Positions 1 through 64,000 of a stretch of 64,000 nt of DNA are shown piece by piece. Both the position numbers and the translations under genes were made by a program. The notes beneath the pieces are model-generated. The model saw nothing but the letters and a program-made list of their open reading frames with translations. It made no database searches and was not told where the DNA came from. Origin of the DNA: Brevibacterium sp. JSBI002 (GTDB lineage: Bacteria; Actinomycetota; Actinomycetes; Actinomycetales; Brevibacteriaceae); NCBI RefSeq assembly GCF_026013965.1, contig NZ_CP110341.1, forward strand, positions 2,790,001 through 2,854,000. The letters are read 5' to 3'. How positions within the stretch are numbered: position 1 is the stretch's first letter; every line of letters begins with the position of its first letter.

Positions 1-196
1 GCGACTCGTACCGGGTGGTCTTCGACTCGGGCAGCAGCAGTGCGATCGTGACATCTCCGTCACCGCCGGATCCGCTGTCGGCCTCGTCGTTTCCCTGGCC
101 TTTCTGGTTGCCGCAGCCGCTGAGTGCAAGAGCACCGATCGCGACCGAGGCACCGAGGAGCGCCAGCTTCTTGTGGGACTTAAGGTTGTGCCTCAT
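1..196 (-). CDS. sugar ABC transporter substrate-binding lipoprotein (N-terminal part only)
   Basis: The gene starts at an ATG at 196 and runs off the left edge, so only about 65 residues are visible. The N-terminus is a lipoprotein signal: positively charged MRHNLKSHKK, a hydrophobic core, then the lipobox LALSGC with the lipidated cysteine at residue 28. A Gly/Ser/Asp-rich tether follows, then VTIALLLPESKTTRYES, which resembles the first strand of the ChvE/xylose-type periplasmic-binding fold. Such proteins capture a sugar outside the membrane for an ABC importer. A GAAAGG ribosome-binding site precedes the start, and a LacI-type palindrome lies just upstream with a lacI-family gene beyond it. 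The substrate cannot be told from this fragment. Confidence 0.75.
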   Translation of the reverse strand, partial: MRHNLKSHKKLALLGASVAIGALALSGCGNQKGQGNDEADSGSGGDGDVTIALLLPESKTTRYES

Positions 197-215
197 TGTG
201 AACCTTTCAATCTTT

Positions 216-231
216 CTGACAACGTTGTCAG
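216..231. promoter_or_regulatory. LacI-family operator palindrome
   Basis: The 16-bp perfect palindrome CTGACAACGTTGTCAG has the central CG dinucleotide typical of LacI/GalR operators. It lies 20 bp upstream of the start of the sugar-binding lipoprotein gene and 57 bp beyond the 3' end of the lacI-family regulator. It probably lets that regulator repress the sugar transporter until its ligand binds. The pairing of regulator and site is inferred from proximity. Confidence 0.7.
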
Positions 232-288
232 GCTGTTGAATATGATTCGCCGAACGTCGCCTGCTGTCAACTGTTTCGTCAAAAGTTT

Positions 289-1407
289 TCAGTGGGTGTC
301 GGGAGGCTCTTCGCCGCTGCCCCGAGCGATGACGCACACTGCATTGTCGAAATCCGGCCCCTTGCCACCGTTATTGCCGTCCCTTGCAGTCACGTTCTCA
401 CCAGGATGTGTCCCCTCGCCGAGGCGGCCCCCACCGTCCCCGGAAATGCTGGGTCGGCCCCCGGAGACGCTGGAATCCGCGCTGGCACGGAGTCGTCGGA
501 CCGCCTCGGCGGCGAGGGATTCGACGTTGCGATCGACGACGGTGACATCGAGGAGTTCGGCCGTGGGGAAATCGTCGATGCCGACCAGTGCCGGCCATTC
601 GCCGAGGCGGCGGCAGGCGTCGATGGCACCTTGGGTCACTGTGGCGGACAGGGTGATGAGGGCTCCGGGTGCGCTGCGGGAACCGAGCCAGGCGGCGACG
701 ACGTTCTTCGCGCTGGCTTCGTCGTGGGCGTCTTCGCGCATATAGGCGCGCCAGCCGACGCCGCGGCGGCCGGCGATGGCGTCCTGGATTCCCTGCAGTC
801 GGCGGGTGGTGATGAGGCTGGGCGAATGGTCGCCGATGACGCCGAGTGCCATGTGCCCGTGAGCGAGCAGCTGTTCGGCCGCGAGGCGTCCCGCCTCACG
901 ATCGTCGCCTGCGACGATGCTGATTCCAGGGCCTTCGACCGCTGGGTCGAGGGAGACGATTCGAGTGCCCGGCGCCGAGGCGGCTCGTGCGTAGGTCTCG
1001 GCCGCCTCGGGGTGGGCGCGGATGACGATGAGCCCGGTCAGGTCGTTGGCGAGGCATTCGTCGAGGAAGGCTTCCTCCCGGTCGGGGTCGTCTCCGACCA
1101 CGGTCACCACCGGGCGCAGGTCGAGGGTTGCGAGCTCGGCTTCCACTGCTGCGAACGCACGGGCTTGGAAGGCATCACCGGCGTCGGAGAGGACGACGCC
1201 GATATAGGGTGAACGGCCTCCGGCACGCAAGCGCCTGGCCGTGGGGTTGAGGCGGAATCCGAGCTCTTCGGCGGCAGCTTCGACCTTCTCCGCCGTCGAG
1301 GCGGCAACGTGCTTTTCGCCGTTGAGGACGCGGGAGGCGGTTTTGATGCTCACGCCGGCACGCGCAGCGACCGTGGCCAGGGTCGGCCGATCGTTCTGCT
1401 TCGCCAT
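289..1407 (-). CDS. LacI-family transcriptional regulator
   Basis: The protein has 372 residues. The N-terminal helix-turn-helix contains TLATVAARAGVSIKTASRVL and is followed by the hinge LNPTARRLRAGG. The rest is a periplasmic-binding-protein-like effector domain (YIGVVLSD, LIVIRAHPE, LVGIDDF). I start it at the ATG at 1407, which has AAAGG seven bases upstream; an in-frame GTG lies two codons earlier at 1413. Near the C-terminus, before the final CVIARGS strand, there is a Gly/Asp-rich insertion of about 35 residues whose DNA contains the repeated 9-mer CCGAGGCGG. Gene order and the palindrome at 216-231 suggest control of the neighbouring sugar transporter. The ligand is unknown. Confidence 0.85.
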   Translation of the reverse strand: MAKQNDRPTLATVAARAGVSIKTASRVLNGEKHVAASTAEKVEAAAEELGFRLNPTARRLRAGGRSPYIGVVLSDAGDAFQARAFAAVEAELATLDLRPVVTVVGDDPDREEAFLDECLANDLTGLIVIRAHPEAAETYARAASAPGTRIVSLDPAVEGPGISIVAGDDREAGRLAAEQLLAHGHMALGVIGDHSPSLITTRRLQGIQDAIAGRRGVGWRAYMREDAHDEASAKNVVAAWLGSRSAPGALITLSATVTQGAIDACRRLGEWPALVGIDDFPTAELLDVTVVDRNVESLAAEAVRRLRASADSSVSGGRPSISGDGGGRLGEGTHPGENVTARDGNNGGKGPDFDNAVCVIARGSGEEPPDTH

Positions 1408-1517
1408 GCGCACACCTTTGAGTCTGAGAACCGGTTCGTGAATCTGCGCATCGGCGCACAGGCAACCGTTGGAATGATACTAACCGCTCGCGCGGCGGAC
1501 TCAGTTGTGCTGGCCTG

Positions 1518-1919
1518 TCACCGCCCGGTCGCCTTGGATGTGACAAGTTCAGCGACCAGTGTGCCCAATGCCACCAGAACGGCGGCCACCGACAAGAGGC
1601 CGAGCATGGGCAACCCGAACATGACGGTGATGATTCCGAGATAGCCCGAGTCATCGGAATACGGAATCGACCAGGCGGCCACGGCTATCGACAGACCGAC
1701 GACAAGGGCAAGGCCCCCTGTTGACTTTACAGCAACGCTCGCCGCTGATATCTGAGGCAGTGCCGCAATGATGAGCGTGCTGGCGATCAATGCGAAAGCC
1801 GCGCACATCGAATGGTAGGAGTTGACGGTTCCGGCCTCGAAATCGGAGCTGTCGAACAGAACATAGGCAGCATAGACGGCACCGCCCGAGGCGAGGGCCG
1901 CACTCAGTCTGAGCATCAT
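1518..1919 (-). CDS. small integral membrane protein of unknown function
   Basis: This is a 133-residue hydrophobic protein with four likely membrane segments: SAALASGGAVYAAYVLF, CAAFALIASTLIIAAL, GLALVVGLSIAVAAW and a long C-terminal segment rich in Leu, Val and Gly. A start at 1919 or 1916 is chosen because AGAAGG lies just upstream; a GTG at 1925 is also possible. I recognise no family and no catalytic motif. It stands alone between the lacI-family gene and the end of the siderophore operon, all on the same strand, and about 110 bp separate it from the regulator. Confidence 0.6.
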   Translation of the reverse strand: MMLRLSAALASGGAVYAAYVLFDSSDFEAGTVNSYHSMCAAFALIASTLIIAALPQISAASVAVKSTGGLALVVGLSIAVAAWSIPYSDDSGYLGIITVMFGLPMLGLLSVAAVLVALGTLVAELVTSKATGR

Positions 1920-2084
1920 CGTCACCTTCTTGCATGCGCACGAAGTACCGTACTAAAGGACTGTCTGAATGGACTGACCGACGCCGCAGTTGACCGACAG
2001 AATCGGGCTGTTCCTCTGGTTACTCTAAGCGCGTTCTCCCTGTTTCCACAGATGCGCACTGCAACGATCAGGTCTCAATACGCA

Positions 2085-2125
2085 TCGCCGAGGCGGGACC
2101 CCTTTCCGGAGCCCCGCCTCGGCGA
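2085..2125. repeat. hairpin built from two inverted copies of the CCGAGGCGG motif
   Basis: TCGCCGAGGCGGG at 2085-2097 pairs perfectly with CCCGCCTCGGCGA at 2113-2125 across a 15-base loop. It lies in the 370-bp gap between the membrane protein gene and the 3' end of the desferrioxamine operon, so it may end transcription of that operon, although no T-run follows. The rest of the gap holds only a weak CTCAGT/ACTGAG stem near 2190-2206 and no gene that I can support. Confidence 0.6.
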
Positions 2126-2289
2126 GTGGCGTGTTCCGCTGCGTCGATTCATCGACAGCACAGCGCAGCGGCGAGCGCACGCACTGGCTCAGTCATCCTT
2201 CACTGAGCGCTCGAGTTGCCGTCGCTGTATCAAGTTATGCGACGAGCGGTCGGCGCTGAGGTGAGCGGTCGGCGTGGCCCCCCTATGGC

Positions 2290-3357
2290 TCAGCGGGCCA
2301 CGGGGTTGGGCATAGTGCCCGCATAGAGGAGCGATCCGGCTTGGTTGCCGATGTCGACCATCTGCTTCGTGTTCTTCAGCTGCAGCCGGTTGAGGCACGA
2401 ATGGGCGAAGTGTTCGCCACGCAGGTCCACGTCGCCGCTGACACCGTGCGCCGCATCCGGGTGTTCTGCTTCGTAGTCGTCTAGGGTCTCGGCGACGATC
2501 GCCCAGAACCTCTCGGCCGGCAGCAGTCCGTCGCCGTCGAGGATGCCCGACAGGTGCCGCAGGACCCCATCGAACATATCGGTGAACACCGACAGCGCCT
2601 TCTCCTCCCCCGGCACTACGGCGCGGATGCGTTCGACGTCGGCGGGCAGTTCGCGATGGCCGAGCACGGCGACCTCCTCACCGATGTCCTTCATGAATGC
2701 CCCTGTCACCACATGTTCGTCGAGAACGAGGATGAGGTTCTCCCCGTGCGGCATGAACACGAGATCGTGGGCGAGCAGCGCATGCACAAGTGGTTTCAGG
2801 TAGGCCCGCAGGTAGCTGCGCACCCATGCCCCGGAACCCAAGCCAGATGCGCTGATGAGCTCGCTGGCCAGCGACACCCCTTGGTGATCCCGGTGCAGCA
2901 GGGCTGCCATGGTGACGAGCTTCTGACCTGGTTCGATCTGCTCGACAGGGTTCTCCCGCCACAGGGCAGCCAGCATCTTCCGGTGTGGGTTCGTCTCCTT
3001 CGTCTGGTGGTAGACGTCCCCCGTGTAGCCGAGCGCGGCACGCTCCCGCAGCACTCGGAATCCCGCCTCGGCGAAGGTCGGGTCGGATCCGACCAAGCCA
3101 GCGACCCAGTCGTTGATAGCCGGGGTGTCACGCATGTACTTCGGCGACAGGCCACGCAGGAATCCCATGTTCTGCACGGCGAGCGCAACCTTCACATACG
3201 GAGCTCCGGCCCGCGAATGGTTGAAGAACGTCCGCAGGGACTGCTGCGCCTGGTGCTTGTCGAGTCCAACACCTAACGGCAGAAGATCACCTCGGGCGAT
3301 ATCCGCAGCGAAGGTGATCGGCAGCCGGTGGTCGGCCTGCCAGGGGTGGATCGGCAT
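2290..3357 (-). CDS. desD: DesD-type NIS siderophore synthetase, C-terminal part (separated by frameshift)
   Basis: The 355 residues shown start at MPIHPWQ, but homology continues upstream in this frame to about 3400 (DPADFHL precedes it). The sequence matches the C-terminal two-thirds of IucA/IucC-family synthetases: LAQQSLRTFFN-type motif (AQQSLRTFFNHSRA), the FMPHGENLILVL motif, and the C-terminal LNRLQLKNTKQM. In desferrioxamine synthesis DesD uses ATP to condense N-hydroxy-N-succinylcadaverine units into the linear and cyclic siderophore. The N-terminal part of the enzyme lies in the adjacent frame within the preceding gene. Either a base is missing here or the gene is broken. The ATG at 3357 is therefore probably not a true start. 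Confidence 0.8.
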   Translation of the reverse strand: MPIHPWQADHRLPITFAADIARGDLLPLGVGLDKHQAQQSLRTFFNHSRAGAPYVKVALAVQNMGFLRGLSPKYMRDTPAINDWVAGLVGSDPTFAEAGFRVLRERAALGYTGDVYHQTKETNPHRKMLAALWRENPVEQIEPGQKLVTMAALLHRDHQGVSLASELISASGLGSGAWVRSYLRAYLKPLVHALLAHDLVFMPHGENLILVLDEHVVTGAFMKDIGEEVAVLGHRELPADVERIRAVVPGEEKALSVFTDMFDGVLRHLSGILDGDGLLPAERFWAIVAETLDDYEAEHPDAAHGVSGDVDLRGEHFAHSCLNRLQLKNTKQMVDIGNQAGSLLYAGTMPNPVAR

Positions 3358-4919
3358 GAGGTGGAAGTCAGCCGGGTCCTGTCCGGCCGCCGGATCCGGG
3401 CGCCGAAGAGGTCCCGTTCGGCTTCGCTGAGCGCCTCACCGAGGTGGCTCTCCTCGTCGAGTCCATCGCCTAGGGAGAGATGGCTGAGTTCGCGCCTCAC
3501 CGCTACCCATTCGATGCGGTTCAACTCGCCGTTCTCCGGTGCCCACTTGCGGAAGTCTCTGAGGCCGAAGCCGATGCGACCGTTGTTAGCGAGGAACCCC
3601 GGGTGCCCCTCGGTCATGGCCGCCTCGGTGGTCTGGAAATCCGCCTCGACGAGTGCACGTGCATCGGGTCTGCGTCCGACTCGAGCGTCTTCGAGTTTGA
3701 ACGCGGCCCCGGCCAGGGTCGAGGCGAGTTCCTCGAGGTAGGTGGAGATGAGGTCCTCCGGGATGGAGAGTGCGTCTTGGAGTTCGACGACGAGTTCCTG
3801 CGCGTCGAGCGGAACCTCGGTACCGTCGCGCCACCGGGTGATGCTGGCCTCGCCGATGACCCAGTGCTCGAGCGGCAGCACGCGCGCGGTGAATGTGTAC
3901 CGGCTGGCCCCGTCGATGCTCAGTTCCCAGGTTTGGCCTTCACCATTCGCCGAGGCGACTCCCCCATTCACATCGGCACTGCCGTTCGCGGCGGCTCGCT
4001 CGCCTTCGCCCACGTTCACCGGTCCGATGAGTCGTTCGTGGGCGAATTCGGACAGGGCTTTGGCGACGAGGTGGCGCTGCACGACGGCGAACGCATCCCC
4101 GTTGAGGTGGGCGTACGGTGCTGGTGGGGTTGCGAATGTCCGGACTGTGCGTGATTTGGTGGACCTCCGGTCACTGTCCGACTCGCCGGTCTCAGCCACG
4201 CGCGACTCCCGAGCACCGGCCGTGACGAACGGAGCCAGCGCGCTGGCCTCGAAATCCGAGCGAAGGCACACACTGACGAGCGCCGGTTTCTCGATCTCGC
4301 CCATCATGATGGTCGCCTCGGTGATGGGGGTGAAACCAGCAGCTCGGTTCTTCTCTATGATCGCGTCGTTCCTGGCATCGGGTTCGACGACGACACGTTC
4401 ACCTCCGCGTCCTCCCTGGTCAACCGGCTTCAGGCAGAAGTCGATGACCTCCGCCATGATGCGGTCGGTGAGGCCATGCACGGCCGGTCCTGCCGGCGGT
4501 GCGACGAGCAGGTGCATCCCGATGTCGCCGGGCCCGGTGGCCAGAACGTTCTGCGGGATGAGGGTGTCCGGAGTGTAGGTCTCGACGTAGAAGCAGTCGG
4601 TGCCGTCGACGGAGCCAACCCAACCGGCGTCGTCCGCGGAGTCGCGAATGCCATCCAAGTAGGTCCGGACCTCGTTCTCGTCGAGGTCGGTCATCATCCA
4701 GTAGTGAGCGCGCGGGTGGGTCAGCCACTCGTGGATCCGGGCGGTGTCCCGGTCGACGTCGAGCGGACGGATGGTCACTGTCGCCGAGGCGGCCGTGAGC
4801 TTCACGTCCGAACCGCGGTCCGTGCGCATACAGGTGGCGTTCGCATCAACCGCAGAATCGGTCGGATCGGTTTCGTCCGCCTCGGTGGTGGTCAGGCTGG
4901 TGATGAGTTCGGTGGTCAT
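3273..4919 (-). CDS. desC: DesC acyltransferase fused to N-terminal part of DesD (frameshifted)
   Basis: The start at 4919 overlaps the desB stop in ATGA, which indicates translational coupling. Residues about 45-215 form a GNAT acyltransferase of the siderophore type (VTIRPLDVDRD, IHEWLTHPRAHYW, VVVEPDARNDAIIEKNRAAGF) that would acylate N-hydroxycadaverine. After a charged linker (about residues 225-265), an IucA/IucC synthetase begins: FAHERLIGP, YLEELASTLAGAAFKL, MTEGHPGFLANNGRIGFG. Homology leaves this frame near 3400 (about residue 506) and resumes one frame over. The last 40 or so residues, rich in Arg, Ser and Thr, are out-of-frame read-through. In Streptomyces desC and desD are separate genes, so a fusion is notable. 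Confidence 0.85.
   Translation of the reverse strand: MTTELITSLTTTEADETDPTDSAVDANATCMRTDRGSDVKLTAASATVTIRPLDVDRDTARIHEWLTHPRAHYWMMTDLDENEVRTYLDGIRDSADDAGWVGSVDGTDCFYVETYTPDTLIPQNVLATGPGDIGMHLLVAPPAGPAVHGLTDRIMAEVIDFCLKPVDQGGRGGERVVVEPDARNDAIIEKNRAAGFTPITEATIMMGEIEKPALVSVCLRSDFEASALAPFVTAGARESRVAETGESDSDRRSTKSRTVRTFATPPAPYAHLNGDAFAVVQRHLVAKALSEFAHERLIGPVNVGEGERAAANGSADVNGGVASANGEGQTWELSIDGASRYTFTARVLPLEHWVIGEASITRWRDGTEVPLDAQELVVELQDALSIPEDLISTYLEELASTLAGAAFKLEDARVGRRPDARALVEADFQTTEAAMTEGHPGFLANNGRIGFGLRDFRKWAPENGELNRIEWVAVRRELSHLSLGDGLDEESHLGEALSEAERDLFGARIRRPDRTRLTSTSCRSTPGRPTTGCRSPSLRISPEVIFCR
3392..3406 (-). other. frameshift site inside the desCD gene
   Basis: On the minus strand, codons ending ...RDLFGAR are in the upstream frame, and PDPAAGQDPADF continues in the frame one base earlier. 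The junction falls in GGCGCCCGGATCCGG. A single missing base in this sequence, for example one C of the GCGCCC run, would restore one reading frame of about 875 codons. No classical X-XXY-YYZ slippery heptamer is visible, so a sequencing error or a true mutation is more likely than programmed frameshifting. Confidence 0.7.
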
Positions 4920-6349
4920 GCGTGTGACATCTCCTTGGAGTCGTCGAGTGCGAGGGCGGCATCGGGCACGGCATCGGATTCGTCGGCCGGCACCCCGAAG
5001 GTCTGGAAGGCGATGGTCCGTTCGATCGGATAGGGTTCCCGGCCGGTCACTGCGGCCAGCACCACCGAGGCCCGCCACGGGCCGAAGCCGAGGTCAGGTG
5101 CGGTCACGCCGTGGGTGTGCTCTTCGCCGCCTAGGACGTGGATGGTTCCTTCGTCGTTGATCGTGTAGTGGCGGCTGACGTCGAGACGGCCTCGGGAGTC
5201 CAGTCGGATGTCGTCGCCGAGGGGGCTGAGGAAGTCGGGGACCTGCGATTTGTATCCGGTGGCGGCGACCACGGACCCGGATCTCCTGGTGAACGTCTTG
5301 TCCAGTGCCGTGTTGCGGAAGCCGAGCAGATATTCGCCGCTGATCGGATCGATCTCGGCGGTTTCGAGTTCGGCTTCGGAGACGAGGTTCGTTTGCAGCT
5401 GCCGCCCGCCGCGGCTGAGCCGGTAGAGAGTGTCGTGGATGTCGTCGACGAGGTCCGCGGAAATGCCCTTGTACAGCGTGCGCTGTTCCCGGCCGACGCG
5501 TTCGCGCAGCTCATCGGGCAGAGCCCGGAAGTGGTCGGTGTACTCCGGGGAGGTCATCTCAAGTGTGAGCTTCGTGTATTCCATCGGGAAGAACCGCGGC
5601 GACCGGGTCACCCAGTCCAGGCGCGCTCCGCGGTCTTCGGCGTCGTCGAGGAGGTCACGGTAGATCTCGGCGGCGGACTGGCCGCTGCCGATGATCGTGA
5701 TCGCTCCGGAGTCGAGCAGCGCTTCCCGGTTCTCGAGATAGTCGGCGGTGTGGATGAGCGGGCCGGCGACGGGCAAGCCGACGGCACCGTCCCGGCCGGC
5801 AGCGGGCGAGTCGGCGGCTCCTCCCCCGAGCCCTTGCAGTGCAGGTGGCAGCACTGGCTGCGTTCCCACCCCGAGGACGAGATGCCGAGCCCGGTAGATC
5901 TCGGTCGTCAGGATCGAACCGGAGGCATCGACCACCTCGGCGAGGGCGGTGAACACATCGTCGTCCCTGGTCACGGACACGACGCGACGGTTCCATCGCA
6001 GCGTTTCCAGCTGGGCGGCGACCCACCGGCAGTATTCGTCGAATTCGGCGCGCAGGGGGTAGAACGATTCGCGGATGTAGAACGGGTAGAGCCGCTTGCG
6101 CTCCTTGAGGAAGTTGAGGAATGAGTACGGCGAGGTGGGGTCGGCCATGGTGACGAGGTCGGCCAGGAACGGCACCTGGATGGTCGAGCCTTCGATCATC
6201 ATGCCCGGGTGCCAACGGAATTCGGGGCGCTGATCGAGGAAGATCGCGTCGACGTCGTCGAGCGGTTCCGACAGTGCGGCCAGGCCGAGTCCGAACGGTC
6301 CGATGCCGACGCCGAGGATGTCGTGGATGGGCGTGGAATCTGCGCTCAT
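4916..6349 (-). CDS. desB: DesB, N-hydroxylating lysine/cadaverine monooxygenase
   Basis: This 477-residue FAD/NADPH enzyme hydroxylates the terminal amine of cadaverine, the second step in desferrioxamine synthesis. It shows the N-terminal FAD-binding stretch LGVGIGPFGLGLAAL, the substrate region FRWHPGMMIEGSTIQVPFL that is typical of the IucD/SidA/PvdA family, the NADPH-binding IIGSGQSAAEIYRDLL, and the C-terminal ATGYKSQVPDF. The start at 6349 overlaps the desA stop in ATGA, and the stop overlaps desC in the same way, so the three genes form one tightly coupled unit. Regulation should come from the iron box upstream of desA. Confidence 0.93.
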   Translation of the reverse strand: MSADSTPIHDILGVGIGPFGLGLAALSEPLDDVDAIFLDQRPEFRWHPGMMIEGSTIQVPFLADLVTMADPTSPYSFLNFLKERKRLYPFYIRESFYPLRAEFDEYCRWVAAQLETLRWNRRVVSVTRDDDVFTALAEVVDASGSILTTEIYRARHLVLGVGTQPVLPPALQGLGGGAADSPAAGRDGAVGLPVAGPLIHTADYLENREALLDSGAITIIGSGQSAAEIYRDLLDDAEDRGARLDWVTRSPRFFPMEYTKLTLEMTSPEYTDHFRALPDELRERVGREQRTLYKGISADLVDDIHDTLYRLSRGGRQLQTNLVSEAELETAEIDPISGEYLLGFRNTALDKTFTRRSGSVVAATGYKSQVPDFLSPLGDDIRLDSRGRLDVSRHYTINDEGTIHVLGGEEHTHGVTAPDLGFGPWRASVVLAAVTGREPYPIERTIAFQTFGVPADESDAVPDAALALDDSKEMSHA

Positions 6350-7998
6350 GCTGCGCCTCCTTCTGTCGCTGCATCCTCGAGCTCCCGGCCGGCGAGGATG
6401 CCGTGCCCGGTGGCACGGACGAGGTCGAGCACGGCGGTGACGTCGTCGATGCGGGTGTCGGGGTTGAGCAGGGTGAGTTTGAGCCACGGCGTGCCGTCGA
6501 TGACGGTGCGGGCGATGGCGGCGCGGCCGGAGCGGAAGAGGACTCGGCGGATGAGCGGGACGAGTTCGTCGCAGGTGACCTGGTCCGCGGTCGCCGGGGT
6601 GAATCTGAAGAGCACCGTGGACAGGTCCGAGGCGCCGAGCACTTCGAAGTCCGCCTGGTCCTCGAGCAGCGCCCGGACGTCGGTCGCGAGGTCGCAGACG
6701 GCGTCGAGCATCGATCCGATCTCCCCTGCTCCGCGGGCGCGCAGCGTCGTCCAGAGCTTGAGCGCGTCGAAGCGGCGGGTGGTCTGCAGGGACTTGTCGA
6801 CCTGGTTCGGTTCGGCGTCGGCTTCTTGCGCTTCGGCTTCGGGATTGAGGTAGTCGTGGTGGTGGATCGTCGGCGCGAACAGGCTCGCGTCCCTGGTGAG
6901 CAGGGCCGATGAGGACACGGGCTGGAAGAACGTCTTATGGAAGTCGATGGTCACCGAGGTGGCCCTGGAGATCCCGTCGAGCAGGTGGGCGCGTTGTGGG
7001 GCCCAGAGCAGTCCGCCGCCGTATGCGGCGTCGACGTGCAGCCACACGTTCGCTGATTCGCAGACCTCGGCGATGGTCTCGAGCGGGTCGATGACACCGA
7101 GGTCGGTGGTTCCGGCGGTGGCGACGACGGCCATGGGGATCTGGTCGTTCGCCTCGATCGCGAGCAGGCTGGCGTTGAGCGCTTCGGCATCCATGCGACC
7201 GGACCCGTCGGTCGGGACGGTCACGACCGCCTCGGCGTCGAGGCCGAGGAGGAACGCAGCGCGGGACACTGAGAAGTGGGCCTGGTCGGTGGCAAGGATC
7301 CGCAGCCGGGACAGCAGGTCGCGGCGGTTGGGCGCGCCCAGGTCAGGGCCGCCTCGGCGAGATTCGGCGTCATCGGCCTCAACGTGTCCCGCCGCCTCGG
7401 CGAGGACGTTTTCGCGGGCGAGGAACAGTGCCTGGAGGTTCGACTGGGTGCCTCCGGAGGTGAATATTCCATCGCCGCCGGCGAAGCCGAGGTGGGCGCA
7501 GGTCCAGTCGATGAGGCGGCGTTCCATGAGGGTGGCGACTTCGGATTGGTCGTAGGTGTCGACCGAGGTGTTGATGGCGGCGAGCATCGCTTCGGCGGCG
7601 ACGGCGGGCACGGCGACGGGGCAGTTGAGGTGGGCGACGTAGCTGGGGTGGTGGAACCACACGGCATTGTCGGCGTAGAGGGCGTCGACTTCGCGCAGAG
7701 CTTCGGCGTTGCCGACGCCTGCGGTGTCGAGGTCGACAGCGTCGACGGCGGCCTGGAGTCCGGAGCGATCCTTCGCCGAGGCGGCGCGCTCAGTTGTGCG
7801 GAACCGTTCGCCGAGTGCGTCGACGACGTCGTGCATGAGCGATGTGTACTCGTCTGCGCTGTGGGCGCCGAGGAGGGCATCAGTGTGGGCGTCACGATCG
7901 CTGACGGTGCCAACGGCGTCCGGGTGGGGGATTTCGGGGGTCTGAAGGGGTGCTGAGGTGGGTGTCGCTTCGGTGTCGTAGAGCAGAGAAGTCGTCAC
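6346..7998 (-). CDS. desA: DesA, PLP-dependent lysine decarboxylase
   Basis: This 550-residue group II PLP decarboxylase converts lysine to cadaverine, the first committed step of desferrioxamine synthesis. It has the cofactor motifs HVDAAYGGG and TIDFHKTFFQP with the Schiff-base lysine, and SGGTQSNLQAL near the phosphate-binding region. I place the start at the GTG at 7998, because GAAGGAGG lies ten bases upstream; an upstream in-frame ATG at 8028 lacks a good site and would put the ribosome-binding site inside the gene. An iron box lies about 50 bp upstream. A short Gly/Ala-Asp linker within it carries two copies of the CCGCCTCGG motif. Confidence 0.93.
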   Translation of the reverse strand: MTTSLLYDTEATPTSAPLQTPEIPHPDAVGTVSDRDAHTDALLGAHSADEYTSLMHDVVDALGERFRTTERAASAKDRSGLQAAVDAVDLDTAGVGNAEALREVDALYADNAVWFHHPSYVAHLNCPVAVPAVAAEAMLAAINTSVDTYDQSEVATLMERRLIDWTCAHLGFAGGDGIFTSGGTQSNLQALFLARENVLAEAAGHVEADDAESRRGGPDLGAPNRRDLLSRLRILATDQAHFSVSRAAFLLGLDAEAVVTVPTDGSGRMDAEALNASLLAIEANDQIPMAVVATAGTTDLGVIDPLETIAEVCESANVWLHVDAAYGGGLLWAPQRAHLLDGISRATSVTIDFHKTFFQPVSSSALLTRDASLFAPTIHHHDYLNPEAEAQEADAEPNQVDKSLQTTRRFDALKLWTTLRARGAGEIGSMLDAVCDLATDVRALLEDQADFEVLGASDLSTVLFRFTPATADQVTCDELVPLIRRVLFRSGRAAIARTVIDGTPWLKLTLLNPDTRIDDVTAVLDLVRATGHGILAGRELEDAATEGGAA

Positions 7999-8046
7999 TG
8001 TGAGGTTTCCTCCTTCGATGATGCGCACCGCGAAGCGCGGCTTGCA

Positions 8047-8065
8047 TTAGGGAAACCTACCCTAA
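8047..8065. promoter_or_regulatory. iron box (DtxR/DmdR-type operator) for the des operon
   Basis: Read on the minus strand, the 19-mer TTAGGGTAGGTTTCCCTAA closely matches the actinobacterial iron-box consensus TTAGGTTAGGCTCACCTAA, with both TTAGG/CCTAA ends intact. It lies 49 bp upstream of the desA GTG, where Fe2+-bound repressor would block the promoter. This is direct sequence support for iron repression of siderophore synthesis. Confidence 0.9.
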
Positions 8066-8281
8066 GTTATTGCGTTTCCGAAGAGCCTCCGGGCGGATCC
8101 GATGACTACGGAAGTAGACCCCTCACCAAGGCCGATGCCGCCGCTGCCCAGCGTTCGCACGGCAAGGCGGCCGTTCGCACTACGGGAGCATCGGCCGGAA
8201 AATGGGCGAGTGGCATTCGTCACATCGGGGTGTGTCATCTAGCATCGTGAGACCAAGTGCGGTCCAGTGACCGCGATTTGT

Positions 8282-8331
8282 TGGGTCGATCCACGGTGGT
8301 TTCAGACCGGAAAACACCGTGGATCGACCCA
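8282..8331. repeat. inverted repeat with perfect 17-bp arms
   Basis: TGGGTCGATCCACGGTG at 8282-8298 is the exact reverse complement of 8315-8331, with a 16-base loop; the pairing extends, with mismatches, to about 58-60 nt. It lies between the guaB terminator and the iron box of the des operon. It has no flanking T-run. It may be an additional terminator, a transcript-stabilising hairpin or a copy of a repeat family. The 500-bp gap from 7999 to 8497 otherwise holds only the iron box and the guaB terminator. Confidence 0.75.
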
Positions 8332-8414
8332 TCAATTTCGTCAGGCGCTGCAGAGCCACTGCTTCCCGTTGAGCAGCCAGGAGTTCTCCCCACACCCTCA
8401 GCTGACCCCACACA

Positions 8415-8456
8415 CAAAAAGCCGCAGCCTCCGCGCAAATGCGGAAACTGCGGCTT
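8415..8456 (-). terminator. intrinsic terminator of guaB
   Basis: On the minus strand the arm AAGCCGCAG pairs with CTGCGGCTT, with an internal CCGC/GCGG extension, and is followed by TTTTTGTGTG. It lies about 40 bp past the guaB stop, on the correct strand, so it should end guaB transcription before the siderophore operon. Confidence 0.8.
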
Positions 8457-8497
8457 CCCACTGACCAGAGGCACACCGTCAGATGTGCCTGCCTACG

Positions 8498-10057
<1,560 letters not shown>

Positions 10058-10158
10058 TCAATGCTATCGGAGCGAGAGAGTCGACCGCTATGGGTTCAAG
10101 CACCGGGCACTGTGAGACTGGCTACACAGGAAATGCTGTCGGATTCGCGCGGGAAACC

Positions 10159-10821
10159 CTAGCGCCCCTCCCCCACTGACCGTGCGAGGTCGAGGGTCGA
10201 GGCCTCGGAGTCGTCGAGGTGGATGCGCAGCAGTCCTTCGGCTCCCTGCCGGTCCCCGGATTTCATCTTCTCGAGGATGTCCCGGTGCGGGTTCGCCCAG
10301 TGCGAGTGGTATTTGCCGGGTTCGGGCGAGCGCGAGAACGTCGTCGACAGCCGGGCCATGAGGTTGAGGTAGAACTCGTCGAGCAGCGGTGACCCGAGGA
10401 GGCCGACGATCGCGCGGTGGAACGATGCCGAGTGTTCCTGCGCGTCGGCCCAGGTTTCGTTCTTCGGTGCGGTTTCGGCCCTGACCACGGAGGCTTCGAC
10501 GGCGGCCATCGCCTCGTCGGTGGCGTCTTGGGATTCCTGGACGGCGCGGATCTCGAAGACCCGGCGGGCGCGGTAGAGGTCCTTGAGTTCGTCGATTCCG
10601 AAGGTGGAGACGAAGAAGCCCCGGTTGGGTTCCTGAGTGAGCAGCCCGGCGTGGCGAAGCAGGCTCAGCGATTCGCGGGCGGTGTTGCGCGAAACGTTGA
10701 ATTCCTTGGCCAAGGCACCATCGCGGACCGGGCTTCCTGCCGGGTATTCACCGTCGGTGATGCGGGTGCGGACAAGGGCGACGATGGCCTCTGATGTGCA
10801 TCCGGGGGCGTGTGGACTCAT
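10159..10821 (-). CDS. GntR-family regulator, FadR/FCD subgroup
   Basis: The protein has 220 residues. Residues about 10-75 form the GntR winged helix (VRTRITDGEYPAGSPV, LAKEFNVSRNTARESLSLLRHAGLL), and residues about 85-215 form an all-helical FCD ligand domain (FEIRAVQESQDATDEAM, ASFHRAIVGLLGSPLLDEFY, HWANPHRDILEKM). Such proteins repress catabolic genes until a carboxylate ligand binds a metal-containing pocket. It is read in the same direction as the pseudouridine synthase upstream, only 9 bp beyond its stop, so the two may be co-transcribed. No operator or target could be assigned. Confidence 0.85.
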   Translation of the reverse strand: MSPHAPGCTSEAIVALVRTRITDGEYPAGSPVRDGALAKEFNVSRNTARESLSLLRHAGLLTQEPNRGFFVSTFGIDELKDLYRARRVFEIRAVQESQDATDEAMAAVEASVVRAETAPKNETWADAQEHSASFHRAIVGLLGSPLLDEFYLNLMARLSTTFSRSPEPGKYHSHWANPHRDILEKMKSGDRQGAEGLLRIHLDDSEASTLDLARSVGEGR

Positions 10822-10830
10822 AACACCAGG

Positions 10831-11937
10831 CTACCGGGTTTCGCCTGGATCGGAGCTGACCGCGCCTGGATCGGAGCTGACTGCGGCGGGTTCGAGTTCG
10901 AGTCCGCTCTCGAATCGCCGGCTCAGCCCGTTCAGCGGATCATCGAAGGCGATCTCCGCGGCCAACAGCTGCAGCGGTGATGAGAAGTCGTAGGGGTCCG
11001 GGGCGAGGTCGACCGGGTATACCGGATCACCGAGGATGGGAAGCCCGAGCGCGTTCATGTGCACCCGCAGCTGGTGCGTCTTGCCCGTGACCGGACTCAG
11101 CTCGTATTCGGCAATCGCATCAATTCGCCGAGGTGGTGCTCCGTTTCCGTCCCCCGCCCGTTCGGACGGGGCACCGTCAGCTTCACCTCGCCGAGGTGGC
11201 GGCAAGGTATCCGTGTCACCTCGCGATGGCTGGCCGTCCGGTGGGGTGATGGTCCGAAGCAGTCGGATCCGACTGACCGCATTCGGCTCCCCTGCGACTT
11301 CGTGCACCTGGCGTCCGCCGACGGGTTTGACCAGGCGCGATTCGCGGACGAGCGGGAATCCGAGTTCTGGCGGCGGGGCCGGCGCCAGGGCACGGTAGGT
11401 TTTGCTGACTCGTCGGTCTTGGAACAGGCGCTGGTAACGGCCGCGCGTCTCGGGCCGTTTCGAAAGGACCAACAGTCCGGCGGTGATCCGGTCGAGGCGG
11501 TGGATGGCGACGAGATCGGGCTGGCCGAGGTCGACGCGCAGACGAGTGACGACGCATTCGCGGACGAATCGTCCGTTCGGGGTACTGGCGAGGAAGTGGG
11601 GTTTGTCGACGACGAGGAGGTCATCGTCCTCGAAGACGATCCCGACCTCAAACGGGATTCGCTCTTCGGGCGGGACCGGACGGTGGAAGAAGTAGAACCC
11701 GCCGGGAATGACCGGATCGTCCCAGGTCACCGGGAGCCCCGCCTCGTCGCACATGTCCCCATCTGTCAGCAGCGCCCGTCGGGAATCGGGGGCCGCCTCG
11801 GGGAATTCGGATTCGAGCCACTGACCGATCGAATCGGGAACGGGCAGGTGATTCTTCGCATGGGTGGCCTTGCCGCCGGGGGCGCGCAGCGCGGTCGCCG
11901 AGATTCCTTCTCGGGGCGGGAGCGGACTGCGGGGCAT
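10831..11937 (-). CDS. RluA-family 23S rRNA/tRNA pseudouridine synthase
   Basis: The protein has 368 residues and isomerises uridine to pseudouridine in RNA. The family signature IHRLDRITAGLLVLSKRP carries the catalytic aspartate, and the C-terminal KTHQLRVHMNALGLPILGDPVYP is also diagnostic. An N-terminal domain precedes it (VPDSIGQWLESEFP), resembling the actinobacterial two-domain RluA group. I choose the ATG at 11937 because upstream codons fall in a tandem repeat. Two oddities appear: a 45-residue Pro/Arg/Gly-rich insertion between RIRLLRT and IAEYELSPVTG whose DNA holds two CCGAGGTGG motifs, and a C-terminal tail in which AVSSDPG occurs twice in tandem from a 21-bp DNA repeat. Confidence 0.88.
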   Translation of the reverse strand: MPRSPLPPREGISATALRAPGGKATHAKNHLPVPDSIGQWLESEFPEAAPDSRRALLTDGDMCDEAGLPVTWDDPVIPGGFYFFHRPVPPEERIPFEVGIVFEDDDLLVVDKPHFLASTPNGRFVRECVVTRLRVDLGQPDLVAIHRLDRITAGLLVLSKRPETRGRYQRLFQDRRVSKTYRALAPAPPPELGFPLVRESRLVKPVGGRQVHEVAGEPNAVSRIRLLRTITPPDGQPSRGDTDTLPPPRRGEADGAPSERAGDGNGAPPRRIDAIAEYELSPVTGKTHQLRVHMNALGLPILGDPVYPVDLAPDPYDFSSPLQLLAAEIAFDDPLNGLSRRFESGLELEPAAVSSDPGAVSSDPGETR

Positions 11938-11950
11938 GGGGTCAAGTCTA

Positions 11951-12009
11951 TGCGGTGCCATCTCCGTCCCAGTCTTTGCGGTGTCGTCTCCGTCCCAGTC
12001 TTTGCGGTG
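11951..12009. repeat. 26-bp tandem repeat, about 2.3 copies
   Basis: Two units starting TGCGGTGCCATCTCCG at 11951 and TGCGGTGTCGTCTCCG at 11977 differ at two positions and are followed by a third partial unit at 12003. It sits immediately upstream of the chosen start of the pseudouridine synthase, between it and the divergent hypothetical gene, where a promoter would be expected. Variation in copy number could alter expression; that is speculation. Confidence 0.8.
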
Positions 12010-12147
12010 CCCTGTCGTCGTCGCGGTCGCGGAAGCATTGGCGTGGAACCGCACGAAGTCTGCCGCATACCGCAGATCCGCCGCGGTTTCCGCAAAACTC
12101 CGAGACGCCTTCGAACTCCCGACGACTGAGCACATATGGTGGGACAC

Positions 12148-12600
12148 ATGGACCGCATCGAACTCACGCAGGATGTCCTCTGCGAGAAGGTCGTCACTCC
12201 GATCGTTCTCGCGATGTTCGCCGATCACGAGTGGGACAGCATCGCGTTGCTTCGCGACAGCGACGATGAAAGGCGGCTCATTGCGCGGATCGTCGTCGCC
12301 GGGGAGGCTATTGAAGTCCTCCTCGACTTCCCCGGAAATGATGAGAGCCTCTATGACATGCAGGAGCGGCTGGTCGAGGAATTCCGGGCGTTCATCGAAA
12401 CCTCTGAGTTCGGTGCGCGACGCACCCCTGAGTGGGAGGCCGATTCATTCGCCTTCGAGCACAAACCTGCTGTCGTCACCCGCACTCCGCGACCGGATTT
12501 CGACGGACCGCCGGACTGCGTTCAGCGTCGCCTGCGCAACCACGGAAGGGTCATGCGCGTCGACCGCCGCCGCTGCGTCTCCGCGCACCGCCGCAGCTGA
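12148..12600 (+). CDS. hypothetical protein, 150 residues
   Basis: I recognise no family. The first 110 residues (MDRIELTQDVLCEKVVTPI...) look like a small alpha/beta protein with balanced charge and good codon bias, including VVAGEAIEVLLDFPGNDESLYDMQERLVEEF. The last 35 residues are Arg-rich (RRLRNHGRVMRVDRRR) and look less conserved. I choose the ATG at 12148, although an ATG at 12136 is possible; neither has a strong ribosome-binding site. It is divergent from the pseudouridine synthase gene and convergent with the acyl-CoA dehydrogenase gene. A 60-nt hairpin element lies 64 bp downstream. Confidence 0.55.
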   Translation: MDRIELTQDVLCEKVVTPIVLAMFADHEWDSIALLRDSDDERRLIARIVVAGEAIEVLLDFPGNDESLYDMQERLVEEFRAFIETSEFGARRTPEWEADSFAFEHKPAVVTRTPRPDFDGPPDCVQRRLRNHGRVMRVDRRRCVSAHRRS

Positions 12601-12663
12601 ACAACCGCTCCGCTGCACCCTGCCCCCACCGCACTCGGCTGCGCGCCGCAGGCCCCGCGTCGC

Positions 12664-12723
12664 GGCACAGTTTGAGTTGAATAGCCCAGTTTCAAACATG
12701 TGCTGCTCACCTCAGACTGGGCT
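12664..12723 (+). repeat. 60-nt nested hairpin element, copy A
   Basis: This copy is exactly 60 nt: a 19-nt left arm beginning GGCACAGTTTGAG, a 22-nt centre AGCCCAGTTTCAAACATG... closing with GTGCT, and a 19-nt right arm ending in GACTGGGCT. The arms pair at about 13 of 19 positions. It lies between two convergent genes, where a bidirectional terminator would be expected. Related copies occur at 21028, 23924, 30699 and 32060. Confidence 0.8.
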
Positions 12724-12744
12724 GTTCGGCGCGCAGTCGCCCGC

Positions 12745-14466
12745 TCACGCCCGGTTGATGAGGAAGTCGATGTCGACTCCGTCCGGCAGGGCGCCGTATT
12801 CGCGGCCCCGGTCGGCACCGAGTCGGGCCGCGGCAAAACTGGCCGCCACCTCGTCCGGGGCGGATTCGAACAGGATCGCCGCCTGCATGAGCAGCGCCAT
12901 CTTCTCCACGAGAGCTCGGCCTCTGGCCTGCAGCGACGCCTGTGCTGCCGCATCTCCGGAGCCCAGATCCTGCGCCGCGTCCTGCAATGACCGGGCCAGC
13001 GACTCGTAAGCCGCGTCGAAATCAGCGTGTTTGCCCAAACCGGTCTCGAGGAATCCGAGGAACGTCTTCGCACTCCGCGGCTCGCGAGCCAAGGCTCGCA
13101 GCACGTCGAGGACGATGACGTTGCCTGAGCCTTCCCACACCGCCATCACCGGCTGCTCCCGGTAGCGGCGGGCCAACGGGAAGGACTCTGTGTAGCCGTT
13201 GCCGCCGAGGCATTCGAGCGCCTCGTAGGCATGTTCGGGGCCGCGTTTGCAGATCCAATACTTGCCGACGGCCGTCGCCAGGCGGCGGAAGTCGGCCGCC
13301 TCGGCGCTGTCGTCATCATAGGCCGCGGCTAGGTGCAGCGCGGTGAAGGTGGCTGCCTCCGCCTCCAGTTGGAGGTCGGCGATGACGGCGCGCATGAGCG
13401 GCTGGTCGATGAGCCTGGCGCCGAAGGCCGCGCGCCCACGGGCGTGCCAGACCGCCTCGGCGACGCACTGGCGCATCCCCGCCGTGGAACCGAGGACGCA
13501 GTCGAGTCGAGTCTGAGCCACCATTTCGATGATCGTGCGCACCCCCTTGCCGGCCTGCCCGAGCAGCCACCCCTGGGTGGCGTCGAACTCGACTTCAGAG
13601 GAGGCGTTGGATCTGTTCCCCAGCTTGTCCTTGAGCCGCTGGATGCGCACCGAATTGAGGCCACCGCCGGGCAGCACACGAGGCACGACGAAGCAGCTCG
13701 GCCCCTCATCGAGTTGGGCGATGACGAGGAATGCGTCCGACTGCGGAGCCGAACAGAACCACTTGTGGCCGGTGATGAGGTAGTGGTCGCCGGACGGGAC
13801 CGCAGTGGTGGTGTTCGCGCGGATGTCCGATCCGCCCTGCTTCTCCGTCATCGCCATGCCGAAGGTCACTGCGGACTTCGTCGCCGGGTCGACCCTCCGC
13901 GGATCGTACCCGGCGGCGGTGGCACGCGGCACCCAGAAATCGGCGAGAGCGGAGTCGGTGCGCAGGGACGGCACGACCGCGTGCGTCATCGACACGGGGC
14001 AGGCATGGCCGGGTTCGATCTGGGAGAAGAGCATGAACCGCGCGGCACGCTCGACGTTGGCTCCCGGCCCGGGATGAGTCCAGGCATACGAGTGCGCCTC
14101 CGCGTCGAGTGCATCGCCAATGATCCGGTGGTAGGCCGGGTGGAACTCGATCTCGTCGACGCGATTGCCCCAGTCGTCGTGACTGCGCAGCACCGGCCCG
14201 TGGACGTTGGCCAGGCGTGCATCGTTGATGAAGTCGGCGCTGCCGACGAGCGCCCCGATGCGCTCGAGCTCATCGTGCGAGGCACCCGGCGCATAGTGAG
14301 CGAGCGCGTCTTTCAGGGCCGTATTCAGCGAGAACTCGTTGAGATCTCGCCGAGGCGGCGCTTGGTTGAACACGGTGTGCGTCGTCCGTGGGACGGAGGG
14401 TTCCGACGCGGGTTCTGCGGAACGTGTGACTGCAGTGTTCGCGGTGGTGTCGGGCGTGGTGGTCAT
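12745..14466 (-). CDS. AidB-like acyl-CoA dehydrogenase
   Basis: The protein has 573 residues, long for an acyl-CoA dehydrogenase and close to the AidB/isovaleryl-CoA-dehydrogenase-like subgroup. FAD-dependent dehydrogenase motifs are GMAMTEKQGGSDIRANTT and GHKWFCSAPQSDAFLV in the middle domain, LKDKLGNRSNASSEVEF, and ECLGGNGYTESFPLARRYREQPVMAVWEGSGNV in the C-terminal domain. AidB in E. coli is linked to alkylation damage; here the operon partner is a TetR regulator and the divergent gene is an acyl-CoA synthetase, which suggests fatty-acid or branched-chain acid breakdown instead. The start overlaps the regulator stop in ATGA. The residues before about 30 are poorly conserved. Confidence 0.85.
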   Translation of the reverse strand: MTTTPDTTANTAVTRSAEPASEPSVPRTTHTVFNQAPPRRDLNEFSLNTALKDALAHYAPGASHDELERIGALVGSADFINDARLANVHGPVLRSHDDWGNRVDEIEFHPAYHRIIGDALDAEAHSYAWTHPGPGANVERAARFMLFSQIEPGHACPVSMTHAVVPSLRTDSALADFWVPRATAAGYDPRRVDPATKSAVTFGMAMTEKQGGSDIRANTTTAVPSGDHYLITGHKWFCSAPQSDAFLVIAQLDEGPSCFVVPRVLPGGGLNSVRIQRLKDKLGNRSNASSEVEFDATQGWLLGQAGKGVRTIIEMVAQTRLDCVLGSTAGMRQCVAEAVWHARGRAAFGARLIDQPLMRAVIADLQLEAEAATFTALHLAAAYDDDSAEAADFRRLATAVGKYWICKRGPEHAYEALECLGGNGYTESFPLARRYREQPVMAVWEGSGNVIVLDVLRALAREPRSAKTFLGFLETGLGKHADFDAAYESLARSLQDAAQDLGSGDAAAQASLQARGRALVEKMALLMQAAILFESAPDEVAASFAAARLGADRGREYGALPDGVDIDFLINRA

Positions 14467-15065
14467 GGTTCTCCTAAAGCGGATCGGGTGAACGTGGTCA
14501 GTGCCCTGATGAGAGTCTCGATCTCCGCCGGGCTCGGATTCGGGGCGGTCGGGTCAAGGATGTCGACGAGGTTCTCTCCGACGCTTCCGACGATCGAACG
14601 GGCGACCACCTCGGCGGGGATCTGCGTGCCGCCCACCCGGTCCAGGGCTGCCCCGATGGCGGCGACATATCCGCGGCGCAGCCGCAGCCGTTCGCTCTGA
14701 ACCGGTTCGGGAACCTCTTCGAGCAGCAGAGCGTGGGAGAGCCTGCGGCCAGCCACGGCGCGACGGACGAAGACCTCGACGGTCGACTCCGCGACCTCAG
14801 CGGCAGTGGCCGCCTCGGCGACGGTGCCGGCGATGACCTCCAGCTCGTGGCCTGCCGCCTGCGCGAAGACCAGCCGCAGCAGCTCGTCTCGGCTGCTGAA
14901 GTACGTGTAGATCGACCCGGCACTGCAATCGGCCTCGACGGCAACCGCGGCCACACTCGCCGAGGCGAATCCTCCGCGGGCAATGACATGTCGAGTGGCG
15001 CGTTCGATGCCGGCCCGACGCGCCTCGGCATTGGCCCGAGTGCGCTGGGTTTCGCGATACGCCAT
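14463..15065 (-). CDS. TetR-family regulator of the acyl-CoA genes
   Basis: The protein has 200 residues. The helix-turn-helix covers residues about 18-65 (ATRHVIARGGFASASVAAVAVEADCSAGSIYTYFSSRDELL), a textbook TetR pattern, and the C-terminal half is a helical ligand domain. The ATG at 15065 follows GAGGTGAGG directly; a GTG at 15071 is the alternative. It is the first gene of a two-gene unit with the acyl-CoA dehydrogenase (ATGA overlap) and is divergent from the acyl-CoA synthetase, so it probably represses both directions and is released by an acyl-CoA. The ligand is unknown. Confidence 0.87.
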   Translation of the reverse strand: MAYRETQRTRANAEARRAGIERATRHVIARGGFASASVAAVAVEADCSAGSIYTYFSSRDELLRLVFAQAAGHELEVIAGTVAEAATAAEVAESTVEVFVRRAVAGRRLSHALLLEEVPEPVQSERLRLRRGYVAAIGAALDRVGGTQIPAEVVARSIVGSVGENLVDILDPTAPNPSPAEIETLIRALTTFTRSALGEP

Positions 15066-15162
15066 CCTCACCTCGGATCGTCAGAAGGTCTGTCACCGGC
15101 AGATGACCACCGAAGGGACACCAGCGGCGGACGGTCCCGGAAGTCATCGGCTTCTTCCACGT

Positions 15163-15213
15163 TTCATCACTGTGGTGACGTCGCTTCCACAAAGAAATGA
15201 ATCGTGGTTCAAT
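15163..15213. promoter_or_regulatory. candidate TetR operator region in the divergent promoter
   Basis: Between the tetR-family gene and the acyl-CoA synthetase gene there are two short inverted repeats: TCAC-TGTG-GTGA near 15165-15176 and TGAA-TCGTGG-TTCA near 15199-15212. Either could be the regulator's site. Neither matches a consensus I am certain of. The synthetase has the ribosome-binding site AAGGAGAA seven bases before its ATG. Confidence 0.35.
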
Positions 15214-15248
15214 TGTTCTCAGTATGACACTCGTCACAAGGAGAAGCA

Positions 15249-16766
15249 ATGAAGCTCGGAACCATGCTCGACACCACCGTCCTGCGGAACCCGGACAAGG
15301 AAGCCCTGGTCTATGAGGATCAGCGCTTCACCTACGCCCAGCTGCGGCACCGGGCGCTCAAGGCGGCGCAGGTGCTCAGCGACAACGGAATCCGGCCCGG
15401 CGACGCCGTGGGCATCATGACGGTGAATGTCCCGGGGTTCGTCTTCGCAGCTTTCGGCGCGTGGTACCTCGGCGCGACCGTCGTACCGGTCAATCACAAG
15501 TTCCAGCCCCCAGAGGTCAAGTACACGATCGAGCATTCGGGAGCGAAGCTCGGCATCGTCAGCACCGAGCTCGCCGAAGTCGCGCGGGCCGGGGCACCGG
15601 ACATCACCTGGTTGGAGACAGAACCCAGCGCCCCGGGCAGCTTCGATGTCGAGCTCGATGCCGCAACCGAGGCCGAGCCCGGCGACTTCACCGATGAGCA
15701 GGTCGCGCAGGTCCTCTACACCTCCGGCACGACGAGCTCACCGAAGGGATGCGTGCATTCGCACCGCAATATCTTCCAAGTCGGCACTCTCATCAACCTC
15801 AACATGGATTACCGCGACGACGACCGCTACCTCATCTGCATGCCGATCTGGCATTCGGCGCCGCTGAACATCGCACTCATCCCCACCATCCAGATGGGCG
15901 GCACCGTCGTCCTCCAGCGGGCTTACCACCCGGTGGACTCGATGCAGATCATCGCCACGGAGGAGATCACGACGTTCTTCGGACCCACTGTCGCCTATGT
16001 CGCGCCGATCATGACTGCGAAGAAGCTCGGCTTCGACTTCGGTGATTACGACTTCTCCTCCATTCGCCGGTGGAACTACGGCGGTGCCCCGATCGACCGG
16101 GCGACGGCAGCAATGCTCATCGACGCCTACGGGACCAACCAGTTCTACAACCTCTTCGGTATGTCCGAGATGGGTCCGACCGGATGCCTTCTCGGGCCCG
16201 AGGATCAGCTGCGCAAGGCGGGTTCCATCGGTCGGCACGCGATGGTCGGCAACGCGATGCGAGTCGTCACGGCCGACGGCGCTGAGGCGGGTCCCGGCGA
16301 GACCGGCGAGATCTGGTTCGCCGGTGACACCAGGATGCGCGAATATCTCGGCAATCCCCAAGCCACCGAGGCGGCCTTCGAGGGAGAGTGGTACAAGACC
16401 GGTGATCTCGCCCGGATTGATGAGGACGGGTATCTCTATATCGTCGACCGTTCGAAGGACGTCATCATCGTCGGCGGCGAGAACGTGTTTTCCCTCGAGG
16501 TCGAGGAGGCCATCATCGCCCACGAGCGGGTCGCCGATGTCGCGGTGGTGGCGAAGCCGGATCCGCAGTGGGGCGAGCAGGTCGTCGCCTTCATCACGAC
16601 CACCGATGGTATGGACTTCGGCGTCGACGAGCTGCGCGACCACCTGGCCGACAAGCTCGCCCGATACAAACTGCCGCGCGAAGTCTTTGTCATTGACGAG
16701 CTGCCGCGCAACCCGTCGGGCAAGCTGCTCAAGCACAAACTGCGCAGCGAGGTGGCTGCCGACTGA
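15249..16766 (+). CDS. AMP-forming acyl-CoA synthetase
   Basis: This 505-residue adenylate-forming enzyme activates a carboxylic acid to its CoA thioester. Motifs in order are the P-loop-like VLYTSGTTSSPKGCVHSH, the A4/A5 region NYGGAPID and YNLFGMSEMGPTG, the hinge region GEWYKTGDLARIDEDGYLYIVDRSKDVI, and the C-terminal catalytic lysine in PRNPSGKLLKH. Length is typical of the FadD/medium-chain group. It has a strong ribosome-binding site and is divergent from the TetR regulator, so it is the likely first step of a pathway whose dehydrogenase is the AidB-like enzyme on the other side. The substrate cannot be read from sequence. Confidence 0.92.
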   Translation: MKLGTMLDTTVLRNPDKEALVYEDQRFTYAQLRHRALKAAQVLSDNGIRPGDAVGIMTVNVPGFVFAAFGAWYLGATVVPVNHKFQPPEVKYTIEHSGAKLGIVSTELAEVARAGAPDITWLETEPSAPGSFDVELDAATEAEPGDFTDEQVAQVLYTSGTTSSPKGCVHSHRNIFQVGTLINLNMDYRDDDRYLICMPIWHSAPLNIALIPTIQMGGTVVLQRAYHPVDSMQIIATEEITTFFGPTVAYVAPIMTAKKLGFDFGDYDFSSIRRWNYGGAPIDRATAAMLIDAYGTNQFYNLFGMSEMGPTGCLLGPEDQLRKAGSIGRHAMVGNAMRVVTADGAEAGPGETGEIWFAGDTRMREYLGNPQATEAAFEGEWYKTGDLARIDEDGYLYIVDRSKDVIIVGGENVFSLEVEEAIIAHERVADVAVVAKPDPQWGEQVVAFITTTDGMDFGVDELRDHLADKLARYKLPREVFVIDELPRNPSGKLLKHKLRSEVAAD

Positions 16767-16868
16767 CGACGGCAGCCAACACGCCGAGAACTGCAGCCGT
16801 CCCGGCCGACCGCCGAATTCACGGTCGGGACCGCCCCACCTCGGCCGAACATGTGGTGGACTGGAGTC

Positions 16869-18083
16869 ATGAGCGATGCCTCACTGAGCCTGCGCCACCG
16901 GATCATCAACGCGGCCATGCGCACCGTGTACTTCGGCCGCATCCGCGTGCTCGACCTCAGCACGAACCCTGATTCCCAGCCGCCGAAGTCGGCATCATCT
17001 CCCGCCGAGGCGGCTCCCACCTCAGGTGCCGACCGTCCCGCCGCATCCGCTGACTCTCCTTCCGCGCCCGGTGGACGTCCCGCCCGGCGACCGCGTCTGA
17101 TCATCGCCAGCCACCGCAATGGCGCGATCGACGGCCACCAGGTGCTCGCAGCGTTCCCCCACGCTCAGTTCCTCGTCTCGATCCAACTGCTGCGCCACTG
17201 GTTCCTCCGGCTCTTCATCGCCGGCATCCCCGTGGTCCGCCCCAAGGACGTCGAGCGCTACGGACTCGATCCCGCTTCAGTGGCCAGCCCCGTCGAGGCG
17301 GGACTCGCCCACCTGCGCCGAGGCGGTGACCTCGGTATCTTTCCCGAGGCAAGCAGCGAGTGGGGCCACCGTCCGCAGCCGTACAAGTCCGGCGCCGCCC
17401 GGATCGCGTGCTCCCTCATCGCCGACGGCATCGACGTCGAGGTCATCCCTGTGGGCCTGTTCTATTCGACCCCGGATCGGTTCCGCTCCCGCGCCGAGAT
17501 GGTCCGCGGTCCCGCGGTCACGATTCCCGACCGCGACGGCAGGGCGGACAATGAATGGGAGGCGGCGGTCGCCTCGGCGATGGGTGTCGCCCTTGACGAT
17601 GTGTCGGTGAACTGCCCGGACGAAGCGACATTCACCGCTGTCGAAGCCCGCGCCCTCGATCGGGCGCGGAGGACTCCGGGCGGCTCGGCAAGCTATGCGC
17701 AGGCGTTTCTCGAACTGCAGAACGCGGCCGGCTCGGTCGCTCCCAAAGAAGACGGCCCCACCTCGGCAGGCCAGCCTGAGGGCAGCCCCACCTCGGCGAA
17801 TACCGTCGCCAGACCGCGGACCTATCCCCTCATCAGGTGGATCGGATTCTTGGCTCTGTGGCTCTTCGCCCCGATCCTCGTGGCCGCCGCGGTCGCCGGA
17901 TCACGCGCGGACGGTCGCAATACTGTCACATTCTTTCGCCTCCTCGCGGGCTTCGCAGCGGTTATGGTCTGGATACCGGTGCTGATCATCGCGGCGTTCT
18001 TCTGGCCCGCGGTCATCGGTGCCGGCGTCCTCAGCGGGGCGCTCGGCTGGCTGCTGCTGGGGGTCCGCCGCATCCGGCTGTGA
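16869..18083 (+). CDS. PlsC-like membrane acyltransferase
   Basis: The protein has 404 residues. The catalytic region has IIASHRNGAIDGHQVL, an H-X5-D variant of the usual H-X4-D, then LGIFPEASSEWG in place of the FPEG box, and VIPVGLFYS. It should transfer an acyl group to glycerophosphate or a related lipid at the inner face of the membrane. Two or three membrane segments lie at the C-terminus (about residues 318-395). A Pro/Ala-rich insertion of about 45 residues sits between the N-terminus and the catalytic box, and another precedes the membrane part; both include CCGAGGCGG-type motifs. The ATG at 16869 has TGGAG upstream. Confidence 0.75.
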   Translation: MSDASLSLRHRIINAAMRTVYFGRIRVLDLSTNPDSQPPKSASSPAEAAPTSGADRPAASADSPSAPGGRPARRPRLIIASHRNGAIDGHQVLAAFPHAQFLVSIQLLRHWFLRLFIAGIPVVRPKDVERYGLDPASVASPVEAGLAHLRRGGDLGIFPEASSEWGHRPQPYKSGAARIACSLIADGIDVEVIPVGLFYSTPDRFRSRAEMVRGPAVTIPDRDGRADNEWEAAVASAMGVALDDVSVNCPDEATFTAVEARALDRARRTPGGSASYAQAFLELQNAAGSVAPKEDGPTSAGQPEGSPTSANTVARPRTYPLIRWIGFLALWLFAPILVAAAVAGSRADGRNTVTFFRLLAGFAAVMVWIPVLIIAAFFWPAVIGAGVLSGALGWLLLGVRRIRL

Positions 18084-18093
18084 ACCGCCCTTG

Positions 18094-18146
18094 CTCGACG
18101 AACCGCACCGACCCTGCAACCCCACCCCCACTCGACGAACCGCACC
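18094..18146. repeat. 16-bp direct repeat, two copies 37 bp apart
   Basis: CTCGACGAACCGCACC occurs at 18094-18109 and again at 18131-18146, upstream of the dikinase gene. I looked here for the 19-bp rifamycin-associated element found before rifampin-inactivating genes and did not find it. The repeat could be a binding site for a regulator or chance duplication. Confidence 0.6.
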
Positions 18147-18192
18147 ACACCTGCCGAACAGTCTCGTGAACCGCAGATCCGAAGGAGCCCCG

Positions 18193-20946
18193 ATGAGCCT
18201 CACACTCCGCTTCACCGATCCCCTCGCCACAGAGCTGGCCCGCAGCGGCGGCAAGGGCGCCAGCCTGGCGAAGTCCGCGCAGAACCTGCCCGTACCCGGC
18301 GGCTTCATCGTCACCGCCGACGCCTATTCCCAGTTCATCGCACCGCTCCAGTCACGGATCACCGAGCTCATCGGCACCGACTCCCCCGCCGAGGCGATCG
18401 CCGACCTCATCCATGCCACCCCCATCCCCGATGCGTGGCTGTCCGAATTCGACGAAGCCGTCGCCGAGGCGGGCCTGACCGGGCAGGCCGTGGGCGTGCG
18501 GTCCTCGGGCACGATGGAGGACCTGCCGGGAGCCGCGTTCGCCGGGCAGCACGACACCTACCTCGGCGTGCGCGGAACCGCCGCCATCGCCGAGGCGGTG
18601 CGCGACTGCTATGCCTCCCTGTGGAACGAGCACGCCTTCCGCTACCGCCGGCAGCTCGGCGTCGATCAACTTGAGGCGAAGATGGCCGTCGTCGTCCAGC
18701 TCATGGTCTCCGTCGGCGCGAACGAAGCCGCAGGCGTCGCGTTCTCCGTCGACCCGGTGCGCGGCAACACCGATGAGGTGCTCATCAACGCAGCCTTCGG
18801 CCTCGGTGAGACGGTTGTCGGCGGAGAGGAACCCGTCGACGAATTCCGCGTCCGCCGGGACACCGGCGAGCAGGTCGCAGCCGAGATCGCCGAGAAGCCC
18901 ACCGCACTCATCATGAGCGGCGGTGGGAACCGCGATGGCGACGGGGCCGGCCACGACGTCGGGGGCGACAGCCTCGGTGAGGCTGACGGTCGGGGTGGCA
19001 GCCGCCTCGGTGAGAGTGACGGTGCGCGGACGACGGTCGTCGACCTCAGCGCGGAGCAGCGCACGCGTCCGGCACTGTCAACGGCGCAGGCAAAGGAGGT
19101 CGCCGAGCTCGCGGTGGCCGCGGAGAACCATTTCGGTTTCGCTCAAGACATCGAATGGGCGCTGCACGACGGCGATCTCTACCTGCTGCAGTCGCGGCCG
19201 ATCACGCGGGTGGCTCCGCGGTGGACCCGCGATGAGTCCGCCGAACGCTTCCCCACCCCAGTGACTCCGCTGACCTGGGATCTCGTGGAGGCCGGGTTCC
19301 ACCATTCGCTCAATCACAGTTTCGATCTCATGGGGCTGCCGCCGTTCGACGACAAATGGTTCGTCATACGCGATTTCTATATCTACGGCAATCAGACCGC
19401 GGTCGATCTCTACGCCGGTCGGCTGCCGACGAACATGCTCTCCAGTGTCGAGACGATCACCGAGTCGCTGCCCCAGATCGCTCGGCAGTTCGGATGGGTG
19501 CAGGAACTGCCGGTGCAGTGGATGCGCGATCTCGACACGTATCTCATCGGGATCGGTCGCCTGTCGAACGAGCCGTTGGAAGACAAATCGCTGGCACAGG
19601 TATGGGATCACGTCATTGCGATCAGTGACCTCGGCACCGAATATTTCCGTCCGAACATCGCGATTTCGCTGACCCAGGGCACGCTCTATGCGGCTCTGCA
19701 GCACATGCTCTCGCTCGCTCTCGACGAGGATCAGGCACAGGATGTGTTCGAACGCCTCATGGCATCGACGGAGACGAAGACATCGCAGGTCAACGCCGAG
19801 CTGCGAGAACTCTCGCGGCTTGTCGCCGCCGATGCCGATCTGCTCACTGCGCTGGAGGCCCACCATGGTGAGGCCGGGGTCGCGGAGCTGGAGAGGTTCC
19901 CGCAGTTCAAGGCATCCTTCGACCGGTTCCTCGAGCAGCACGGACACCGTGAACTCGACTTCGATGCCTACCATCCGACGTGGGTCGAGGCTCCGCACAT
20001 CGTGCTCGACCAGATCCGTCTGCTCGCCGCCCGGACCGCGGCCGAGGCAGAGGCAAAGGCAGAGGCATCTGAGCCCGGACCGGGCACAGGGTCCGCGTCC
20101 GCACCGATGACGGATATGGAGCGCAAGATCGTGCAGGCAGAGACCGAACTCGCCGTCGTCAATGCGGCACCGGAGAAGCTGCGCTACCTCGTCCAGGAAG
20201 TCATCCGCCTGGCCCGCACCTACACGGCACTCGACGACCTCGAGCATTATCAGACGACGCGGCTGACCCTGCCGATGCGGCGTGCGTTGAAGGAGCTCGG
20301 CGGCAGGCTCGTCGATGCCGGCGTCCTCGTGGAGGCCTCGGACGTCTACTTCATCGACTTCGAGAGTCTCGACGCAGCGATCCGTGCCGACGCCGAGAAC
20401 CGCGACCTGGGCGCCACCTACACCGCGGCCGCGAACCGCGAGGTGGGCACCGCCGACGCAACCCGCGCCTCAACCAGCGCGGCCGCGGACTCCACGGAAG
20501 CAGGAACCGCCTTGGCCGATCTGACCGAGATCGCCGCACAGAACAAGGCCGCCTACGAAGCAGCGGTCGATCGCACACCCGAATGGGAGTACGGCAAAGC
20601 AACAGCCGCAGTCGACGCTGACACCGACCACATCACCGGCACCGCAGGCAGCCCGGGGACCGTCGAAGGTGAGGTCTTCGTCGTCCACTCCCCCGCTGAT
20701 TTCTCATCATTCCCCGACAGAGCGATTCTCGTCGCACGCACCACGAACCCGGCCTGGACGGCTCTGTTCTACCAGGCCGGCGGGGTGATCACCGAAAGCG
20801 GCGGAGCACTCTCGCACGGAGCGGTCACCGCTCGTGAGCTCGGGCTGCCCGCCGTCATGGCTGTGCGCGACGCGACCAGCCGCTTCACCTCCGGCCAGCG
20901 CGTCCGCGTCGACGGATCGAACGGAACCGTCGTGGAACTCGACTGA
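18193..20946 (+). CDS. PEP-synthase-like dikinase, probable rifampin phosphotransferase family
   Basis: The protein has 917 residues. The N-terminal ATP-grasp domain (GGKGASLAKSAQNLPVPGGF, VRSSGTMEDLPGAAFAGQHDTYLGV, LLQSRPITR) is followed by a long central region (about 350-780) and a C-terminal phosphohistidine domain (GGALSHGAVTARELGLPAVM, with the swivelling histidine). True PEP synthases carry a PEP/pyruvate barrel after the histidine domain; this protein ends with it, which is the layout of rifampin phosphotransferase. The drug-inactivating role is inferred from architecture only. Two low-complexity linkers, Gly/Asp-rich near 240-280 and Ala/Thr-rich near 735-780, look expanded. GAAGGAG precedes the ATG. 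Confidence 0.72.
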   Translation: MSLTLRFTDPLATELARSGGKGASLAKSAQNLPVPGGFIVTADAYSQFIAPLQSRITELIGTDSPAEAIADLIHATPIPDAWLSEFDEAVAEAGLTGQAVGVRSSGTMEDLPGAAFAGQHDTYLGVRGTAAIAEAVRDCYASLWNEHAFRYRRQLGVDQLEAKMAVVVQLMVSVGANEAAGVAFSVDPVRGNTDEVLINAAFGLGETVVGGEEPVDEFRVRRDTGEQVAAEIAEKPTALIMSGGGNRDGDGAGHDVGGDSLGEADGRGGSRLGESDGARTTVVDLSAEQRTRPALSTAQAKEVAELAVAAENHFGFAQDIEWALHDGDLYLLQSRPITRVAPRWTRDESAERFPTPVTPLTWDLVEAGFHHSLNHSFDLMGLPPFDDKWFVIRDFYIYGNQTAVDLYAGRLPTNMLSSVETITESLPQIARQFGWVQELPVQWMRDLDTYLIGIGRLSNEPLEDKSLAQVWDHVIAISDLGTEYFRPNIAISLTQGTLYAALQHMLSLALDEDQAQDVFERLMASTETKTSQVNAELRELSRLVAADADLLTALEAHHGEAGVAELERFPQFKASFDRFLEQHGHRELDFDAYHPTWVEAPHIVLDQIRLLAARTAAEAEAKAEASEPGPGTGSASAPMTDMERKIVQAETELAVVNAAPEKLRYLVQEVIRLARTYTALDDLEHYQTTRLTLPMRRALKELGGRLVDAGVLVEASDVYFIDFESLDAAIRADAENRDLGATYTAAANREVGTADATRASTSAAADSTEAGTALADLTEIAAQNKAAYEAAVDRTPEWEYGKATAAVDADTDHITGTAGSPGTVEGEVFVVHSPADFSSFPDRAILVARTTNPAWTALFYQAGGVITESGGALSHGAVTARELGLPAVMAVRDATSRFTSGQRVRVDGSNGTVVELD

Positions 20947-21027
20947 CCCGCGGATCCCGGTCCCGCCTCGGCGAGGATCCCACCTCAGCGGGGAATCCGT
21001 CAGGTCACGAAATCAAGCACCGGGCAC

Positions 21028-21087
21028 GGCCCAGTTTGAGTTGAATAGCCCAGTTTCTAACGTGGGCTTCTCAACTCAAACTGGGCC
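21028..21087 (+). repeat. 60-nt nested hairpin element, copy B (best preserved)
   Basis: The first 17 nt, starting GGCCCAGTTTGAGTTGA, pair perfectly with the last 17, ending in CAAACTGGGCC. The 22-nt centre AGCCCAGTTTCTAACG... closes on itself through AGCCCA/TGGGCT, giving a nested hairpin. It lies between the convergent dikinase and ABC permease genes, 81 bp and 28 bp from their stops. A bidirectional terminator role is plausible. Confidence 0.88.
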
Positions 21088-21114
21088 GTCAGCATCACCA
21101 GCCCGCACCGCACC

Positions 21115-22536
21115 TCACACGGCTTCGAGCGCCTCGACGGGACTGATCGAGGTGGCCGCGCGGGCGGGTTCGCGGCTCGCGACGAACACGGCGATGAGGG
21201 TGCCGGCGATGACGGCGATGACGACCGTCCAGGGCACGCTCGGTGCGAAGAGGCCGAGCAGGGGCGAGAGCAGGGTCAGTGCGCCGACCCACCCGAAGCC
21301 GATGCCCAGCGGGACGGCGACCGCGCAGGCGGTCAGGCTCAGTTGCAGGCCTTCGGCGGTGATCATCCGCCGCACGCGCTTCGGGGTTTGGCCCAGTGCC
21401 ATGAGCAGGCCGATCTCCTGAGTGCGCTGCCGCACGGAGAGCATGAGCGTGTTCGCGACGCCGATGACGGCGATGATCACGGAGAACAGGATGAGGGCCA
21501 GCGCGAACAGCATCGACTTGTCGATGACCGTGGCCAACGCGTCTTCGAGGCCGCCCCACCCCTCTTCGCCGAGCGACCTGGCATACCGCAGCAGCTGATC
21601 GCGGAAGGTCGTCATGGCGGTGGCGAACATGACGATGAGCGTGATGCCGATGACGAGACCGATGACCGTGCGCGCGTTCCGGGTGGGATGGCGGGCGATC
21701 GTCGAGGCGGCCAACCGGGACACTGCGGTGCGCCCGCACAGCCAGCCGATCGCCGCCTGCAGGGGCGGCAGGATCCACGGGTGGCCGATGATGACGCCGA
21801 TGAAGGTCAGGCTTGAGCCGAATGCGGTCAGCACCACGCTGATCACGCTGATCCGATGGTCGGCGGCCCCGATCACGGAGTTGACGAGGAACGTAAGCCC
21901 CATCGACAGCAGAATCAGCGAGGCGGTGAGTCCGCCGAGTGAGGCGCGGGCGTCCTCGGGCCGGAGCTCCACCGCCTGCGAGGTCGCCTCGATCGGTGAG
22001 ATCCCCGTGATGCGGCGCGCACCCAGGTACGCCGAAGCCCAAGTCACGATGATCGTGGCGAGAGCGGGGACGGCCATGGTCGGGGTGAGGAGGGCGACCT
22101 CCTCGGTGATGGCGTTGCCGAGGAAATTCTGAGCCGCTCGCGCCAGCCCGGTCGACGCGGCGAAGGCGAGCACCGCGGCGGGGACGGAGATGATCAGTCC
22201 CTCCACCGAGGCGGCCCTGCGCAGCCGTTTCGACGACGCACCGATGAGGCGCAGCAGAGCCAGCTGGCGGCTGCGACCGGCGATGATGATCGAGAACGTG
22301 TTCGCGATGACGATCGCGGAGACGAAGAGGGCGATGAGGAAGAAGGTGACACCGATCATCGAGAGGAAGTTCTGCGCGGACTCGGATTCGGCGATGATCT
22401 TCTCTGACGACAGCCACGCGGTCAGGATCGCGATGCCCTGCATGATCGCGCTGCCGAAGAGGGCGGCGATGAAGACGACGAGGACGCTGGGGAAGAACTG
22501 CCGCGGGTTGGTCCTGATTTCGCGCAGCGGGTTCAT
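21115..22536 (-). CDS. ABC transporter permease, FtsX/MacB type
   Basis: The protein has 473 residues with two FtsX domains. The first transmembrane block begins near residue 15 (FFPSVLVVFIAALFGSAI), with a further two near 60 and 110; the second block covers about 205-465, including the conserved ANTLMLSVRQRTQEIGLLMALG and ISPVEALEAV. The short first extracytoplasmic loop and two-domain layout fit exporters of peptides or lipoprotein-like cargo rather than the cell-division FtsX. It is the second gene of an operon, its start overlapping the ATPase stop in ATGA. The substrate is unknown. Confidence 0.88.
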   Translation of the reverse strand: MNPLREIRTNPRQFFPSVLVVFIAALFGSAIMQGIAILTAWLSSEKIIAESESAQNFLSMIGVTFFLIALFVSAIVIANTFSIIIAGRSRQLALLRLIGASSKRLRRAASVEGLIISVPAAVLAFAASTGLARAAQNFLGNAITEEVALLTPTMAVPALATIIVTWASAYLGARRITGISPIEATSQAVELRPEDARASLGGLTASLILLSMGLTFLVNSVIGAADHRISVISVVLTAFGSSLTFIGVIIGHPWILPPLQAAIGWLCGRTAVSRLAASTIARHPTRNARTVIGLVIGITLIVMFATAMTTFRDQLLRYARSLGEEGWGGLEDALATVIDKSMLFALALILFSVIIAVIGVANTLMLSVRQRTQEIGLLMALGQTPKRVRRMITAEGLQLSLTACAVAVPLGIGFGWVGALTLLSPLLGLFAPSVPWTVVIAVIAGTLIAVFVASREPARAATSISPVEALEAV

Positions 22537-23309
22537 CGGCTCACCGCGGATTCGGCGCGTTCGTCGATGTCGAGCATGGTCGAGGCGATCGCTTCGGCGG
22601 TGATGGTGTCGTTCAGTTCCGTCACCGGGGTGCCGTCAGCGATGAAGACGACGCGGTCGGCGTGGGCGGCGACGATCGGGTCGTGGGTGACGAGCACGAT
22701 CGATTGCCCGAAGTCGCGGACGGCCTCGACCATGATCGCCATGACTTCGCGACCGGACTTCGCGTCGAGGTTGCCGGTCGGTTCGTCGGCGAAGAGGATG
22801 TCCGGGCGGGTCGCGAGTGCCCGGGCGATTGCGGTGCGCTGCTGTTGGCCGCCGGAGAGTTCGTTGGGGCGGTGTTTGAGTCGGTCTTCCAACCCCAGGC
22901 GGTGAACGACCGTGGAGATCCAGGCACGTTCGTCGGCACCCGGCCGACGGTCGTCGAGTTCGAAGGGCAAGCGGATGTTCTCTTTGACGGTGAGCGTAGG
23001 CACGAGGTTGAACGCTTGGAAGACGAATCCGATCCGGCGGCGGCGCAGGGCGGTGAGATCGTCGTCGCGCAGCTTCGTGATCTCCTCTTCGCCCAGGTGG
23101 ACCGTGCCCGAGGTGGGACGATCGAGTCCGGCGAGGACGTGCATGAGTGTTGACTTCCCGGATCCCGAGGGCCCCATCACCGCGGTCAGCTTGGCCGGTG
23201 CGATGTCGAGGCTGACCCCGCTGAGAGCCGTGACCGCTGCCCCTTTCGGATCGAAGACCTTCGAAACGTCGCGAAGTCGGGCGATGGGCATCGTCGGGCC
23301 GGTGGTCAT
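22533..23309 (-). CDS. ABC transporter ATP-binding protein, LolD/MacB type
   Basis: This 258-residue ATPase drives the adjoining permease. Walker A is GPSGSGKST, the Q-loop is FVFQAFNLVP, the signature is LSGGQQQR, Walker B is ILFADEPTG and the H-loop is VLVTHD. LolD-type features include the GNLDAKSG after Walker B. Its gene is followed with a 4-bp overlap by the permease gene. No sensor kinase lies beside it, unlike bacitracin-type modules, so a specific role in antibiotic resistance cannot be claimed. Confidence 0.93.
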   Translation of the reverse strand: MTTGPTMPIARLRDVSKVFDPKGAAVTALSGVSLDIAPAKLTAVMGPSGSGKSTLMHVLAGLDRPTSGTVHLGEEEITKLRDDDLTALRRRRIGFVFQAFNLVPTLTVKENIRLPFELDDRRPGADERAWISTVVHRLGLEDRLKHRPNELSGGQQQRTAIARALATRPDILFADEPTGNLDAKSGREVMAIMVEAVRDFGQSIVLVTHDPIVAAHADRVVFIADGTPVTELNDTITAEAIASTMLDIDERAESAVSR

Positions 23310-23518
23310 AGATTCCTCATGCGTCGGTGCAAGCTGTCATTTCCAGACTAACGAGGATCGCCACTCAGAAACATGAAAAGCGACTGGCCAGTAGGTGTGA
23401 GCCAGCTGTGTACGGTCTGCTGCGAGCGGCACGAGGGACGGCACTCTTTGTCGGCCCGCGCGCCATGGAGCGCTCCCTTTCCCTGGCCGCGCTGCTTCTC
23501 TTATGGTCCAGTTGGGGG

Positions 23519-23944
23519 ATGACGAATCCAGCGCTCCACCTCTCGACTCCCATCAACGTCTCCCCCGCCGAGGTGGCCGCCTTCGCCGGCGATCCCGCGA
23601 ACCTTCCGGCCTGGGCCGCGGGACTGAGCAACGGAATTCGCGAGGAGGCCGGCCGCTGGATCACGGACTCCCCGATGGGTGAGGTCGAGGTCCGCTTCGG
23701 CCCGCATACGGATCTGGGCATCCTCGGTCACGACGTGATCTTCCCCGACGGCACGGTCGTGCTAAATCCCCTGCGGGTGCTCACCAACGGCACCGGCGCC
23801 GAGGTGGTCTTCACCCTCTTCCGTCTGCCGGGAGTCGATCTCGCCGAGTTCGACCGCGACGCCGACATGGTCCGCGCCGACCTCGCCCGCCTGCGAGCCC
23901 AGCTCGAGAGCGCTCACGGCTGCGGCACCGTCTCAGACGAATAG
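23519..23944 (+). CDS. SRPBCC-fold (START-like) protein
   Basis: The protein has 141 residues. The pattern LSTPINVSPAEVAAFAGDPANLPAWAAGL at the N-terminus, followed by alternating beta strands (MGEVEVRFGPHTDLGILGHDVIFPDG, EVVFTLFRLPGVDLAEFDRDADMVRADL) and a long C-terminal helix, fits the SRPBCC/polyketide-cyclase-like lipid-binding fold. The ATG at 23519 is chosen because the fold begins there; longer in-frame starts upstream would add non-conserved sequence. The final residues GTVSDE and the TAG stop lie inside a 60-nt repeat element, so the C-terminus appears to have been replaced by the repeat. The ligand is unknown. Confidence 0.7.
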   Translation: MTNPALHLSTPINVSPAEVAAFAGDPANLPAWAAGLSNGIREEAGRWITDSPMGEVEVRFGPHTDLGILGHDVIFPDGTVVLNPLRVLTNGTGAEVVFTLFRLPGVDLAEFDRDADMVRADLARLRAQLESAHGCGTVSDE

Positions 23945-23983
23945 CACTGTTTCAAACATGTGCCACTCGACTTCTCCTGTGCC
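23924..23983 (+). repeat. 60-nt nested hairpin element, copy C (overlaps a stop codon)
   Basis: The copy aligns over exactly 60 nt with copy B: left arm GGCACCGTCTCAGACGAAT, centre AGCACTGTTTCAAACATG... and right arm ending CTCCTGTGCC. The arms have diverged and pair poorly, but arm and centre sequences remain recognisable, and the centre still pairs AGCAC with GTGCC. The left arm encodes the last six residues and stop codon of the SRPBCC gene. Confidence 0.7.
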
Positions 23984-24025
23984 GCACGCAAACCGGGGTG
24001 GCCGCCTCGGTGACGGTGAATGCGG

Positions 24026-24058
24026 CAGTGGCCCGGAACGTGATGTTCCGGGCCACTG
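24026..24058. terminator. hairpin downstream of groEL
   Basis: A perfect 14-bp stem, CAGTGGCCCGGAAC pairing with GTTCCGGGCCACTG around a 5-base loop, lies 36 bp past the groEL stop. It has no T-run on either strand, which is common for actinobacterial terminators. It could serve groEL and, read the other way, the SRPBCC gene. Confidence 0.75.
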
Positions 24059-24093
24059 TCGTGGTCAGAGATGACTCAGTCCGAGCGAATGGC

Positions 24094-25713
<1,620 letters not shown>

Positions 25714-25722
25714 TCAGGGGAT

Positions 25723-26016
25723 TCAGCCGATGACGGCGAGCACGTCGCGAGCCGAGAGCACGAGGAACTCTTCGCCTGCGTACTTGACTTCGGTGCCTCC
25801 GTACTTGGAGTAGATGACCTTGTCGCCGACGGCGACGTCGACCGGCACACGGTTTCCGTTGTCAGCAACGCGGCCCGGGCCCACTGCGACAACTTCGCCT
25901 TCCTGAGGCTTTTCCTTGGCGGTTTCGGGAATGACCAGACCACTGGCGGTAGTCTGTTCTGCTTCGACCTGACGGATGACAATCCGATCTTCGAGTGGCT
26001 TGATGGAGACCGACAT
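25723..26016 (-). CDS. groES: 10-kDa co-chaperonin GroES
   Basis: This 97-residue lid subunit closes the GroEL chamber. It has the family signature [12 protein letters not shown] at the N-terminus, the mobile loop [18 protein letters not shown], and the C-terminal [21 protein letters not shown]. Length is standard. It is the first gene of the groES-groEL operon, and the start is preceded by GGGAGAGGG. Two CIRCE sites between 26125 and 26196 place it under HrcA heat-shock repression. Confidence 0.97.
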
Positions 26017-26124
26017 ATCGGGCCCTCTCCCTTCGCTGGGTTCTATTTCATCGAGTCAGACGGCGGCTGCTGCCATGAACCTCTCGTCGTCGCGGGTGCC
26101 GAGCGATTCGACCGTCTCATGAAA

Positions 26125-26151
26125 CTGGCACTCAATGAGTGCTAGTGCTAA
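26125..26151. promoter_or_regulatory. CIRCE element, proximal (degenerate)
   Basis: CTGGCACTC-N9-TAGTGCTAA follows the CIRCE layout TTAGCACTC-N9-GAGTGCTAA with exact 9-base spacing and four mismatches over the 18 conserved positions by my count. It lies 109 bp upstream of groES. HrcA binding here would repress groESL at normal temperature. Its spacer also contains GAGTGC, so alternative pairings are possible. Confidence 0.75.
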
Positions 26152-26169
26152 TTCGACTCTAGAACGCTC

Positions 26170-26196
26170 TTAGCACTCGGTCAACTTGAGTGCCAA
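26170..26196. promoter_or_regulatory. CIRCE element, distal (near-consensus)
   Basis: TTAGCACTC-N9-GAGTGCCAA matches the HrcA-binding CIRCE consensus at 17 of 18 arm positions. It lies 45 bp upstream of the proximal site. Paired CIRCE sites before groES are known in several actinobacteria, so the operon is likely HrcA-repressed. Confidence 0.93.
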
Positions 26197-26262
26197 CAAT
26201 TCGTCATGCTCTGGGCGAAAGTTCAGATTGGGCCCGGAAGTCGGGGCAGCGGGGCACCGAAA

Positions 26263-26300
26263 AGCGTGGGCCCCGAGGATCTCTCCTCGGGGCCCACGCT
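26263..26300 (-). terminator. terminator hairpin of rpfB
   Basis: A perfect 17-bp stem (AGCGTGGGCCCCGAGGA with its complement, 4-base loop) lies about 105 bp past the rpfB stop. On the minus strand it is followed by TTTC, a weak U-tract. It separates the metG-tatD-rpfB unit from groES. Confidence 0.85.
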
Positions 26301-26405
26301 CCTTGCTGACCGCCTCAGCTCAGTTGTCGATATCTGTTGTCAATGGCGGCCAGAGTTCTTGGCCTTTGCAGGCGCTCAGTCGGCGACTCCACACCTGATC
26401 TCAGA

Positions 26406-27644
26406 TCAGGCGCAGGCCCACTGTCCCCAGCCGGCTGCAGCCTGGAGCTTCTTGGCGCGCTCGAACTGCTCACGCGGGCTGGCGTCGACCGGGTTGCCGC
26501 TGCCGCCCATGGACTGCCAGGTGGCGAGCTTGAACTGGAACAGGCCGAAGTGTGCGTTGTTCGACTTGTTCACCGCACGAGGGTTGAAGTTCGATTCGCA
26601 CTTGGCAACCTGGTACCACTTGGATCCAGGTCCGCCGAGCATCGCCTTGATCTCTTCGGTGCTCATATCGCCGCCACCGGAGCCGGCGTCGCTGCCGCCG
26701 GTGGACGAGTCACCGGAGTCACCGGAATCGCCCGAGTCGCCCGAACCGGAATCGCCGGAGTCACCCGAGTCGGAGCCGCCGGTGTCGGCCGGTGCTTCCT
26801 TCTTCTTGGTGCCCTGGATGACGACCTTGGTCTTGGGTTCGGAGATGACCTGCTCGTCCTTCTTCTCCTTCTTGACCTCTTCGCCATTGATCGTCTTGAC
26901 CTTGTAGGTGACCTGCTTCTCGCCGTCCTTGCCTTGCGCTTCGACCTTGGTCTCACCCTCGTAGAGGGAATCGGACTTCTTGGTCTCCACCTTGGCCTTG
27001 ATGGCCTGCTTGTCCTTGACGGTGTCGTTCTTCACGCGGTTGACGGTCAGCACCTGGCCGTCGGAGACCTCGGCGGACATCGGCACGGACAGGAAGTCGT
27101 CCTTGTCGAGCTTGACGCCCGTGTCCTTGAGGGCTTCCTTAGCGGTGCCCACAGCGGCCGAGACCTTGTGGTCCTTGCCGTCGGCGACGACGGTGAGGTC
27201 CTTCGCCGTGGTCACCTCGATGTCATTGCCCTCGTCCTTCAGACGCTGGCTGGCCTTAGCGTTGAGGTCGGCGCCCTTCGCGTCGACGCCGAGGTCGGCC
27301 AGAGCCTGACCCACGGTGTTCGCGTTGGTCCATTCGTTCGTTTCCTTGCCATCGACGGACAGCGCAACCTTCTTGGCCGTGTTGACGGTGATCGTCATGT
27401 CACGGTCAACCTTGGTGCCCACACCGGGCTTGACCTGGTCGCGCTTATCGACATCGATTTCGTGGCTGTCGAGGATGTCCCCGACCGTTCCACCGAAGGT
27501 TCGGATCTCTTCGGCCTGTCCGTTGACCTCCAAGGTCACGGGCTTGTTCATGGTCACAACTGCGCCCGTGCCACCGACGAGCCCGGTGATCACGACCGCC
27601 TGTGCAGCGATCTGAACCTTGCGGTTCTTCAGAAAATCAATCAC
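26406..27644 (-). CDS. rpfB: resuscitation-promoting factor RpfB
   Basis: This 412-residue secreted, membrane-anchored peptidoglycan hydrolase promotes regrowth of dormant cells. A membrane anchor lies at about residues 12-32. Three DUF348 repeats follow (about 38-75, 91-130 and 146-190), then a G5 domain (about 205-285), a linker made of Ser-Gly-Asp repeats (about 292-325), and a C-terminal Rpf transglycosylase domain with YQVAKCESNFNPRAVNKSN, HFGLFQFKLATWQSMGG and WGQWACA; the glutamate of KCESNF is the likely catalytic residue. The start is a GTG at 27644. In mycobacteria ksgA follows rpfB; here a terminator and groES do. Confidence 0.93.
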   Translation of the reverse strand: MIDFLKNRKVQIAAQAVVITGLVGGTGAVVTMNKPVTLEVNGQAEEIRTFGGTVGDILDSHEIDVDKRDQVKPGVGTKVDRDMTITVNTAKKVALSVDGKETNEWTNANTVGQALADLGVDAKGADLNAKASQRLKDEGNDIEVTTAKDLTVVADGKDHKVSAAVGTAKEALKDTGVKLDKDDFLSVPMSAEVSDGQVLTVNRVKNDTVKDKQAIKAKVETKKSDSLYEGETKVEAQGKDGEKQVTYKVKTINGEEVKKEKKDEQVISEPKTKVVIQGTKKKEAPADTGGSDSGDSGDSGSGDSGDSGDSGDSSTGGSDAGSGGGDMSTEEIKAMLGGPGSKWYQVAKCESNFNPRAVNKSNNAHFGLFQFKLATWQSMGGSGNPVDASPREQFERAKKLQAAAGWGQWACA

Positions 27645-27664
27645 AAAAATATCCCTGAGCAGAG

Positions 27665-27730
27665 TTTATCGACCTGTTCACTGTAACCGATTCGTTACAC
27701 GGTTCGCAAAATATCACGGAAATGTAACGG
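27665..27730 (-). promoter_or_regulatory. GTTAC/GTAAC-rich promoter region of rpfB
   Basis: Read on the minus strand, CCGTTACA, GTGTAACG and GGTTACAG occur within 50 bp upstream of the rpfB GTG. Repeated GTAAC-type boxes are described for MtrA, which controls wall-hydrolase genes in corynebacteria and mycobacteria. This match is by eye and weak. I looked for a c-di-AMP (ydaO) riboswitch, which precedes rpf genes in some actinobacteria, and saw none in the roughly 240 bp available. Confidence 0.35.
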
Positions 27731-27838
27731 TGTGAGTTTCCTGAGGGCGTGTCTGACCTGGAGTTCCCCGAGTTTCAGGGCATTCTCGATCGTGATATTT
27801 CCTCGCCGAGGCGGCCGCACGTTCCGTTATCTCGCTCA

Positions 27839-27894
27839 CAGAACGACAGGCTGAGCTCTGCTCAATCAGAACGACGGGCTGAGCTCTGCTCAAT
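27839..27894. repeat. 28-bp tandem repeat, two copies, covering the tatD stop
   Basis: Two adjacent 28-bp units beginning CAGAACGACAGGCTGAGCTC and CAGAACGACGGGCTGAGCTC differ at one position. The tatD TGA (27890-27892) lies in the second unit. The first unit follows in the tatD-rpfB gap. It looks like a recent local duplication. Confidence 0.85.
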
Positions 27895-28891
27895 CCCAGC
27901 TGCCGAGGGCCCGCTCCGCGTTGTTCCATACGGCCGCGCACAGATCCTCTTCGCTCATCCCACGCACCTCGGCGAGCTTCCGCGCTGTGAGCGCCGTGAG
28001 GTAGGGGCCTCCCGGCTTACCGCGATGCGGGTGCGGGGTGAGGAAGGGCGCGTCGGTCTCCGTCAGCAGCAGCTCCAACGGAGCGGCCGCCGCTGCCCGC
28101 CGCAGCTCGTCGGCGTTCTTGAACGTGAGGTTGCCGGCGAAGGACATGTAGTAGCCCTCGGCAGCACATTCACGGGCCATCGCCTCGTCACCGGAGTAGC
28201 AGTGGAAGATCGTGACATCGGGGGCGCCTTCCTCCTTGAGAATGCGCAGCACATCGGCATGTGCCTCCCGATCGTGGATCTGCAGTGCACGTCCGGTGCG
28301 CTTGGCGATCTCGATATGAGCTCGGAAGGAGCGCTCCTGTTCGGCGACTCCCTCTTCCGCCGTGCGGAAGTAGTCGAGACCGGTCTCCCCCACCACACGC
28401 ATGCGCTCGTGCGAGCTCACGAGCGATTCGATCTCGGTGAGAGCGTCATCGAGCAGGCCGCGTTCGGCCAGCCGTGGGGCTTCGTTCGGGTGGAGGGCGG
28501 CTCCGCCGATCATCCATGCCCGCCCCCCGGCAGGAGGGGCGGGCACGGTGCGGGGGTCGGCCGCCTCGGCGAGGGATCCCACCTCCGTGGCCGCCTCGGC
28601 GGGGGTGCCTGAATACTGGGAAGCCACGAGCGCAGTCGTCCACCGGGCTGCCGGAAGGTCGCAGCCGATCTGGACGATGCGACGGACTCCCGCCTCGGCG
28701 GCGGTGTCATGGAAGAAATCCAGCGACGGGAACTCTTCGTCCGTCTCCGGGGTCACCTCGGGTTCGGGTTCACCAGCACTTAGCGGCAGCCGCACACCCG
28801 TGCAGATGTCGAGGTGGGTGTGGGTGTCGACGATGGGATGAGCGAGCGGTTCGGGCACCGGTGGATAGGTTCCGGCGGCGCGCGAGGCCAT
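27890..28891 (-). CDS. tatD: TatD-family metal-dependent hydrolase/DNase
   Basis: The protein has 333 residues of the TatD TIM-barrel family. Metal ligands are seen in VDTHTHLD, in VVGETGLDYFRT, in ALQIHDREAHADVL and in HCYSGDEAMA, and the C-terminal LLLTETDAPFLTPHPHRG is the family signature. A poorly conserved segment of about 60 residues (near 80-125) contains Ala/Pro-rich stretches whose DNA carries three CCGCCTCGG motifs. Its start overlaps the metG stop in TAATGG, so it is translationally coupled to metG. The order metG-tatD-rpfB is conserved in actinobacteria. Confidence 0.92.
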   Translation of the reverse strand: MASRAAGTYPPVPEPLAHPIVDTHTHLDICTGVRLPLSAGEPEPEVTPETDEEFPSLDFFHDTAAEAGVRRIVQIGCDLPAARWTTALVASQYSGTPAEAATEVGSLAEAADPRTVPAPPAGGRAWMIGGAALHPNEAPRLAERGLLDDALTEIESLVSSHERMRVVGETGLDYFRTAEEGVAEQERSFRAHIEIAKRTGRALQIHDREAHADVLRILKEEGAPDVTIFHCYSGDEAMARECAAEGYYMSFAGNLTFKNADELRRAAAAAPLELLLTETDAPFLTPHPHRGKPGGPYLTALTARKLAEVRGMSEEDLCAAVWNNAERALGSWD

Positions 28892-30606
28892 TATTCGGTC
28901 TCCTCCACGAACTTCGGGAACACGGGTTCGGGCTTCGGCAGGGGCGTGCCCGGCTCGAGCGGGAACTCGACGGCCGCGAACGACCGGGGATCCGCCTCGG
29001 CGGCGGCGATGCCATCGGCAGCGGCCTCGGCGACATTCGGCGCCAGGGCGGCCGACGCGTAGGCGGCACCGGCGGCAACACCGATGGCCGCACTCGCGGA
29101 TACGGCCCCCATCGCCTCGGCGCCGGACCCGGAATCGACGGCGGTCGGCAGGACCTTCGCGCCGGCCTCACCGACTCCGGTGGGCACACCGAGGAGGTCG
29201 AGGATCTTGCCCGCGGAATCCGGCATGACCGGCTGGATGAGGATGGAGATGATGCGCACGACCTCGATCGTCACCCACAGCACGGTGGTCATGCGATCGG
29301 GATCGGTCTTCTTCAGCTTCCACGGTTCCTGCGCGGAGAAGTAGCGGTTGGCCTCGGACAGCACCTTCCAGCAGGCCTCGACATAGAGGTGGAGGGCCTG
29401 GGTGTCGACGTGGCGTCGGGCGGTGTCGGGCACGGCGCGGGCGAGGGCGAGGAGCTTCTCGTCCGCCTCGGTGAGTTCGCCTGGCTGCGGCACCTGGGCG
29501 TCGCAGTTCTTCTGGATCATCGACAGCGAGCGCTGGGCGAGGTTGCCGTACTCGTTGGCGAGGTCGGAGTTCTTCCGGGTGATGATCGAGTCCTTCGTGT
29601 ACGAACCGTCGTGGCCGTAGGAGAACTCGCGGAAGAGGAAGAAGCGCAGGGTGTCCAAGCCGAAGGCGTCGACGAGGTCGAGGGGGTCGACGACGTTGCC
29701 GACGGACTTCGACATCTTCTCGCCGGAGTTGAAGAGGAAGCCGTGGGCGTGGACGCGCCCCGGCAGCTCGATGCCGGCGCTCATGAGGAAGGCGGGCCAG
29801 TAGACCGAGTGGAAGCGGATGATGTCCTTGCCGATGATGTGGACATCGGCGGGCCACCACTTGCTGAGGCGCTCCTGGTCATCGGGGTAGCCGGCCGCGG
29901 TGATGTAGTTCGTCAGGGCGTCGATCCACACGTACATCACGTGCTTGTCGTTGCCGGGAACCGGCACACCCCAGTCGAAGGTGGTGCGGGAGATGGAGAG
30001 GTCCTTGAGCCCGGATGCGACGAACGAGGCGATCTCGTTGCGGCGGGAGTCGGGGCCGATGAATTCGGGGTGGTTCTTGTACAGCTCGAGCAGCTTGTCC
30101 TGGTACTTCGAGAGGCGGAAGAAGTAGGACTCCTCTTCCGTCCAGGTCACCTCGGTGCGGGTCTCCTTGGACAGGCGCACGCCGTCGACGACCTCGGTCT
30201 CGTCGTCGGTGTAGAACGCCTCGTCGCGCACGGAGTACCAGCCGGAGTACGTGTCGAGGTAGATATCGCCGGCCTCTTCGAGCTTGCGCCAGATGGCCTG
30301 CGAGGCGGCGTAGTGGTCTTCGTCGGTGGTGCGGATGAACCGGTCGAAGGTCGAGCCGAGGGCGAGCTGGGTGTCGCGGAAGTTCTTCGCGTTGTCGTCA
30401 GCGAGTTCTTTGGGGGTGATGCCGAGCTTGTTCGCCGCCTGCAGCATCTTCAGTCCGTGCTCGTCGGTGCCGGTGCAGAAGAAGACATCATGATTGTCCA
30501 GTCGCTTGAACCGGGCGATCGTGTCGGCCGCAATGTACTCATAGGCATGCCCGATGTGAATGGCCCCGTTGGGGTAGGCAATCGCTGTCGTCAAGTAGTA
30601 ACCCAT
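28891..30606 (-). CDS. metG: methionyl-tRNA synthetase
   Basis: The enzyme has 571 residues and charges tRNA-Met. The class I signature HIGH occurs in [19 protein letters not shown] and KMSKS in [25 protein letters not shown] and [23 protein letters not shown] are also family-typical. It belongs to the shorter form without the C-terminal tRNA-binding beta barrel. Residues from about 485 to 540, between VLPTAVD and EFPLEPGT, are an Ala/Gly-rich stretch that looks like an insertion. It begins the metG-tatD-rpfB unit. Confidence 0.96.
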
Positions 30607-30698
30607 AGGGAACTCAGTCTAAGGGACGCGGCGCGGCGGGCGCGCATGGGCAGGTGCGGTTGGGATGTGGGTGGGACCGCGAGTGAGGATTCGCTAGT

Positions 30699-30758
30699 GG
30701 CACGGTTTGAGTCAAGAAGCACCCGTTTGAACAAGTGCCAAGCGTCTCAAACTGTGCC
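30699..30758 (+). repeat. 60-nt nested hairpin element, copy D
   Basis: Left arm GGCACGGTTTGAG pairs with the terminal CTCAAACTGTGCC at 12 of 13 positions, and the centre AGCACCCGTTTGAACAAG... closes as GCAC/GTGC. It lies between metG and the DUF559-like gene, downstream of the latter. Confidence 0.85.
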
Positions 30759-30800
30759 GTCACCGTTCCCGGCCCCATGAAACACTTCGGCGAGGACGAG

Positions 30801-31865
30801 TCAGAGAATCAGCCTGTTGCTGCAACGGCTTCGCAGCTCGGGCGCCTGGTGAAACAGTTTCTCGCTGAACAGCTTCGGCGAGTGAACTTCGCTGAATTGG
30901 AAACGAACGACTTTGTACCCCATAGCCAGCAGACGATTGTGCTGTCGGCTCTCCTTGCTCATGACGTCGAAGCCTCCATCGACATACTTCTGCGTCCCAT
31001 CGACATAGAGAGCAATTCTGTCCTCCCGGAAAAGGAAATCGAGTCTCGTCAGCCGTCGACCTCGGTCGATGATGTCGACCTGCTGGGCAAAGTCGTGCAA
31101 CCCGAGCAGGTGCAGATTGAACGCCGCTTGGCTTTCCGCATAGCTTTCGGACAGAGGTGAGGCGAGTCTTGCTAGTCTCGACGCAATCATCTTTCCCTTG
31201 GCCAGTCGTCTGATCGGCGATAGAAAGAGGTCGATCTGTGCTCGGGGTACATCGTCAAGCAGGTGCGGCGGATAGCCGAGCTTGAAAATGCGGTCCTCGT
31301 CGTCGCCAAGCATATGTCGCCGAAGCACCTGCTCCATCGCCGCAAAACCGGCGGCGTTACCGAGTTCGCTACGAAGATCCAGCACGGTTCGAGCCGGCGT
31401 TGTCACTCGCAGCCCCTCAACAGTGCAGATGTCTTCTTCCGCGATCAACCTGCGTCGACGCACCAGTTCGCTTGTCCGCGTACTCGCTGCCGGATGGAAC
31501 ACCGACACTGATGTATCCGGCTCATTGAACATCCCGATCCTATGCAAGCGTGCAGCGGAGACTCCGCAGATGATGTCCTCCGGGCGAAAGTGCGGATAGT
31601 GGACGATCCGCAGATGTTTCAGATGTTCTTCATACCTGCGTGCATGAGGAGGTTCGCTGCTCAGGCCCGCTTCATGCTGCTCGAGCCAGGGCACGTCCGT
31701 TGCGAAGGCGGAGAACCGCCTGTGTGCTCGGACGTCGCACCTTCGGATCACCGAATACACGCCTCGAGACAATCGCTTCAGACAGCAATCCAAGGCTCCC
31801 CGGATCTCCGTTGTTGAGACTCCGACATTGCGCAGGTCCTGGAAGTAGACAATATTGCTCTTCAT
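30801..31865 (-). CDS. AbiEi-like wHTH plus DUF559 (Vsr-like) protein
   Basis: The protein has 354 residues. The N-terminus (FQDLRNVGVSTTEIRGALDCCLKRLSRGVYSV) resembles the winged helix of AbiEi antitoxin-type proteins, and the C-terminal 90 residues (TRLDFLFREDRIALYVDGTQKY, ESRQHNRLLAMGYKVVRFQFSEVHSP) resemble the DUF559/very-short-patch-repair nuclease fold. No AbiEii-type toxin gene is next to it. Base composition looks lower in G+C than its neighbours. It is flanked on both sides by copies of the 60-nt element. The start at 31865 is uncertain; an upstream ATG at 31976 is possible. Function is unknown. Confidence 0.6.
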   Translation of the reverse strand: MKSNIVYFQDLRNVGVSTTEIRGALDCCLKRLSRGVYSVIRRCDVRAHRRFSAFATDVPWLEQHEAGLSSEPPHARRYEEHLKHLRIVHYPHFRPEDIICGVSAARLHRIGMFNEPDTSVSVFHPAASTRTSELVRRRRLIAEEDICTVEGLRVTTPARTVLDLRSELGNAAGFAAMEQVLRRHMLGDDEDRIFKLGYPPHLLDDVPRAQIDLFLSPIRRLAKGKMIASRLARLASPLSESYAESQAAFNLHLLGLHDFAQQVDIIDRGRRLTRLDFLFREDRIALYVDGTQKYVDGGFDVMSKESRQHNRLLAMGYKVVRFQFSEVHSPKLFSEKLFHQAPELRSRCSNRLIL

Positions 31866-32059
31866 TTCGCCACCATGTCGAAACGAGGTCAACAGCGACA
31901 AGACCTGATTCGAAGCTGTGGATACGGCCTGACCATCCACAGACGGGAGGAGGACGAGTCCGCGGAGACCCTGCATGCCACTGCGTCTGAGTCGTGACGA
32001 TGTACTGGCGCCCGGGTCTTCGCCTCAAGTCAAGCCGAACCCAGCCCCTAGCTGCTGAC

Positions 32060-32119
32060 GGCCCCAATTGAGTTGGAAAGCCCCTGTTTGAAACCGTGCT
32101 TTCTGACTTCGAGTGTGCC
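32060..32119 (+). repeat. 60-nt nested hairpin element, copy E (diverged)
   Basis: The copy has the same length and orientation as copies A to D: left arm GGCCCCAATTGAGTTGG, centre AGCCCCTGTTTGAAACCG... and right arm ending GAGTGTGCC. The arms pair at about 10 of 19 positions. It lies 53 bp past the rsmI stop and upstream of the DUF559-like gene. Confidence 0.7.
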
Positions 32120-32172
32120 GTAGCCATCCACAGCGGGAGGCGTACGAGTCGCAGCCGGCGAGGGCCTACCAC

Positions 32173-33177
32173 TCACTCGCGGTGGAGCCAGGCCTCGTAG
32201 ACGTCGCGCTTCGACAGGCCGAACTTCTTCGCCACCTGTCCGGCCGCATCCTTGGCACGCATACCGGAGTCGACCAGTCCGCTGACCTCGCCGAGGTGGT
32301 CCTCAGGAGCCGTTTCGACCTCCGTGGCACCGGCGAGCACCAGGGTCAGTTCCCCGCGCAGTCCTTCGGCGGCCTGATCGCGCAATGAACCGACGGTTCC
32401 GCGCACAGTCTCCTCGTAGGTCTTCGTCAGCTCGCGGCTGATGGCCATGGGCCGGTCGGCGCCGATGATCTCGGCGAAGTCGTCCATCGCATCGGCGATG
32501 CGGTGCGGACTTTCGAAGAAGACCATCGTCCGCTTCTCGGCCTTGAGATCGGTCAGCAGGGTCTTGCGCTGCCCGGACTTGCGCGGCAGGAACCCTTCGA
32601 AGCTGAACCGGTCGCTCGGCAGTCCCGAGACCGCGAGAGCCATGAGCACTGCGGACGGGCCCGGCGTCGACGTGATCGGAAGTCCCGCCTCGGCGCAGGC
32701 CTTGACCACGCGGTAGCCGGGGTCAGAGACGGCGGGCATTCCCGCGTCGGAGAGCAGGACAACGGTCTCACCGGCGGCGATGATGCCGACGATTTCGGGC
32801 GCTCGGTGGCCCTCATTATGGTCGAAGACGCTGATGACCCGTTTCGTATGCGTGAGGTCGAGTCGCTGCGCCAGTGATAGGAACCGCCGCGTGTCCTCGG
32901 CGGCGATGACATCGGCCGTTTCGATGGCCTCCCGCATCCGCGGGCTCGCATCGCCGAGGTTGCCGATCGGAGTGCCGACCAGGATCAGTCGACCGCCTGT
33001 GAGTTTCGGACCGGACCTCAGCCCCGCGTCATCGGTCTGGTCGATGTCACCGGAAGGGGCCGCCTCGGTGAGGTTGTCATCGTCACCGTGGCCGGTCCCC
33101 TCGGTGGGGTCCTTGTCCGAGGCCGGGTCCGCGTCTGCGGTGGACTCAGAGTTCGGATTCGAGGAATCCTCGATCAC
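32173..33177 (-). CDS. rsmI: 16S rRNA (cytidine-1402-2'-O)-methyltransferase
   Basis: The protein has 334 residues. The conserved domain starts near residue 62 with GGRLILVGTPIGNLGDASPRM, which is diagnostic of RsmI, followed by AAEDTRRF, HNEGHRAPEIV, VVLLSDAGMPAVSDPGYRVV and FFESPHRIADAM. It uses S-adenosylmethionine to methylate the ribosomal decoding site with RsmH. A 60-residue acidic N-terminal extension (Asp/Glu/Ser/Thr-rich) precedes it and includes a CCGCCTCGG motif; a GTG start is used at 33177 in overlap (GTGA) with the preceding DUF4190 gene. A shorter start cannot be excluded. Confidence 0.93.
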   Translation of the reverse strand: MIEDSSNPNSESTADADPASDKDPTEGTGHGDDDNLTEAAPSGDIDQTDDAGLRSGPKLTGGRLILVGTPIGNLGDASPRMREAIETADVIAAEDTRRFLSLAQRLDLTHTKRVISVFDHNEGHRAPEIVGIIAAGETVVLLSDAGMPAVSDPGYRVVKACAEAGLPITSTPGPSAVLMALAVSGLPSDRFSFEGFLPRKSGQRKTLLTDLKAEKRTMVFFESPHRIADAMDDFAEIIGADRPMAISRELTKTYEETVRGTVGSLRDQAAEGLRGELTLVLAGATEVETAPEDHLGEVSGLVDSGMRAKDAAGQVAKKFGLSKRDVYEAWLHRE

Positions 33178-33605
33178 GAAGCGCCTTCAGCCGCGAAGAG
33201 CACGGCGAACATCCCGACGTAGAGAAGGATCATGAAGACCCAGAAGAGGATCCAGAGGATGGTGCCGATGTAGCCGACCCACAGAGCCGCGATCGCCATG
33301 CCGTCGCCGCGCTCACCGCGTTCCTTGATCTGCTTGCGGGCGATGTGGCCCATTATGATGCCAGCGATGCCGCCGATGAAGACCGACGAGATGACACCGA
33401 AGATCGAGGCGCACATCCCGACGATAGCCAGCACGTTCGTCGGCGGAAGCTGCTGGTACCCATAACCGGGACCGCCGGCGTACTGCGCATTGGCCGCGTA
33501 GGCGTTGTTCTGGCTGTACGACTGGGCACTGTATGAGCTGCCCGCGTTCGACTGGGGCTGCTGGTAGTACATGTCCGGATTGTTCCAGTTATTCTGGCTG
33601 CTCAT
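33174..33605 (-). CDS. DUF4190 membrane protein with Tyr/Gln/Asn-rich N-terminus (paralog 1)
   Basis: The protein has 143 residues. The first 55 are rich in Ser, Asn, Gln, Tyr and Gly (YYQQPQSNAGSSYSAQSYSQ), and the rest forms the DUF4190 unit: one membrane helix (TNVLAIVGMCASIFGVISSVFIGGIAGIIMG), the cytoplasmic GHIARKQIKERGERGDGMAIA, and a second helical pair. The function of DUF4190 proteins is unknown. It overlaps rsmI by 4 bp and is the last of three tandem paralogs, which share the H-I-A/G-x-x-Q-I-K-x-x-G-E motif. Confidence 0.85.
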   Translation of the reverse strand: MSSQNNWNNPDMYYQQPQSNAGSSYSAQSYSQNNAYAANAQYAGGPGYGYQQLPPTNVLAIVGMCASIFGVISSVFIGGIAGIIMGHIARKQIKERGERGDGMAIAALWVGYIGTILWILFWVFMILLYVGMFAVLFAAEGAS

Positions 33606-33761
33606 AGCGAAGTCTCCTTGTGGTTGCCTTCAACGGTACAGAGTCGTCGGTGGCGGCAAAAGGTGGGGCGGTTACAGGTCAATCACAGTTGGGGATGCGG
33701 GCCGTGGGATGGGATGCCGGTTCTGCCTTGCCGGGGCGGGCTCCCCCGAAGGGTTGCGGCA

Positions 33762-34205
33762 TCAGCTGACGGTTCCTCCTCCAGCGGTGATCGCCGCGCC
33801 GATCATGAGGGCGATGACGCCGAAGTAGATCAGCCAGAACGCGACCCAGAAGAGCACGCTCAGATAGCTCAACCACAGCCCGGCCACGGCCATTCCGTTG
33901 CCGCGTTCTCCGCGAGCTTTGATCTGCGAGCGGGCGATATGGCCGAAGATGATGCCGACGATGCCGAGGAAGAAGAACGATGAGATGAACGAAATGAGGC
34001 CGAGCACCAGTGCGACGATCGACGAGGAATTCGTCGGCGCCACCTGCTGGTAGACGACGACAGGTGCCCGGTTCCCGTACGTCATGGGAGCAGGGACCAG
34101 GGCCGGAGTGTGGACCGGCGCGGGGGCGTGGACCGCGACGGGGGCGTGGACCGAACCGTTCGATCCGGTGTAGGTGTTCCCGAGGGGCAGTACGCGAGTG
34201 TTCAT
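33762..34205 (-). CDS. DUF4190 membrane protein (paralog 2)
   Basis: The protein has 147 residues. The N-terminus is Val/Pro/Ala-rich with repeated VHAPAP-type units, followed by two membrane blocks around GHIARSQIKARGERGNGMAVAGLWLSYL. I place the start at 34205, where MNTRVLPLGN follows GGAACGGAC; the frame stays open upstream for 71 codons that look non-coding (Arg/Asp-rich). Function is unknown. It lies between paralogs 1 and 3 in the same direction, with a gap of about 155 bp on the downstream side and about 220 bp on the upstream side. Confidence 0.82.
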   Translation of the reverse strand: MNTRVLPLGNTYTGSNGSVHAPVAVHAPAPVHTPALVPAPMTYGNRAPVVVYQQVAPTNSSSIVALVLGLISFISSFFFLGIVGIIFGHIARSQIKARGERGNGMAVAGLWLSYLSVLFWVAFWLIYFGVIALMIGAAITAGGGTVS

Positions 34206-34428
34206 GTCCGTTCCGTTCCGCTGGCTGTCGTTGATCGTCAGGGCTGTTCCAGGCCGTCCTCGACGGTCGTCCCGATGTCTGAGATCAACGCTACCCACCT
34301 GCGGCGAGCGCGGCGGCCGAATCGTGTTGCAGTCCTGCACCACAGGTTGCAGAATCCCCTCGTCGAGGCGGCCCGACCGTCCCGTATCCGCGTGACCTCG
34401 GTCGTCCGCCGAGGTCACCTGGGACAGC

Positions 34429-35124
34429 TCAGTAGCTGCTCATCATGCCCAGGAAGCCGATCCCGAGGATGCCGATCATAACGATCGCCATGATGAGCCC
34501 CAGGGCGATGGTCACGTAGCCGATGATGAGCCCGGCGATCGCCGGTCCGCGGCCTTCTTCGCCGGTGCGCTTGATCTGGCCGAGGCCGATGTGGCCGAAG
34601 ATGACGGCGAGCACCGGTGCGATCCACAGGAACATCGCGATGATGCTGAAGATGATGCCGATGACCGGAATCATCGAGAGCAGACCGCAGACGAATCCGC
34701 CGCCGATTCCGGCGATGCCCATCCACATCGACCACACGGCCATCTTGTTGGGTGCGGGCCGGACGAAGACCGGCTGCGCGCCGTAGGTCATCGGCTGGCT
34801 GTACGCGCCCGGCTGGCCGTAGGCATCGTACGCGTTCGGCTGGCTGTAGGCACCTGACTGTCCGTACCCGTTCTGCTGACCGTAGGGGTCGGATTGCCCA
34901 TAGGAGTTCTGCTGCCCATACGGCTGTCCCTGCGAGTGCTGTCCCGCACCGGAACCATACTGACCTGCGCCCGAACCATACTGGCCAGCACCCGATCCGT
35001 ACTGACCGGACTGTCCCTGGCCGTACTGCGGCTGGGATCCGTAGTTGTTGTTGAACTGCTGCGAGCCGACCTGGGGCGGATCGCTCGGGCGGTAGTTGGG
35101 GTTGTTCGACACGTTGTGCACCAT
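34429..35124 (-). CDS. DUF4190 membrane protein with FUS-like low-complexity domain (paralog 3)
   Basis: The protein has 231 residues. The first 115 or so are a low-complexity domain of Gly, Gln, Ser and Tyr with three copies of QYGSGAG in tandem, then YGQQNSYGQ, YGQQNGYGQ and YGQPGAYSQP. Two or three hydrophobic segments follow (MWMGIAGIGGGFVCGLLSM, IIFSIIAMFLWIAPVLAVIFGHIGLGQI, GLIIGYVTIALGLIMAIVMIG), with DUF4190 signature GHIGLGQIKRTGEEGRGPAIA. The low-complexity half is probably cytoplasmic or extracellular and disordered. Function is unknown. It is divergent from the pmt gene. Confidence 0.83.
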   Translation of the reverse strand: MVHNVSNNPNYRPSDPPQVGSQQFNNNYGSQPQYGQGQSGQYGSGAGQYGSGAGQYGSGAGQHSQGQPYGQQNSYGQSDPYGQQNGYGQSGAYSQPNAYDAYGQPGAYSQPMTYGAQPVFVRPAPNKMAVWSMWMGIAGIGGGFVCGLLSMIPVIGIIFSIIAMFLWIAPVLAVIFGHIGLGQIKRTGEEGRGPAIAGLIIGYVTIALGLIMAIVMIGILGIGFLGMMSSY

Positions 35125-35298
35125 TCGCTCTGACTCCGTCTGTCTCTCACTACTCTAGTGATGCACGGTGGCGAATGCCCAAGAATCCCGCCCAAGGTGC
35201 CGAACCTCATGCCGCAGCGCCCCCTCCGACCAACGCGCAGCCCTTCCCTGCGGGTCGCATGAGAGCCCCGCCCGCCGAGATCTCTAAACTGGACTCCG

Positions 35299-37209
35299 AT
35301 GACACACACCGCAGACTCCCCGGCCCCAACCAGGCGCATCGCCCGCGAGCGCCTGGCGAGGAAACGCGAAAAAGTGCGTGCCGGCGCCGCTGCGATGCGC
35401 CGCGAAACCTTCCACGCCGGCATGTGGGCCACCCGCGCACCGCTGTGGATGTGGCCGGCCCTGCTCGTCATCACCGGAATCGGTGCGGCCCTGCGACTCT
35501 TCCGCCTCGATTTCCCACACCGCCTGATCTTCGACGAGACCTACTACGTCAAGGACGGCTACTCGGTCTTCAACTTCGGCTACGAACGCTCCTGGCCCGA
35601 GAACGCCGACGATTCCTTCAACGCCGGTGACCCCAGCGTCATCGAACCCACCCCCGAATACGTCGTCCACCCGCCCCTGGGCAAATGGCTCATCGGGTGG
35701 GGCATCGGCCTCTTCGGCGCCGACGATTCGTTCGGCTGGCGCTTCACCGTGGCGATCATCGGCACCCTGACGATCTTCCTCCTCGGCGTCATCGCCTGGA
35801 AGCTCTTCCGCTCGGCGTTCTTCGCCTGCGTCGCCGCCGGCCTGCTCGCCATCGACGGCGAGCACTTCGTCCACTCCCGCACGAGCCTGCTCGACATCGT
35901 GCTCATGGCCTTCGTCCTCCTCGCCTTCTTCTTCATCCTCCTCGACCGCGAGCAGGTGACGAAGCGTCTGGCCGCTTGGACCCAGGGCACCGTGGAGATC
36001 GACAGCTCCGCTCCCTCCCGCACACTGCAGAATCCAGATCCCCTCCCCGAGGCGGCCGCTTCCTCCCCATCCGACCCCGATGAGGTCCCCCGAACCTTCC
36101 CGACCGAACTCAACGAGTCGATCACCTCCGCCGCCCCACTCCCCGAGGCGGCCCCGCCCACCGCGGAAGCCCGGCGTAGGCGTCGGACGAAGTCCAGGGA
36201 CGTGATCAACTTCGGGCCCCGCCTCGGCGCGCGTCCCTGGATCTTCGCCGCGGGCATCAGCCTGGGCCTGGCTACGGGAGTGAAGTGGTCGGGTCTGTAT
36301 GCGCTGGCGGCGTTCGGGATTCTGCTCGTTCTGTGGGATGTGCATTCGCGGTATCGGGCCGGGGTCGTGCATCCGTGGCTGGGCATGTTCATCCGCGACA
36401 GCATTCCCTCGTTCTTCAAGCTCGTGCCGATCGCGCTCGTGACCTATGTGGCGTGCTGGACCGGGTGGATCCGTTCGGATGACGCGTGGGACCGACAGTG
36501 GGCAGCGGAGAATTTCGGCTGGTGGCGTGCGCTGCCGGAGTGGTTGGACTGGCTGCCGTCGCTGGCGCACTACCACTACACGGCGTACTCGTTCCACGTC
36601 GGGCTGGACTCGGAGCATCCGTACATGTCGAACCCGTGGGGTTGGATCGTGCAGTGGCGGCCGACGTCGTTCTACTACGAGTCCTACGACCGGGGCGATA
36701 TGGGATGCACGGTCGCGAAGTGCTCCTCGGCGATCACCTCGGTGGGCAACCCTGTGATCTGGGGCTTGGCCGCCTTGGCTGTGCTCGTCTGCCTCATCGT
36801 GTGGATCATCCGGCGGGACGTCCGACCAGCCGTCATCCTCGCCGGCCTGGCGGCGACCTGGCTGCCGTGGTTCGCCTACCAGGAACGGACGATCTTCACC
36901 TTCTACACCATCGTCATGGTGCCCTTCGTCGTGCTGGCCGTGACATACTGCCTGACGCTCGTCTGGGGTCGGGTGCCTGTTGGCGGGCAAGCGTCGTCGG
37001 GGCCGGAGGCCGTGCGGGCGTCGCCGGGGCCTGCGAGGAAGCAGCGTTTCGCTCGGATCTCGGCGGCACTGTTCGCCAGGCGACTGAGCGTCGGCCTGTT
37101 CCTCGTTGCAGCGATCCTCGCCTTCGCCTACTTCTGGCCCGTCTACACCGGTGAGGTCATCCCGTTCTCGGCCTGGAACAACCGCATGTGGAACGTCACC
37201 TGGCGCTGA
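35299..37209 (+). CDS. pmt: polyprenyl-phosphate-mannose protein mannosyltransferase (PMT)
   Basis: The protein has 636 residues and resembles Rv1002c, which O-mannosylates secreted proteins during Sec export. The essential acidic pair lies in LIFDETYYVKDGYSVF, and HPPLGKWLIGWGIGLFG follows in the first extracytoplasmic loop. About ten membrane helices are seen, including the C-terminal FWPVYTGEVIPFSAW. A Pro/Glu/Ala-rich insertion of about 60 residues near 230-295 carries two CCGAGGCGG motifs and interrupts the protein between LLDREQVTKRLAAW and RDVINFGPRLG. The location beside rsmI is conserved in actinobacteria. Confidence 0.92.
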   Translation: MTHTADSPAPTRRIARERLARKREKVRAGAAAMRRETFHAGMWATRAPLWMWPALLVITGIGAALRLFRLDFPHRLIFDETYYVKDGYSVFNFGYERSWPENADDSFNAGDPSVIEPTPEYVVHPPLGKWLIGWGIGLFGADDSFGWRFTVAIIGTLTIFLLGVIAWKLFRSAFFACVAAGLLAIDGEHFVHSRTSLLDIVLMAFVLLAFFFILLDREQVTKRLAAWTQGTVEIDSSAPSRTLQNPDPLPEAAASSPSDPDEVPRTFPTELNESITSAAPLPEAAPPTAEARRRRRTKSRDVINFGPRLGARPWIFAAGISLGLATGVKWSGLYALAAFGILLVLWDVHSRYRAGVVHPWLGMFIRDSIPSFFKLVPIALVTYVACWTGWIRSDDAWDRQWAAENFGWWRALPEWLDWLPSLAHYHYTAYSFHVGLDSEHPYMSNPWGWIVQWRPTSFYYESYDRGDMGCTVAKCSSAITSVGNPVIWGLAALAVLVCLIVWIIRRDVRPAVILAGLAATWLPWFAYQERTIFTFYTIVMVPFVVLAVTYCLTLVWGRVPVGGQASSGPEAVRASPGPARKQRFARISAALFARRLSVGLFLVAAILAFAYFWPVYTGEVIPFSAWNNRMWNVTWR

Positions 37210-37283
37210 GTCGCTGACGTTGGCGCGCACCCACGCGCTGCACTGGAACCGCCAAACCACGTCGCTGACGGCTTCGCGCTGCG

Positions 37284-37324
37284 CGTCATCGAGTTCTGTT
37301 CCAATCGTCATCGGGTTCTGTCCC
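37284..37324. repeat. 22-bp-spaced direct repeat in the pmt-neuA gap
   Basis: CGTCATCGAGTTCTGTTCC at 37284 and CGTCATCGGGTTCTGTCCC at 37306 are near-identical 19-mers. A shorter pair, AGTCGATGAG, follows near 37380 and 37413. They lie in the 355-bp gap before neuA, which otherwise holds no gene or terminator that I can support. They may be operator sites or decayed coding sequence. Confidence 0.55.
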
Positions 37325-37564
37325 GCCCCACATCGCATTCTGATCAGATACTCGTGTTCGAACCGGATCATCTGTCCAAAAGTCGATGAGACGTTTTCGC
37401 GCACCTGCACAGAAGTCGATGAGGCTCCCACCGGTTCTGCCCGCTCAGCTCCCACTGCCCGCGGCCCACCGGCGCATCGGTCACGGGTTCGCCATCGAAG
37501 GGTCGCCTCGGCGACATGGCGTGTTCACCTTGAGGTAACACCCCGTCGTTAGCGTCGAATCATT

Positions 37565-39075
37565 GTGAATGACCAATCGACGACCTACGAGCCCGACGCA
37601 ACCGAGCTTCAGTCGGAAATGAAGCCGGATGCGCGCACCACCGTGGCCGCGAACCAGGCGGCAGAAAGCACCACCGCACCAACCAGCACCACCTCCCCCA
37701 CTCCCCACCGCACCGTTGCGATCATCCCCGCGCGCGGAGGGTCCAAGGGCATCCCACTGAAGAACCTGCAGAAGGTCGCCGGAATCTCCCTGCTCGCCCG
37801 CGCCATCAACGCCGCCCAGGCCAGCCCCAGCATCGACCGTGTCATCGTCTCGACCGACCACGACGGAATCGCAGCCGAAGCCCTGCGCGCCGGCGCCGAG
37901 GTGGCCCACCGCCCCGCCGAGATCGCCGGTGACACCGCCACCAGCGAATCCGCGCTCATCCACACGCTGTCGACCCTCGACGAGGACTTCGACATCACCG
38001 TGTTCATGCAGTGCACCTCCCCCTTCATCGACTCCGCTTCGATCGAGAACGCGGTGCGCACGGTCCGTGCCGACGACGCCGATGTCGTCTTCTCCGCCGT
38101 CGAAGACCATTCCTTCCTGTGGCGCCTCGACGACGACACCCAGGCAGTGGCCGTCGGACACGAAGCCAGCTTCCGGCCGCGCCGCCAGGACCGCGCCAAG
38201 CACTTCAACGAAACCGGTGCGTTCTACGTCATGCGCACCTCCGGCCTCATCGAGCACGAGCACCGCTTCTTCGGCCGCATCGGCATCGAGGAAGTCCCGC
38301 CCGAGCACGCCCGTGAGATCGACGACATGTCCGACCTCACTCTCGTCCGCGCCATCGCAGCATCCCAGACCCAGGAAACCGCGCAGGTCATCGACGTCGA
38401 CGCCCTCGTCACCGATTTCGACGGCGTCCACACCGACGACGGCGCCTACGTCGACGAGGACGGAAACGAACAGGTCCGCGTCCACCGCGGCGACGGCATG
38501 GGCATCTCCCGACTCGTGAAGTCCGGCGTGCCCGTGATGATCCTGTCGAAGGAACGCAACCCCGTCGTCACCCGCCGCGCGGAGAAGCTGCGCGTCGACG
38601 TCGCCCAGGGCATCGACAACAAGGCAAGCATCCTCGACGCGTGGATCACCGCCAACGACCTCGACCCGGCCCGCGTCGCCTACGTCGGCAACGACATCAA
38701 CGACCTCGAGGCCTTCGACGTCGTCGGCTGGCCCATCGCCGTCGCCGACGCCCACCCGCGAGTCCTCGCCGCCGCCCGCGTCATCCTCGACCGGCCCGGC
38801 GGACGGGGTGCGGTGCGTGAGGTCTGCGACCTCATTCCCATCCCCGCCGAGGCGGCCGAACCCCTTCCGAATCCGACCCTGACCTCGCTGCGGTCGCCCA
38901 CCGGACACCCATCGACCTTGGCAGGCCACCAGTCAGGACACCTGGCCGACCACCAGTCGGCGGCCATGTCCGGCCACGCGTCCGCCTTCCCCGACCAGCA
39001 ACCGTCCGTCCCGCGGCACCAGCCGCAGTTCACCAACCGCGCGGAGATTTCGCGTGCCAACCGAAAGCAGGTTTC

Positions 39076-39079
<4 letters not shown>
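37565..39079 (+). CDS. neuA: CMP-nonulosonate synthetase fused to HAD phosphatase
   Basis: The protein has 504 residues. Residues about 48-280 are a CMP-sialic-acid synthetase: TVAIIPARGGSKGIPLKNL is the signature, with MQCTSPFI and FNETGAFYVM. Residues about 285-425 are a KdsC/NeuA-type HAD domain: DALVTDFDGVHTDDG, DGMGISRLVKSGVPVMILSKERN and YVGNDINDLEAF. The HAD part might dephosphorylate a sugar 9-phosphate or be a structural remnant. The C-terminal 65 residues are a Gln/His-rich disordered tail. The start is a GTG at 37565 with no clear ribosome-binding site, so it may be leaderless. It overlaps neuB in ATGA. Confidence 0.88.
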
Positions 39080-39963
<884 letters not shown>

Positions 39964-40007
39964 CCCACAGCAGTCACCCGGTCCGGACCCGAACCTGAGC
40001 GTTGATT

Positions 40008-40040
40008 CGGCGCCATCACCTCACCGAGGTGGTGGCGCCG
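40008..40040 (+). terminator. neuAB terminator hairpin containing the 9-mer motif
   Basis: CGGCGCCATCACCTC pairs with GAGGTGGTGGCGCCG at 14 of 15 positions around a 3-base loop, followed by TTCC. It lies 45 bp past the neuB stop. The loop and right arm include CCGAGGTGG, the motif repeated through the window. Confidence 0.75.
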
Positions 40041-40101
40041 TTCCGCATTCCCTCACCGAGGCAGTTTCATCCGGATCCTTCGCCGAGGCGCCGTTTCGCT
40101 G

Positions 40102-41811
40102 TCAGCGGCGACGTTTGAGGCGGCGGACCCTCCACCAGATTCCGTGCCGAACCTTCTCGGCGAGCACGCGTGCTTCTTCACCGGCAGTGCGGTTGTGCAC
40201 GGCCTCAAGCGCTCGATTGCTTCGCACCGTCTCGTCGGACAGTCGAGCGATCCGTGCGTCCAGCTCCGCAGTTTCGCTGCGCTGGCGTTCGGCCTCGGCC
40301 TGTGCATCGTCACGCTGGGTTTCGAGCGCCTTCATCTTCGTCTCTGCTCGCGCTTCGACCTCACCGATGGCTCGTTTGCGGTCCTGATGGGCCTTGGCGA
40401 GGTCCCGACCGGACCGAACCAGTGCGCGGGTCTGCTGGGCCGCGACCTCGTCGGATTCGGCGATGGCCGCCACATGGAACTCTTCGGCACGGATATCCTC
40501 TGCAGTGCGCAGGCGCTCGTCCCCTGTCCGGCGTTCGGTGCCGTCGGCTCTCCAAGACCCGTCATCGGTCGGAGGACTGGTCGAGCCGGCCCCTGCATGC
40601 GGCCGCGCCGAATCGCTGATACCCGTCCGAGTGCGCGACCGCACCGAGACTCCGACGCCGGCGAGATTCTCCGCAGTGATGTCGGCGAATCGTGCACGGG
40701 TCTCGGCCAGGTCGGCCTGTAGGTCAGCACCGCGCGCATACGCATCTTCAAGTGCCGCGACCATCCTGTCCGCCAGGGCGTCGGCCGCTTGGCTGCGGTC
40801 CCCGTCGGACTCCACAACGTCGGCGTCCACACTCATGCCTTCCTCACCGACGGGCACCACGAACTCCGGATGCCCGATGTCGGCGGCGAAATAGCCGAGC
40901 TTCGCATGCAGATCCACGGAGATCGGAATCGACCCGACCCCGAACGGAATCATCTGCGCATGCCCGCGCCCACCGAGCACATACGGCACGGACGAGAAGA
41001 ACTCGACACCGGAGAAGAACCTGACGTCATGACCGTACAGTCGCACCTCTTCGCCTCCGGCCACCTCGGTGACAAGCCGACGCGAGACCTCCGCATCGTC
41101 CGGGTGGAACGGAGTGCTCAGCACCCTCCACCCCTTTCCCACGAGGATCCGAGCGGCACGCACGGTCGCCTCGTGGATGGTGTCGGCATCGAATCCTGCG
41201 GCGATCTGCCGGGGGTGGACGAGCATCTGAATGGCCACGGTCTTCTGCTTCGGGTCCGGTCGCCGGTCGGCCAGCGGTTCGTACAGGTGGTCAAGAATCG
41301 TCGTCGGGCAGGGCTGGTACGCGATGCGATCCGGTTGGCCCAGAAGCGCGCCGATCGTCGTCATGCTCCCGGTGTTTCGCAGCCCGAAGAACGCCGACTG
41401 ATCGAGCACCTGCCCCACATGGGAGCGCATGAGGTCATCGAACTCGGGTTGTCCGGGGAACCTGTTGTCCCCGAGCGCGTAGACGATGAGGGGCACCTCG
41501 AGTGCGGCGAGCGCCTCGGGCGAGATCTTCCACTGCCACCCGGACAGGCGGTTCGGGTTCGTGTCCTGGAGGAACAGTCCTCCCCCGCCGATCACGACGG
41601 CATCGGCGGTGGCGTTGATCCGGGCCACAGCCGCCTCGTCGACTTCGCGCCGCAGCGCCGCCGCCGAGGCGAACGTGAAGTTCGGCTCCCCACCAATCGT
41701 GCCCGTACCGCCCAGGACCCGGAAGGCATCCCTGACGACCGGGAACAGGGCCTTGTCGCCGAAGTTGCCCCAGGTCGGGATGTCGAAATGGAAGAGTCGC
41801 AGGCTTCTCAT
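40102..41811 (-). CDS. polysaccharide pyruvyl transferase family protein with C-terminal coiled coil
   Basis: The protein has 569 residues. The N-terminal 345 residues fit the pyruvyl-transferase/exopolysaccharide family: FHFDIPTWGNFGDKALFPVV, VIGGGGLFLQDT, LRNTGSMTTIG, and the C-terminal half of the fold with VLGGRGHAQMIPFGVGSIPIS. The family adds ketal-linked pyruvate to surface glycans, or related sugar transfer. The last 150 residues are charged and helical (AHQDRKRAIGEVEARAETKM, DDAQAEAERQRSETAELDARI), a likely coiled coil ending in an Arg-rich WWRVRRLKRRR. It is convergent with neuAB and divergent from the glycosyltransferase cluster. Confidence 0.8.
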   Translation of the reverse strand: MRSLRLFHFDIPTWGNFGDKALFPVVRDAFRVLGGTGTIGGEPNFTFASAAALRREVDEAAVARINATADAVVIGGGGLFLQDTNPNRLSGWQWKISPEALAALEVPLIVYALGDNRFPGQPEFDDLMRSHVGQVLDQSAFFGLRNTGSMTTIGALLGQPDRIAYQPCPTTILDHLYEPLADRRPDPKQKTVAIQMLVHPRQIAAGFDADTIHEATVRAARILVGKGWRVLSTPFHPDDAEVSRRLVTEVAGGEEVRLYGHDVRFFSGVEFFSSVPYVLGGRGHAQMIPFGVGSIPISVDLHAKLGYFAADIGHPEFVVPVGEEGMSVDADVVESDGDRSQAADALADRMVAALEDAYARGADLQADLAETRARFADITAENLAGVGVSVRSRTRTGISDSARPHAGAGSTSPPTDDGSWRADGTERRTGDERLRTAEDIRAEEFHVAAIAESDEVAAQQTRALVRSGRDLAKAHQDRKRAIGEVEARAETKMKALETQRDDAQAEAERQRSETAELDARIARLSDETVRSNRALEAVHNRTAGEEARVLAEKVRHGIWWRVRRLKRRR

Positions 41812-41954
41812 CGGCCAAGACTAGAGGCGGCGGACGAACCCCAGATGAACGTCAGCGAACATTTCCGGACACCTGCGCGCAACTTTCTGTTCTCCTCCCA
41901 CCCCTACGATCGATCGGACGCGTACAGCAACCGAGAAGACCGCGGAAGGACCAC

Positions 41955-42926
41955 ATGCCCAAACCAGTCGTCAGCGTCGTCATCGCGGCGAAGAACGCCG
42001 AGGAGACGATCGGCGGAAGCCTCAAGGGTCTGGTCAACCAGAATTTCGCCGCCAACGAACTCGAGGTCATCGTCGTCAACGACGGTTCGACCGATGACAC
42101 GGCCGGGGTGATCGCCGACTATTCCGATCGGCTCAATCTCATCGAGATCCACAACGCCGAATCGCGCGGGGTCTCCACCGCCCGCAATGCGGCCCTCGAA
42201 GCCTCGACCGGTGCGAACATCACCTACCTCGATGCCGACGACTGGTACGCCCCGGGCCACCTGCGCTCGCTCACCGACGCCATCACCGGACTCGGCGTCG
42301 ACTTCGTGAAGACGAACTACCTCATCGTCAACGGCTTCAACCGGAAGCTGCGCCGCGCACCATGCGCGAAGCACAACACGGCGCTCAACCCACGGGACCA
42401 CATCCTGCCCCACGACGCCTCGACGATGGTCGACTTCCCGGAATGCTGGACGGGCATCTACTCCCGGTCCATGGCCGATCGCGGACTGCTCGAATTCAAC
42501 CCTCTGCTGCGCACCTGTGAGGACCGCCCCTGGACGTGGCGCCACCATCTCGAGGCCGATTCCTTCGCCGTCGTCGACACGGCGGGTCTGTGCTACCGGA
42601 AGGGCAGCACCACCTCGTTGACGGCGATCTTCGACGAGCGCCAGCTCGACTTCATCCCCGCCTTCCGGTCGGTCTTCGCGATGCTCGAGGCGAACCCGGA
42701 GTTCCGCCGCTTCGAACAGAAGGCCGTGCGCAACTTCCTCTCCATCCTCTACTTCCAGATCTTCAACCGGGGATCGTCGATGTCGCGGACCGTGCGCGAA
42801 CAACTCAACCTCGGCGCGGTCAACACCCTGAAGAACATCGACAACGACGTCATCGACCTCGCGCTGACGAACTACGGCGAACGCCGACTGCCCGTGATCG
42901 AACCGATCGTCAGGAGGGCCCGCTGA
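41955..42926 (+). CDS. family 2 glycosyltransferase
   Basis: The protein has 323 residues with the GT-A fold at the N-terminus: VVSVVIAAKNAEETIGGSLKGL, VIVVNDGSTDDTAGVI, SRGVSTARNAALEASTG and the metal-binding YLDADDWYAPG. It transfers a sugar from a nucleotide donor onto a surface-glycan acceptor. The remaining 200 residues have no membrane segment. The stop overlaps the next gene in TGATG, so it is translationally coupled to the polysialyltransferase-like gene. It starts an apparent four-gene operon (41955-46845). Confidence 0.9.
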   Translation: MPKPVVSVVIAAKNAEETIGGSLKGLVNQNFAANELEVIVVNDGSTDDTAGVIADYSDRLNLIEIHNAESRGVSTARNAALEASTGANITYLDADDWYAPGHLRSLTDAITGLGVDFVKTNYLIVNGFNRKLRRAPCAKHNTALNPRDHILPHDASTMVDFPECWTGIYSRSMADRGLLEFNPLLRTCEDRPWTWRHHLEADSFAVVDTAGLCYRKGSTTSLTAIFDERQLDFIPAFRSVFAMLEANPEFRRFEQKAVRNFLSILYFQIFNRGSSMSRTVREQLNLGAVNTLKNIDNDVIDLALTNYGERRLPVIEPIVRRAR

Positions 42927-44380
42927 TGACTCAGATCATCGAGATCTCCACCCAGTACCAGCTCGCGAACATCTCCGCTCTCATCCGCGCGGGCCGCCTC
43001 GGCGAGCCTAATCAGCGGCGGATCCTCGTCGTCGCGAACAATTCCTTCGCCCCCGAACTCACTCCGGCCGCCGATGCCATGCCCGGGTCGACCGGGCTGC
43101 TGGCCGACTTCGATGCGATTGTCGACTGGAACGCCACGATCTGGCCCAACCATCCGAAGGCCTTCGGCATCTCCGGTGAGCGCGCCCCGATCATGGAACG
43201 CGCCCTGCGCCGGGAGTGGGACCTCGCCGATCACGAGGAGCTCGAGCTCATCGTCGAGTCCCTGCCCAGTCATCCCGCCGGAGCGCTCACGCAGATCTTC
43301 GCCACCGCTGATATCAGCGTCCATTCCGATGGGCTGATGAGCTACGGACCGATCCGCAATCCGCTCACACTGCCGCAGTGGCAGCGGCTGAAGTCGATCT
43401 ACTATACGGATCTGCTGCCCGGCATCACCCCACGTCAGCTGGCCGAACACAATCCGGAACGAGTGGTCCTGCCGACCGCCGATCTCGCCGGGGTCATCGA
43501 CGAGATGACCGCCGAGGTGGCCGATGAGCTGGCCAGCGCGCATCTCGATGCCCCCATCGAGGGCAGTGCGCTCGTGCTCGGGCAATACCTCGCCCAGCTC
43601 GACCTCATCACGGCCGAGGAAGAGCTCGATCTGCACTTCCAGATGCTCGATCAGGTCAAAGCCGCGGGTCTGACCACGGTGATCTTCAAACCGCATCCCA
43701 CCTCGGCGCGGACCACGACCGGACCGCTGCGCCGACGCAGCGAGGTACTCGGCCTCGACTTCGTCCTCGCCGATGTTCCCCTGCTAGCCGAGATCGTCGT
43801 CTCCGCCACCCGACCCGAGCTCGTCGTCTCCTGCTTCTCGACCGGGCTTGCGACCGCCAAGGGTCTCTACGGGTGTGCGACCGCTGCCGTCGGGACCACG
43901 AAGCTGCTGGCCGCGCTCGCTCCGTATCAGAACAGCAACCGCATCCCGCTGACCATCGTCGATGCCCTCCACTCGGGTCGGTATGTCCTACCGGGCGACC
44001 TCGCCGAGGCGGTGACGTCGTCCCGTGCGACTGTCGGGTCGGGTGGGGCGTCGCGTGGGACTGTCGGGTCGGGTGCGGCGCGGGACCTCAATCCACTCAT
44101 CGACGCGGTCACGTACTGCATGCAGTCGGACTCCGCCTCGGACCTGCGGCAGAACGCGATCGATTTCCTTTCAGGAGCGGTCGGCGGTCCCGATATGAAG
44201 TACTTCAAGCGCAAACGCCTGACCAAGCTCGATCTGCCGGGACAGCAGGAGATCCCCCTGCACAGGAAGACCCTCAGCATCGCCAAGCAGCGGCTGGTCT
44301 CGAAGGCGAAGCGCACCCAACATGTGCTCAAGGACTACGGCATCACCGTCGATCCATCGAAGCTGAGAAAGAATGGCTGA
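42926..44380 (+). CDS. polysialyltransferase-family protein
   Basis: The protein has 484 residues. The start at 42926 overlaps the preceding stop in TGATG and follows CAGGAGGG. Segments FKPHPTSARTT, ELVVSCFSTGLATAKGL and LPSHPAGALTQIFATADI fit the alpha-2,8-polysialyltransferase family (Pfam A-2_8-polyST), including the HP and S-T motifs used in sialyl transfer. A tandem SRATVGSGGASRGTVGSGAA linker near residue 370 comes from a DNA repeat. It lies downstream of neuAB-type functions and beside a second SPLQ protein, which fits addition of nonulosonic acid to a wall polymer. Acceptor and linkage are unknown. Confidence 0.7.
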   Translation: MTQIIEISTQYQLANISALIRAGRLGEPNQRRILVVANNSFAPELTPAADAMPGSTGLLADFDAIVDWNATIWPNHPKAFGISGERAPIMERALRREWDLADHEELELIVESLPSHPAGALTQIFATADISVHSDGLMSYGPIRNPLTLPQWQRLKSIYYTDLLPGITPRQLAEHNPERVVLPTADLAGVIDEMTAEVADELASAHLDAPIEGSALVLGQYLAQLDLITAEEELDLHFQMLDQVKAAGLTTVIFKPHPTSARTTTGPLRRRSEVLGLDFVLADVPLLAEIVVSATRPELVVSCFSTGLATAKGLYGCATAAVGTTKLLAALAPYQNSNRIPLTIVDALHSGRYVLPGDLAEAVTSSRATVGSGGASRGTVGSGAARDLNPLIDAVTYCMQSDSASDLRQNAIDFLSGAVGGPDMKYFKRKRLTKLDLPGQQEIPLHRKTLSIAKQRLVSKAKRTQHVLKDYGITVDPSKLRKNG

Positions 44381-45488
44381 ATTGCTGATGGCTGAGAAGA
44401 CCAAGGCGAACCCGAAGAAGGCCAAGAAGTCGGGTGACAAGGCCGTCAAGAACGAGGCGGCCAAGAGCGGCGGCGCGAAGAGCGGATCGGGGAAGAAGAG
44501 CACCCGAATGGCCTCGGTGGCCTTCGTCGAATCCCCGCTGCAGTTCCTCTCTGCACTCGAATCCCATGAGCCCACGGAGGATCTGCTCATTCGGGCTCGG
44601 GCGAGCGCGAAGGGGATGACATCCTTCCTCGACGCATTCGACCCGGCCTGGCTGCCGAAGAACGTCCGTCTCGAACGGGACGGGGCCAAACCGGGACTTC
44701 TGCGCAAGCACACCTTCGATCGGATCTACCTCGGCGATGCCTGTTCGGGTGAGGTCCACAAGGCATTGGCCCTGGCGTATCTCGAGCGGCGCATGCCCGA
44801 GGTCGTCATCCTCGACGACGGCCTGGCCACGTATTCGGCGATCGAGATCCTCACCGCCAAGCGCGGCCCGCTCGTCCGCCCCCGACAGAAGCTCAAGGCT
44901 TCGCGCACGGTCATGGCCGCGCACGTCGCCGACCGGCTTCGACACCTCGCCACCGTGGGCAAGCTGCGCTGGCACACGGCGCTGCCGGTGGCGAAACCGC
45001 TGCGCAAGGCGTTCCTCAAGTCCGGCGGCGAGATCACCCGCCACCAGTTCGAACACCTGCAGACTCTGCCCACCGGCGGCAGCCACCCGCGGGACAACCC
45101 GGTCATCGGTTCGTCCCTGGCCGCCGACGGACTCATCGACGCCTTCGCCTACCGGGCGTGGGTCGATGACATCATCGATACTCACGGATCGATCACCTAT
45201 TACCCGCATCGGCGTGAGACCGAGGAGTTCCTCGCCGATCTCGCCCAGGACGAGCGCGTCAGGATCAAACATCTCGGCCTGCCCATCGAGCTGCGTCTGA
45301 TCAACCTGCCGCCGGACTCTACGATCCGCAGCCTGCCGTCGACGGCGGCGGTGTCCCTGGCCGTGCTCAATCCGGACGTGACCATCGATGTCACCGAGAT
45401 CCCCGCGAAGTGGTGGACCGGGGCCTCACCCGATAGTCTGCGAAAGTCCCTCAACGCCCAGTCGGTCAAGGCAGATGACGATTCCTGA
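44373..45488 (+). CDS. GT52-like (lipooligosaccharide sialyltransferase-like) protein
   Basis: The protein has 371 residues. After a 45-residue Lys/Gly/Ser-rich N-terminus, VAFVESPLQFLSALES matches the conserved SPLQ beginning of GT52/polysialyltransferase proteins. Later segments include PEVVILDDGLATYSAIEIL and ITYYPHRRETEEFLADLAQ, with ELRLINLPP. The likely role is transfer of a nonulosonic acid or related sugar from a CMP donor. It overlaps the upstream gene by 8 bp and the downstream one by 14 bp. The assignment rests on short motifs, so confidence is moderate. Confidence 0.6.
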   Translation: MAELLMAEKTKANPKKAKKSGDKAVKNEAAKSGGAKSGSGKKSTRMASVAFVESPLQFLSALESHEPTEDLLIRARASAKGMTSFLDAFDPAWLPKNVRLERDGAKPGLLRKHTFDRIYLGDACSGEVHKALALAYLERRMPEVVILDDGLATYSAIEILTAKRGPLVRPRQKLKASRTVMAAHVADRLRHLATVGKLRWHTALPVAKPLRKAFLKSGGEITRHQFEHLQTLPTGGSHPRDNPVIGSSLAADGLIDAFAYRAWVDDIIDTHGSITYYPHRRETEEFLADLAQDERVRIKHLGLPIELRLINLPPDSTIRSLPSTAAVSLAVLNPDVTIDVTEIPAKWWTGASPDSLRKSLNAQSVKADDDS

Positions 45489-46845
45489 ACCAGGCGATCC
45501 CCACTACAGTGGGCCGATCATGCCGCCGCCTCTCTCCGTCGCGCCGCCACGGCCCTCACACCTGACCGAGCGCACCCGCGCGGACGGTCAGTCGTCGCAG
45601 TCGACCCACCCGGACGGGCCGGTGCTGCCGCCTCGGCGATCGGCTGGGCTGGCTCCTGTCCGCATCCTCTCGGTCTCCGACAGCGAGTCGTATCTCAAAT
45701 GGGCGACGCAGCTGCTGAGCAGTCTGCCGGATGTCGAGGGGCGAGTGTTCCTCGTCGACAATCCGATTCTGCCGACCGATGAGCAGATCGCCAACGCCGT
45801 CGCCGGCACCGATTGGGAACACCGCGAGGTTCCCGTCATCGCGCGAGCCGACCTCGCGCAGGTCATCGCCGATCACTCCCCCGATATCGTCCTCGGCGCC
45901 GCCACCGGCCCGATCGTCGCCCAGGTCTTCCTCACCGCGCACACCCGCACCGACCGGCCGGCGTTGGTCTCGGGACTGCCCGGAATGGGTCTGCCGGCCA
46001 GCGGAAAGGGGATGAATTATCGCAGGCTGATGGACGCGTTCATCGCCCATTCCTCCGCCGAGGTGGCCGCCTACACCCAGGCGAGCGCACGATCGCAGGT
46101 GCCCTGCGAAGTTCTGTTGGCGCGCCTGCCGATGCTGCGTTCGGAAGGCATTCCGCAGCTGCAGAACTCTGGCCCGGAGGCGGTACCTGACACTCTCGTC
46201 TTCGCCCCGCAGGCGAAGGTTCCGGCCGAGCGAGTCGACCGTGAGGCGATCATTGCGGCCCTGGCCGAGTTCGCCGACAGGCACCCGGATTCGACGGCGG
46301 TCATCAAGATGCGGTCGCGTCCCGGTGAGTTCGAGACTCACCACGAACAGCATTCCTACTTCGAGATCCTGGACGACTTCCGCACCCGCCGAGTGCCTGG
46401 AGCGGAACGCATCGAGCTCGGGTATGGTCCCCTCAGCGACTTCCTCGCCGACGGCTCGGCCCTGGTCACTGTGTCCTCGACTGCGGCGCTCGAGTCCATC
46501 GATCGGGGCATTCCGACCCTGCTCATCTCGGATTTCGGCTTCAATGCCGAGCTGCTCAACGAGGTCTTCGAAGGCTCGGGCGCCACCGGCACATTGGCCG
46601 ATGTCGCTGCCGGGTCCATCGGGTTCCCTGACCCGAAATGGCTGGCAGAGAACTACTTCCACGCGCAAGATGGACAGCTGCGCCGAGACCTCGGGCTGTT
46701 GGCCACCCGCGCACAGGCCGGTCAGCTGCCGAATCGTCGGTCCGCACTGTTCAAGCAGAAGCGGATGCTCATTCGAGCCGAACTGCGTACCGTCACACCG
46801 GCGCCCGTCGTCAGCGCCTATCGCAAGCTGCGCCGCACCCGCTGA
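45475..46845 (+). CDS. DUF6716-like putative glycosyltransferase
   Basis: The protein has 456 residues with no metal-binding GT-A motif. Features include VRILSVSDSESYLKWATQLL near residue 62, LGAATGPIVAQVF, VSGLPGMGLPASGKGMNYRRLMDAFIAHS, FAPQAKVPAERVDREAI and YGPLSDFLADGSALVTVSSTAALESIDRGIPTLLISDFGF, which resemble GT-B folds such as UDP-GlcNAc 2-epimerase. It ends the four-gene glycan operon. The start at 45475 overlaps the upstream gene; an ATG at 45520 is the alternative. It could also be a nucleotide-sugar epimerase, but no signature residue confirms that. Confidence 0.6.
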   Translation: MTIPEPGDPHYSGPIMPPPLSVAPPRPSHLTERTRADGQSSQSTHPDGPVLPPRRSAGLAPVRILSVSDSESYLKWATQLLSSLPDVEGRVFLVDNPILPTDEQIANAVAGTDWEHREVPVIARADLAQVIADHSPDIVLGAATGPIVAQVFLTAHTRTDRPALVSGLPGMGLPASGKGMNYRRLMDAFIAHSSAEVAAYTQASARSQVPCEVLLARLPMLRSEGIPQLQNSGPEAVPDTLVFAPQAKVPAERVDREAIIAALAEFADRHPDSTAVIKMRSRPGEFETHHEQHSYFEILDDFRTRRVPGAERIELGYGPLSDFLADGSALVTVSSTAALESIDRGIPTLLISDFGFNAELLNEVFEGSGATGTLADVAAGSIGFPDPKWLAENYFHAQDGQLRRDLGLLATRAQAGQLPNRRSALFKQKRMLIRAELRTVTPAPVVSAYRKLRRTR

Positions 46846-46886
46846 CAGCGCGAAAGCTCGGCCGCACCCGCTGGCAGACTCGCGCC
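46832..46886. repeat. imperfect 28-bp duplication at the end of the glycan operon
   Basis: The gene's last codons and stop, with GCCGCACCCGCTGACAG at 46833, are repeated as GCCGCACCCGCTGGCAG at 46861, in a unit that extends to about 46886. It looks like a local tandem duplication of the operon's end. The 330-bp gap to 47175 otherwise holds the hairpin at 46917-47000. Confidence 0.7.
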
Positions 46887-46916
46887 CGCGCCGATGCAAA
46901 AGACTGATCTTCGAAC

Positions 46917-47006
46917 CTAGGTCGTTATCGGATACGCCCGCTCAAACATAGGTCACTATCAGATACTTCTGGCGCCGGAGACTATCCGATGCTGACCTAG
47001 ATTTTT
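46917..47006 (+). terminator. terminator with nested repeat, end of the glycan operon
   Basis: CTAGGTCGTTATCGGATA at 46917-46934 pairs with 46983-47000 except for a 3-base internal mismatch, and ATTTTT follows directly. The 48-base loop contains ATAGGTCACTATCAGATA, a degenerate direct copy of the left arm. It should terminate the operon ending at 46845. The nested copy resembles the architecture of the 60-nt elements although the sequence differs. Confidence 0.75.
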
Positions 47007-47174
47007 GACCAGCGGCGAGCAGTTGCGGATCGGCGTCCTTAAGTGATCCAAATGGTCACAGAAAACTCAGGCGGACGTGACCATTCATCCCACCCAAGCG
47101 GAGGTCGAGGAGGCGGGCAAGCACCCAAGCCGCCGGAAGAGAGGCAAGCTAGCGGCGCGAGAGGCCGGTGACGC

Positions 47175-47687
47175 TCAATCCCGGTCGTCGGGGACTCGGC
47201 TCGTCTCCTCCATGGGAACGACCACCTCGGTGTCGGGGGCCTGGTCCTTGAACACCCAGGTGCGGTAGGCGTAGAAGCGGAAGATCATCGCCAGTCCGAT
47301 GCCGATGACATTCGTCGAGATGTTGTAGGTGAGCTGGTCGCGCATATCGAGCAGGTACCACGTCACACCGAGGGGGATGACGGTGATGATCATGCCGGCG
47401 AGGTTGACCACGATGAACAGGACGATGCCGCGCATGTTCGAGTTCGTGGTCCGGTCGCCGTAGGTCCAGAGCTTGTTGCCCATCCACACGACGATCATCG
47501 ACAGAATCGTCGAGATGATCTTCGACTTGATCGGGCTGCCCTCGAGGAGGGCTGGGATCGGACCGAACCCGTAGGCCAGAAGGTTCGACAGGCCGACGTC
47601 GACGATATAGCCGAGCCCGCCGACGGTGAGGAACTTGAAGGCTTCCACCGCCAGGCGCCGGAGACGGTCCGAGAATGACTCTTTCAT
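47175..47687 (-). CDS. GtrA-family membrane protein
   Basis: The protein has 170 residues with four membrane helices: FLTVGGLGYIVDVGLSNLLAYGFG, SKIISTILSMIVVWMGNKLWTY, IVLFIVVNLAGMIITVIPLGVTW and ISTNVIGIGLAMIFRFYAYRTWVF. The FRFYAYRTWVF ending is typical. GtrA-type proteins are thought to flip or position polyprenyl-linked sugars for glycosylation of surface polymers. I choose the ATG at 47687; a GTG at 47696 is possible. It is downstream of the GT-C-like membrane gene and, with the GT2 gene, suggests a separate three-gene glycosylation unit. Confidence 0.9.
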   Translation of the reverse strand: MKESFSDRLRRLAVEAFKFLTVGGLGYIVDVGLSNLLAYGFGPIPALLEGSPIKSKIISTILSMIVVWMGNKLWTYGDRTTNSNMRGIVLFIVVNLAGMIITVIPLGVTWYLLDMRDQLTYNISTNVIGIGLAMIFRFYAYRTWVFKDQAPDTEVVVPMEETSRVPDDRD

Positions 47688-47708
47688 AACTGGCACCAGT
47701 CTATGGCC

Positions 47709-49286
47709 CTAGGATTCGGACTTACTGGATGCCGCGCTCGACGACGTCGCCGCGTCACGGTCGGGGCCGGTTCCGCTACGTGCGGATCTGCTCATGGTCC
47801 GGTTCCGCCGCCACATGGCGATCGCGAGCACGACGGCCAGGGTCAGTCCCAACGCCGGCCAGAACGTGTACCGGAAATGGTTCGCCGGCACGATCGGGAA
47901 GTACCCGAAGACGTAGCACAGCGCCGAGGCGGCCAACGTCGTGATCTCGGGCCAGAAGGATCGTCTGTTGACCGTTTCCCCTCGCCGCTGTCGGTGTGCC
48001 CGATAGCCGAGGCCGAGCACCACGACGGCCACCAGCGTCCAGAACCAGGGAGCGAACAGCATCGGGAACGAGCCGAGAGCGAAGTCTTCGACATAGGGAC
48101 GGACGATGTAGTCGGCCTTGGGATCGCCCTGTTCGATGCCGGCACTTGATGCTTCGCCATGCCATTCGGCCGGCCAGTACTCGACTCCGGAGGTGAAGAA
48201 ATAGTAGGAGAATACGGCGGCGCGGTACTCGGCGTAGCGCAGCGGGTGAGTGATGACATGGTGAAGCCACAGCTGCTTGAGCGCGTCCTGGTGAGCGATC
48301 GGCGAGAAGTTCTCTCCGCTCTCGCCTTTGCCGTAGCAGTTCCAATACGAGTCCCAGATCTCGCCCTTCTCCAGGCACTTCTCGCGAGCCGAACTGATGT
48401 GGTCGGTGAGTTCCTTCGGAGCCCCGGACTTCTTGAGTTCGGCGTCCGGCACGGAGAACATCACGTCGTCGAGGAAGATCTGTGAGATCTGGCCGGTCTT
48501 CGTCACTCCCAACTGCGCATCGATGACCACATCGGTGACTTTGACGCCTCCGCCGATGAGTCCGAGCACGATCAGCGACGAAACCGCCGTCAGCAGAAGC
48601 GGGCGTCCCTTCCTCGCGGAAGATGCTGTCGGCTCTGAAGTCTCAGGTGACTCGGAGACCGTCGTGGCTGAGTCTCCCGAACGTCCTCGACGGTTCCGCC
48701 ACAGCCGCATCAGGCACCATCCGCCGTACACGGCGATCGGCACGACCGCGAACACCGCGTTCTTCCGCACTCCCACCGCGTAGACGAGGAGGGCCAGCGC
48801 CGGAAGCCACAGCAGCCATGCCTTCGGGACGAAGCGGGTGATCATGATGAGGACGACGGCGAGCAGGATGGCCACGGCCATCTGCGTGTCCTTCCACAGT
48901 GTCGTCATCTGGGACACGACCCAAGGCGTGATCATGATGGTCGGTCCCAAAAGCGACACCCACCTCGGCGCTCCGGACCGGTGGACGAGCACGCCGATCC
49001 CCCACGCGGCCGCGGCCAGCAGGCCGACCTGCAGCAGGAGCAGACTGCCCGGATCTCCAGTGATGTCGATGAGGATTCGCCACACCGCACTCATCACCGG
49101 CGGATGCCAATCGGAGTACGGGATCTTCCCGGTGGCCTGCAGGTACTGATTGGCGATATCGACGTTGACCCGACCGGGCCAGAACAGGCGCAGGAAGACA
49201 AATGACCATGCGACGGTGAAGAGAGCGAGCAGCAGGTCCCATGCCAGCGGGGACGTCAGCCACCTGCGAATAGCAGAACGACTCAT
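47709..49286 (-). CDS. GT-C-like integral membrane glycosyltransferase, unclassified
   Basis: The protein has 525 residues and at least ten membrane segments. The extracytoplasmic motif YSDWHPPVMSAVWRIL resembles the acidic/HPP loop of GT-C mannosyl- and arabinosyltransferases, and DTQMAVAILLAVVL follows later. A large soluble loop near 265-385 contains paired cysteines (EKCLEKGEIWDSYWNCYGKGE), suggesting a disulfide outside the membrane. It overlaps the GT2 stop in ATGA and is followed by gtrA. The likely role is transfer of a sugar from a lipid carrier, supplied by the GT2 enzyme, to a surface acceptor. The family is not certain. Confidence 0.65.
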   Translation of the reverse strand: MSRSAIRRWLTSPLAWDLLLALFTVAWSFVFLRLFWPGRVNVDIANQYLQATGKIPYSDWHPPVMSAVWRILIDITGDPGSLLLLQVGLLAAAAWGIGVLVHRSGAPRWVSLLGPTIMITPWVVSQMTTLWKDTQMAVAILLAVVLIMITRFVPKAWLLWLPALALLVYAVGVRKNAVFAVVPIAVYGGWCLMRLWRNRRGRSGDSATTVSESPETSEPTASSARKGRPLLLTAVSSLIVLGLIGGGVKVTDVVIDAQLGVTKTGQISQIFLDDVMFSVPDAELKKSGAPKELTDHISSAREKCLEKGEIWDSYWNCYGKGESGENFSPIAHQDALKQLWLHHVITHPLRYAEYRAAVFSYYFFTSGVEYWPAEWHGEASSAGIEQGDPKADYIVRPYVEDFALGSFPMLFAPWFWTLVAVVVLGLGYRAHRQRRGETVNRRSFWPEITTLAASALCYVFGYFPIVPANHFRYTFWPALGLTLAVVLAIAMWRRNRTMSRSARSGTGPDRDAATSSSAASSKSES

Positions 49287-50353
49287 GAAGCGAAGCGTGC
49301 CCGCACCTGCCGGCTCGGCTTCATCCGTGCTGCGTCGGCAAAGATCTCTGCCGCCGGAGCCGAGAACTCTTCGTCCGCGGGACCGGTCTGTCGCGGAGCC
49401 TGACGCTGAGTGACGGGTCGACCGGTTACGGCCGGCAGGCTGAGGTAGACCAGCCGGGAGGTCTCGCGACGAGCCCTGCGCAGACCGTCCAAGGTCAGGC
49501 CGACGCTGCCGAGCAGGAACGCCAAGCCCATGAGCGCGGTGGCGAGGATTGCGGTCGGGAACCTCGGTACGAGCCCGGTCTGCCAGAATTCCCACACCAC
49601 GGGCAGACCGAAGATCAACGACAGGGCGGCGAGCACGGCAGTGAGCGTGCCGTAGAACAGGCGGGGTCGTTCGTGGCGGACGAGCGCGGAGATGAGCCCG
49701 AGGATGCGGAACCCGTCCTTGAAAGTCGAGAGTTTCGACTCGCTTCCGTCGGGTCGGTCACGGAAGTCCACGGCCACCTCGGTGGTGGGAAGGCGCAGCG
49801 ACATCGTGTGCACGGTCAGCTCAGTTTCGATCTCGAACCGGCGGCTGATCGCGGGGAATGACTTGACGAAACGGCGGGAGAACACGCGGTAGCCCGAGAG
49901 CATGTCGGAGACTTCGGATCCGAAGAGCCATCCGGTCAGCCGGTTGAACATCTTGTTCCCGGCTTCGTGGCCGGGACGGTAGGACGTGGTCTCCTGATTG
50001 TCCTGGCGAACACCGAGCACGTGGTCGTACGGGCCGGAGATCAGGGTGTCGATCATGTCGGGAAGGTGGGCCGCCTCGTAGGTGTCGTCGCCGTCGATCA
50101 TCACGTAGATGTCGGCGTCGATGTCGGCGAAGGCGCGGCGGACGACGTTGCCCTTACCGGGGACGTTCTCCCTGCGCACGATGGCACCGGCTTCGGCAGC
50201 GCGCTGGGAGGTGCGATCGCTCGAGCAGTTGTCGTAGACGTAGACCGTGATGCCCGGGACGGCGGCCTTGAGGTCGCCGACGACCTTGGCGACGGTGATC
50301 TCCTCGTTGTGGCAGGGAACGATCGCCGCGATCCTGCTCGATTCTTCGTACAT
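49283..50353 (-). CDS. family 2 glycosyltransferase, dolichyl-phosphate-mannose-synthase-like
   Basis: The protein has 356 residues. The GT-A domain has IAAIVPCHNEEITVAKVV, YVYDNCSSDRTSQRAAE, YVMIDGDDTYEAAHLPDMI and YRVFSRRFVKSFP, with the DDD-type metal motif in IDGDDTY. Two hydrophobic segments (about 240-265 and 275-300) anchor the C-terminus. Such enzymes charge a polyprenyl phosphate with a sugar that is then flipped. The adjacent gtrA and GT-C-like genes complete a typical lipid-linked sugar modification unit. ATGA overlap with the GT-C-like gene supports one transcript. Confidence 0.9.
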   Translation of the reverse strand: MYEESSRIAAIVPCHNEEITVAKVVGDLKAAVPGITVYVYDNCSSDRTSQRAAEAGAIVRRENVPGKGNVVRRAFADIDADIYVMIDGDDTYEAAHLPDMIDTLISGPYDHVLGVRQDNQETTSYRPGHEAGNKMFNRLTGWLFGSEVSDMLSGYRVFSRRFVKSFPAISRRFEIETELTVHTMSLRLPTTEVAVDFRDRPDGSESKLSTFKDGFRILGLISALVRHERPRLFYGTLTAVLAALSLIFGLPVVWEFWQTGLVPRFPTAILATALMGLAFLLGSVGLTLDGLRRARRETSRLVYLSLPAVTGRPVTQRQAPRQTGPADEEFSAPAAEIFADAARMKPSRQVRARFAS

Positions 50354-50738
50354 TCACCGGTCCCGTCGTGGAGCTCGTCCGCCCGCCGGATACACCGGGC
50401 AAGCGAACCTATTGATCACCCACTGCTACGCCCCGGACATGGACATCGGGTTACGTCGGAGGAAAATGCTGCTGGATTCTGCCCCGACTTCGACCGCCGT
50501 TCACCGTCTCGTCACCCCCTGTCGCCGAGGCGGTCATCGGCTTCCGCCCCACGCCCCCAGTGAGTTCTTCGTCACGATCGACTGCCTATGCGTCCTTTTA
50601 TGACATCCCATGACGACGCCGAGGCGGTTCCTTGTCATCCTGAATCGTCGGCCCTACTGGACCGTAGACCGACCCATCCCCAAATCTCTGCCGTCCACCA
50701 CCGTGCGCGGCATTCGTCAACCACACGAGGAGGCGCCT
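50354..50738. other. intergenic region before metN, no gene recognised
   Basis: The 385 bp between the divergent GT2 gene and metN hold two CCGAGGCGG motifs (near 50532 and 50621) and the metN ribosome-binding site GAGGAGG. I looked for an S-box or SAM-IV riboswitch and a McbR-like inverted repeat and recognised neither. A promoter for metN must lie here but I cannot place it. Confidence 0.5.
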
Positions 50739-51707
50739 GTGATCGAACTGCGCGCACTGCGGAAGGTGTTCGGACAGACCGTCGCCCTGGAGGAGATCGA
50801 CCTCTCGGTCCCCGCCGGAGAGATCCACGGCATCGTCGGCCGCTCCGGCGCAGGCAAGTCCACGCTCATCCGCTGCCTGACGGGGCTCGAGTCCCCCACC
50901 TCCGGGACGGTGTCGATCAACGGCGTCGACCTCACGAACCAGTCCGGTGCCGGATTGCGCGAAGCCCGTCGCAGCATCGGCATGGTCTTCCAGCACGTCA
51001 ACCTCCTCGACTCGAGCACGGCGCTGAAGAACGTCGCCCACCCGCTCAAGATCGCCGGTGCGCCGAAGGCCGAACGCCTGGACAAGGCCCGTGAGCTCCT
51101 CGAGTTCGTCGGCCTCGGCGACCGCGTCGACAACTACCCCTCCCAGCTCTCGGGCGGGCAGAAGCAGCGCGTCGGCATCGCCCGAGCCCTGGCCGCAGAG
51201 CCGAAGGTGCTGCTGTGCGATGAGCCCACCTCGGCGCTGGATTCGACGACGACGGATCAGATCCTCGGTCTCATCCGCTCGCTGCGCGACCGTCTGGGCA
51301 TCACCGTCCTCATCATCACACACGAGATGTCCGTCATCCGCGAGATCTGCGACTCCGTGACGCTGCTCGCCGACGGCCGCGTGGCCAAGACCGGGAAACT
51401 CGCCGAGGTCATCGCCGAGCCCGGATCGGTCCTGGCCAAGGATCTCGTCCCCCTGCCTCCGGTCAGCATCGATGACGGGGCGAGCCGCCTCGTCGAAGTG
51501 TCCCTGGCCGGCACTGATCTGCCTACCGTGCTCACCGCCGCACGGAATGCCGGAGCGAGCGCCGAGGCGATCCTCGCCGGTGCCGTGGAGACGATCGAAG
51601 GCCGCCAGGTCGGTCGGCTGCGCTTCTCCGTCGACTCGGCCGAGCAGGCGAAAGAGCTGATCAGCGCTCTGAAAGCCGATGGAATCTATGCGGAGGAGGC
51701 TGCCTGA
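50739..51707 (+). CDS. metN: methionine import ATP-binding protein MetN
   Basis: The protein has 322 residues. The ABC ATPase domain shows Walker [13 protein letters not shown], signature LSGGQKQR, Walker [12 protein letters not shown] and the H-loop LIITHEM. The last 80 residues form the NIL domain that binds methionine and inhibits transport when it is abundant ([30 protein letters not shown]). The start is a GTG at 50739 with GAGGAGG nine bases upstream. It is coupled to metI by TGATG. MetN, MetI and MetQ together import D- and L-methionine. Confidence 0.93.
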
Positions 51708-52381
51708 TGAACGATCCCACATGGTTCGACAACCCGGCGATCACCGATCAGATGTGGCCGGCAACCATCGAGACTCTGCTCATGACGGCCTGGTCGACCG
51801 GACTCGCCGTGCTCTTCGGACTGCCCTTGGGCATCTGGCTGTTCACCGCTTCGAAGGGCGGGCTGAACTCGAACCCGGTCGTCTATCGGGTGCTGTCCTT
51901 CATCGTCGACATCACGCGCTCGATCCCCTTCATCATCCTCATCATCGCGCTCATCCCCTTCGCCCGATTCGTCGTCGGCTCAGCACTGGGCTGGCAGGCG
52001 ACCGTGGTGTCGCTGACGATCGGCGCGATCCCCTTCTACGCCCGTCTGGTCGAGAACTCGCTGCGCGAGGTCTCCGAAGGCAAGATCGAAGCCGCTCTGA
52101 TGATGGGGGCCTCAAATGGGCAGGTCGTCCGCCAGGTCTACGTTCCCGAAGCGATGCCCGGTCTCATCGGAGCAGCCACGGTCACCTCGGTGACATTGGT
52201 GTCCTACACCGCGATGGCCGGTGCCGTGGGCGGCGGCGGCCTGGGAGCGTTGGCGATCTCCTACGGATACAACCGTTATCAGGGCGACACGATGATCGCG
52301 TGCATCATCGTCCTCGTCCTCATCGTCACGCTCATCCAGATCATCGGCGATCGGCTGGCCCGCGCGGTCGACCACCGGTGA
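51707..52381 (+). CDS. metI: methionine ABC transporter permease MetI
   Basis: The protein has 224 residues with five membrane helices. It shows the family-typical DITRSIPFIILIIALIPFAR, SLTIGAIPFYARLVENSLREV, and the EAA loop in GKIEAALMMGASNGQVVRQVYVPEAMPGL, followed by AMAGAVGGGGLGALAISYGYNRYQ. The MetI dimer forms the transmembrane path for methionine. It lies between metN and metQ in a single operon. A 60-nt inverted repeat follows in the 160 bp before metQ. Confidence 0.93.
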   Translation: MNDPTWFDNPAITDQMWPATIETLLMTAWSTGLAVLFGLPLGIWLFTASKGGLNSNPVVYRVLSFIVDITRSIPFIILIIALIPFARFVVGSALGWQATVVSLTIGAIPFYARLVENSLREVSEGKIEAALMMGASNGQVVRQVYVPEAMPGLIGAATVTSVTLVSYTAMAGAVGGGGLGALAISYGYNRYQGDTMIACIIVLVLIVTLIQIIGDRLARAVDHR

Positions 52382-52429
52382 GCCGCCTCGGCGGCGTCGA
52401 TCACGTCCGGCGCGGCGACGGAACTCCGA

Positions 52430-52489
52430 GTTAAGTGTGCTCAGATTGTCCGAATCGGCGACGAAACCGGCAATCTGCGCACACTTAAC
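52430..52489. repeat. 60-nt inverted repeat between metI and metQ
   Basis: The 19-nt arm GTTAAGTGTGCTCAGATTG pairs with the last 19 nt at 18 of 19 positions around a 22-nt centre. This is the same 19-22-19 layout as the elements at 12664 to 32060, but the sequence differs. There is no T-run. In a transporter operon such a hairpin may stabilise or separate expression of the abundant binding-protein gene metQ from metNI. Confidence 0.8.
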
Positions 52490-52542
52490 GGCCACCATTG
52501 CTCATCCCTTTGCACAGCACACATCACACATCAAGGAGAATC

Positions 52543-53379
52543 ATGAAGACCAAGCTCATTGCGATCGCGGCCAGCGCGACCCTGCTGCTCTCGGGCTGCG
52601 GACTCGTCGGCGGCGGCACCGATTCCGTCGGTGAGAAGGACGGCGACATCACCAAGCTCACCGTGGGTGCGACCCCGGTGCCGCAGGGCGACATCCTGCG
52701 CTACGTGGATGAGAACCTCGCCGAGGATGCCGGCCTCGACATCGAGGTCACCGAGTACACGGACTACACGCTGCCGAACAAGGCGCTCAACGATGGCGAC
52801 ATCGACGCGAACTACTTCCAGCACAAGCCGTACCTCGATTCCGAGGTCGAGGGCCAGGGTTACGAGATCACCGGCTTCAAGCCCATCAACCTCGAGCCCT
52901 TCGCGCTGTTCTCGAAGGACATCAAGGACGTGGGTGACATCCCGAAGAACGCGAAGATCGGCATCAACAACGACCCGTCGAACCAGGGTCGCGCGCTGAA
53001 GATGCTCGAAGACGCGAAGCTCATCACCCTCAAGGACGGCGTGGACGCGGTCGATGCGAAGCTCTCTGACGTCGAGGACAACCCGAAGAACGTGAAGTTC
53101 GTCGAGGCCGACGCCGCACAGCTGGCTCGCACCCTCGAAGACGTCGATGCTTCGGTCATCAACGGCAACAACGCCCTGGAAGCCGGTCTGAGCCCGGCCA
53201 AGGACGGCATCCTGCTGGAGAAGGCCGAGGACAACCCGTACGGCAACTTCCTCGCCGTGCGTACGGAGAACAAGGACGACGAGAACATCAAGAAGCTCGA
53301 CGAGCTCCTCCACTCCCCCGAGGTGAAGAAGTTCATCGAGAAGAAGTGGGCCGACGGCTCCGTCCTCCCCTCCTTCTGA
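52543..53379 (+). CDS. metQ: methionine-binding lipoprotein MetQ
   Basis: The protein has 278 residues. The signal peptide MKTKLIAIAASATLLLSGC ends in a lipobox with cysteine 19. The mature part has the MetQ/NlpA family pattern: KLTVGATPVPQGDILRYV, VTEYTDYTLPNKALNDGDIDANYFQHKPYLD, IGINNDPSNQGRALKML and DASVINGNNALEAGLSP. It is anchored outside the membrane and hands methionine to MetI-MetN. The start at 52543 follows AAGGAGAA. A perfect 56-nt palindrome lies 11 bp past its stop. Confidence 0.95.
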   Translation: MKTKLIAIAASATLLLSGCGLVGGGTDSVGEKDGDITKLTVGATPVPQGDILRYVDENLAEDAGLDIEVTEYTDYTLPNKALNDGDIDANYFQHKPYLDSEVEGQGYEITGFKPINLEPFALFSKDIKDVGDIPKNAKIGINNDPSNQGRALKMLEDAKLITLKDGVDAVDAKLSDVEDNPKNVKFVEADAAQLARTLEDVDASVINGNNALEAGLSPAKDGILLEKAEDNPYGNFLAVRTENKDDENIKKLDELLHSPEVKKFIEKKWADGSVLPSF

Positions 53380-53389
53380 CCCTCTATTG

Positions 53390-53445
53390 CTACCTGACGG
53401 CGGCCCAGCAACCTCGCGCGAGGTTGCTGGGCCGCCGTCAGGTAG
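53390..53445. repeat. 56-nt perfect palindrome, copy 1
   Basis: The sequence starting CTACCTGACGGCGGCCCAGC is fully self-complementary over 56 nt with no loop; the centre is CGCGCG-like (CTCGCGCGAG). It starts 11 bp past the metQ stop and is followed by TTTGG. An identical copy lies at 55084. As RNA it would form a 26-bp or longer hairpin and could terminate transcription. Confidence 0.95.
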
Positions 53446-53634
53446 TTTGGGGCGGAGTTGGTGGGTGTGCGCCACCGATCAACGACGTCCGAGCCCGACG
53501 ACGGACGACACTTCTTGCAACTCGGCGAAGAGCTTCTTCACAGTCACGAGCCAGACCGCTGACGCTTCGTCCAACAGACGATGACACAATGCGAACAGAC
53601 GGAAGAACTCGCCTCGTCACTCAAGGGGGAGAAC

Positions 53635-54435
53635 ATGAGCACGATCGGAGTCATCGGTGTCGGCGAGATCGCCTCGGCGATGGTCGAAGGGTTGAGCACG
53701 GGCACTGCGGCAACAGAGAACGGCGGTGGGCCCGAAACCGGACTGCGGTTCGTGCTCTCCCCGCGCAATGCCGAGCGGGCACGGCATCTTGCCGACACGA
53801 TTGAGACCGCCGAGGTGGCCGAGAGCAACCAGGAGGTCGTCGATCGCAGCGACCTCATCGTCCTTGCCGTCCTCCCTCGGCAGGCTGCAGGCGTCCTCGG
53901 CGCCCTCGACATTCCGGCAGAGAAGACGTTGGTCAGCGCAGTTGCCGGGATTCCGACGGGCGAGCTCTCAGCGCTCCTCCCCCACGATCCGGACATTGTG
54001 CGGATCATCCCGCTCCCGGCCGTCCGTGAGCGCAAGGGAGTGACGGCGATGTTCCCCGCCGACGGCGATGTCGAGGCCCTCCTCGACCTCCTCGGCGGAT
54101 CGGTCACGGCCGCCGACGAGACGAAGTTCAGCACCCTGTCAGCGGTGACGGCAACGATGTCGGCACACTTCGCGTTTCTGCAGACGATCACCGCATGGCT
54201 GGTCGACCGGGGGTGGGAGCAGGCCGATGCCGACCACTTCATCCGAGGCCAGTTCGTCGGTCTCGGCACCACGCTCGACCAGTCCGAGGCTCCGATCGCC
54301 GATCTCGTCGCCGCGCATGAGACTCCGGGCGGACTCAATGAGCAGGTCAACCGGGACTGGATGGACGACACGAACCGCGCGAACCTAGCAGCCGCACTCG
54401 ACCGAGTCTTCATTCGGGTGACCGGGGACGCCTGA
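53635..54435 (+). CDS. proC: pyrroline-5-carboxylate reductase family protein
   Basis: The protein has 266 residues. The N-terminal NAD(P)-binding Rossmann motif is TIGVIGVGEIASAMVEGL. DLIVLAVLPRQAAGVL and VSAVAGIPTGELSALLP follow the ProC pattern, as does VRIIPLPAVRERKGVTAMF. The C-terminal half would form the dimer of helices. ProC makes proline from pyrroline-5-carboxylate. The ATG at 53635 has AAGGGGGA upstream; an earlier ATG at 53581 lacks one. The family signature PN(T/A) near MPN is replaced here by LPAVRE, so a related imine or NADP oxidoreductase is possible. Confidence 0.75.
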   Translation: MSTIGVIGVGEIASAMVEGLSTGTAATENGGGPETGLRFVLSPRNAERARHLADTIETAEVAESNQEVVDRSDLIVLAVLPRQAAGVLGALDIPAEKTLVSAVAGIPTGELSALLPHDPDIVRIIPLPAVRERKGVTAMFPADGDVEALLDLLGGSVTAADETKFSTLSAVTATMSAHFAFLQTITAWLVDRGWEQADADHFIRGQFVGLGTTLDQSEAPIADLVAAHETPGGLNEQVNRDWMDDTNRANLAAALDRVFIRVTGDA

Positions 54436-54497
54436 ATTCGGCGCGGCAGTTCCAGGCGGCTGCTGGCGCTCGCGAGCGGGTCTCTATACTCTCCCTT

Positions 54498-55061
54498 ATG
54501 CTGCGAACGTCTCCGATCACCGTCTCTATCACCCGCACCGTTCAGCCCGGTCAGCACCGCCGGTTCACCGCCTGGGCCCAGGCCGGGCAGGAACTGGCTC
54601 GCGAACGCGAGGGCTACCTCGGATCGGGTTGGGTGCGGACGAGCCCGGACTCCGATGAGTGGCATCTGCTCTATCGTTTCGCCGATGAGAAGACCCTGCG
54701 GGCCTGGGATGATTCCGAGGACCGCCGTTGGTGGATCGAAAGCGCCGCCGGACTCGTCGAGACCACCCGCGTCGAACACCGCACCGGTATCGAGGGCTGG
54801 TTCGAACCGCAGGGTGAGGAGACCCGGACGATTCCCGAATCCGTCGTCCCACCTCGGTGGAAACAGGCCGTGAGCATCTTCTTGCCGTTCTTCCCCCTCA
54901 GCCTGCTCTCGACGTTTCTCCTCATGCCCCATTTGCACAGTTGGCCGACGGTGCTCGCTGTGTTGCTGAACATCTGCATCCTCACACCGCTGATGACCTA
55001 CATCTTCTTGCCGATGAGCACCCGTCTACTCCGTCCATGGCTGCAGAAACCACGACGCTAG
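54498..55061 (+). CDS. ABM-domain (antibiotic biosynthesis monooxygenase-like) membrane protein
   Basis: The protein has 187 residues. The first 105 (ITVSITRTVQPGQHRRFTAWAQAGQELA, EGYLGSGWVRTSPDSDEWHLLYRFADEKTLRAW) match the ferredoxin-like ABM fold, often called antibiotic biosynthesis monooxygenase. Two membrane helices at the C-terminus (FLPFFPLSLLSTFLLMP, LAVLLNICILTPLMTYIFLPM) mark the actinobacterial ABM-plus-membrane group, usually of unknown role. It is convergent with fhs, and the palindrome at 55084 lies between them. Confidence 0.8.
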   Translation: MLRTSPITVSITRTVQPGQHRRFTAWAQAGQELAREREGYLGSGWVRTSPDSDEWHLLYRFADEKTLRAWDDSEDRRWWIESAAGLVETTRVEHRTGIEGWFEPQGEETRTIPESVVPPRWKQAVSIFLPFFPLSLLSTFLLMPHLHSWPTVLAVLLNICILTPLMTYIFLPMSTRLLRPWLQKPRR

Positions 55062-55083
55062 GCACGACAGACCCGCCCATCTG

Positions 55084-55139
55084 CTACCTGACGGCGGCCC
55101 AGCAACCTCGCGCGAGGTTGCTGGGCCGCCGTCAGGTAG
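55084..55139. repeat. 56-nt perfect palindrome, copy 2
   Basis: The copy is identical base for base to the palindrome at 53390-53445, including its CTACCTGAC ends. Here it lies between the ABM-protein gene and fhs (convergent), 22 bp past the first stop and 19 bp from the second. A bidirectional terminator is a plausible role. Flanks differ from copy 1 (CTG/TAATT), so the repeat unit ends near the palindrome ends. Confidence 0.95.
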
Positions 55140-55158
55140 TAATTGAGATCGCAAAGGG

Positions 55159-56928
55159 TCAGAAGAGGCCGGTGATGTTGCCGTCGTCGGTGACGTCGAT
55201 CTTCAGTGCAGAGGGTTCCTTGGGCAGGCCGGGCATCGTCATGATGTCGCCGGCGATGACGACGACGAAGCCGGCGCCGGCCGACAGCCGCACGTCCTTG
55301 ACCTCGATGATGTGGTCGGTCGGCGCCCCGCGCAGGCTCGCGTCCGTCGACAGCGAGTACTGGGTCTTCGCAATGCAGATCGGCGCGTCCCCGTAGCCCT
55401 CGTCGGCGAACTGCGTGAGCTTTCGTTTCACCGCGGTCGGCAGGTCGACGTCTTTCGCCTGGTAGATCCGCTGGGCGATCGTGCGGATCTTGTCCTCCAA
55501 GGGGTCATTGAGCTCGTAAGAGTAGCGCGGCACCGCCCGCTGAGGGCGAGTTCCGGACGAATCGTGCGGTTCTTCGGCTCGATTCTCATCACGAATCGTC
55601 CGGAACTCGCCGTCAACACCGGCGGCGGCCTCGACCACTGCCTCGGCCAGAGCCAAAGCGCCCTTGCCGCCGTCGGCCCAGTGCGTCGATTCGACGGCCG
55701 CAACCCCAAGACTGTCCAAGTGCGCGATCGCCGCGGCCATCTCCTCGTCGGTGTCCGTGGGGAATCGATTGAAGCACACCACCGGAGTCAGTCCGTAGAT
55801 CTCACGCAGGTTCCGACAGTGCAGCTCGAGATTGCTCATCCCCTCCAGCACCGCACCAACATCAGTCGAGTTCACATCCTTCACGTCGACCCCACCGTGG
55901 TACTTCAGGGCCCTCAGGGTCGCGACGACGACCACGGCCGAGGGCCAGATCCCGGCGGTGCGGCACTTGATGTCGAGGAACTTCTCGGCTCCGAGGTCGG
56001 CACCGAATCCGGCTTCCGTGACGACCCAGTCCCCCAGCGCCAGCCCGGCCTTCGTGGCCAGCAGACTGTTGCAGCCGTGGGCGATGTTCGCGAACGGTCC
56101 GCCGTGGATGAAGGCCGGCGAATGTTCCAAGGTCTGCACGAGGTTCGGTGCCAGAGCGTTGCGCAACAGCGCAGTCATCGCGCCCGCCGCCCCGATGTCG
56201 GCCACGGTGATCGGTTCCCGCCCCCTACTGTGGGCGAGCACGATCCGTCCCAACCGTTCTTTGAGGTCGGCCAACGAGGTGGCAAGGCAGAACACAGCCA
56301 TGACCTCGCTGGCGACGACGATGTCGAAGGCATCCTCGCGGGGCACTCCTCCGTTGAGTCCGCCGAGTCCGACGACAACTCCCCGCAGTGCTCGATCGTT
56401 GAGGTCGACGACGCGGCGGAGATGGATGCGCCGCGGGTCGACGTCGAGGTCGTTGCCGAAGTGGATGTGGTTATCGAGCATGGTCGCGGCGAGGTTGTTC
56501 GCCGCCGCGATGGCCGCGAAGTCGCCGGTGAAGTGGAGGTTGATATCTTCCATCGGCACGACCTGCGCGTATCCGCCGCCGGCCGCCCCGCCCTTCATTC
56601 CGAAGACCGGACCCATGCTCGGCTCCCGCAGCGCGAGCACGGCCTTGCCGACCTCGGGCTTCGACCGCGCGAGTTCGTTGAGTCCGTCGGCCAGGCCGAT
56701 GCTCGTCGTGGTCTTTCCCTCGCCGGCAGGGGTCGGGCTCATAGCGGTGACGAGGATGAGTTTGCCATCTGTGGCGGTTTCGGCCGCCTGGTCGAGGATG
56801 TCGATGGGCACCTTCGCCTTCGTCCATCCGTGGGGAATGATGTCCTTCGCGTCGAGACCCAGCCCAGCGGCGATGTCGACGATGGGATCGAGCTCGGCGC
56901 TGAGCGCAATATCCATATCTGTGGTCAT
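55159..56928 (-). CDS. fhs: formate-tetrahydrofolate ligase
   Basis: The protein has 589 residues and makes 10-formyl-tetrahydrofolate from formate, THF and ATP. The P-loop is VTAMSPTPAGEGKTTTSIGL, followed by LREPSMGPVFGMKGGAAGGGYAQVVPMEDINLHFTGD, NLAATMLDNHIHFGNDL and FGADLGAEKFLDIKCR, all diagnostic. Compared with the usual 555-560 residues there is an extra segment near 450-485 (RDENRAEEPHDSSG). The ATG at 56928 is chosen; an ATG at 56916 is also possible and neither has a strong ribosome-binding site. It is a single-gene unit. Confidence 0.96.
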   Translation of the reverse strand: MTTDMDIALSAELDPIVDIAAGLGLDAKDIIPHGWTKAKVPIDILDQAAETATDGKLILVTAMSPTPAGEGKTTTSIGLADGLNELARSKPEVGKAVLALREPSMGPVFGMKGGAAGGGYAQVVPMEDINLHFTGDFAAIAAANNLAATMLDNHIHFGNDLDVDPRRIHLRRVVDLNDRALRGVVVGLGGLNGGVPREDAFDIVVASEVMAVFCLATSLADLKERLGRIVLAHSRGREPITVADIGAAGAMTALLRNALAPNLVQTLEHSPAFIHGGPFANIAHGCNSLLATKAGLALGDWVVTEAGFGADLGAEKFLDIKCRTAGIWPSAVVVVATLRALKYHGGVDVKDVNSTDVGAVLEGMSNLELHCRNLREIYGLTPVVCFNRFPTDTDEEMAAAIAHLDSLGVAAVESTHWADGGKGALALAEAVVEAAAGVDGEFRTIRDENRAEEPHDSSGTRPQRAVPRYSYELNDPLEDKIRTIAQRIYQAKDVDLPTAVKRKLTQFADEGYGDAPICIAKTQYSLSTDASLRGAPTDHIIEVKDVRLSAGAGFVVVIAGDIMTMPGLPKEPSALKIDVTDDGNITGLF

Positions 56929-57087
56929 AAGGCCATCATGCCCGTTCCGCGAGATTTTGTGACCATCACCGACCCGAGAATTCGCGCAATGTGCACTCAG
57001 TTCCGCCCACCGCAACATCAACCTCGCCGAGGCGGCCCGCCGCCTCATCGCTCGACGGGTGAGAGTCGTGTGCGCGAGGATGGACAC

Positions 57088-57837
57088 ATGCGCGCATTCG
57101 ACGAGCTCGTCACCGAAGCACAGTCCGCCGATGTCACTGGCTGGGGATTCGACTGGCTCGACGGACGCGCCACCGAGGAGCGTCCTGCGTGGAGGTACTC
57201 GACGCTGCTCGCCAGGCGGCTGTCGACCGCGACCGCGGCCCTCGACATCGACACCGGCGGCGGTGAGGTCATCGACGAGGCTCCGGTGCTGCCGCCGCGC
57301 ATGGCGGCGACCGAATCGCACCGCCCCAACATCGCCGTGGCCCGCCATCGGCTCGGTCCGCGTGGCGTCGACGTCGTCGAAGCCGGACCGCACAGGCTGC
57401 CGTTCGCCAACGGCAGCTTCGACCTCGTTACCTCTCGACATCCCGTGAGTCCCACGTGGTCGGAGATCAGCCGTGTGCTCGTTCCCGGCGGCACCTACCT
57501 CGCCCAGCACGTCGGTCCGGCATCGGCGTTCGAACTCATCGAGTTCTTCCTCGGGCCGCTGCCCGAGAACCGCCGAGCCCGGCATCCCCAGACCGAAAAT
57601 GATGCCGCCGAGGCGGCCGGGCTCGCGGTCGAAACGCTGCGCAGCGCACGCTGCCGCATGGAGTTCTTCGACGTCGGTGCGATCGTGTGGATCCTGCGCA
57701 AGTGCCCGTGGTGGGTGCCCGATTTCGCGGTCGCCGACTACCTTCCGCAGCTGCGTGAACTCGACACTCAGATGCGCGGGGGCGAGTCCTTCGTCGCTCA
57801 CTCGACGCGGCACCTCATCATCGCATCAAAGCGCTGA
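57088..57837 (+). CDS. class I SAM-dependent methyltransferase
   Basis: The protein has 249 residues. The SAM-binding glycine motif is LDIDTGGGEVI at about residues 52-62, followed by the acidic VVEAGPHRLPFANGSFDLV, a Rossmann-type methyltransferase pattern with the usual motif IV (FDLVTSRHP). The substrate is unknown. It is divergent from fhs and convergent with the sarcosine-oxidase-like gene. The ATG at 57088 follows GAGGATGG. The gap between it and fhs (159 bp) contains a CCGAGGCGG motif. Confidence 0.85.
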   Translation: MRAFDELVTEAQSADVTGWGFDWLDGRATEERPAWRYSTLLARRLSTATAALDIDTGGGEVIDEAPVLPPRMAATESHRPNIAVARHRLGPRGVDVVEAGPHRLPFANGSFDLVTSRHPVSPTWSEISRVLVPGGTYLAQHVGPASAFELIEFFLGPLPENRRARHPQTENDAAEAAGLAVETLRSARCRMEFFDVGAIVWILRKCPWWVPDFAVADYLPQLRELDTQMRGGESFVAHSTRHLIIASKR

Positions 57838-57883
57838 GGCAGCCCCGCGCTAAGACACCGAGTCCCCGAGGCGCCCCGCTCGA

Positions 57884-59032
57884 TCACGAAGTCGAAGCGC
57901 CACCCACTCGGAAGCGTTCCGGCACCTCGCCGGCCCCTGTCGCGAGGTCGGCCGCGAACTCGCCGAGCAGCGGTGCGAACTTCGCCCCGTGCCCCGAACA
58001 GGCCGAGACGATGACGAGACCGTCGACCTCGTCGATGACGAAATCCTCGTTCGGGGTGTTCGTGAACAGGCACGTCGTCTCCGCATACGGTTCCGGAATG
58101 AGTCCCGGCAGGTTCCGCTTCGCATAGTCGATCATCCGGGTCCGCATCTCCTCGGTGATCTGTCCGTCCTGGTCAAGAGCCGAATCGATGACCTTGCCAC
58201 CGTTGAACTGCGCGAACTTCTGCCCCGCGAAGCCGGCATCCCGCCCGCCGGGCAGTCCGTAGGTGAACAACTCACCGGATTTGTGGATGAACGTCGGCCA
58301 CGGCGTGCTCGGCCGACCGTCCTCATCGGCATCGCGGTAGGGCATGTGGAACGCCTGCTCCTGCCGCACTTCGAATGTCGGCAGCGCCTCAAGAAACGCT
58401 TGCGGAAGACCAAGATCGCCGAGGAGGTCGGGCAGCCACCCGCCCGCCGCGACGATGACGCGGTCACCTTCGACAACGTCCCCCGTCGCCGAGGTGACAC
58501 TGAAGCCGCCCGCGCAACGTCGGGCCACCTCGGTGACCGTCCAATCGGTGAGTATCCGAGCCCGACCGGTGTCCACCGCTCGGTCGAGCATGGTCGTCAC
58601 CGAGGTCTCGGCATCGATGACGCCGGCGTCGGGGTGCCACAGAACTTCGGTATCGAAGGCGAACTGCGGCCACCGTTCTGCGGCGCGTGCGGGATCGAGG
58701 ATCTCGTACTCAACGCCGACCTCATCGAAGATCTCGGCGAGCAGATCAGTATGCCGAGCGTCGCCGAAGTCGAGCGCCCCCGTGCGAGTGATCAGCTCAA
58801 CTCCCGATTTCGACTCGAGCTCATCCCACAGCTCACGAGCGCGCACCACGAGTTCGGTGTACAGACGATCCGGGTAGGCGTAGCGGAAGATGCGGGCCGA
58901 ACCATGGGAGCTGCCGCGGTCGTTGGCCGGAGTGTGCCGTTCGAGCACCGTGACGTCCTCGCCGCGCGCGGTCAGGGAATATGCGGCTGCGGCACCGGTC
59001 AAGCCCGCTCCGATGACGATGTGGTGGGTCAT
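57884..59032 (-). CDS. monomeric sarcosine oxidase/N-methyl amino acid oxidase-like flavoenzyme
   Basis: The protein has 382 residues. The dinucleotide-binding motif HHIVIGAGLTGAAAAYSL starts the chain and SSHGSARIFRYAYPDRLY follows, matching the SoxA/SolA family. CLFTNTPNEDFVIDEVDGLVIVSACSGHGAKFAP near the C-terminus contains a cysteine in the position that binds FAD covalently in that family. The enzyme would oxidise an N-methylated amino acid to release formaldehyde. It is transcribed alone, convergent with the methyltransferase gene. Sarcosine as the substrate is an inference. Confidence 0.85.
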   Translation of the reverse strand: MTHHIVIGAGLTGAAAAYSLTARGEDVTVLERHTPANDRGSSHGSARIFRYAYPDRLYTELVVRARELWDELESKSGVELITRTGALDFGDARHTDLLAEIFDEVGVEYEILDPARAAERWPQFAFDTEVLWHPDAGVIDAETSVTTMLDRAVDTGRARILTDWTVTEVARRCAGGFSVTSATGDVVEGDRVIVAAGGWLPDLLGDLGLPQAFLEALPTFEVRQEQAFHMPYRDADEDGRPSTPWPTFIHKSGELFTYGLPGGRDAGFAGQKFAQFNGGKVIDSALDQDGQITEEMRTRMIDYAKRNLPGLIPEPYAETTCLFTNTPNEDFVIDEVDGLVIVSACSGHGAKFAPLLGEFAADLATGAGEVPERFRVGGASTS

Positions 59033-59083
59033 AGCAATGCTCCTGTCGAGTGGGTGACGACGGTCGGCCCGGCTTCCTCGTAA

Positions 59084-59692
59084 CTACTTCAACTTGAGGT
59101 CGGTCACGCAGGTGGGCCCATCGCTTCTCGTGGAGAAATCGGTCGTACCGGTCTTGCCCTCGGCGGTGACCTCGATGGTACCGGTGATGCCGGACGGCAC
59201 CCAGAAGCCGACGAACCCGTTATCGAAGGTCGCCGTCGACTCATCCACCACTGCTTCGCCCGTCTTTGAGTCTGTGATCACCACATCGACGTCCTTCCCG
59301 CTCAACTCACCGAGACAGGTCGTGAGGCTGTGGTAGAAGCAGTCGTGCGTCTCATCGACGAAAGGAGCGATGGAGACGTAGCTCTTCCCTTCCGGCAGTG
59401 CCATCGTCGCCGCTTGCTGTCCATCGGTGAGAACAAGTTCGTCACGCTGGACCGAGGCCATGAGGTCGGTGGGCCTCTCGTCGACAGGCAGGCGATCGAG
59501 TTGATCGATGACTCCTGTGACGTCTTCGTCGGCCAGATCGAGACCCGCAAGCAGCGCTTCGGCCGAACCCGGCTGCACCGCCGCGGACTCTCCTGATGCA
59601 GCGGATGACCCGCTACCCGGCCCTGGAGCCGAACACCCGGTCAGTGCTAGAGCCAAAGCCGTCGCACCCAACACGAATTGCGTCGTTCTCAT
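59084..59692 (-). CDS. cueP: CueP-family copper-binding lipoprotein
   Basis: The protein has 202 residues. The signal MRTTQFVLGATALALALTGC ends in a lipobox with cysteine 20. The mature part has the CueP features HDCFYHSLTTCLGEL, TGEAVVDESTATFDNGFVGFWVPSG, TIEVTAEGKTGTTDF and GPTCVTDLKL, including the three cysteines. In Salmonella CueP binds periplasmic copper and supplies superoxide dismutase. Here it would be membrane-anchored on the outer face. I place the start at 59692, after GGGGAGA, rather than at 59746. It is divergent from ydhK with a shared copper-type operator. Confidence 0.88.
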   Translation of the reverse strand: MRTTQFVLGATALALALTGCSAPGPGSGSSAASGESAAVQPGSAEALLAGLDLADEDVTGVIDQLDRLPVDERPTDLMASVQRDELVLTDGQQAATMALPEGKSYVSIAPFVDETHDCFYHSLTTCLGELSGKDVDVVITDSKTGEAVVDESTATFDNGFVGFWVPSGITGTIEVTAEGKTGTTDFSTRSDGPTCVTDLKLK

Positions 59693-59744
59693 ATATCTCC
59701 CCATGTCACTACGGGTGCAGAGCACCTCTGTCGTCTTGGCAAGC

Positions 59745-59761
59745 ATACCCTCAAGGGGTAT
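59745..59761. promoter_or_regulatory. CsoR-type copper operator in the cueP/ydhK divergent promoter
   Basis: ATACCC-TCAA-GGGGTAT is a near-palindromic G/C-tract site of the CsoR class, like those before copper-export genes. It lies 52 bp upstream of the cueP start and 102 bp upstream of the ydhK start. Binding by copper-free repressor would silence both. No csoR gene is in the window, so the regulator must be encoded elsewhere. Confidence 0.8.
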
Positions 59762-59863
59762 AGGGTGATCGTGGCGGGCCCAAGGAATGGGATGCCCTCA
59801 AATGCTCTCATCTTCCGCCGAGCGAATCCGACGCGATCGTCTCACAGAATCAGGAGACCACTC

Positions 59864-60508
59864 ATGAAGAAGCTCACTCCGACCATTCGATTCACTGCAG
59901 TCGCCGCAGCACTCGGACTGGCACTGGCGGGTTGCTCAACTGCGAATGACGACACCCGAGGATCCGGCGGCGAGGACTCCCACGGCCATCACGAATCCGC
60001 CTCGAATGAAGCAGGCGGGGCCGACCACGAAGATACGGACAGCAGCGAATCCGGACACGAATCGGGTGGCCATAAAGGGCACGCCGCCGACGGCGGCGAC
60101 CCACCGGAGGGCATCAAGAAAGCCGCCGACCCGAAGTTCGATGTCGGCGACACAGTCGTCCTCTCCGCCGACCACATGCCGGGAATGAAGGGCGCCGAGG
60201 CAACAGTCTCCGGCGCCTTCGACACCACGACCTACTCAATCAGCTACACGCCGACCGACGGCGGCGACCCGGTCAAGGATCACAAGTGGGTCGTCCACGA
60301 AGAGCTCAAGGACCCGGGCAAGGCACCGCTGAAGAAGGGCGACAAGGCCACCGTCAACGCCGATCATATGCCCGGAATGAAGGGTGCCGAGACGACGATC
60401 GACTCAGCGACGGACGAGACCGTCTACATGGTCGACATCAAGACCGATGAGATGGAGATGAAGAACCACAAGTGGATGACCGAGAGCGAGCTGAAGGCCG
60501 CAGACTGA
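59864..60508 (+). CDS. ydhK: YdhK (DUF1541) copper-binding lipoprotein
   Basis: The protein has 214 residues. A lipoprotein signal ends in LALAGC (cysteine 24), then comes a disordered region rich in His, Glu, Ser and Gly (SHGHHESASNEAGG, HESGGHKGH) and two DUF1541 repeats, each containing ADHMPGMKGAE. DUF1541/YdhK proteins are tied to copper resistance in several bacteria; the Met and His residues are likely ligands. It is divergent from cueP and shares a CsoR-type site. The ATG at 59864 follows CAGGAGA. Its stop is 6 bp from the galE stop. Confidence 0.88.
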   Translation: MKKLTPTIRFTAVAAALGLALAGCSTANDDTRGSGGEDSHGHHESASNEAGGADHEDTDSSESGHESGGHKGHAADGGDPPEGIKKAADPKFDVGDTVVLSADHMPGMKGAEATVSGAFDTTTYSISYTPTDGGDPVKDHKWVVHEELKDPGKAPLKKGDKATVNADHMPGMKGAETTIDSATDETVYMVDIKTDEMEMKNHKWMTESELKAAD

Positions 60509-60514
60509 CGGGGT

Positions 60515-61507
60515 CTACTTCTGCTCCGGCAGCATCCCGGCCGCATCGACAGCGCTGCGGACGATCTCATCGAGCCCGTACTCGGCCTTCCAACTCAGGA
60601 GGGCCGAGATCCGGGTGACGTCGGCGACCAGCGCCGGCGGGTCACCGGCGCGACGCTCGCCCATTTCGGGGACGATGACACGGCCGGTCACCTCGGCGAT
60701 GGTGTCGATGACTTCCTTCACCGAGGCGCCGGTCCCGGTGCCGACGTTGAACACGGTCTCCGTGGTGCCGCCGGCCTTCATGTAGTCGAGGGCGGCGATA
60801 TGCGCCTCGGCGAGGTCCTTGACGTGAACGTAATCGCGGATGCACGTGCCGTCAGGGGTGTCGTAGTCGTCGCCGAAGATGATCGGCGCCTTGCCGTCCT
60901 TCAGCCGCCCGAGCACGATCGGGATGAGGTTCATGACGGCGGTGTCGGCGAGTTCGCTCCAGCCGGCACCGGCGACGTTGAAGTAGCGCAGCTTCACGGC
61001 GTTGAACGTGGTGCCCCGCATCTGCGAGGCGGTGATCTGGTTGTCGATCATCCACTCGCCGATGAGCTTCGTCTGGCCGTACGGGTTGATGGGGCGGCAG
61101 TCGAGATCCTCAGGCACCATGTCGACATCGGGCATGCCGTAGGTCGCGGCTGAGGAGGAGAAGACGAGCGATTCGATGCCGGTCGCCTCGACGGCGGCGA
61201 GGATGTTCGTCAGTGCCCCGATGTTCTGCCGGTAGTACATGACCGGCTCCTCGACGGATTCGCCGACCTGCTTCTTCGCCGCGAAGTGGATGATCGAGTC
61301 GACGCCGTGTTCCTTGATCGCGGATACCAAGCGTTCCTCGGCGTCGGCTGCGGCGAGGTCGAGGTTAACTACGGGCAGGCCCTCGACGCGAGCGTCGATG
61401 CCGGTGGAGAAGTCGTCGACGACGAGCACATCGTCTCCGCGTTCGGTGAGCAGTCGCACCACGTGCGAACCGATGTAACCTGCCCCTCCGGTCACCAGAA
61501 CTGCCAT
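60515..61507 (-). CDS. galE: UDP-glucose 4-epimerase
   Basis: The protein has 330 residues of the short-chain dehydrogenase family. AVLVTGGAGYIGSHVVRLL binds NAD, HFAAKKQVGESVEEP matches the GalE loop, VFSSSAATYG contains the catalytic serine, and NPYGQTKLIGEWM contains the YxxxK pair. It interconverts UDP-glucose and UDP-galactose, feeding surface glycans. The ATG at 61507 is chosen because the motif begins there; the frame stays open upstream with Arg-rich sequence unlike the family. It is convergent with ydhK. Confidence 0.93.
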   Translation of the reverse strand: MAVLVTGGAGYIGSHVVRLLTERGDDVLVVDDFSTGIDARVEGLPVVNLDLAAADAEERLVSAIKEHGVDSIIHFAAKKQVGESVEEPVMYYRQNIGALTNILAAVEATGIESLVFSSSAATYGMPDVDMVPEDLDCRPINPYGQTKLIGEWMIDNQITASQMRGTTFNAVKLRYFNVAGAGWSELADTAVMNLIPIVLGRLKDGKAPIIFGDDYDTPDGTCIRDYVHVKDLAEAHIAALDYMKAGGTTETVFNVGTGTGASVKEVIDTIAEVTGRVIVPEMGERRAGDPPALVADVTRISALLSWKAEYGLDEIVRSAVDAAGMLPEQK

Positions 61508-61639
61508 TGACCGCGTCCTCCTTCGTCTCGTCGACACGTCGGTATCAGAATACGCGTTCAGGGGTCCGAGATCAGATTCGGCCTGAAAATCCAGTGGACA
61601 AAGCGTCGGAATTCGCCTTCGCCCTGGCCAGACCGAAAC

Positions 61640-61914
61640 CGGCACTGTCACAGTGGGAACGCTTTGCTGGTCATCGGCATCCTCGCCGGAGGGCTCATCG
61701 TCATCGACCCCGAGTTCATGGCCCTGATGATCCACCGGCCCGAAGCCCGGCTGACGAACTACCTCGACATCGGTTGAGCGCAGCGATGGGCGTCGTCGCC
61801 GGCGCACTCGGCTCAAGCTTCGACAGCGACATCGACCTCAAAACTCTCACGCACGCCCAGCGGCTGCGTTCCCGCGTCTATATCGCCCAGGACGATGAGT
61901 CAGGCACATCCTGA
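61640..61914 (+). pseudogene. decayed gene remnant (two frames of hydrophobic and charged sequence)
   Basis: One frame reads LLVIGILAGGLIVIDPEFMALM and then LTNYLDIG before a stop near 61778; the next frame continues MGVVAGALGSSFDSDIDLKTLTHAQRLRSRVYIAQDDES to a TGA at 61914. Both parts look protein-like, and one frameshift between them would join them into a membrane-protein C-terminus. The 490-bp gap from 61508 to 62000 holds nothing else except the galE start region and the dps promoter. I do not recognise the family. Confidence 0.5.
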
Positions 61915-62000
61915 CGGGGGTTACGCGTCATCTGCGGCAGCGTTATGGTGGTCATAGACTCCGGGTCAACGCGAAACCGGAGAGAACAGGAGCAGAAATC

Positions 62001-62525
62001 ATGACACAGTCAGTGACAGTTCCCGACCCCCACGGCTCAGAGAAGACCACTCGCGAGAACGCCGAGCGCGGCTTCATCGCCTCCGACGCCCTGACCAAGA
62101 ACCTCCAAACGGTTCTGGTCGACTTCATCGCTCTGAGCCTGACCGCCAAGCAGGCGCATTGGAATATCGTGGGCACGAACTTCCGAGACCTGCACCTCAA
62201 CCTCGACGAAGTCACGGACATCGCCCGTGCAGGCAGCGATGAGATCGCTGAACGCATGCGTGCCCTCCACTCCGCTCCGGACGGTCGCCCCGCGGTGATC
62301 GCCGAACAGACAGGGCTGCCGGAGTTCCCGAACGGAGAGATCAGCACCCACGACGCCATCGACCACATGGTCGCGTCGATCGAGGCAACCGTAGCGTCGA
62401 TGCGTGACTGCCATGACGAGGTCGACTCGGCGGATCCGACGACCGCCGACATCTTCCACAGCTACATCGCTCAGCTCGAGCAGCAGGCCTGGTTCATCAG
62501 CGCAGAGACCCGCACTCCCAAGTGA
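62001..62525 (+). CDS. dps: DNA-protecting ferritin-like protein Dps
   Basis: The protein has 174 residues of the Dps/MrgA family, a 12-mer cage that oxidises and stores iron. The ferroxidase motif region has LSLTAKQAHWNIVGTNFRDLHLNLDEV and GSDEIAERMRAL, with the key histidine and the aspartate/glutamate pair. A short N-terminal tail (about 25 residues) is typical. It is preceded by GGAGAACAGGAG. No iron box is seen upstream, so regulation by an OxyR-like or stress factor is possible but unproven. Confidence 0.93.
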   Translation: MTQSVTVPDPHGSEKTTRENAERGFIASDALTKNLQTVLVDFIALSLTAKQAHWNIVGTNFRDLHLNLDEVTDIARAGSDEIAERMRALHSAPDGRPAVIAEQTGLPEFPNGEISTHDAIDHMVASIEATVASMRDCHDEVDSADPTTADIFHSYIAQLEQQAWFISAETRTPK

Positions 62526-62557
62526 GTCGGTGCGACTGAGCAGCCGCTCTGGTCTTC

Positions 62558-62595
62558 GGGCCGCCTCCCCTTCCTCACGGTCGGGCAGGCGGCCC
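62558..62595. terminator. bidirectional hairpin between dps and lhgO
   Basis: GGGCCGCCT at 62558-62566 pairs with AGGCGGCCC at 62587-62595 around a 20-base loop, between the convergent dps and lhgO stops. A short TTC follows on the plus strand. A terminator for both genes is likely. Confidence 0.6.
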
Positions 62596-62621
62596 TTCGT
62601 CGTCGAGGCCCGCCACCGGCA

Positions 62622-63833
62622 TCATCGCCCGTCGATGATGCCGACGAGGTGTTCGGCAATGGCCAGCGCCGAGGTGGCTCCCGGGGACGGCGCGTTCCTG
62701 ACGAACAGTGTGGCTCCCGCCCGATCGATGACGAAATCATCAACGAGTGTTCCATCCCGATTCATGGCCTGCGCGCGGATTCCGCGGGTGGCGCGGTGAC
62801 CGTCGGCTGCGGCGAGCGAGGGAACGTAGCGGGCCGCCTCGGCGACGAATCTCTCGATCGAGAGCACCCCGGGCAGCTCACGGGCAGCGGTGGCCATATT
62901 GGCTGCTGCGAAGCGCCAGAATCCGAGGTCGGCGGCCACGGCCAGGGAGTCGGGGATATTGAGGCCGAGACCTCGGTAGCCTTCGCGGGAGAACGAGAGG
63001 AAGGCATTGGGGCCGATCATCAGACCGCCATCGATACGTCGGGTGACGTGGACGCCGAGGAAGGGATATTTCGGGTCCGGGACGGGGTAGATGAGTCCGT
63101 TGACCGTGTTGCTGTATGCCTCGTCGAGGATGAAGTACTGCCCGAAGAACGGCACCACGGTGGGAGTGCGCTCCTGTCCGGAGCGAGCGGCGAGGCGGTC
63201 GGACTGGAGCCCGGCGCAGACGATGACGTGGTCGAATTCCTGGGCGTCGACCGGGGTGCGGACGATGGCGGTGTCACGGGTGGGGCCGCCTCGGTGATCG
63301 ATGTTCTTGACCGGGGTGGAGAAGCGGACGCGGCCGCCGTGGGCGCGAAAGTCGGCGACGAGGGCGTCGGTGAGGCCGGGGTAGTCGATGATCGCGGTGT
63401 GAGGTGAGTGGAGGGCTGCGAGGCCTTCGGCGTTCGGTTCGATATCACGCAGGCCGTCGCGGTCGAGCAGGGCGATGTCGGGGACGCCGTTGGCCAGGGC
63501 ACGATCACGGATGGCTTGAAGAAGTTCGACTTCTGTGTCGTCGGTGGCGACGACGACCTTGCCGCATTCGTCGAAGGCGACATTGTGGTCGTTTGCGAAG
63601 TCGGTCAGGAGCGAGACGCCCCGGCGGCAGAGCGTGGCTTTGAGGCTGCCTGGCTCGTAGTAGAGACCGGCGTGGACGACTCCGGAATTGTGGCCGGTCT
63701 GGTGGGCGGCGGGGTGGTCTTCTTTTTCGAAGAGGGTGACGTCGGCGGAGTCGTGGCGGCCCTGGATCTCGCGCGCGACGGCGGCTCCAATGATGCCGGC
63801 CCCGACAACTGCCCATCGTATCTTCTTCGCCAT
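62622..63833 (-). CDS. lhgO: L-2-hydroxyglutarate oxidase/dehydrogenase
   Basis: The protein has 403 residues. An FAD-binding motif (WAVVGAGIIGAAVAREI) is followed by TGHNSGVVHAGLYYEPGSLKATLCRRG, the diagnostic LhgO segment, and later FDHVIVCAGLQSDRLA, VPFFGQYFIL, LGVHVTRRIDGGLMIGPNAFLSF and TRGIRAQAMNRDGTLVDDF. It oxidises L-2-hydroxyglutarate to 2-oxoglutarate, a repair or lysine/glutarate catabolic step. It is a single gene convergent with dps. Two CCGCCTCGG motifs lie within it. Confidence 0.92.
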   Translation of the reverse strand: MAKKIRWAVVGAGIIGAAVAREIQGRHDSADVTLFEKEDHPAAHQTGHNSGVVHAGLYYEPGSLKATLCRRGVSLLTDFANDHNVAFDECGKVVVATDDTEVELLQAIRDRALANGVPDIALLDRDGLRDIEPNAEGLAALHSPHTAIIDYPGLTDALVADFRAHGGRVRFSTPVKNIDHRGGPTRDTAIVRTPVDAQEFDHVIVCAGLQSDRLAARSGQERTPTVVPFFGQYFILDEAYSNTVNGLIYPVPDPKYPFLGVHVTRRIDGGLMIGPNAFLSFSREGYRGLGLNIPDSLAVAADLGFWRFAAANMATAARELPGVLSIERFVAEAARYVPSLAAADGHRATRGIRAQAMNRDGTLVDDFVIDRAGATLFVRNAPSPGATSALAIAEHLVGIIDGR

Positions 63834-64000
63834 GCCTCAACTCCTTCGTCGAATGCCGTCTCTCCTGTCGGTTGAGTCGACTTTAGGCGAGGGCGAGGTG
63901 TCTTGCGCGCCCCGTCCACACCGCGGGAGTCGTGACCCTGCCTGTCACCGTACGGTCACGGACGGATTTAGCAGTCACCCGACCGTGTCTCAATCCATGA

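Follow-up and report, generated by a model that had tools for sequence, protein, structure and literature searches.

Here, we report on a 64-kb window of the Brevibacterium sp. JSBI002 genome in which the word CCGAGGYGG (Y = C or T) occurs 84 times, 39 times on the forward and 45 times on the reverse strand. A first-pass annotation had put the number at about 75 (about 36 and 40 per strand), a figure that did not hold, although the enrichment behind it did. The first copy lies at 419-427 (+) and the last at 63286-63294 (−), 3 bases off the end of 63297 previously assigned to the series. Pattern matching further places copies at 975-983 (+), 2088-2096 (+), and 62834-62842 (−) and, between called genes, at 50525-50533, 50619-50627, and 57027-57035 (all +), as well as at 24002-24010 (−) between two convergent called genes. 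Another copy between convergent called genes (40024-40032, +) falls within a self-complementary stretch. All sites that had been named as examples (419, 975, 2088, 24002, 28561, 28591, and 62834) are occupied by a copy, and 11 copies were counted across 3273-8028, the region that the first-pass annotation named the des operon and credited with 8 or so.

Within the window, several copies were compared with those of related genomes. The copies at 22206-22214 (+; pattern match and alignment) and 32291-32299 (+) are intact in most aligned relatives and in most relatives of the window clade, respectively, and 15 of the 17 relatives aligned at 36219-36227 (−) have an intact copy there. Of the 12 relatives aligned at the intergenic copy 27806-27814 (+), 11 retain it, with C and T exchanged at the degenerate position, and one is gapped. 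The copy at 39254-39262 (+) is often altered in relatives, and the matched and aligned copy at 28561-28569 (−) sits in a length-variable stretch, 30 bases from its neighbour at 28591-28599 (−). Further copies found by pattern match and alignment lie at 28690-28698 (−), at 28992-29000 and 29463-29471 in metG (both −), at 32685-32693 (−), and at 36047-36055, 36143-36151, and 37896-37904 (all +). The copy at 24531-24539 (−), inside a gene (24094-25686) that is GroEL-like by its start, is conserved outside the window clade too, and protein constraint may therefore contribute to its retention.

The word is strongly over-represented throughout the genome. Thousands of copies, far more than expected by chance, are present in the 3.74 Mb: CCGAGGYGG occurs 2837 times (1421 and 1416 by strand) as compared to 188 times (86 and 102) for the reversed pattern, and the 11-mer CGCCGAGGCGG occurs 1321 times (661 and 660) as compared to 17 for the control, with a 33-fold enrichment over the expectation of an order-3 Markov model. 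Since reversal breaks codon structure, the reversed word makes a lenient control; the synonymous shuffle considered below is stricter. For the window, with both letters and both strands summed, Markov models of order 3, 4, and 5 predict 9.9, 13.4, and 25.9 copies, where the first-pass annotation had estimated about 4 in 64 kb by chance; expectations under orders 6 and 7 approach the observed count because these models have absorbed the word itself. The over-representation claimed at first reading was thus borne out and is larger than described, and the whole-genome and Markov comparisons yielded neither a background that predicts the count nor a lack of enrichment elsewhere in the genome. Density is about 0.76 copies per kb genome-wide, mostly within genes, and reaches 1.31 copies per kb in the window, the densest of 21 stretches, the twenty others (20 kb each) ranging from 0.3 to 1.2 per kb. 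The specificity of the word is sharp, as 23 of the 33 one-base neighbours of CGCCGAGGCGG are enriched less than 3-fold and the substitution scan is asymmetric. Counts by half of the contig (69/82 and 110/124) reveal no strand polarity. A polar segregation motif of the KOPS type, for which a strand bias by replication arm would be expected, is rejected on these counts, as the even strand use noted at first reading had already argued. DNA uptake sequences (DUS and USS) are likewise short, asymmetric words that lack polarity and occur on both strands.

Across the genus, a CGAGG core recurs and is followed by a 3' flank that varies with the clade, i.e., YGG in the window clade, YCS in others, and TGCC in two small genomes. 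The corresponding words are CGCCGAGGYGG (dialect 1), CGCCGAGGYCS (dialect 2), and [CA]CGAGGTGCC (dialect 3). Several species that are poor in dialect 1, and that we initially regarded as motif-less, carry dialect 2; genomes G058 and G072 have neither dialect 1 nor dialect 2, but an unbiased ranking of words uncovered dialect 3 in both. In G198, G223, and G086+G220 the signal of dialect 2 is weak, and between genes this dialect is in small excess. The dialects with their shared core track phylogeny, in that they follow the metG tree in part, with one clade (G214, G222, G213+G142, and G058+G072) mixed in dialect. In the control genera, other Micrococcales, dialects 1 and 2 were both absent.

The word is kept beyond the needs of protein coding. 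If the word simply followed from codon choice and amino-acid content, such as Ala-Glu-Ala stretches in a GC-rich genome, this would fit the commonest reading frame, (Ala/Thr)-Glu-(Ala/Val), which holds 182 of the 332 CRCCGAGGYGR copies within genes. Synonymous shuffling, however, leaves just 11.3 of 137 and 72.9 of 323 genic copies, i.e., codon usage accounts for 11 of the 137, and the 11-mer excess after this correction is still 12-fold. All six reading frames are raised, the spaces between called genes hold 44 copies of CGCCGAGGYGG, and word ratios in Arthrobacter, Pseudarthrobacter/Paenarthrobacter, Kocuria, and Rothia are 0.44-1.61. We thus reject codon and amino-acid usage as the main cause and regard it as highly improbable. 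Conservation is apparent at the DNA level, where synonymous change within motif copies proceeds at 0.31-0.39 of its normal rate. An intergenic repeat or terminator was likewise rejected, as 323 of 385 copies in a 464-kb sample are inside called genes and the word is thus not confined to intergenic hairpins as a REP-type repeat would be.

The first-pass annotation had also likened the word to HIP1 of cyanobacteria. By analogy, the core could be recognised by a solitary DNA methyltransferase, with the word written and maintained through repair linked to methylation or through selection in favour of methylated sites. An orphan Type III Mod-like enzyme (G000:C1:346109-347602, −) is the candidate, with no partner gene evident among the called neighbours as judged by protein starts. 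Of the 57 genus genomes, 55 encode an orthologue. None is present in three other genera of the family, the 183 genomes outside the genus hold no match of comparable score (best 94 bits), and an alignment of 26 rows shows conservation between the catalytic motifs. Cyanobacterial HIP sequences are described as accompanying matching methyltransferases and, at about one copy per kb, as giving way to different words in certain lineages (PMC4390886), much like the dialects described here. We initially favoured the methyltransferase because the only genomes without the gene, G058 and G072, had neither dialect 1 nor dialect 2, and demoted it once dialect 3 was found in both. Moreover, the central region of the enzyme is common to clades of differing dialect, and the SMRT methylome of B. 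linens SMQ-1335 lists CGGANNNNNNTTC and DTGAAT, which are unlike the word (PMC5105094), in a short note whose motif list may be partial and for a strain that may or may not carry the gene and the word. While HIPs are palindromes tied to methyltransferases, the Brevibacterium word is non-palindromic (CGCC-GA-GGCG is self-complementary outside its centre only, and the tolerated changes are asymmetric) and persists in genomes without the candidate enzyme. Both points weaken the likeness to HIP1, and we consider a methylation-driven origin unlikely. An acquired C5 methyltransferase was rejected, as a search with PF00145 found nothing in the genome that contains the window and matched 26 of 57 genomes of the genus, a patchy distribution.

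Chi sites, too, are short and asymmetric and are maintained in genomes in excess of expectation, with an orientation bias by replication arm. The Brevibacterium word could analogously alter the action of a recombination or end-processing enzyme and be kept for promoting repair by recombination. Its short, G-rich, asymmetric, genic, and clade-variable character and its somewhat higher density near contig ends agree with such a role, but orientation bias with respect to the contig arms is absent and the excess is far stronger than that of Chi, so that a function of this kind appears improbable. Equally doubtful is a scaffold role, in which an abundant protein of the nucleoid or of segregation would bind the word and would have drifted in specificity from clade to clade. 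High, near-random density chromosome-wide, lack of polarity, and a strict core would be compatible with a scaffold of this type, but copy spacing is uneven (CV 1.02) and one 13-kb stretch of L098 is devoid of copies.

It is tempting to propose that copies of the word mark DNA as self throughout the genome, in the manner of a DNA uptake sequence, a reading to which we would give somewhat less than an even chance. The proposal draws on the anatomy of the word and on ComEC (PF03772) and TadE (PF07811), which were detected in 57 of 57 genus genomes and belong to families that are neither competence-specific nor limited to motif-rich clades. As both are equally present in weak-word clades and widespread in bacteria (ComEC also in 10 of 14 control genomes), they do not discriminate between readings, and their universal presence in the genus gives no support to the idea that the weak clades became so by losing competence genes. 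Briefly, a putative sequence-specific reader, probably part of a pilus/ComEC DNA-uptake route, would prefer word-bearing DNA. Repeated transformation with DNA of relatives would then spread copies by recombination and preserve them by uptake bias, and each clade would hold its own dialect around the common CGAGG core. Transformation with Flp pili was reported for another actinobacterium, Micrococcus luteus (PMC4322843). Our literature search found no transformation of Brevibacterium in print and no paper on the word or on an actinobacterial uptake sequence; text matches to the 11-mer strings looked unrelated among the matches listed.

Known uptake sequences come, to our knowledge, from Gram-negative bacteria. 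The likeness to those of Neisseria and Pasteurellaceae, as suggested at first reading, is strengthened by the presence, within the genus, of dialects built on one common core. The Neisseriaceae DUS is likewise a short asymmetric word in thousands of copies, with a conserved core and clade variants described as following phylogeny (PMC3630211). Yet its core is CTG instead of CGAGG, the Brevibacterium dialects vary mainly 3', and Brevibacterium is a single-membrane organism of another phylum, in which biased uptake is putative. The USS of Pasteurellaceae, at about one copy per kb, has a density similar to that of the Brevibacterium word. It is also similar in its 9-base core and its occurrence on both strands (PMC1626085, PMC1939737), but differs in sequence and phylum, and most one-base variants of the Brevibacterium word are near background.

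Highly iterated words are known in few groups, and each indicated a dedicated mechanism, i.e., uptake in Neisseria and Haemophilus and a link to methylation in cyanobacteria. We tentatively suggest, with somewhat less confidence than for a self tag as such, that Brevibacterium possesses a pilus/ComEC self-recognition system reading a CGAGG-core word, that it originated independently of those in Pasteurellaceae and Neisseriaceae, and that its dialects act as barriers to gene exchange within the genus. Within the scope of the literature search, this would be the first DUS-like system of any actinobacterium, and, if true, the genus-wide dialects would represent an independent origin. The question of what builds iterated words becomes testable in Brevibacterium, whose closely related and harmless species lend themselves to comparisons of dialect swaps, methylomes, and transformation, and the answer would guide DNA delivery into these bacteria.

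The 9-mer CCGAGGYGG occurs 84 times in the window, with 39 copies on the forward strand (starts at 419, 602, 975, 2088, 3439, 4784, 6954, 7487, 7776, 11128, 11191, 14350, 16366, 17005, 17318, 18464, 18590, 22206, 23108, 23568, 23799, 27806, 32291, 36047, 36143, 37896, 38847, 39254, 40024, 43512, 44004, 46058, 47924, 50525, 50619, 53810, 57027, 57608 and 62669) and 45 on the reverse strand (lowest coordinates 501, 1002, 2114, 3063, 3620, 4877, 5932, 7227, 7349, 7392, 9265, 11793, 13296, 13452, 14606, 14810, 16836, 17758, 17788, 19002, 20963, 24002, 24531, 28561, 28591, 28690, 28992, 29463, 32685, 33060, 36219, 41061, 42994, 43698, 44133, 45628, 47222, 48960, 49774, 51226, 52383, 54849, 58525, 62834 and 63286). 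Markov models of orders 3, 4 and 5 predict 9.9, 13.4 and 25.9 copies, respectively; the over-representation described in the first-pass annotation thus stands, while its count of about 75 was too low. Enrichment also extends to the rest of the genome: the single contig of strain JSBI002 (G000; 3,741,678 bases, window at C1:2790001-2854000) carries 1421 + 1416 copies compared with 86 + 102 of the reversed word, and 661 + 660 copies of the longer 11-mer CGCCGAGGCGG compared with 6 + 11. Across a 464-kb sample of this genome (the window and 20 stretches of 20 kb), motif density ranged from 0.3 to 1.31 per kb and spacing was near random (CV 1.02; 24 gaps <50 bases vs 16.3 expected). A separate 54-base, REP-like hairpin repeat with two 23-base arms lies between called genes at 53391-53444 and 55085-55138 and was seen in seven of the 20 other stretches (L085, L087, L089, L090, L092, L099, L100).

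The motif is sharply bounded. In a substitution scan, CGCCGAGGCGG was observed 177 times against 5.4 expected (order 3; 33-fold), and 23 of its 33 one-base neighbours stayed below 3-fold, with changes at position 1 or 4-8 reaching only 0-2.8-fold. Partial tolerance was seen at positions 2 (A 15.5-fold, C 7.3-fold), 9 (T 22.9-fold, A 5.8-fold) and 11 (A 7.3-fold). A T precedes 106 and a C follows 97 of the 177 copies, and the working motif is about T-C-R-C-C-G-A-G-G-Y-G-R-C-C, which is asymmetric.

Our own simple gene caller predicted 376 genes on the 464 kb (81% coding, boundaries approximate). Called genes hold 323 of 385 9-mers and 62 lie between them, some possibly in missed genes, at similar densities (0.86 and 0.71 per kb). 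Codon usage as the main cause of the motif was ruled out, as synonymous codon permutation within genes left only 72.9 (sd 7.5) of the 323 9-mers and 11.3 (sd 3.8) of 137 11-mers (reversed 11-mer, 3 observed vs 2.5), CGCCGAGGYGG is in excess in all six frames (5 copies each vs 0.0-0.3 expected in three of them), and 44 of its copies lie between called genes. Genes of higher GC are richer in the motif (0.24 per kb in the lowest fifth by GC, 1.42 in the highest), and placement along genes is uniform (p 0.78). Short convergent and tandem gaps carry 1.18 (8 copies) and 1.06 (23 copies) per kb, short divergent gaps 0.37 (4 copies). The even strand use noted initially was borne out, with plus/minus counts of 69/82 and 110/124 on the two contig halves (p 0.83) and hence no strand polarity. 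Over the 21 stretches, the motif is denser nearer the contig ends (Spearman -0.58, p 0.006; p 0.02 once GC is taken into account).

Conservation acts at the DNA level. MetG relatives are Brevibacterium species, the closest being B. sediminis, B. epidermidis, B. permense and B. iodinum, and window positions 18900-40000 were aligned to six close and eleven more distant Brevibacterium loci. Synonymous third positions in the motif were identical in 96.2% of 393 close and 88.5% of 489 distant comparisons, whereas 87.7% and 70.3% were expected from the same codons outside the motif; synonymous change was thereby 0.31 and 0.39 of usual. Whole 9-mers were kept in 85 of 111 close and 61 of 127 distant cases, compared with 478/900 and 292/1215 for letter-permuted words. 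Of 17 aligned relatives, 15 have site 36219 intact; for site 27806, which lies between called genes, the figure is 11 of 12 (the other gapped), and adjoining bases vary at both sites; others, e.g., 39254 and 28992, are often altered. Such retention of a preferred word would result from selection or drive alike.

The order was represented by 198 genomes, 15 of them from the genus. CGCCGAGGCGG is above 75 per Mb in 10 of these 15 but in none of the other 183, where G026 comes highest at about 73 per Mb. Across 57 genus genomes its copies range from 13 to 1767, and several CGCCGAGGCGG-poor species carry CGCCGAGGCCG in its place (618 copies in G226, 561 in G205, 559 in G227, 815 in G198, 622 in G223, 324 in G239, 282 in G170 and 213 in G207, compared with 120 in G000). 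Because raw CGCCGAGGCCG counts overlap at the low end, with up to 256 (G204) in genomes rich in CGCCGAGGCGG, ratios of observed copies to those left by synonymous shuffling weigh more. By this measure, dialect 1 (CGCCGAGGYGG) is in excess in G000 (218/20.9), 17 named window-clade loci (139/16.0), G142 (7/0.5), G213 (9/0.3), G222 (5/1.2), G201 (3/0.9) and G006+G203 (7/2.0), and not in G226, G239, G170+G207, G198 and G223 (ratios 0.22-0.69). Dialect 2 (CGCCGAGGYCS), a 3' flank variant on the same CGAGG core, is in excess in G170+G207 (28/4.7), G239 (52/10.7), G226 (55/17.9) and G214 (14/4.8), also in G142 (5/1.0) and G213 (3/0.8), and weakly in G198 (43/20.0), G223 (12/7.0) and G086+G220 (13/5.8). 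The excess extends to an antisense frame (15/1.8, 12/1.1, 7/0.2), with just 3 (G226), 4 (G239) and 3 (G170+G207) copies between genes, and 4 vs 4 of the reversed word in G198+G223. The CGCCGAGGCCG scan (30 observed vs 2.2 expected in G226, 27 vs 1.1 in G239) returned the dialect 1 core in somewhat looser form, with C preferred at position 10 (G there 0.4-fold in G226, 3.8-fold in G239).

Neither dialect is in excess in genomes G058 and G072 (1/1.0 and 2/1.2; 2/2.4 and 6/5.0). When their words were ranked without bias against synonymous shuffles, CGAGGTGCCG came out as the leading 10-mer (20 vs 2.0). This third, TGCC-type dialect includes CCGAGGTGCCG (17 copies in 253 kb vs 1.07 expected), ACGAGGTGCCG (14 vs 0.7, with a sharp scan) and CCGAGGTGCC (6/0.3 in G058, 12/2.9 in G072; between genes 9 in 27 kb of G072, 0 in 10 kb of G058). 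Its borders are less clear, as counts are slightly raised (2-5 copies) in G142, G213, G222, G239 and G242. On G072 contig 1 (L112-L114), many CTCCCGTTAGCA- and CGCTTTAG-based repeats lie within 60 kb, without relation to the motif. Of 13 separate Brevibacterium groups, 10 have a CCGAGG- or CGAGG-core word as their top 10-mer, the exceptions being G214, G086+G220 and G222; no such word leads in any of the four control groups (Arthrobacter, G240, G241, G242). On the metG tree, a limited guide based on one gene, dialect 1 belongs to the window clade and its neighbours and dialect 2 to the clade of yomogidense, senegalense, jeotgali and album. The remaining clade is mixed, with dialect 3 in G058+G072, dialect 1 (mostly with T) in G213+G142, a weak dialect 1 in G222 and a dialect 2-like word in G214. 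Ratios for dialects 1 and 2 were 0.44-1.61 and 0.74-1.56 in Arthrobacter, Pseudarthrobacter/Paenarthrobacter, Kocuria and Rothia loci, 0.62-1.27 and 1.24-1.77 in three other family genera, and, on too few copies to carry weight, 1/0.5 and 2/2.1 in a 21-kb Sediminivirga locus; dialect 3 had no copies in G240 and G241 and gave 1/2.9 in Arthrobacter and 3/0.7 in G242. Two other family genera show raised words, TGGACGNCGT in G242 (L223-L229; 30 genic vs 11.3 by shuffle) and CGCCGATG in G241 (L230-L235; 95 vs 41.5), both weaker than that of Brevibacterium and perhaps their own.

For coupling to a methyltransferase, as in the HIP-like model (PMC4390886), there was a candidate. A profile search with PF01555 had matches in 56 of the 57 genomes and pointed to a solitary Type III Mod-like enzyme (G000:C1:346109-347602, i.e., L126:8106-9602, minus strand). 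Its nearest solved chains are Mod subunits, e.g., of EcoP15I, and an alignment of 26 rows shows its central region conserved from clade to clade. Within the genus, 55 of 57 genomes have an orthologue; none was found in three other family genera, and no match of comparable score appeared among 183 genomes outside the genus. The enzyme fitted as a HIP-like cause until both genomes without it, G058 and G072, showed dialect 3; it is not needed for keeping a CGAGG-core word, although it may still play a part. A SMRT methylome is reported for B. linens SMQ-1335 and may also count against the enzyme, with only CGGANNNNNNTTC and DTGAAT given in a short note whose list may be incomplete (PMC5105094). 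We regard a methyltransferase-coupled word as unlikely, and we give slightly less credence to a Chi-like word and, equally, to a scaffold word.

Among known classes, uptake sequences fit best, because the word is dense, sharp, asymmetric, non-polar, mostly genic and conserved at the DNA level, with dialects that share a core. ComEC and a TadE-type pilin are encoded in 57 of 57 genus genomes, and transformation via Flp pili is reported for the actinobacterium Micrococcus luteus (PMC4322843). The first 13 kb of stretch L098 (G000:C1:2900001-2913000; stretch GC 0.623) hold no motif copy and are possibly a recent import, which uptake and methylation models alike would leave free of the motif; judged from protein starts, genes at L098 1-13000 resemble a surface-polysaccharide cluster. 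It is tempting, if tentative, to propose that CCGAGGYGG is an uptake-sequence-like word of Brevibacterium, which would entail a reader of the motif, a bias in uptake and spread by recombination.
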